Source: an uncultured delta proteobacterium (GTDB lineage: Bacteria > RBG-13-61-14 > DRUE01). Taken from it: DNA of 21,785 nt. Each line of letters opens with the position of its first letter. Position 1 is the first letter of the stretch. Positions 1 to 21,785 of this stretch are shown one piece after another. Below the pieces are notes generated by a model that did no database searches, was not told the DNA's origin, and saw only the letters and a program-made list of their open reading frames with translations. The stretch lies in assembly GCA_903930515.1 (NCBI GenBank), contig CAIYYW010000048.1, forward strand, positions 1 through 21,785. Direction: 5' to 3'. The translations under genes and the position numbers were made by a program.

Positions 1-1378
1 CTTGGGTAAGTTCGCCGACAAACCATGCGTTGACGTCGGTCATTCTGTCCCAACTCCAGAAAATCAGTTTTTTGGCCTTGGGATTGATCATTTTCGCCAT
101 TTTAATAATCGAGGTCATCTGCACAAACACGCCCACCCCGGTGATGTTCCCTCCCGGGCTTTCCCATTTCCGGGCAACGCCCGACTGCACGGGAATGCAG
201 TTCTCGGAAACGAAGCGGAATTTCGGATCGGTCAGTTTCAGGCTGATATTGACATCGGTGAAGGCTGCCGGACTGTTGACCGCGCAGATCAGGTCGTAAC
301 CGACCGAAACGCCGATGTGACTTTCGTTCGAGACCAGGGTGGGCACAGCTTTCGCAACCAAGTCTCCCTGCCCAAGCTGGCCGTAGTTATTGCCTCCCCA
401 GCAATAAAGCTCTCCGGTCATCTTGATGGCGCAGCTATTGTTTCCGCCCATGTCAATTCTGGCCCAATCATCATCTTTGACCGAGTGGACCTGGGCTGGA
501 GATTTTTGAATGTCGACAAAACCAATCCCCAATTCGCCTTCCATGTCGCCTCCCCAGCACCAGAGGGTGTGGTTCTTTTTCAGGGCGCAGGTGGAATAAT
601 AAGAGGCGGTCACTGAAGTCCAATTCTTTTCCAAACCCACTTTGATGGGCATGAGATGGTTCAAGGTATCACCCGTTCCGAGCTGGCCATAAGTATTATC
701 ACCCCAGCACCAGAGGGTGCCGTCGGTCCGGGTGGCGCAGGTGTGCTCCTTCCCGGTCGCGAAGTTTTTCCAACTCGTGGCCTTCCCTAACCGTTGGGGT
801 AACATGGCGTCCACGGTAGAGCCGTTTCCAACCTGGCCGCTATCATTATACCCCCAGCACCAGAGGGTGCCGTCTTTCTTTCTGGCGCAGGTATGGAGGT
901 AGGTGGTTGCCACTGCGGTGAACAGGGCGGTCTTGCCCACCCGGTAATGATCGGGAGTGTCGCCCGGCTGATTCACCCCGAGTTGTCCATTCCCATTATC
1001 TCCCCAGCAATACAAAGCTCCGGTGCCTTTCAGGGCGCAGGTATGCAGGCCGCCCACGGCCACCGCTTTCCAGGTGGACTTGTCCACCCGGGTAGGCATG
1101 GATGCGAGGGCGCCGGCATTATCAAAACCCAACTGCCCCCAAGGGTTATCCCCCCAGCAATAGAGCAGACCCTTGGTGGTGACCGCGCAGGCATGGGTCT
1201 TGCCCACGGAAACCTGCTTCCAGATCATCAGCGGCGGGCTGGCCTGGCTGATGGCCAGGGAAGAGTCCGGCCCCGCATTTCCCGCCGAAGCTCCGGGTTC
1301 ATGATAGCCCCCGCATGCCATGATCAAAAAGATAATGGGAATAATCGCCAGAGAAACTAATCGGCTGCCCCTGGTCAT
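1..1378 (-). CDS. RCC1-repeat lipoprotein, partial, with ABC-substrate-binding-like tail (possible chimera)
   Basis: The 3' end lies beyond the left edge; about 459 codons are visible. ATG at 1376-1378 is preceded by AAGGAG (complement of 1385-1390). The product starts with a lipoprotein signal peptide ending in the lipobox I-M-A-C (Cys22), so it is probably exported and lipid-anchored. Residues about 55-360 hold six RCC1-type blades of the form C-A-x(7-8)-L-[YW]-C-W-G-x-N-x-x-G-Q-[LV]-G. They closely match the first six blades of the neighbouring gene at 1531-3759. Blade 7 begins (L-I-C-A-V) and then the match ends at about nucleotide 276. The frame continues without a stop into sequence resembling the ABC_sub_bind family, with S-P-A-A-F, then P-G-G-N-I-T-G-V and N-P-K-A-K-K-L-I. 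The N-terminal call is firm. The C-terminal family is my inference from motif order. Either a genuine fusion or an assembly chimera would explain it. Confidence 0.8.
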   Translation of the reverse strand, partial: MTRGSRLVSLAIIPIIFLIMACGGYHEPGASAGNAGPDSSLAISQASPPLMIWKQVSVGKTHACAVTTKGLLYCWGDNPWGQLGFDNAGALASMPTRVDKSTWKAVAVGGLHTCALKGTGALYCWGDNGNGQLGVNQPGDTPDHYRVGKTALFTAVATTYLHTCARKKDGTLWCWGYNDSGQVGNGSTVDAMLPQRLGKATSWKNFATGKEHTCATRTDGTLWCWGDNTYGQLGTGDTLNHLMPIKVGLEKNWTSVTASYYSTCALKKNHTLWCWGGDMEGELGIGFVDIQKSPAQVHSVKDDDWARIDMGGNNSCAIKMTGELYCWGGNNYGQLGQGDLVAKAVPTLVSNESHIGVSVGYDLICAVNSPAAFTDVNISLKLTDPKFRFVSENCIPVQSGVARKWESPGGNITGVGVFVQMTSIIKMAKMINPKAKKLIFWSWDRMTDVNAWFVGELTQ

Positions 1379-1431
1379 TTTGCACTCCTTTTTGCGCCCT
1401 CGGTCAGCGCCAGGTTGGTGGTAATGATTTT

Positions 1432-1460
1432 AGGATAGCCCAGTTCCATAACAATTGCAA
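1432..1460 (-). promoter_or_regulatory. Putative sigma-70 promoter of the partial RCC1 lipoprotein gene
   Basis: On the minus strand a -35-like TTGCAA (1455-1460) is separated by exactly 17 bases from a -10-like TATCCT (1432-1437), about 54 bases before the ATG. The same arrangement, TTGCAA-17-TATGCT, lies upstream of the paralogous gene at 3834-3862. The surrounding leader is also recognisably homologous, which supports function. Similarity to the consensus TTGACA/TATAAT is only moderate. Confidence 0.5.
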
Positions 1461-1470
1461 AAGCGATCTC

Positions 1471-1505
1471 AAATAAAACCGGCGCAGGCTTGAGACCCGC
1501 GCCGG
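1471..1505 (-). terminator. Rho-independent terminator after the 14-blade RCC1 gene
   Basis: On the minus strand CCGGCGCGGG (1496-1505) pairs with CCTGCGCCGG (1479-1488) across a 7-base loop. This gives a 10-bp GC-rich stem with one G.U pair. TTTTATTT follows immediately (1471-1478). It sits 25 bases after the stop codon of the gene at 1531-3759 and just before the promoter-like sequence of the next copy, so the two copies are probably transcribed separately. Confidence 0.8.
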
Positions 1506-1530
1506 CTGAGATGACGGTGGCTTGAGCGTC

Positions 1531-3759
1531 CTAGGGGGATTTGGCGGTGATAGCCTGGAAGTAAGTATGCCAGGCGGAACTGTCCGGGATCTGGCCATAG
1601 AGGTTGTCTCCCCAGCAATAGATTCCGCCGGTCTTGGTGGCGCAGACATGTTGCGAGCCGGCGGTAAGCAGGAGCCAATCGGTGTCGGTCCCCACCTGTT
1701 GGGGGGTGGGCACATTACTCATTTCGCCCGGTTTCGCCAGTTGACCATACCGATTGTCCCCCCAGCAGTAGATGGCGCCGGTGGATTTTTTGGCGCAACT
1801 GAAATAAGCGCCCAAGGCAATAGATGGAGACCAATTGGTGTCGGTTCCGGCCTGGACGAAAGTATTGCTGGCAGTGAGGGTGCCATCCCCGAGCTCGCCG
1901 AAATAATTGGAACCCCAGCACCAGATGGTGCCGTCAGTTTTTCTGGCGCAGGTATGGTTATAGCCAGCGGCGACCGAAACCCACAGGCCGGCCGTTCCCA
2001 CCAGCACGGGTGATTTCTGGTCGGCGGTATTCCCGTTCCCCAGTTGCCCGACAAAATTTCTGCCCCAACAATAGATCGCCCCGCCCTTGATGGCGCAGCT
2101 GTGACTTCCGCCGGCGGCAACCTGCGAATATCCGGTAAGGATGCCCACCTGGGTCGGGACATTGCGGTTGGCGGTGGACCCATCGCCGAGTTGGCCGTAT
2201 TCGTTTTGCCCCCAGCACCAGAGCGAGAAGTCGGACGATCGGATCGCGCAGGCATGGTAGTCGCCCAGATCGTACTGCATGTAGGCGGTGTCGCCGCTGA
2301 CCGCGACCGGCGCATTATAGCTGCCGGCGACGCCATTGCCACACTGGCCATAAGAACCTTCTCCCGAGCAATAGAGCTTGGAGGAGTCATTTGCAAAACA
2401 ACTGAACCCGAATCCCGAGGCGACCTGGCTCCAGTTTTGGCTGTCGTCGGTCAAGACAAAACTCCTCCGGTTGTCCATGTCCCCATTCCCCAGCGCACCC
2501 TCATTGTAGCCCGAGCAATAGGCATAGGTACTGACGGTGGCGCATGTGGTGTGGGAGCCGGCATGGATATTTGTGAAAGCCGCGGAATAAGCCAGGGTGG
2601 GAACCCGCTTTTGTCCGGGAAGACCATTCCCAACTTGTCCGAAATTGTTGCCGCCGGCACAGATGATGGACTTGTCGCCCTTGACCGCGCAGATCAGGTA
2701 CACCCCCACTGAGATGGAGGAGTGAACCTCACTCGAGACCAGGGTGGGATTGGCCTGATAGGTTTGGTCTCCCTGCCCAAGCTGGCCAAAGTCATTGGTT
2801 TGCCAGCACCAGAGCGCGCCGGTGTTCTTGATCGCGCAGGTATTGAATCCGCCCATATCCAGTTTGACCCAGTCATTGTCTGTGACCGAAGTTACCTGAA
2901 CCGGTGAAACTTTGACCCCTCCCCCGCCGCCCCAGCACCAAAGCGTGTGGTCTTTCTTGGGACCGCAGCTGCCAAAATCGGACACCGACACCGCGGTCCA
3001 ATTTTTGGCCGCGGTCACTTTCCTGGGCGCATGTCGGTCCGCGGTATCGCCGACTCCGAGCTGTCCGTATTGGTTGGATCCCCAGCACCAGAGGGTGCCG
3101 TCGGTCCGGGTGGCGCAGCCATGATCCCGCCCGACCGAGATATCTTTCCAGTTGCCGGCCGTGCCGACCCGCACCGGAACCCGGGTATCATTGACAGTGC
3201 CATTGCCGACTTGTCCAAAACCATTATATCCCCAGCACCAGAGCGAGCCGTCTTTCTTGATGGCGCAGGTGGTGTAGAGTGCGCCTGCCACTTTAGTGAA
3301 CAGGGCGGTTCCGCCCACCCGGTAAAGCTTGGGGATGCCGCCCGGTTTCTTGACCCCCAGTTGTCCCTCTGAATTCTCCCCCCAGCAGTACAACGCCCCG
3401 GTCCCTTGAATGGCGCAGGTATAAGAATAGCCTGTGGCAACGGCCTTCCAGGTGCTGACCTTGCCCACTTGGGTGGGTATGGAGATCAAGGCGCCGCTAC
3501 TTACAAACCCCAGTTGACCCGAGCTATTCGCTCCCCAGCAATAGAGTTTGCCCTCGGTGCTGATGGCGCAGGCGTGATACCGCCCTGCGGACACCTGTTT
3601 CCAGATCGTAAGCGGAGGGTCCGCCTGGCTTATTGCCGTGGAAAGGTCCGGATTGGTGTTTTCCGCCGAGGCCCCGGGTTCATGATAGCCCCCGCAAGCC
3701 ACAACCAAAAAGATGACGGGAATGATCGCCAGAGAAACCGATCTGCCACACCTTGCCAT
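1531..3759 (-). CDS. Secreted RCC1-repeat (double beta-propeller) lipoprotein
   Basis: This 742-residue protein carries a lipoprotein signal peptide: basic N-terminus, hydrophobic core, lipobox V-V-A-C with Cys22. About 14 RCC1-type blades follow. Most carry the core C-[AS]-x(6-9)-[LI]-[YW]-C-W-G-x-N-x-x-G-Q-[LV]-G with a cysteine pair about 9-11 residues apart, which suggests one disulphide per blade in an oxidising compartment. Fourteen blades would make two seven-bladed propellers. Blades 7-9 are the most divergent: W-G becomes A-G or S-G, and blade 8 has Y-C-S-G. ATG 3757-3759 has AAGGAG (complement of 3767-3772) at good spacing. The partial gene at 1-1378 is a tandem paralogue. RCC1-like propellers usually mediate protein binding; no catalytic function is evident and the partner is unknown. 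A terminator follows the stop codon. Confidence 0.9.
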   Translation of the reverse strand: MARCGRSVSLAIIPVIFLVVACGGYHEPGASAENTNPDLSTAISQADPPLTIWKQVSAGRYHACAISTEGKLYCWGANSSGQLGFVSSGALISIPTQVGKVSTWKAVATGYSYTCAIQGTGALYCWGENSEGQLGVKKPGGIPKLYRVGGTALFTKVAGALYTTCAIKKDGSLWCWGYNGFGQVGNGTVNDTRVPVRVGTAGNWKDISVGRDHGCATRTDGTLWCWGSNQYGQLGVGDTADRHAPRKVTAAKNWTAVSVSDFGSCGPKKDHTLWCWGGGGGVKVSPVQVTSVTDNDWVKLDMGGFNTCAIKNTGALWCWQTNDFGQLGQGDQTYQANPTLVSSEVHSSISVGVYLICAVKGDKSIICAGGNNFGQVGNGLPGQKRVPTLAYSAAFTNIHAGSHTTCATVSTYAYCSGYNEGALGNGDMDNRRSFVLTDDSQNWSQVASGFGFSCFANDSSKLYCSGEGSYGQCGNGVAGSYNAPVAVSGDTAYMQYDLGDYHACAIRSSDFSLWCWGQNEYGQLGDGSTANRNVPTQVGILTGYSQVAAGGSHSCAIKGGAIYCWGRNFVGQLGNGNTADQKSPVLVGTAGLWVSVAAGYNHTCARKTDGTIWCWGSNYFGELGDGTLTASNTFVQAGTDTNWSPSIALGAYFSCAKKSTGAIYCWGDNRYGQLAKPGEMSNVPTPQQVGTDTDWLLLTAGSQHVCATKTGGIYCWGDNLYGQIPDSSAWHTYFQAITAKSP

Positions 3760-3833
3760 TTTTGTACTCCTTGTTTGCGCCCTCTCAGTCAGCGCTAGTT
3801 TGGTGATTATGATTTGAAAGCCTTAATAATTTC

Positions 3834-3862
3834 AGCATAGCGCAGTTCCATCACAATTGCAA
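3834..3862 (-). promoter_or_regulatory. Putative sigma-70 promoter of the 14-blade RCC1 lipoprotein gene
   Basis: Minus-strand TTGCAA (3857-3862), a 17-base spacer and TATGCT (3834-3839) lie about 75 bases upstream of the ATG at 3759. The arrangement and flanking bases (caattgcaaaa, cagttccat) are conserved upstream of the tandem copy at 1432-1460, which is the main support. Confidence 0.5.
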
Positions 3863-3931
3863 AAACGAGTTCAAGGGTTAGAGCGCGGTTCCTTTCCACT
3901 TTCAAATGCGCCTGCGGTGAAAACTGGATTT

Positions 3932-4028
3932 GGAATTCGGAGTTCAGAATTCGGGAAGGCTTCTTAAAACACGACGACACCACGGACACGACGGAATTCG
4001 GAATTCGGAGTTCGTTTTGGCAATTCGG
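3932..4028. repeat. Cluster of degenerate AATTCGG direct repeats
   Basis: Five copies of AATTCGG lie at 3934, 3948, 3995, 4002 and 4022. Within them GGAATTCGGAGTTC occurs twice identically (3932-3945 and 4000-4013). The copies are separated by an ACGACGACACCACGGACACG-like spacer (3969-3990). The pattern resembles intergenic low-complexity repeat families rather than coding sequence or an operator array. The function is unknown. Confidence 0.6.
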
Positions 4029-4113
4029 GGGCAGGTCTTCATTTGTAGTTTAAGAGTTTACGAGTTGAGCGCAGATCCGCCTGGGAGCGGGATGTCAGCG
4101 CCACGAATCTATC

Positions 4114-4127
4114 GCGGCTAAAGTCGC
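4114..4127. repeat. REP-like short inverted repeat
   Basis: GCGGCT-AA-AGTCGC forms a 6-bp stem with one G.T pair and a 2-base loop. It is followed by CCGCAC in an otherwise non-coding region. Sequences of the type CGGCTAAAGTCG are common as dispersed extragenic palindromes in bacteria. Only one copy is visible here, so membership in a repeat family is inferred. Confidence 0.3.
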
Positions 4128-4233
4128 CCGCACAGAAAGGTATCGCGCCTACCAATCAGGCTTGTCTGCGACTGACTTTCACCGTTGCCGGTTGCGCTTT
4201 GCTTTTGCATTGCGCTGGATTTGCTTTTTTTTT

Positions 4234-4276
4234 GGAACCGTGATAAGGTTCCGGCTGGTAAGGCAAAGCCTTAACC
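4234..4276 (+). other. Two consecutive hairpins upstream of the EF-Tu-like gene
   Basis: GGAACC (4234-4239) pairs with GGTTCC (4247-4252) over a 7-base loop. GGTAAGGC (4257-4264) pairs with GCCTTAACC (4268-4276) over AAA with one bulged base. They lie 55-97 bases before the ATG at 4331 and follow a run of nine Ts. They could be 5'-UTR structure or a decayed terminator. On the plus strand no T-tract follows either stem, so they do not look like intrinsic terminators for that strand. Confidence 0.35.
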
Positions 4277-4330
4277 CAAACAATCCGCTTTCGCTCTTGC
4301 TTTAGGCGGGACGGCGGAGTAGGAGGATAG

Positions 4331-4585
4331 ATGGAGAAGAAGGAAATCGGAAAGGTGACTCATTATTTTGGCAAGGCGGGAGCGGCTACCATTCGGCTGA
4401 CGGATGCGCTTAAGGTTGGGGACAAGATTTCCGTAGAGGGTGCTCATACCAATTTTGAGCAGGTGATAGAAAGTATGCAGATTGGGCAACAGGTCCTAAC
4501 GGAGGGCAAGGCCGGGGATGAAGTAGGGATCAAGATTAAGGAAAAGGTCCGGGAGGGGGACACTATTTACAAAGAGATTGAATAG
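4331..4585 (+). CDS. Small translation-elongation-factor-like protein (EF-Tu domain 2-like)
   Basis: This 84-residue protein is a single beta-barrel module. Visible features match domain 2 of translational GTPases: an initial G-K-V-T-H-Y-F, then L-K-V-G-D-K-I-S-V-E-G at about 27-37, a central F-E-Q-V-I-E-S-M, G-D-E-V-G-I-K-I at about 61-68, and a terminal V-R-E-G-D-T-I-Y. There is no GTPase domain, so it cannot act as an elongation factor. Stand-alone proteins of this type are annotated as translation elongation factor-like and have no established function. ATG 4331 has a strong AGGAGG (4321-4326). The gene precedes the sigma factor gene by 177 bases on the same strand. Confidence 0.75.
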   Translation: MEKKEIGKVTHYFGKAGAATIRLTDALKVGDKISVEGAHTNFEQVIESMQIGQQVLTEGKAGDEVGIKIKEKVREGDTIYKEIE

Positions 4586-4762
4586 GAGATGAAATCCATG
4601 GTTCTAAGGCAAAATTTTAACATTTGGGTTAGTCAAGTTTTGCTTTAGAAATCAATGATTAAGTATACGGATTGAAGGTTAAGTCTGAGGTTTTATGGGG
4701 CTGATTTTGAAACCGAAAGGATGTAAAATGCATCTAAAAGGCGGATTAAAGGGATAATTTGA
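4586..4762 (+). promoter_or_regulatory. Leader region of the sigma factor gene, with a weak promoter candidate
   Basis: This AT-rich 177-base gap is markedly less GC-rich than the gene that follows. TTGCTT (4640-4645) and TATACG (4664-4669), 18 bases apart, are a weak sigma-70-like pair. AAAGGGA at 4748-4754 is a plausible ribosome-binding site 8 bases before ATG 4763. I see no terminator and no small ORF with a good start. Confidence 0.3.
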
Positions 4763-5977
4763 ATGGCCAAGAATATTAATAAGATGAAGATAAGCGAAGA
4801 AGAGCGGATCCCGCGGGAGATGCCGGAGCTTCTGGAGGCGGCGATGTCCGGGGTCCAGAAGAAGAAGGTGCCGGTGCGGGAGCTTCCGGAAGATGTCAAG
4901 CCTAGTTATTACAAACAGAAGCCGCTTTCGGATCTGCTGGCGCTTTACCTTCAGGAGATGGATGAGCGGAGCCTGTTCACTCCGCAAGAGGAAGTTGAGA
5001 ACGCCCGTGAGGTCCAGGAGACTCGGGATGAACTTTGGGCGCGGGTAATGAGTCTGCCGTTTGTGGAAAAGAAGAGGTACCCGGAATTTTCGGATCTGCT
5101 GGTTCGGGAAGTGCTGGAACTGCTCAAGGCCTGGTTGTTTGACCTCCAGCATAAACGCCGGAGCGAATGGTCGGTCCGGAAGGAAAGCCGGTTAAGCAGA
5201 CGGAAGATGCGAGTGGCGTTCCATAATATCCAGGAGTTGAAAGAACGCCTGGATCATAAGCGGAACGATTTTGTGGAGGCCAACCTCCGGCTGGTGGTTA
5301 AGATCGCGAACCGTTACCGGAACCAGGCGGTGGCCCTTTCGGATTTGATCCAGGAAGGCAATTTGGGCCTGATCCGGGCGGTGGAGAAATTTGACTGGAA
5401 GCGCGGGTTTAAGTTCAGCAGTTATGCCACCTGGTGGATTCATCAGGCGATCATCCGGGCCTTGGCCGAGAAGAGCAAGCTGATCAAGGTGCCGGTATAT
5501 CTGACCGAAAAGATCCGGAGGCTGGACCGGACCTGCCGCCAGCTCGCGCAGCAGCTTGAGAAAGACCCGAGCCTGGAGGAGTTGTCGGAGAAGCTGGGGA
5601 TGGATTCAGACGAAATCCTGAACCTGCTCCGGATCGGCAAGGAGCCGATTTCGCTGGAAGGACAGGTCGGGGATATGCAAGAGGTTTCCATCGGAGATAT
5701 GATTGAAGACAAAACCATCCTGCGCGCGGACGAGCATACCGCGCAGCGGGATTTGATTGAGCAACTGGAAGACTCGCTCAAACTTTTGTCTCCGCGCGAG
5801 GAGCAGGTTCTCCGGCTCAGATACGGCCTGGGCGGGGGCGAGATCAAGACCCTGGAGGAGATCGGATCAATGTTCGGGGTATCCCGCGAGCGGGTGCGCC
5901 AGATCGAGCAAAAGGGCTTGCGCAAGCTCCGCCATCCGGCCCGTTCCAAATCGCTCCGCAGTTTCTTCCGCAATTAA
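4763..5977 (+). CDS. RNA polymerase sigma factor, RpoD/sigma-70 family (group 1 or 2)
   Basis: A 404-residue sigma-70 factor that directs RNA polymerase to promoters. Region 1.2 is at about 54-86 (P-L-S-D-L-L-A-L-Y-L-Q-E-M). A charged non-conserved segment spans about 90-165. Region 2 (about 167-236) contains the core-binding and -10 recognition signatures D-L-I-Q-E-G-N-L-G-L-I-R-A-V and F-S-S-Y-A-T-W-W-I-H-Q-A-I. Region 3 is at about 245-320. Region 4 (about 335-395) has L-S-P-R-E-E-Q-V-L-R-L-R-Y-G-L and the helix-turn-helix F-G-V-S-R-E-R-V-R-Q-I-E for -35 contact. It lacks a long acidic region 1.1 and is shorter than E. coli RpoD, so it could be the housekeeping factor of a lineage with short RpoD or a RpoS-like group 2 factor. 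AAAGGGA precedes the ATG at a suitable distance. Confidence 0.93.
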   Translation: MAKNINKMKISEEERIPREMPELLEAAMSGVQKKKVPVRELPEDVKPSYYKQKPLSDLLALYLQEMDERSLFTPQEEVENAREVQETRDELWARVMSLPFVEKKRYPEFSDLLVREVLELLKAWLFDLQHKRRSEWSVRKESRLSRRKMRVAFHNIQELKERLDHKRNDFVEANLRLVVKIANRYRNQAVALSDLIQEGNLGLIRAVEKFDWKRGFKFSSYATWWIHQAIIRALAEKSKLIKVPVYLTEKIRRLDRTCRQLAQQLEKDPSLEELSEKLGMDSDEILNLLRIGKEPISLEGQVGDMQEVSIGDMIEDKTILRADEHTAQRDLIEQLEDSLKLLSPREEQVLRLRYGLGGGEIKTLEEIGSMFGVSRERVRQIEQKGLRKLRHPARSKSLRSFFRN

Positions 5978-6027
5978 CCCACTTTCCTTGGTTCCACTCG
6001 CGAGCTTATCTTGGGGATACAACATAG

Positions 6028-6159
6028 AAAAATGAAAACGAAAACGGCAATGGTTTTCTGGAGCTGGCGGTGAAAAATATCCGGGGCGAAAAGGTCAACC
6101 TGGAGCAGACCGCGATCAAAGGCGGTCTTTCCACCAAGGAACAAATCAATCAGCCTTGA
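6028..6159 (+). pseudogene. Short ORF remnant between the sigma factor and UbiA genes
   Basis: An open frame of 43 codons runs from just after a TAG (6025-6027) to TGA (6157-6159). It has no ATG and no convincing ribosome-binding site. The peptide contains F-L-E-L-A-V-K-N-I-R-G-E-K-V-N-L, an alternating hydrophobic pattern like the C-terminal beta-strands of secreted or pilin-like proteins. I do not recognise a family. It may be the 3' remnant of a gene whose 5' part was lost after the sigma factor gene, or chance. Its end overlaps a TTG that could extend the next gene. Confidence 0.3.
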
Positions 6160-6173
6160 AGAACCCGGTAAAT

Positions 6174-7070
6174 ATGAGGGCTTCCAAATTTTGGGCGCGA
6201 TTCGGATTCTTGCTCTGGGGAATCCGGATGATGGATGTGATGTTCTTCCTGGCTTTCCCGGCGGTCGGGATTTTTCTGACGATCCCTGATTTTTCCGGGC
6301 CGAATCTCAAACGGGCTTCCCTCTTCCTGGTTTACTATGTCCTGTTCTGGACTCAAGTGTTTATCTATAACGACCTGCAGGATGCGCTTTCAATCACCGA
6401 AGAGCCCCGGCTCAGAAACCATCACGCCCTCAAGCATCCGGAGCTGGTTGGAAGGAAAGCCGTATTTGTCATCTGCCTTGCGCTTACCATCTTAAGCCTG
6501 ATTGGATTTTTCCTCGTTACCCAAAAAATCTTCTGGCTCGGCCTCGTCTTATGGGCGCTCACCTGGCTCTATTCCTATCACCCGCAAAGCTTCAAGCGCC
6601 ATTCCTGGCGCGCGGAATTGGCGCATCTGATCTGGGGCGAACTTTGCTTTTTGCAGGGGTGGCTGGTGTTTTCCAATTGGAACCCCAAAAGCGTTCTGCT
6701 CGGAATCTTCTTCGGCCTGATCCTGAGCTCGGGCAATCTCGCCAACGGGGTCGAACATTTTGAGCAAGACCTGAAAGGAGGGTATTGCACCACCGCGATC
6801 AAATTCGGCCGGGCCGCGACTTTCAATTTGTCCCGTTATGTTTTCTTCCTCTCCTCGGGGTACCTGATCTTGATCAGCCTGGTTATGGATTTGCCCCGCT
6901 GGTTCGGGATCTGCGGGCTGGTCCTGGCTTTATTCTGGATCTCAAATTATTTTCTTCTGGATACGCAAAAAGGAATATCCCGGATTAAATCTTACCGCGC
7001 TTCCTATCGTATCTTGTATGGCGCTTTGATTCTGGTGATGATGATCATTTTGGGCCTTCAGAAATTATGA
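6174..7070 (+). CDS. UbiA-family membrane prenyltransferase-like protein
   Basis: A 298-residue polytopic membrane protein with about eight to nine hydrophobic segments. UbiA enzymes transfer prenyl groups from prenyl diphosphates to aromatic or other acceptors in the membrane. The first Mg/diphosphate motif reads N-D-L-Q-D-A-L-S-I at 66-74, with Ile where the usual final Asp of NDxxDxxxD lies. The second reads E-H-F-E-Q-D-L-K-G-G at 194-203, followed by the family-typical T-x-A-I-K-F-G at 207-212. The acceptor is not deducible. I chose ATG 6174 because an in-frame TTG at 6156 has a poorer context. The stop overlaps the rsmI start by four bases (ATGA), so the two are translationally coupled. 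The altered first motif leaves catalytic activity open. Confidence 0.75.
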   Translation: MRASKFWARFGFLLWGIRMMDVMFFLAFPAVGIFLTIPDFSGPNLKRASLFLVYYVLFWTQVFIYNDLQDALSITEEPRLRNHHALKHPELVGRKAVFVICLALTILSLIGFFLVTQKIFWLGLVLWALTWLYSYHPQSFKRHSWRAELAHLIWGELCFLQGWLVFSNWNPKSVLLGIFFGLILSSGNLANGVEHFEQDLKGGYCTTAIKFGRAATFNLSRYVFFLSSGYLILISLVMDLPRWFGICGLVLALFWISNYFLLDTQKGISRIKSYRASYRILYGALILVMMIILGLQKL

Positions 7071-8014
7071 GTGAAAGAGGAAAATTGTTCGTAGTCGCCA
7101 CCCCGATCGGGAACCTGGAGGATTTCAGCGCCCGGGGCAAAATAACCTTGGAACAGGCGGACCTGATCTTATGCGAGGATACCCGGCGGACCCGGAATTT
7201 GCTGTCGCATTTCGGAATCCGGAATCGCGTTGAGAGTTTCCATCAGCATAATCAGGCCGAAAAGATTCCGGAAATCCTGGCTGGGCTGGACCAGGGGAAT
7301 AAAATCGCCCTCGCCACTGACGCCGGAACCCCGACCGTATCGGACCCGGGCGCGAAGTTGATCCGGGCCGCGCTTGAAGCCGGAATCAAAATCGTTCCCA
7401 TCCCCGGTCCCAGCGCGATCACCACCGCCCTCTCCGCCTCCGGCTTCAACTCCGACCGATTCCTGTTCCTGGGATTTTTGCCGGCCAAAAGTTCGGAGCG
7501 TAAAAAAATCCTGGAAAAATATCAGTCCTTTTCGGAAACCATCGTCATCTTTGAAGCGCCGCACCGGATCCGAAAAACCATCGGGGATCTCCTGGAAATC
7601 CTGGGTGACCGCGAAGCCTGCCTCTGCCGCGAGCTGACCAAGGTCTTTGAAGAAATCAAACCCGCCTCCCTGAGCCGGCTCGCCAATGACCTGCAGAACC
7701 AAAATCCCAAAGGCGAGATCACCTTGATTCTGGCAGGGGCTGATCTGAGTAAAAACATTTATCGCAATGAGTTGGACCGGGACCTTGAAGATTTAATTGA
7801 AGCGATGCTTAAAGAGGGGAAAACGAGCAAGGAGATCATTTCCGCCATATCCGGTTCCAGCAATTTTGACCCGGAATCAGATTTACCGGTTGGTTTTGGA
7901 GATCAAATCCGGCCCCGGGAATCAATGAACCAGCTTCTGATATATTTCCAAAAGCTCCCGGCAGTTCCGTCCGATGGTTTTGACCTCGGGGATGCAAGCT
8001 TTCAGGCTGGTTAA
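7067..8014 (+). CDS. rsmI: 16S rRNA (cytidine1402-2'-O)-methyltransferase RsmI, C-terminus frameshifted
   Basis: RsmI 2'-O-methylates C1402 in the decoding centre of 16S rRNA using SAM. The N-terminal tetrapyrrole-methylase-type fold is clear: V-V-A-T-P-I-G-N-L (9-17), L-C-E-D-T-R-R-T (35-42), D-A-G-T-P-T-V-S-D-P-G (85-95), I-P-G-P-S-A (112-117), F-E-A-P-H-R (162-167). As read, the ORF is 315 residues and the last 49 resemble nothing in the family. Deleting one T from the TTTT at 7864-7867 gives S-N-L-T-R-N-Q-I-Y-R-L-V-L-E-I-K and a stop at 7926-7928. That yields 286 residues, a normal RsmI length, and cuts the tail-to-tail overlap with the opposite gene from 93 to 7 bases. The frameshift is therefore either a recent mutation or a sequence error. 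Confidence 0.93.
   Translation: MSERGKLFVVATPIGNLEDFSARGKITLEQADLILCEDTRRTRNLLSHFGIRNRVESFHQHNQAEKIPEILAGLDQGNKIALATDAGTPTVSDPGAKLIRAALEAGIKIVPIPGPSAITTALSASGFNSDRFLFLGFLPAKSSERKKILEKYQSFSETIVIFEAPHRIRKTIGDLLEILGDREACLCRELTKVFEEIKPASLSRLANDLQNQNPKGEITLILAGADLSKNIYRNELDRDLEDLIEAMLKEGKTSKEIISAISGSSNFDPESDLPVGFGDQIRPRESMNQLLIYFQKLPAVPSDGFDLGDASFQAG
7864..7867 (+). other. Probable single-base frameshift site in rsmI
   Basis: The four-T run follows codon 266 (AAT). With three Ts the downstream codons encode the conserved RsmI C-terminus ending at TGA 7926-7928. With four, translation continues to 8014 through the antisense of the glycosyltransferase gene. Confidence 0.75.
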
Positions 8015-9295
8015 GCGATCGGGATGTTTGAGCAGGTCCCGGATTTTTTCCGCCAAGTCAGAGGGATGGTTCGGCTCAAATAAAATCCCTCCCCTGCCCT
8101 CCTGAACCAATTCGGCCATTCCGCCCAGGTTGCCTGCGAGCACCGGGACTTTGGCCAAAAAAGCTTCGTGGATGGTGAGCGGGGAGTTTTCATACCAGAG
8201 GCTGGGCACGACCAGGACATCAATTTGACCGAGCGCCTCTGAAATCCGGTCGTTTTTAATCTTTCCCATCCACTTGATCCTTTGGTCCCTGCCCGCGATT
8301 TTTTTCAGCATCCGCACATAGCCGGGAAAATCTTTTTCCTCCCCGAAAATCCGCAACTCCAGGTTTTGGTCCGGGATCATTCTGATGGCTTTGAGCAAAA
8401 GGTGGACCCCCTTGTGCCTCACCAAAGTCCCGATGAAGCCCAGGCTGAGCGAGGAGCGGGAAACCATTGCCGAGGGACGATCCGGTTGGAATTTTTCCGC
8501 TTCAAAACCGTAATCCGAGTAAATGATTTTTTCTCTTGGAGCCATTCCGCTCTTGATCATCATCTCCATCAAGAATCTGCTCGGAGCGATCAGGAGGGAA
8601 AGCTGGTCCACCGTTTTCCTGATCGCCTCCCATCGCTCTTTCAGAAGCGCCTGTCGTTGTTCCAACTCGGCCTTTTTCCCGATTTTTTCTCGGAGCCAGT
8701 CCACCCAGCCGGGCGGAAGCTGGCGCTTAAGTTTATGCGCATACGCCAGGCCGGATTCGGCCAACCGATAAACGCCCGCTTTCTCCGCGGAAGCCTCACC
8801 GGGATAAAAAGCGGAAAAGGAATGAGGACAATTCGCGCAGGCCTTCTCCAGGTCTTCGCCCGGACAGACCTGATCCTCGGGCCGGAGCATTATGATCGCC
8901 GGGCAGATCATCCAATAATCCGCCAGGGTCAGGACCGACGGAATTTTTCTTTGACCGGCTTCGCTGACGAACCCGCTGGACAGCCGGAGCAGGTGCTGGA
9001 AATGAACGAGGTCGGGCTTGAGTTCGTCCAAGACCCTTCCGAAAACCTGGTCAAACTCCGGCCGGGAATATCCGGATTTGAAATCAATCGCTCCCGGATG
9101 ATAAAGCCGAAAAACCTTGACGCCCTCATCCTCGTCGGTTTTCAGGTTGAATCCGGGCTGGGATTGATCTTCGCTGGTGAAAATAAAAACCTGGTGGCCT
9201 TGCCGCTGGAATTCCCTGGCCAGCGCCCGCGTATAAAGCTCGGTGCCTGCCTGGTGGCGGGGAAGGTAGTAATGGACCGCGAACAAAATCCGCAT
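7922..9295 (-). CDS. GT4-family glycosyltransferase
   Basis: A 457-residue GT-B glycosyltransferase expected to add a sugar from a nucleotide-sugar donor to a cytoplasmic glycan acceptor. The N-terminal acceptor domain starts M-R-I-L-F-A-V-H-Y-Y-L-P with an A-G-T-E-L-Y loop (16-21). The C-terminal donor domain has G-F-I-G-T-L-V-R-H-K-G-V (286-297), F-G-E-E (317-320), and the GT4 E-x7-E motif E369...E377 (E-N-S-P-L-T-I-H-E). Between the domains lies a Cys set (C131, C144, C153, C156) seen in some GT4 enzymes, possibly a metal site. It is the last gene of the minus-strand operon: its ATG overlaps the preceding stop codon (TGATG), and it converges on rsmI. Donor and acceptor sugars cannot be named. 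Confidence 0.9.
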   Translation of the reverse strand: MRILFAVHYYLPRHQAGTELYTRALAREFQRQGHQVFIFTSEDQSQPGFNLKTDEDEGVKVFRLYHPGAIDFKSGYSRPEFDQVFGRVLDELKPDLVHFQHLLRLSSGFVSEAGQRKIPSVLTLADYWMICPAIIMLRPEDQVCPGEDLEKACANCPHSFSAFYPGEASAEKAGVYRLAESGLAYAHKLKRQLPPGWVDWLREKIGKKAELEQRQALLKERWEAIRKTVDQLSLLIAPSRFLMEMMIKSGMAPREKIIYSDYGFEAEKFQPDRPSAMVSRSSLSLGFIGTLVRHKGVHLLLKAIRMIPDQNLELRIFGEEKDFPGYVRMLKKIAGRDQRIKWMGKIKNDRISEALGQIDVLVVPSLWYENSPLTIHEAFLAKVPVLAGNLGGMAELVQEGRGGILFEPNHPSDLAEKIRDLLKHPDRLTSLKACIPEVKTIGRNCRELLEIYQKLVH

Positions 9296-10287
9296 CAGTT
9301 TCCCTTGAACAGGCGGGAATAAATCCGGTATCCGAGCGAGCCTTTGACCTTCTGATGAAAATCCTCCAGCTCGGAAATATACGCCTTTAGATGTTTGATC
9401 TCATCGTCTTTATCTTTGGACGCTTCTTCCAGGCCGGAAATCCTTTGCAACACCCTTCGGGCTTCTCCGGCCCGAAACGATTCCAGCCACAATTTCAGCT
9501 TCTCGTATTCCGGCTCCGGGTCCATCTGCTTTTTCTCCAGAAAATCCCGGAGCGCCTCCGGTTTTTCCCGCAGCCGCTTCCGGCTCGCGACAATCAAATA
9601 TCGGTAAGCCGGCTCGGCCAAATCTTTCCAGAACCAATGTTTATTATAAAACTGGCTCAGCTCCCGCCTCACTGCCATCGCGGATGGGAAGGCCTCGAAA
9701 TAATAATATGCCATCACCATCAGGAACCAGCGCTCCAATTGACCGTTGGGAAGGATCACCGTGTCAAAGCCGGCCTTGACCAGCTCGGCCTCGGTCTCGG
9801 CTAAAACCGGAGCCGGAAACTCCAGATGCTCTTTCAAATATTTATGCTCGTACCCGAGCCAGTCCTTGATGAAATCAAAAACCATTCGCTCCGCTTCCCG
9901 CGCCAGCGCGTATTGGAACGGCGCCGAGATCAGAACCATTTCCGAGCTTGTCCGCGCCATCTCCTGGATCGCGGCCGGCCGGGCCTGGGGCCGGAGATGC
10001 TCCAGGAAATCGGTTGCCAGCACCACCGGAAAAGACCGGTCCGGGAACGGGAGCGTTTCCGCTCCGGCCAGGATATCCAGGCTCTCTCCCTCGCTGAACA
10101 GGTCCGAAACCATCACCTGGTCCTGGTCCAGGAATTTTCTGGCCAATCCCCGCAAGCCCCCCACCTCCAGGACTTCAAATTGTTCTCCCGGATTCCGGAC
10201 CCGGTCCAACACTTCAGCCACCAGACGGTATCGCTGGTATTGGTCAAACGGATGCTTCAGCAGTTCCTGATCCAGGTATTTACTCAT
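9295..10287 (-). CDS. Class I SAM-dependent methyltransferase with C-terminal coiled coil
   Basis: A 330-residue protein. A methyltransf_11-like domain occupies about 20-130: motif I F-E-V-L-E-V-G-G-L-R-G at 37-47, an acidic residue at the end of strand 2 (S-D-L-F, 61-64), and L-P-F-P-D-R-S-F-P-V-V-L-A-T-D-F-L-E-H-L at 79-98. Residues about 280-316 are charged and heptad-like, probably coiled coil. The extreme C-terminus, G-S-L-G-Y-R-I-Y-S-R-L-F, resembles the tail of many polysaccharide-cluster transferases and may be an amphipathic membrane contact. Its start overlaps the acetyltransferase stop by 4 bases, and its own stop shares one base with the GT4 start. A role in O-methylating the exported glycan or capping its chain is inferred from context only. 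Confidence 0.82.
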   Translation of the reverse strand: MSKYLDQELLKHPFDQYQRYRLVAEVLDRVRNPGEQFEVLEVGGLRGLARKFLDQDQVMVSDLFSEGESLDILAGAETLPFPDRSFPVVLATDFLEHLRPQARPAAIQEMARTSSEMVLISAPFQYALAREAERMVFDFIKDWLGYEHKYLKEHLEFPAPVLAETEAELVKAGFDTVILPNGQLERWFLMVMAYYYFEAFPSAMAVRRELSQFYNKHWFWKDLAEPAYRYLIVASRKRLREKPEALRDFLEKKQMDPEPEYEKLKLWLESFRAGEARRVLQRISGLEEASKDKDDEIKHLKAYISELEDFHQKVKGSLGYRIYSRLFKGN

Positions 10288-10865
10288 CTGCTTTTTATCA
10301 CCCGGGCCGGGATTCCGCCCGCGATGACTTTTTCCGGAATATTCTCCAGCACCACGCTTCCCGCCCCGATCACCGATCCCTTCCCGATCCTGACCCCCGG
10401 AAGCACCATTGCTCCCGCGCCGATCCAGACATCGTCCCCGATTTCAATCGGAGCGCTTTTTTGCTCCTGATCCTGGTGCGCGGCTCCCGGCTCGATCCCG
10501 TGGTTCGCGCCGATGATCGCCGCGGCCGGCCCCAGGCTCACCTGGTTCCCGATCCGGATCGCCGCGTCCACCGCCCGGATATTGCAAAAACTGCCCGCCA
10601 CAAAATCATCCCCGATCTCAATCTTCTCAAACCCGGTGAATACCACCAGCGGCTCCACCCGCGGATTCTTGCCCACTTTCATCCCGCGCTCAATCCCGTA
10701 TTCCATTGAATGATGATGAAAAAATCCCGCCCACCGGATCAGGACATTTTCCAACTCCGCCAGCTCCGGGCTGGCCTTGCGCTCCTTCACCTGACAATAG
10801 AGCCGGTCCAGCTCCGGGTCGTCCATCAGCCTTTTGAAGAATTTTATTTTATCCAGGATGCCCAT
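10284..10865 (-). CDS. Left-handed beta-helix (hexapeptide repeat) O-acetyltransferase
   Basis: A 193-residue acyltransferase of the maltose/galactoside O-acetyltransferase type. Residues about 1-60 are helical. Hexapeptide repeats start around 65: I-E-I-G-D-D-F-V-A-G, I-R-I-G-N-Q-V-S-L-G, I-E-I-G-D-D-V-W-I-G-A, V-R-I-G-K-G-S-V-I-G-A-G-S-V-V. The catalytic His of the family is H122 in A-N-H-G. The C-terminal G-G-I-P-A-R-V-I (183-190) is the usual acetyl-CoA site element. It probably O-acetylates a sugar in the glycan built by this operon. The ATG lies 17 bases inside the upstream B12 radical SAM gene, so translation is coupled. An N-acyltransferase role in making an amino sugar is the alternative, but no aminotransferase is visible nearby. 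Confidence 0.88.
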   Translation of the reverse strand: MGILDKIKFFKRLMDDPELDRLYCQVKERKASPELAELENVLIRWAGFFHHHSMEYGIERGMKVGKNPRVEPLVVFTGFEKIEIGDDFVAGSFCNIRAVDAAIRIGNQVSLGPAAAIIGANHGIEPGAAHQDQEQKSAPIEIGDDVWIGAGAMVLPGVRIGKGSVIGAGSVVLENIPEKVIAGGIPARVIKSR

Positions 10866-12615
10866 CGCTCACTCCCTGAACCAAATGCGGCCGGGACCAT
10901 AATGCCACACAGTATTCATTCCCATTGTCCGTCATGGTCTCCAGCGTGAGTTCCACCCGCTTCTCTCCGAACCGCGCCAGGTCAACCTCAAAATCCATCC
11001 ATCTCCGCTCCTCTTGATTATGCTTCGGGTCAATATATTTTGAAAATACCGTCTGCTCTTTCCCGAATCTGGTCTTGACCTTGACCAGATACCAGCACCC
11101 GGCTCCGGGCTGGTCCCAGACATCCAGGGAAAAACTGGCGCCGAATCTGAGCCTGGTGCCTTTTTTTAATTTCAGCTTCCAGCTCACCCGGCTGGGCGGA
11201 TGAATCAAAATGCTCAAGCGGTCCTCGCCCAGAATCCGCACCAGCCAGAGCAGGACATATTTTTTATCAAGGGTTTCAATTCTTGCCTGCTCAAACTCCG
11301 CGGACAGATCCCAATATCCTTTTTTTGCCTTCTTCGCCTCCCAGAGCCAGCCCAGCGCGAGAAAATCATTATAAATTTCTTTCAGACGGTCGCGGGAAAT
11401 CCCGGGCAAATTTAATCTCGGCTGGGGAAGACAAATCGCGGTGGCCTCTCCTTCCGGAATCAATCCCTTTTTTATGCATACATCATAAAGCGGAGTGGAG
11501 GGAAAGGGTTGAAACACCGACAAATTGAGATGGCTGGGAAAAAGTCTTTGATTGAACAGGATGGTTTTCCGGATCGTCTCTTCCGTGTCCCCGGGCACCC
11601 CGATCATATTGTGGGCCGAGGTTTCTATCCCCAGCTCATCGCACCATTGGAACAGCTCTATGATCTTCTCGTCCGACATCCTGCGGTTTAGGATCTCCCT
11701 CCGGATCCGCTCGTCCCCCGATTCCACCCCGACCAGAATGGAATACAGGCCGGTCTCCCGCAGGAGCTTGAGCGTCTCGTAATCAACCGTGCCCACCCGG
11801 ATATAAACCTGGAAGGGAGTGGAGAAGAGCGTTTGATACTCCCGGCAAAATGCCCGGGTCCATTTCTTGTCCGCGGTGAAAACCTCGTCCATAAAAACAA
11901 TGCGCTTGATCTCCGGACGGCGCTTGAGCGCCCGCTCAAATTCCGCAATCACTTCTTCCACCGAGCGATGCCGGTGCCAGTTTTTCACTCCCCCGGCCAG
12001 CTTGGTCAGGACCGTGTTGCAGCAAAAACTGCAGGCAAACGGACAGCCCCGGCTCGCCATCATCGTGAACTGGCCGTTGTTTTCCCGCATCAGCCGCTCT
12101 TCATCAAACAACTCGCGGTCCGGGGGAGGAAGCTGATCCAGATTGATCGCCGGACGGACCGGGTTTGATTTGATCTCATCCCCTTCCCGCCACCAGATAT
12201 TCATTATCCCGCGCCAATCCCTTCCTCCTTGCAAGGCGTCCGCCAGCTCCAAAAGCGGATACTCGCCCTCGCCCCGGATCAAAAAATCAAAAATGCCTTC
12301 CGCCATCACCGCCTCCGGCGCGATGGTGGCGTGTATCCCGCCGATCACCAGCGGAATCTTCAGCGATTCCTTGAACGCTTTTGCGTACCGGCGCGTGAAT
12401 TGGTATTGCAGGGTGCCGGACGAGAATCCGATCAATGCCGGTTTCATCCGCCGGATTTGCTCCACCACCTCCGCTTCCGGGAGCTCCCGATTGATGTAGA
12501 GCAATTCCACCTGGTGGCCGCCCTGCTTCAGTACCGCGCTGATCCAGGCCAGGCCGTGCTGGTAATGGTAAAACATGGTGGTATGTATATCTAAATAGAC
12601 CAAAGCGATCTTCAT
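10849..12615 (-). CDS. B12-binding-domain radical SAM enzyme with C-terminal beta-sandwich-like module
   Basis: 588 residues in three parts. The N-terminal cobalamin-binding-like Rossmann domain (about 1-150) has A-L-I-G-F-S-S-G, I-G-G-I-H-A-T-I-A-P-E (91-101) and I-R-G-E-G-E-Y. The radical SAM core (about 183-400) has its 4Fe-4S ligands in C191-P-F-A-C195-S-F-C198. About 467-580 forms an extra module starting I-H-P-P-S-R-V-S-W, related to those in the enzymes at 15797-17605 and 17840-19282. Enzymes of this class often methylate unactivated carbon or phosphorus through methylcobalamin, but some do other chemistry, and the substrate is unknown. An in-frame upstream start at 12831 would add 72 low-complexity residues lying inside the previous gene. 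I chose ATG 12613-12615 because it gives the canonical M-K-I-A-L-V-Y start and overlaps the previous stop (TAATG). Confidence 0.9.
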   Translation of the reverse strand: MKIALVYLDIHTTMFYHYQHGLAWISAVLKQGGHQVELLYINRELPEAEVVEQIRRMKPALIGFSSGTLQYQFTRRYAKAFKESLKIPLVIGGIHATIAPEAVMAEGIFDFLIRGEGEYPLLELADALQGGRDWRGIMNIWWREGDEIKSNPVRPAINLDQLPPPDRELFDEERLMRENNGQFTMMASRGCPFACSFCCNTVLTKLAGGVKNWHRHRSVEEVIAEFERALKRRPEIKRIVFMDEVFTADKKWTRAFCREYQTLFSTPFQVYIRVGTVDYETLKLLRETGLYSILVGVESGDERIRREILNRRMSDEKIIELFQWCDELGIETSAHNMIGVPGDTEETIRKTILFNQRLFPSHLNLSVFQPFPSTPLYDVCIKKGLIPEGEATAICLPQPRLNLPGISRDRLKEIYNDFLALGWLWEAKKAKKGYWDLSAEFEQARIETLDKKYVLLWLVRILGEDRLSILIHPPSRVSWKLKLKKGTRLRFGASFSLDVWDQPGAGCWYLVKVKTRFGKEQTVFSKYIDPKHNQEERRWMDFEVDLARFGEKRVELTLETMTDNGNEYCVALWSRPHLVQGVSDGHPG

Positions 12616-13661
12616 TATTCCCTCCCCAGATATAGCCCGAGGCAATCCCCGCAGAATTCCGAGAAACCTTTGCTTTGCATTTCCTCCCGAAAGGAAACCG
12701 CCTCCGGCCCCTCCCAGATTTCCCGCAGGGTCTTTTCCAAAATATTGCCCAACACAACCGTGGTCGGCCTCCGCAATTCTTTTTTCCGGTTGATCAGCAG
12801 AACCGGATACCCGAGCGCGCAACAGGGACACACATCCCCGACCGCCTTGATCAAAAGGTTTTCCAGAGGGAACACGCCGCAGCCGCCCTTGGCCTCGGGG
12901 TAAATTTTCTCCGGCCGGATCAGTTCCATTTGCCCTTTCAATTTCCGTTCCAGATCTTCCACCCGCTCCCGCAACTCCTGATCCGGAAAATCCGTTCCGT
13001 AATAGCCGGAATAGGTCAACTCGTTCAATTCCGGCTCGCTGAACACCCCGGTCATCTGCTGGAGAATGATTCCCTCAACCCCCAGTCCCTTCATCTTTCC
13101 GGCAAAAGCGGACAGCTCGCTCAGCCGGCTTTTGCCAAGCAGGAAGCTCGCGTAAATCTTGGGCTTGCGGCTGCCGAGCATCCTTTTCCGCAAAACCAGG
13201 TTCTTGATCGCCAGTTCCAACTCCTCCCAATGCTCGCCCCGGACCTTACGATAGCTGTATTCATTCGCGGCGTCCACCGAGAAACAAATACTGTCAACCT
13301 GGTTTTCCAAAATCTCCTCAATCTTGAACTTATCCAGCAGGATGCCGTTGGTGGTAAAAATCAATTGACCGGAAAAATTACCCCGGATCTTTTTCAGGAA
13401 CCAGCCGAATTCCGGATGCAACAACGGCTCGCCCCAGCCGGTCAGGTCAATACTCTGAAGATATTTCAACTCGGATAATATTTTCCCCAGCGCCCCCGCG
13501 GACATAAATTTGTCTTTGCCCGCGCCGATGTAGGTCTTGCGGGAACAGCGGTGGCAGTTCAGGTTGCAGGCGCTGGAAAGCTCCAGGTTGATCCCGGTCA
13601 GCTTGATCGGACCCTGGCCGATGCCTTTTCCGATCAGATCATTTGCGCCGGAATCGGACAT
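12615..13661 (-). CDS. Radical SAM enzyme with SPASM-type C-terminus
   Basis: A 348-residue radical SAM protein. The cluster-binding motif is C32-N-L-N-C36-H-R-C39. Further core elements are L-T-G-W-G-E-P-L-L-H-P (73-83), T-T-N-G (103-106) and S-V-D-A (128-131). C-terminal cysteines C261, C278, C280, C281, C337 and C340 fit an auxiliary-cluster SPASM or twitch domain, followed by the common L-G-N-I-L-E-K-T-L-R-E-I-W sequence. SPASM enzymes act on peptides, proteins, sugars or other small molecules; the target here is unknown. ATG 13659-13661 overlaps the previous stop (TGATG) and follows GGAGG. An earlier in-frame start at 13736 lies inside the upstream gene and is rejected. This is one of three consecutive radical SAM genes between the two B12-type paralogues. 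Confidence 0.9.
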   Translation of the reverse strand: MSDSGANDLIGKGIGQGPIKLTGINLELSSACNLNCHRCSRKTYIGAGKDKFMSAGALGKILSELKYLQSIDLTGWGEPLLHPEFGWFLKKIRGNFSGQLIFTTNGILLDKFKIEEILENQVDSICFSVDAANEYSYRKVRGEHWEELELAIKNLVLRKRMLGSRKPKIYASFLLGKSRLSELSAFAGKMKGLGVEGIILQQMTGVFSEPELNELTYSGYYGTDFPDQELRERVEDLERKLKGQMELIRPEKIYPEAKGGCGVFPLENLLIKAVGDVCPCCALGYPVLLINRKKELRRPTTVVLGNILEKTLREIWEGPEAVSFREEMQSKGFSEFCGDCLGLYLGRE

Positions 13662-14710
13662 CAAAATCCTCCGCGCAAAAATTCCGGGACCGACAGCGAA
13701 TCGCCCAGGGAGCAGGACAACATACATTCCGGGCATAACTCCCGCTCCACCCTTTGCCGCAACTCCATCGCCTCTTTGCTCTTCCAGAAAATCTCCGGCG
13801 GATCAGAGATAAAATTCACCCGCTTCCATTCCGAGCAGAGCGGGCAGGGAATCCAGGATCCGTCCGCGTCAATCGCCAGGGTGGAATACAAACTCAGGCA
13901 TCTCCGGTCCCGCTTCTGTCCCGAAAGCACCGCCAGCATCCTCCGGTATTGATAGCTGAGCGCAGCGCCCGATTGCGGGATCAACCTTTTTAGAAATATT
14001 ATCACCTGTTCTTTCTCAGCCTGGTCCAAGGCCAGCTCCCCGGCCCGGTCCTGGTTGCAATAATACTGATCCGTGATTTCCACCATATTGAAAGTCAGGC
14101 TCGATCCCTGATCCTGCGCAAATTTCCTGATCTCCTCCAATTGATCCACATTCTGCTTCTGGATCACGCAATTAAACCCCAGCTCTATCTTCCGGGCCGG
14201 ATACCTCTTCTTTAGACCGTTTATTCCCTTCACAGTTTCAGAAAGCGCCGCAAACGCCCCCACTCTCCCGCGAATCCGATCCTCCACCTCCCCGATCCCG
14301 TCCAGCGACAAATGAACAAACAACCCCTGCCGGGTAGGATCCAGTTCGGAAAGGATTTCTTCCAACCGGGCAAGAATCCGTTCGGTCGCGAACCCGTTGC
14401 TGGCGATCCCTAAAACCCGCATTCCCGGAAGCGAGTCCCGGAAAACCGCGGCCAGCTCTTTCAAGTCCTTGCGCATACTCGGCTCTCCGCCGGTGAGCCA
14501 GGCCGTGTCAATTTTGCGGAAAAATTTCCGCTGAATTATTTTCTTCAGGTCAACCGGCGCAAGCTCCTTCTGCTTTTCCGCCTCCCAGATCCCGCAATGC
14601 CGGCAGGCCAGGTCGCAGCGCAAGGTGGGGTTGTAGATCAAATACCTGGGCAACGGTATGAACAGACGGCCGGCCAGGTAATAAAATGTCAACCGTTCCA
14701 GGTTATTCAT
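13661..14710 (-). CDS. Radical SAM enzyme (SPASM-like), glycan cluster
   Basis: A 349-residue radical SAM protein. The motif is C32-D-L-A-C36-R-H-C39-G-I-W. The core continues with W-L-T-G-G-E-P-S-M-R (71-80), A-S-N-G-F and L-S-L-D-G-I. The C-terminal part carries C-L-S-L-Y-S-T-L-A-I-D-A-D-G-S-W-I-P-C-P-L-C and then C-P-E-C-x-x-x-C, consistent with auxiliary iron-sulphur ligands. The W-I-P-C-P-L-C element is typical of SPASM-like enzymes that are annotated broadly as molybdenum-cofactor/heme-biosynthesis-like. The start overlaps the previous gene's stop by 4 bases (14707-14710). It presumably modifies a cluster intermediate; the reaction is unknown. Confidence 0.9.
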   Translation of the reverse strand: MNNLERLTFYYLAGRLFIPLPRYLIYNPTLRCDLACRHCGIWEAEKQKELAPVDLKKIIQRKFFRKIDTAWLTGGEPSMRKDLKELAAVFRDSLPGMRVLGIASNGFATERILARLEEILSELDPTRQGLFVHLSLDGIGEVEDRIRGRVGAFAALSETVKGINGLKKRYPARKIELGFNCVIQKQNVDQLEEIRKFAQDQGSSLTFNMVEITDQYYCNQDRAGELALDQAEKEQVIIFLKRLIPQSGAALSYQYRRMLAVLSGQKRDRRCLSLYSTLAIDADGSWIPCPLCSEWKRVNFISDPPEIFWKSKEAMELRQRVERELCPECMLSCSLGDSLSVPEFLRGGF

Positions 14711-15825
14711 TTTATCCCAACCAGCCTTTCAAATTCTTGGTTCTCAAATAAATATCCGCATTCCAGGCAGTCACAAAGCCCGGGCGGACCCTGCTCCGAA
14801 ATCCTGAGCATCCGCTCCCGGATTTCCTGGGCGGCCGGCGAAGTCCAGATCCGATAAAAAGATTGCTCGCGCAAATTCCCCAGGACCGTCTCGCAGTTGC
14901 AACAGGGACGGACCGAGCCGTCCGGCCAGACCATCGCGAAGCTGTATCCGGAATAGCATCTCCCTTTCTGATAAATATTTCCGGCGCGGAGTTTTCCCAA
15001 ATGCCCGGGCTGGCCGGTGAACCCGAGATAGATTCCCTTTTCCCGGGCCAAAGGCTGCCAGTGCGCAAGCTCATTCAGGAAATCCTGAAACTCCTTTTCG
15101 CCGAGCGCGAATCCTTTCGGTTCCTCTTTCGGAAACGGAAAATCCATCAAGGCCAGATAACTCACCGCTTCCGCGCCGGAATCAATCCCGAACCTGAGCA
15201 GTTGTTCCACTTCCCGGAAATTGCGCCGGTTTAAGACCGCGGTGAGAGAAAGATAGGGCTTGGCCAAAGATTTTTGATCGCGCAGTTTCCGGATCAACTT
15301 GATCCCGTTCCTGATCTTTTCCAGGTTGGAGCCGGATACCCCGCTCTGGTCTTGGAAGCTGGATTCGGTCCCGGCATTGACGCTGATGGAAATGCGGTCC
15401 AGGCCCGAAGACGCGAGCGCCGCCGCGAAATTTTCCAGCAAAATGCCATTGGTCACCAGCGCGAGTTCTGCCTGGGGAAAACCTCTCCGGAGCAAAAAGA
15501 TCATCGCCATAATCCGCTTGTGCAGGAGCGGCTCTCCGCCGGTGATGTGGATTCGCTTCAATCCGCCCAGCCGATACAGGTCATCCACCATTCGGTCGAA
15601 CACTCCGAAATTGAGGTCCGCCTCCTCCCGCATCCATCTCGGCGCGAATTTTTCCCGCGTCTCTATGCTCACCGCCTGGGTCGGACAGAAGATACAGCGC
15701 TCGTTGCAGCGGGTGGTCGGAAGGATTTGCAAATCCAGCGGCCCGGATATGGCCCTGCCCTCGCGGATGGATTTCCGCAGATTTTCTATGCTTCCTTTAC
15801 TGAGCAACTTCAGCCTCGCTTTCAT
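14707..15825 (-). CDS. Radical SAM enzyme with SPASM domain
   Basis: A 372-residue radical SAM enzyme. After a basic N-terminal helix, the cluster ligands are C40-N-E-R-C44-I-F-C47-P-T-Q. The SAM-binding G-G-E-P follows in H-I-T-G-G-E-P-L-L-H-K, then V-T-N-G-I-L and I-S-I-S-V-N-A-G. The C-terminal SPASM region has C-Y-S-G-Y-S-F-A-M-V-W-P-D-G-S-V-R-P-C-C-N-C, G-N-L-R-E-Q-S-F-Y-R-I-W and a final C-D-C-x-x-C. The gene begins 29 bases inside the preceding B12 radical SAM gene and ends overlapping the next gene by 4 bases. This fits tight co-expression, perhaps as a working complex. The substrate is unknown. Confidence 0.9.
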   Translation of the reverse strand: MKARLKLLSKGSIENLRKSIREGRAISGPLDLQILPTTRCNERCIFCPTQAVSIETREKFAPRWMREEADLNFGVFDRMVDDLYRLGGLKRIHITGGEPLLHKRIMAMIFLLRRGFPQAELALVTNGILLENFAAALASSGLDRISISVNAGTESSFQDQSGVSGSNLEKIRNGIKLIRKLRDQKSLAKPYLSLTAVLNRRNFREVEQLLRFGIDSGAEAVSYLALMDFPFPKEEPKGFALGEKEFQDFLNELAHWQPLAREKGIYLGFTGQPGHLGKLRAGNIYQKGRCYSGYSFAMVWPDGSVRPCCNCETVLGNLREQSFYRIWTSPAAQEIRERMLRISEQGPPGLCDCLECGYLFENQEFERLVGIK

Positions 15826-17605
15826 AAGCTCCGCAGATCAGGAGCGGGTTGGTGAATCCCGCGGTATTGAATTGATCTTTGCCCGCCTGGGCCGCGCTGG
15901 TTTCCAGCTCCAGAATAAACTTCCCCGGCGAATATTTTGAAAGGTCAATTTCAAAATCAAAAAATCCCCGGTCGGATTTTTTCGCCTTGGCGTCAAGGCG
16001 GTGCCGAAAAATTTCCTGGAGCGAGCCGGTGTCGGGTCCGGCCCGAACCTGGAAGATCACCCCGCCCGGATCTCCCTGGTCATAAATGCCGGGATGCATA
16101 AAGATTCCGAAATTGAACCGGGCCGGCGCGGATAGTTCCAAAAGATACTGAATCCGGCAGGGCGGATGCATAATCAGACCCCGCCGCTCCTCTTCATATA
16201 TGATAATGTATTCCTCTCCGTAATAGTCCGGCACCGGCGTATATTTATCCGCCGTCCCGAGTTGGTCAATCAGGTTGAACAGCTCCTCCCGGCCGGAAAG
16301 TTTTGCCGCCAGCATTTTCCGGTTCCGGCAAAACTCGCTGAGCCGGACCAGCTTCTGATGCCAGTGATGAATTTCATTGGGAGCCAGCGACGGGAATTCC
16401 AGGACGCTTTTTGACACGAAATATCCGTCCACTGTTCCTCCCTTGAGGAATCCTTTTCCCTTGCACAACTCGTAAAGCCGGGTGCCGGGATACGGGTTGA
16501 ACACGCTCACCTGCATATGGTCCGGGCAGAGCGACCGGTTGAGATTGTAAGTCGCGAGCGCGTCCTCCGCAGTCTCCCCGGGCAGGCCGACCATATTGAA
16601 CGACCAGGTCTTGATCCCGGCCTGCTCCGCCGATTGGAACGATTCCATAATTTGCGACTGGCTGACCTTGCGGTTCATAATCCCGCGCCGCACCCGGTCG
16701 GACCCGCTCTCCACGCCGATCCTGACCATCTCGCATCCGCATCTTGCCAGCTCCCGGTAAATTCCCCGGTCAACCGTTCCGGCGTGGACATTGATCCGGA
16801 AGGGGTAGTGGAATCGCTTGGGATATTTTTCAAAAAATTCTTTCATCCAGTCCCGGTTCAAGGTGAAAATATCGTCATTGAAATCCAGGCTCCGGATTTG
16901 ATATTGCCGAGCGCAGTGTTCAATCTCGCCGAGCAAATTGTCCACCGAGCGGAACCGGAGATATGTCCCTTTGCCGCTATAGAGCAAGCGCTTGCCCTGG
17001 TTCGCGCAGTATGCGCAATCATACGGGCAGCCGCGTCCGACCAATAAACTCAGCCGCTGATCGTCCTGGTCCAGGATTTCCTGGTAGTGAAAAATCTCGC
17101 GGTCCGCGAAAGGAATTCCATCCAGGTTTTCCATCAAGCCGCAGATCGGGTTCCGCTGGATCCGGCCCCCGGTTCTGACCCACAGGTTTTCAATGCCGAG
17201 AAAATCCTTCCCCTGCTCCAGGGCATTCGCCAGTTCCACCATGGCCTTCTCGCCTTCTCCGACGCAAACGATGTCTATTTCCGGCGCCGCCAATGTTTCT
17301 TCAGGCGCGAGCATCGCGTGAACCCCGCCGGCGATGATCGGAATCGTCGGAAACGCAGGTTTTAAAACTTTCGCGATTTTCGCAAGATACGGAAACTGAT
17401 GGGTGGTCCCGCTCAAAGCGATCAGGCCGGGATCCAACTTTTTTACATCCGCGATCAACTCCTCTGCTTCCGGAAGCTCGGTGAGGTAAAACAGATGCGT
17501 CAGATGCCCGGCTTTTTTCAGGACCGCGGACAGGTATCCGATCCCGTGCTGAAAATGACGGGGAAGAAAACTGCCGAGGTCGGGATATATAAATAAAATC
17601 CGCAT
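15797..17605 (-). CDS. B12-binding-domain radical SAM enzyme with C-terminal beta-sandwich-like module
   Basis: 602 residues, a paralogue of the enzyme at 10849-12615 with the same three-part layout. The cobalamin-binding-like domain (about 1-155) has L-I-A-L-S-G-T-T-H-Q-F, I-A-G-G-V-H-A-M-L-A-P-E (91-102) and C-V-G-E-G-E-K. Like many family members it lacks the classical D-x-H-x-x-G, so cobalamin would bind without a protein His ligand. Radical SAM ligands are C193-P-Y-D-C197-A-Y-C200. The shared C-terminal module runs from about 476 (L-I-M-H-P-P-C-R-I-Q-Y) to 592 (T-N-P-L-L-I-C). It likely performs cobalamin-assisted radical chemistry such as C-methylation; this is inferred from the family. 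The next gene starts 29 bases before this one ends. Cys-rich gene 17621-17818 lies 15 bases upstream. Confidence 0.9.
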   Translation of the reverse strand: MRILFIYPDLGSFLPRHFQHGIGYLSAVLKKAGHLTHLFYLTELPEAEELIADVKKLDPGLIALSGTTHQFPYLAKIAKVLKPAFPTIPIIAGGVHAMLAPEETLAAPEIDIVCVGEGEKAMVELANALEQGKDFLGIENLWVRTGGRIQRNPICGLMENLDGIPFADREIFHYQEILDQDDQRLSLLVGRGCPYDCAYCANQGKRLLYSGKGTYLRFRSVDNLLGEIEHCARQYQIRSLDFNDDIFTLNRDWMKEFFEKYPKRFHYPFRINVHAGTVDRGIYRELARCGCEMVRIGVESGSDRVRRGIMNRKVSQSQIMESFQSAEQAGIKTWSFNMVGLPGETAEDALATYNLNRSLCPDHMQVSVFNPYPGTRLYELCKGKGFLKGGTVDGYFVSKSVLEFPSLAPNEIHHWHQKLVRLSEFCRNRKMLAAKLSGREELFNLIDQLGTADKYTPVPDYYGEEYIIIYEEERRGLIMHPPCRIQYLLELSAPARFNFGIFMHPGIYDQGDPGGVIFQVRAGPDTGSLQEIFRHRLDAKAKKSDRGFFDFEIDLSKYSPGKFILELETSAAQAGKDQFNTAGFTNPLLICGAYESEAEVAQ

Positions 17606-17620
17606 GGGCTTTTCGCCGCC

Positions 17621-17818
17621 TTAAATATGGTTCCTGGCAAAGCAACTGAAGGACCGGTCATAGGTTGCCTCGCCTTCCGCGTTGAACGCGCAAGCCGGCA
17701 GTTCCTTGATCCGGAGATGATAGCGCAGGCACTCGCAGCAGATCCCCTTGCGCTCGCACGGCTCATAGGTGCAGTTGCAGCTCTTTTGATTTTTTTCCCG
17801 GTTCTTGCAATCAGCCAT
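17621..17818 (-). CDS. Cys-rich small protein, DUF6485-like
   Basis: A 65-residue protein with nine cysteines (4, 14, 16, 21, 27, 28, 30, 43, 59). The core N-C-T-Y-E-P-C-E-R-K-G-I-C-C-E-C-L-R-Y-H followed by E-L-P-A-C-A-F and T-Y-D-R-S matches my recollection of the DUF6485 family, small proteins of unknown function from anaerobes. The CxCx4C...CCxC spacing suggests a metal or iron-sulphur site. A strong AAGGAGG lies just upstream of the ATG, so the gene is surely expressed. It lies between the GT2 gene (21-base gap) and a B12 radical SAM gene (15-base gap). It could be a metal-cluster accessory or redox partner. A RiPP precursor substrate for the radical SAM enzymes is conceivable but less likely, because conservation extends over the whole length. 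Confidence 0.75.
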   Translation of the reverse strand: MADCKNREKNQKSCNCTYEPCERKGICCECLRYHLRIKELPACAFNAEGEATYDRSFSCFARNHI

Positions 17819-17839
17819 TCCTAAACCTCCTTGAAAATT

Positions 17840-19282
17840 TCACGGGTGGCGGAACCCGGATGGACTCGCGATCCGCTCCGCCCCTCCGATCAAATAATTT
17901 TTCAGACTAAATCCCGGGCTTAGATCCTTGATCACAATCCTCGGCTCCGCCCATCCGGCCCAGGCGTATTTCAAATCCGCCGACCCGGTGACCAGGCTGA
18001 TCTTGACCCTCTTCCCCGCCCACGGGCCCAGGTCCAACGCAAACTCTTTCCAGGCCTGAAGGCTCTCCAAGCTCATCTCCAGCCGGCGCCGGAAGATCGG
18101 TTCCTGGTCAACCGCGACCATAAAATCAATCGGCGCGGTCCGATGCCGGAAGGCCTCGGGCTTGATCCCGATCCCGAAGCGAAGCTGGCAATTTTTACCG
18201 ATCTTCATCCGGTAATTTATTATGGCCGATGGCTGGGCAAGAATCACCTTTTTCCAGGAGTCGCCGATGACGAAAGCTGTTTTGGCCACCCGTTCTTTGG
18301 CATCGGCCGGAAAAACGGCTGCGCCGGAGAGATGACGGATCAGGTCAGAGCCGGTTTCGGTTTGCGGTTCCCATCCGGCCAGAAATCTTCCCGCGACCTC
18401 AACCCCGGAAAGCATCGGCCATTGAAACAGGGCGAAAACTTTTTCCATAAATTCAGCGTCGGCCTTGAAGATCTCCCGGCTGGTTTCGCCAAGACCGTAA
18501 AACCATCCACCCAAAGCGTTCCGGAAAGAAGGGTAATAGACCTGGCCGAAATATTTTTTCGCCGCCTGCTGGTCCGCCCATCCGCGCCGGAAAAAATAAA
18601 ACGCCCGGCTGGAATGGGAATGACGCGCGACCGAGCCCGGCTCGAAAATTATTTTATAGCCTCCGAGCAAGCAGTTCCGGCTCCAGACCAAATCTTCGGC
18701 CCAGGCGCTGTCCGGGATCGGGATCCGGTCCAAAACCGATTTCTTCCGGACCGAGCTGACATCGTCAAAATCGCAGAGGGCGATCCGCGCCAGCGGTTCC
18801 ATCATCCAGTATTCTTTCGACTCTTTCAGCCCGGTTTCCGTCCGGGCTTCCCGGAAAACTTTTCTCTTGATCAGCCGCAGCTTTTCCAGCAAGCCCGCTC
18901 CCGTCCGGGGGAGCTGGCGGCTGTACGCCCCGGCGATCCGGTCATCGCTTTTGGCCGCATCCACCAATTTTTTCAGCCACTGCTGATCAGCCGGGACCGC
19001 GTCCGCGACCAGGCAAACCAGGAATTCCCCCTCGGCCTGGTCGGAAGCGAACCGCCTGGTTTTGCCGTGGCTGAATTCTTCCCTTTTTATCTCCAGCAGC
19101 CGGAGCGGATATTTTTGGGCGAATCCTTCGGCGATTTGTTTGGTGCGATCGCTTGACCCGGAATCAACCAACAGGACCTCAAAAGGGAAATCGGTTTCTT
19201 GCGCGAAAACCGCGGTCAGGCAGTTCGGAAGATTTTTTTCTTCGTTCAGGGCAAGAATGATCACGCTGGCCAGGGGCTTCAT
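17840..19282 (-). CDS. GT2-family glycosyltransferase (rhamnosyltransferase-like) with C-terminal beta-sandwich-like module
   Basis: A 480-residue protein. The GT-A domain (about 5-240) has S-V-I-I-L-A-L-N-E-E (6-15), L-L-V-D-S-G-S-S-D (37-45) and F-S-H-G-K-T-R-R (70-77), a motif typical of rhamnosyltransferase-like GT2 enzymes. V-A-D-A (92-95) stands in the DxD place, and W-A-E-D-L-V-W (194-200) carries the probable catalytic-base region. About 345-455 is an additional module beginning A-Q-P-S-A-I-I-N-Y and ending W-A-E-P-R-I. It resembles the C-terminal modules of both B12 radical SAM enzymes in this operon. The ATG directly abuts the previous stop codon (TGA-ATG), showing translational coupling. 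It probably builds the glycan exported by Wzm/Wzt. The sugar specificity is a guess from one motif. Confidence 0.88.
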   Translation of the reverse strand: MKPLASVIILALNEEKNLPNCLTAVFAQETDFPFEVLLVDSGSSDRTKQIAEGFAQKYPLRLLEIKREEFSHGKTRRFASDQAEGEFLVCLVADAVPADQQWLKKLVDAAKSDDRIAGAYSRQLPRTGAGLLEKLRLIKRKVFREARTETGLKESKEYWMMEPLARIALCDFDDVSSVRKKSVLDRIPIPDSAWAEDLVWSRNCLLGGYKIIFEPGSVARHSHSSRAFYFFRRGWADQQAAKKYFGQVYYPSFRNALGGWFYGLGETSREIFKADAEFMEKVFALFQWPMLSGVEVAGRFLAGWEPQTETGSDLIRHLSGAAVFPADAKERVAKTAFVIGDSWKKVILAQPSAIINYRMKIGKNCQLRFGIGIKPEAFRHRTAPIDFMVAVDQEPIFRRRLEMSLESLQAWKEFALDLGPWAGKRVKISLVTGSADLKYAWAGWAEPRIVIKDLSPGFSLKNYLIGGAERIASPSGFRHP

Positions 19283-20341
19283 TCACTGACCTGACAGATC
19301 GGAATTGAACCAGGGGCTGCGGCCTTCTTGCAGGCAGCGCCGGCAGGCCTCGGGATACTTCCCGCTTGCGATCACGGCCCGGAATTTTTGATAGCCCGGC
19401 CCGTTCCAGGCCGACTGGAAATCCCCGCCCTTGAGCGAGCCCATTTTTTCCGGACTGCCGCAGCAGAGAAATACCCTTCCGTCGGTCCTGACCCCGAAAT
19501 TGATCCAGGGCTGAAGGCATCTCAACAGCGGATTTTTTTGTTCCAGGTAATGGCTGGAGAAATGGAGGCGGCCTTTGGCCTGATCCCGGAGCCGGATCAA
19601 GGTCTGGATCAATTCCCGGCTGGGGGGCACATAATTTTTTTGATAAAAATCCTGGTAGGTTTGGTCAAAGCTGAAGACCGGGCTGAGCGGCTCGATCACC
19701 AGATGGTTCAGCCCGAGCGAATACGCGAACTGGACCAGGGCTGGGAGTTCCGCGACATTTTCTTTCATCAGAGTGAACTGCATATTGAGATAGGGTTTTT
19801 CCACCCCGAGCTTTTTCTTCTGGTCCTGGACCAGGATCACCGATTCCACCACCCGCTCCAGTTCCGCGCCCTTCCGGATTTTCCGGTAAGTGTCGGGGCT
19901 GACCGCGTCAATGGAAAAGGAAATGGTGTTAATGGAGAGCTTGACCAGGTAGAGCGCGATTTCGCCGGTGAGCAGGGTGCCGTTGGTGTTGAAAATGATC
20001 TCAGGCTCGTAGCTCCGGACCAGCTCCAGCAGGCTCATAAAATACGGATGCAAAAACGGCTCCCCGCCCCCGCTCATAAAACACCGGAGCGCGCTGGTGA
20101 GCGGCTCCTCCATCATCTCCACCAGGCCGGGGTCCAGAAATTTCTCCTGATACTGGTAATCGCTCACCCCCATTGCCACCGGGCACATCGGGCAGGACAG
20201 ATTGCAGACGCTGGTCGGCTCCAGATAGATCGCGAGCGGTAAATGGCTTACCTGGACCTGGCCGGCCTTGAGACTTTCCCGCGCCCGCTCCAGGTTTTCC
20301 CGCTTTTTTTCCGGCAAACTTTTTTTCCCGAATATCGCCAT
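19283..20341 (-). CDS. Radical SAM enzyme with SPASM domain
   Basis: A 352-residue enzyme with the radical SAM motif C46-N-L-S-C50-P-M-C53-P. The core has F-M-S-G-G-G-E-P-F-L-H-P, with an extra Gly compared with the usual G-G-E-P context, then F-N-T-N-G-T-L-L and I-S-F-S-I-D-A. The SPASM region has C-L-Q-P-W-I-N-F-G-V-R-T-D-G-R-V-F-L-C-C-G, G-S-L-K-G-G-D-F-Q-S-A-W-N-G and a final C-R-R-C. The N-terminal 30 residues are highly charged. It directly follows the wzt-like gene (3-base gap) and abuts the GT2 gene, so it belongs to the export operon. The substrate is unknown. Confidence 0.9.
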   Translation of the reverse strand: MAIFGKKSLPEKKRENLERARESLKAGQVQVSHLPLAIYLEPTSVCNLSCPMCPVAMGVSDYQYQEKFLDPGLVEMMEEPLTSALRCFMSGGGEPFLHPYFMSLLELVRSYEPEIIFNTNGTLLTGEIALYLVKLSINTISFSIDAVSPDTYRKIRKGAELERVVESVILVQDQKKKLGVEKPYLNMQFTLMKENVAELPALVQFAYSLGLNHLVIEPLSPVFSFDQTYQDFYQKNYVPPSRELIQTLIRLRDQAKGRLHFSSHYLEQKNPLLRCLQPWINFGVRTDGRVFLCCGSPEKMGSLKGGDFQSAWNGPGYQKFRAVIASGKYPEACRRCLQEGRSPWFNSDLSGQ

Positions 20342-20344
20342 CGG

Positions 20345-21586
20345 CTAGCTGATCCTCCAGTCGCAGGGATTGATAAAAACACCCCGGTCCAGGATCTTTC
20401 CCGGGCCAACTTCAAACCTGATTAAATCAAAAACTTCGTCCACCGGCAAGCAAGCCCCGCTCCGGCCCTTGAAAATATTCACCGAAACCTGATACCTCCC
20501 GGCCAGGAGCAGGTTGCGGAATTGGTATCTGACCGAACCGCGATGCCCTGGGGGAATCGGGCCGGAAAACCCGCACTCTACGCCCTGACCGAATTCCTCG
20601 CCTGCGCCTTGCGCGCATTCCTGGTTGGCGCTCAGGATCAGCACCCCGTCGGTCCTAAAAATATTCACTCCGAAAAGCGGCTCCTTGACTTCCCTCTCCG
20701 CCCGATACTCATATTCAATTTCCATCCGCTCGCCCGGCCTGATCAGAGCGGTTTCTTTCCCTTCCGAGTTCTTGATCCGCGCCGAGATGATCGTCGCCTC
20801 CCCGCTCCCCCTCCGCTTCCACTCCCCATGCGCCGGCGCTTTCATCTCTCCCGAGACCGCCTCCTGATAAATTTCCTCCAGGTATGATTCAATCACTTCC
20901 CCGGCCGGACCGATTTTTTGCAGCTTCCCTTGCGACAAATACGCCACGCGGTCGCACAGCCCGCGGACCATCGTCAGGTCGTGGGAGGCGATCATCATCG
21001 CCGCCCCCTGCTCTTTGAATTCCAGCATCCGGCGCAAACATTTGGACCGGAAATATTCATCGCCCACCGCAAGCGCCTCGTCAATCAGGAGCAGTTCCGG
21101 ATCAAGCGCCTGCGCGAGCGAGAAGCCGAGCCGGAGATACATCCCGTCCGAATAAGTCCGGACCGGAAACTCGATGAATTCCCCCAGCTCCGAGAAAAGG
21201 ATTATCTCCCGGATTTTTTTCTCCAACTCCGAGCGGGAAAATCCCGCGATCATTCCGTTGAGGAGGAGGTTTTCCCGGCCGGTGAATTCCGGATGGAAAC
21301 CGCTGCCGAGTTCCAGCAGGGACGCCACTCTGCCGACGATTTCAATTTCGCCGGAACTGGGCGGGCTGATCCCGGCGACGATCCGGAGCAGGGTGGATTT
21401 CCCCGCGCCGTTCTTGCCGATGATCCCCAGGCACTGCCCTTTTCCCAGCTCCAAGCTCAGACCTTTGAGCGCGGCAACTTCCTTGCGGTACTGTTTCGCG
21501 CCCAGGCTGATTTTTTCGTAAAGCCAGAACCGGGGCCTTTGGTAAACCCGGAAGGTCTTGCTCATATTTTTCAATCGTAAAATCAT
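20345..21586 (-). CDS. wzt: Wzt-like ABC transporter ATPase of a polysaccharide exporter
   Basis: A 413-residue ATP-binding subunit that powers export of lipid-linked polysaccharide with its Wzm-type permease. The nucleotide-binding domain (about 1-240) has Walker A G57-K-N-G-A-G-K-S-T65, signature Y-S-D-G-M-Y-L-R-L (145-153), Walker B L-L-L-I-D-E (165-170) and switch His202 (A-S-H-D). The motif L-L-E-L-G-S-G-F-H-P-E-F-T-G-R-E-N (90-106) is characteristic of the O-antigen/teichoic-acid exporter subfamily. Residues about 262-400 form a Wzt-C-like beta-sandwich, which in known systems recognises a modified glycan end; methyl or other caps are typical signals. ATG 21586 follows the permease stop by one base. 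A TTG 18 bases upstream was not chosen. Confidence 0.93.
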   Translation of the reverse strand: MILRLKNMSKTFRVYQRPRFWLYEKISLGAKQYRKEVAALKGLSLELGKGQCLGIIGKNGAGKSTLLRIVAGISPPSSGEIEIVGRVASLLELGSGFHPEFTGRENLLLNGMIAGFSRSELEKKIREIILFSELGEFIEFPVRTYSDGMYLRLGFSLAQALDPELLLIDEALAVGDEYFRSKCLRRMLEFKEQGAAMMIASHDLTMVRGLCDRVAYLSQGKLQKIGPAGEVIESYLEEIYQEAVSGEMKAPAHGEWKRRGSGEATIISARIKNSEGKETALIRPGERMEIEYEYRAEREVKEPLFGVNIFRTDGVLILSANQECAQGAGEEFGQGVECGFSGPIPPGHRGSVRYQFRNLLLAGRYQVSVNIFKGRSGACLPVDEVFDLIRFEVGPGKILDRGVFINPCDWRIS

Positions 21587-21587
21587 T

Positions 21588-21785
21588 TTACAGCCGATCC
21601 GCAAATCCTTTTTTCAAGCGGAAAAAAACCAGCAGTCCCAGGCCCAGGCTGATCAAGGAGCATCCCGCAACCAGCAGGATTTGATTCCCGGACGGAATTC
21701 CGCCTTCCAGCAACAGTCTCCGGTAGCCGGTCACCAATTGCGCCATCGGGTTGAGCAAAATCACCATCTGATATTTTTCCGGAAC
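21588..21785 (-). CDS. wzm: Wzm-like ABC-2 transporter permease, C-terminal part
   Basis: Only the last 65 codons are inside the window; the 5' end is beyond the right edge. The frame reads L-N-P-M-A-Q-L-V-T-G-Y-R-R-L-L-L, the conserved segment before the last membrane helix of polysaccharide ABC-2 permeases. A hydrophobic helix L-L-V-A-G-C-S-L-I-S-L-G-L-G-L-L-V-F-F and a basic tail R-L-K-K-G-F-A-D-R-L follow before TAA (21588-21590). One base separates it from the ATPase gene. Together they form a Wzm/Wzt exporter in the inner membrane. Confidence 0.88.
   Translation of the reverse strand, partial: VPEKYQMVILLNPMAQLVTGYRRLLLEGGIPSGNQILLVAGCSLISLGLGLLVFFRLKKGFADRL

Follow-up and report, generated by a model that had tools for sequence, protein, structure and literature searches.

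Six radical SAM enzymes encoded with a Wzm/Wzt exporter in a conserved operon of a little-known bacterial phylum

The targets known for radical SAM enzymes range from peptides, lipids and cofactors to nucleosides and aminoglycosides. Enzymes of the SPASM type are known mostly as peptide maturases, while AprD4 is a 1,2-diol dehydratase of the aminoglycoside paromamine, and DesII, BlsE and BtrN act on sugars or cyclitols. None of the latter three is known to be part of an exporter operon. A further member, HpnJ, forms the cyclitol ether of bacteriohopanetetrol glucosamine (PMC12583986). On the export side, the closest described system is ABC-transporter-dependent O-polysaccharide assembly of the Klebsiella O3/O4/O5/O7/O12 type, in which Wzm/Wzt bears a C-terminal carbohydrate-binding module (PMC11231755). 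The operon described here resembles that system in its Wzm/Wzt transporter with a C-terminal carbohydrate-recognition domain, its glycosyltransferases and a methyltransferase that perhaps caps the chain. It differs in holding six radical SAM enzymes, and in having no sugar-nucleotide genes, no obvious polymerase and no kinase-methyltransferase terminator. Literature searches combining SPASM or radical SAM enzymes with glycosyltransferases, O-antigen or CBM51 returned no title or abstract describing such a system, and no paper was found in which a bacterial glycan exporter has a set of radical SAM enzymes devoted to tailoring.

The window (the whole 21,785-nucleotide stretch analysed, contig CAIYYW010000048.1) carries the operon on its minus strand, from 21785 to 7922, as 13 genes whose junctions all overlap or leave gaps of 0-21 bp. 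Pfam and NCBIfam confirm Wzt, GT2, GT4, Methyltransf_11, hexapeptide transferase and six Radical_SAM domains, two of them accompanied by B12-binding domains, so that the single operon, its listed genes and the count of six radical SAM enzymes, two of B12 type, all stand as the first-pass annotation had them. Neither the Rfam scan nor the tRNA scan matched anything in the window. At the contig end lies Wzm, an ABC-2 type permease represented by its C-terminal 65 residues (21588..21785, minus strand, as are all genes below); a full-length homologue of 265 aa is found in genome G002 (L024:10459-11256). Wzt (20345..21604, starting at TTG 21604 or ATG 21586) combines an ABC transporter ATPase (PF00005, E 5.3e-18) with the C-terminal carbohydrate-recognition domain Wzt_C (PF14524, E 3.9e-19), which scores 69.5 bits where the cut-off is 30.4. 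The operon encodes only two glycosyltransferases, a GT2 enzyme (17840..19282; PF00535, E 3.8e-22) and, as its last gene, a GT4 enzyme (7922..9295; PF13692, E 6e-29) with a homologue in genome G001. None of the 13 genes encodes a starter transferase for a polyprenyl carrier. Between the radical SAM genes and GT4 lie a hexapeptide-repeat O-acetyltransferase (10284..10865; PF00132, E 2.8e-14), which reaches the cut-off of no named NCBIfam family among the matches shown, and a SAM methyltransferase (9295..10287; PF08241, E 2.6e-5). The latter is retained in G001 and G002, has a C-terminal tail that looks coiled-coil-like by eye, and is possibly the chain-capping enzyme.

Such a density of radical SAM genes is exceptional among exporters of this type. 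In 80 other Wzt_C neighbourhoods, the number of radical SAM genes was zero in 66, one in six, two in five, three in two and four in one; six never occurred. The earlier claim that ordinary clusters carry none or one is thus accurate for 72 of the 80 sampled neighbourhoods and too strict for the eight that hold two to four. The source genome is itself rich in these enzymes (62 matches in 3.65 Mb, or 0.16 expected per 9.5 kb), and six in 9.5 kb are nonetheless far above chance (P about 2e-8, for one fixed stretch). A single scan of genome contigs returned generic B12-type radical SAM enzymes and several loci with three or more radical SAM genes and some transferases; none of the loci returned pairs three or more with Wzt. 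A plasmid search with the first B12-type enzyme found no full-length relative, the best match being 34.5% identical over 67% of the query, in Solidesulfovibrio.

The cluster is present in all three genomes compared from the source's little-known phylum, and Wzt_C occurs in each as one gene, every time inside the cluster. The order Wzm-Wzt-SPASMa-GT2-DUF6485-B12a-SPASMb-(rSAMc)-SPASMd-B12b-HexAT-MT is kept in G001 and G002 at about 38-76% identity, and thus in a second species of the same genus and in a second family. In G001, the cluster lies on two contigs and rSAMc is absent, falling in the gap between them; in G002, the cluster is broken within B12b and GT4 does not follow the methyltransferase. 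This conserved co-occurrence supports the proposal that the genes serve one pathway, and radical SAM genes scattered independently of the exporter were seen in none of the three genomes. It also bears on the notion that the radical SAM enzymes merely share an operon with the exporter and serve elsewhere, for instance as metal-cofactor maturases or lipid enzymes. The abundance of radical SAM genes in the genome would fit such an arrangement, as would the best NCBIfam matches discussed below, but conservation of the order across two families argues against it.

Both B12-type enzymes, B12rSAMa (15797..17605) and B12rSAMb (10849..12615), join a B12-binding domain (PF02310, E about 2e-19) to a radical SAM domain (PF04055), with the motifs CPFACSFC and CPYDCAYC. 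Their top NCBIfam match is HpnJ (TIGR03471), which acts on a lipid-linked amino sugar; the scores of 166 and 140 bits fall far under the cut-off of 577.6, and the two enzymes differ further from HpnJ in bearing an extra C-terminal domain. Squalene-hopene cyclase (PF13243) is absent from all three genomes of the phylum, and a role of these HpnJ-like enzymes in hopanoid synthesis is therefore rejected. In fold, the core is as near to AprD4, a deoxygenating enzyme with a saccharide-type substrate, as to the methylase MgmA. The AprD4 match (Z 29.3 over 402 residues) is at 17% identity, scores 87 bits against an NCBIfam cut-off of 500, and stops before the C-terminal domain.

This C-terminal domain is common to B12rSAMa (residues about 436-593, 15827-16300), B12rSAMb (about 10852-11250) and GT2 (about 17897-18286), as judged by homology and domain alignment. 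A profile of it gave no significant sequence match in the PDB, and its identification comes from fold comparison. In the AF2 model of B12rSAMa (pLDDT 87.5; mostly 83-96 in this domain), it adopts a predicted CBM51/NPCBM beta-sandwich fold (Z 15.5, 2.3 A over 137 residues). Pfam NPCBM (PF08305) weakly matches two of the 12 members of the domain family (best E 4.5e-4), and does not match the first member in the window. CBM51/NPCBM modules belong to glycoside hydrolases, whereas here the domain sits on radical SAM enzymes and glycosyltransferases rather than on secreted hydrolases. In two other genomes (G143 and G273), GT4 enzymes that adjoin Wzt and resemble the operon's GT4 at the N-terminus also carry an inserted CBM51-like domain. 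Around the tandem CBM-tagged B12-type enzymes of G149 and G280 there is no glycosyltransferase, so the tag alone is no proof of action on the exporter's glycan.

The four remaining radical SAM enzymes are SPASMa (19283..20341), SPASMb (14707..15825), rSAMc (13661..14710) and SPASMd (12615..13661, the start at ATG 13661 being chosen for its overlap with the stop of the preceding gene, as the open reading frame runs on to 13736). All four have PF04055 (E 6.9e-14 in rSAMc). They had been described as four CxxxCxxC/SPASM-type enzymes, and SPASM (PF13186) is indeed found in three of them, at 40.2, 43.3 and 47.1 bits for SPASMa, b and d against a gathering threshold of 21.5; rSAMc has no Pfam SPASM match and is similar in its Cys-rich C-terminus. 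SPASMa, b and d have in common four auxiliary cysteines, a C-x17-C or comparable pair followed by CxxC; this number suffices for a single cluster in a twitch-like arrangement and falls short of the full two-cluster SPASM set. The AF2 model of SPASMa (pLDDT 85) is nearest in fold to SkfB, DesII, BlsE and SuiB, with Z of 23.7 for DesII and 23.6 for BlsE; BtrN, at 19.2, falls below this leading group. Identity to DesII, BlsE and BtrN is 15-20%. Since the peptide maturases SkfB and SuiB score as well as the sugar enzymes, core folds leave the substrate undecided. By NCBIfam, SPASMa and SPASMd best match TIGR04317, a tungsten-enzyme maturase (127 and 157 bits); the cut-off of 380 is missed, and tungsten-cofactor maturation is rejected for them.

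In three families of other lineages, relatives of SPASMb are fused to GT4 and to a carbamoyltransferase, and elsewhere also to each other and to B12-type radical SAM enzymes. Members of the SPASMb lineage and of the SPASMa/d lineage are repeatedly found together in cassettes of the form Wzm-SPASM-Wzt-SPASM; in the L179/L189 cassettes, no recognised glycosyltransferase lies between the genes. The shared C-terminal domain and the fusions support a tie between the radical SAM enzymes and carbohydrate, with sugar binding predicted from the model. With every curated cut-off missed, no hopene cyclase, a domain in common with GT2 and SPASM-GT4 fusions in existence, radical SAM enzymes unrelated to the exporter appear highly improbable.

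The best reading of the product is a lipid-linked glycan or small glycolipid, radical-tailored ahead of ABC export, and the operon probably makes and exports such a glycan or glycolipid after remodelling it by cytoplasmic radical chemistry. In the order of steps that we infer, GT2 and GT4 would build the sugars, presumably on a lipid carrier, with the starter enzyme encoded elsewhere. The CBM51/NPCBM-like domain, also present on GT2, would hold both B12-type enzymes on the same carbohydrate, the presumed substrate. These enzymes, putatively using cobalamin, and the four SPASM/twitch-type enzymes would then alter sugar carbons by hydrogen abstraction, candidate changes being methylation, deoxygenation, epimerisation or oxidation; the first-pass annotation had suggested C-methylation, epimerisation or dehydrogenation as examples. 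The acetyltransferase and the methyltransferase may finish or cap the chain, which the Wzt_C domain of Wzt would recognise for export by Wzm/Wzt. A rather unlikely alternative is an aminoglycoside-like natural product, a small saccharide or glycolipid that is exported and is not an O-antigen polymer; the radical SAM enzymes would then act on one or two sugars. The many tailoring enzymes beside only two glycosyltransferases, the lack of a polymerase module in the operon, and the nearness in fold of B12rSAMa to AprD4 and of SPASMa to DesII and BlsE are all consistent with such a product. However, lipid-linked glycans are a known cargo of transporters of the Wzt_C type (PMC11231755), an extended glycan would suit the CBM-like domains, LpxC is found in all three genomes of the phylum, and the source genome carries Wzy_C/ligase-family genes.

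Tentatively, the operon may belong to a class of systems that recurs across lineages and tailors glycans by radical chemistry. In this class, B12-type enzymes docked on the glycan by a CBM51-like tag and a SPASM lineage would work with glycosyltransferases and Wzm/Wzt exporters, giving exported glycans with modifications outside known surface-sugar chemistry. As part of the same tentative proposal, the class would be built from separate genes here and from multi-radical-SAM or GT4-radical-SAM fusion proteins in other lineages. If so, radical chemistry reaches exported surface glycans, and sugars beyond ordinary nucleotide-sugar pathways are predicted. The CBM51-like tag on B12-type enzymes and the fusions of SPASM enzymes with GT4 and carbamoyltransferase would provide a sequence handle for locating similar systems.

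The product had been foreseen as a glycan, glycolipid or glycopeptide; the carbohydrate-type substrate indicated by the CBM51-like domain and the fusions agrees with the first two, and the third fares less well. A RiPP or glycopeptide pathway, in which the SPASM and B12-type enzymes modify a small Cys-rich precursor before export, would agree with the usual role of SPASM enzymes, with SkfB and SuiB among the nearest folds, and with ApyD scores of 118-128 bits for the B12-type enzymes, below the NCBIfam cut-off of 750. It would also account for a Cys-rich protein of 65 aa (17621..17818). This mini-protein had been singled out beforehand and is present, but is not special to the operon, being a member of DUF6485 (PF20095, E 5.1e-8), a widespread family that is also found in unrelated genomes lacking the cluster. 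No cluster-specific precursor peptide was found in the operon, where DUF6485 is the only small protein and the overlapping genes leave no space for another small open reading frame; a peptidase and a RiPP-type transporter are likewise absent. Outside the source phylum, no recognised radical SAM gene lies within about 1.5 kb of DUF6485 in the 60-genome sample. The mini-protein is accordingly rejected as a RiPP precursor, which weakens the glycopeptide reading and leaves this pathway improbable. DUF6485 is found in 20 of the 60 genomes, in nearly all of them as a single copy, and in the controls Thermotoga maritima and Methanocaldococcus jannaschii; in the operon it is probably a passenger.

Thirteen minus-strand genes run from 21785 to 7922 of the window, and neighbors overlap or lie at most 21 bp apart; the window takes up all of contig G000:C48 in a 3.65-Mb draft genome of 401 contigs. 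From 21785 onward they encode Wzm (truncated by the contig end to a C-terminal fragment), Wzt, SPASMa, the glycosyltransferase GT2, a DUF6485 protein, B12rSAMa, SPASMb, rSAMc, SPASMd, B12rSAMb, a hexapeptide acetyltransferase, a methyltransferase and the glycosyltransferase GT4. Pfam backs all of these assignments but one: the Wzm fragment was assigned from its homologue in G002, a genome of another family in the same order. CxxxCxxC is intact in all six radical SAM (rSAM) proteins; gene content, order and these motifs confirm the operon of an exporter and six rSAM enzymes proposed by the first-pass annotation. ATG 13661 for SPASMd and ATG 12615 for B12rSAMb are preferred over the starts in the raw ORF list, each giving a 1-base overlap with the preceding stop. 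An RsmI-like TP_methylase gene (7067-8014, plus) overlaps the convergent GT4 gene (7922-9295, minus) by 93 bp at their 3′ ends, and an adjacent lipoprotein-like gene pair with Cys-containing RCC1 repeats (YCWG/WCWG motifs) occupies 2-1378 and 1531-3759 (minus).

Each of the three phylum genomes examined has exactly one gene with Wzt_C, the carbohydrate-recognition domain of Wzt, always inside the cluster. Gene order in the congeneric G001 is identical, at 62-76% identity (55% for a short Wzm fragment): contig C162 carries the Wzm fragment, Wzt, SPASMa, GT2, DUF6485, B12rSAMa and the SPASMb start, and C805 the SPASMd end, B12rSAMb, acetyltransferase, methyltransferase and GT4. The break between these two contigs takes in rSAMc, of which no copy turned up elsewhere in G001. 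Identity to G002 is roughly 38-52% (DUF6485, 73%); there, C57 spans Wzm to the N-terminal part of B12rSAMb, and C64 holds its C-terminus followed by the acetyltransferase and methyltransferase, with no GT4 after the latter. The whole cluster with both ends lies on no single contig among the three genomes.

Given 62 radical SAM matches in G000, 0.16 would be expected in 9.5 kb and six are observed (P(≥6) ~ 2e-8 for one fixed 9.5-kb stretch, uncorrected for the number of places). Other exporter loci were sampled as 80 Wzt_C neighborhoods from other genomes (PF14524; at most 19.5 kb long, with some cut short where a contig ended). In this sample, biased to strong Wzt_C matches and counted with profiles built here that may miss divergent members, rSAM genes numbered zero in 66 neighborhoods, one in 6, two in 5, three in 2 and four in 1. 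The window therefore stands at the far end of a pattern seen in a minority of loci and is not a unique event. A second rSAM cluster of at least four genes lies at G000:C148:28660-37716.

SPASMa, SPASMb and SPASMd score above the Pfam SPASM cut-off and share four C-terminal cysteines, sufficient for one auxiliary cluster, whereas a full SPASM domain holds two. The SPASMa model (pLDDT 85) resembles SkfB, DesII, BlsE and SuiB to about the same degree (Z 24.1 to 23.5), so its fold does not discriminate between a peptide and a sugar substrate. Gene fusions say more about substrate type. In G304, G179 and G037, a SPASMb relative is fused to a GT4 domain and the adjoining gene fuses another to a carbamoyltransferase (called in G304 by similarity to its G179 and G037 counterparts); the G304 pair adjoins a Wzt_C match. 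Such pairs occupy L264:3801-10457, L265:1372-7426 and L185:1-5345, in three different families, and that of L265 is followed by two NAD-dependent sugar-epimerase-like genes. In G364, G368 and G263, proteins of 1014-1540 residues join SPASMb relatives, single or duplicated, to B12-rSAMs; proteins of this size combining B12-rSAM and SPASM-type domains lie at L262:758-5380, L271:2459-6793 and L270:4954-7998, two of them with three rSAM domains. Compact cassettes of the form Wzm-SPASM-Wzt-SPASM-SPASM(-SPASM) occur at L179 (G037, 6664-12724) and L189 (G304, 6615-14082), with no recognized glycosyltransferase between their genes. In a tree, the SPASMb clade (support 0.94) includes the GT4 and carbamoyltransferase fusions and several L179/L189 enzymes; SPASMa and SPASMd fall, with low support, on another branch with the remaining L179/L189 enzymes. 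By these cassettes and tree positions, relatives of the window's SPASM enzymes recur with Wzm/Wzt elsewhere.

Homologous C-terminal stretches of about 125 residues end B12rSAMa, B12rSAMb and GT2. In the B12rSAMa structure predicted by AlphaFold2 (mean pLDDT 87.5), residues 436-593 form a beta-sandwich that VIA-align matches to the CBM51 modules 7jrm and 2vmh (Z 15.5, about 2.3 Å, 133-137 residues); independently of the fold comparison, 2 of 12 family members match Pfam NPCBM (best E 4.5e-4). The domain is present in 32 of 386 genomes, including in GT4 glycosyltransferases of G143 and G273, in two-domain proteins adjoining GT4, and in tandem B12-rSAM arrays of two (G037), three (G280) and four (G149) genes. 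No glycosyltransferase lies near the G149 and G280 arrays, so the enzyme family marked by the CBM51-like tag extends beyond the operon. These two arrays (L223:6150-13554 and L224:4574-10026, respectively) sit amid housekeeping genes, near era/der or yidC.

The first-pass annotation had predicted an exported glycan, glycolipid or glycopeptide. Glycan tailoring is supported by evidence independent of gene neighborhood, and the glycopeptide reading is disfavored: the sole mini-protein, a Cys-rich 65-aa product (17621-17818), is DUF6485 (PF20095), a widespread family. Of 60 genomes surveyed, 20 have it, almost all in single copy, and the controls Thermotoga maritima and Methanocaldococcus jannaschii match too; outside the phylum, no rSAM was recognized within about 1.5 kb of its genes. 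DUF6485 was therefore rejected as a peptide substrate specific to the cluster. In all three phylum genomes it nonetheless sits between GT2 and B12rSAMa (73-74% identity).

The operon is a new form of ABC-dependent glycan export, and there is a fair chance that it belongs to a wider undescribed class. In Wzm/Wzt systems, chains are assembled in the cytoplasm on a polyisoprenoid carrier and then exported, and the Wzt carbohydrate-binding domain, where present, checks the chain end (PMC11231755). Here, GT2 and GT4 would assemble the glycan, on which the CBM51-like domain may dock the B12-rSAMs and GT2; the six rSAM enzymes would alter sugar carbons, and the acetyltransferase and methyltransferase would finish the product for export by Wzt/Wzm. 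The closest B12-rSAM folds, the methylase MgmA and the paromamine dehydratase AprD4, tie in Z, so that methylation and deoxygenation are both possible on the models. The best-matching named family for the B12-rSAMs is HpnJ, which forms the cyclitol ether of a lipid-linked glucosamine (PMC12583986), but no hopene cyclase was found in the three phylum genomes. LpxC and Wzy_C/ligase-family proteins are encoded in the phylum genomes, making an LPS-type end point possible.
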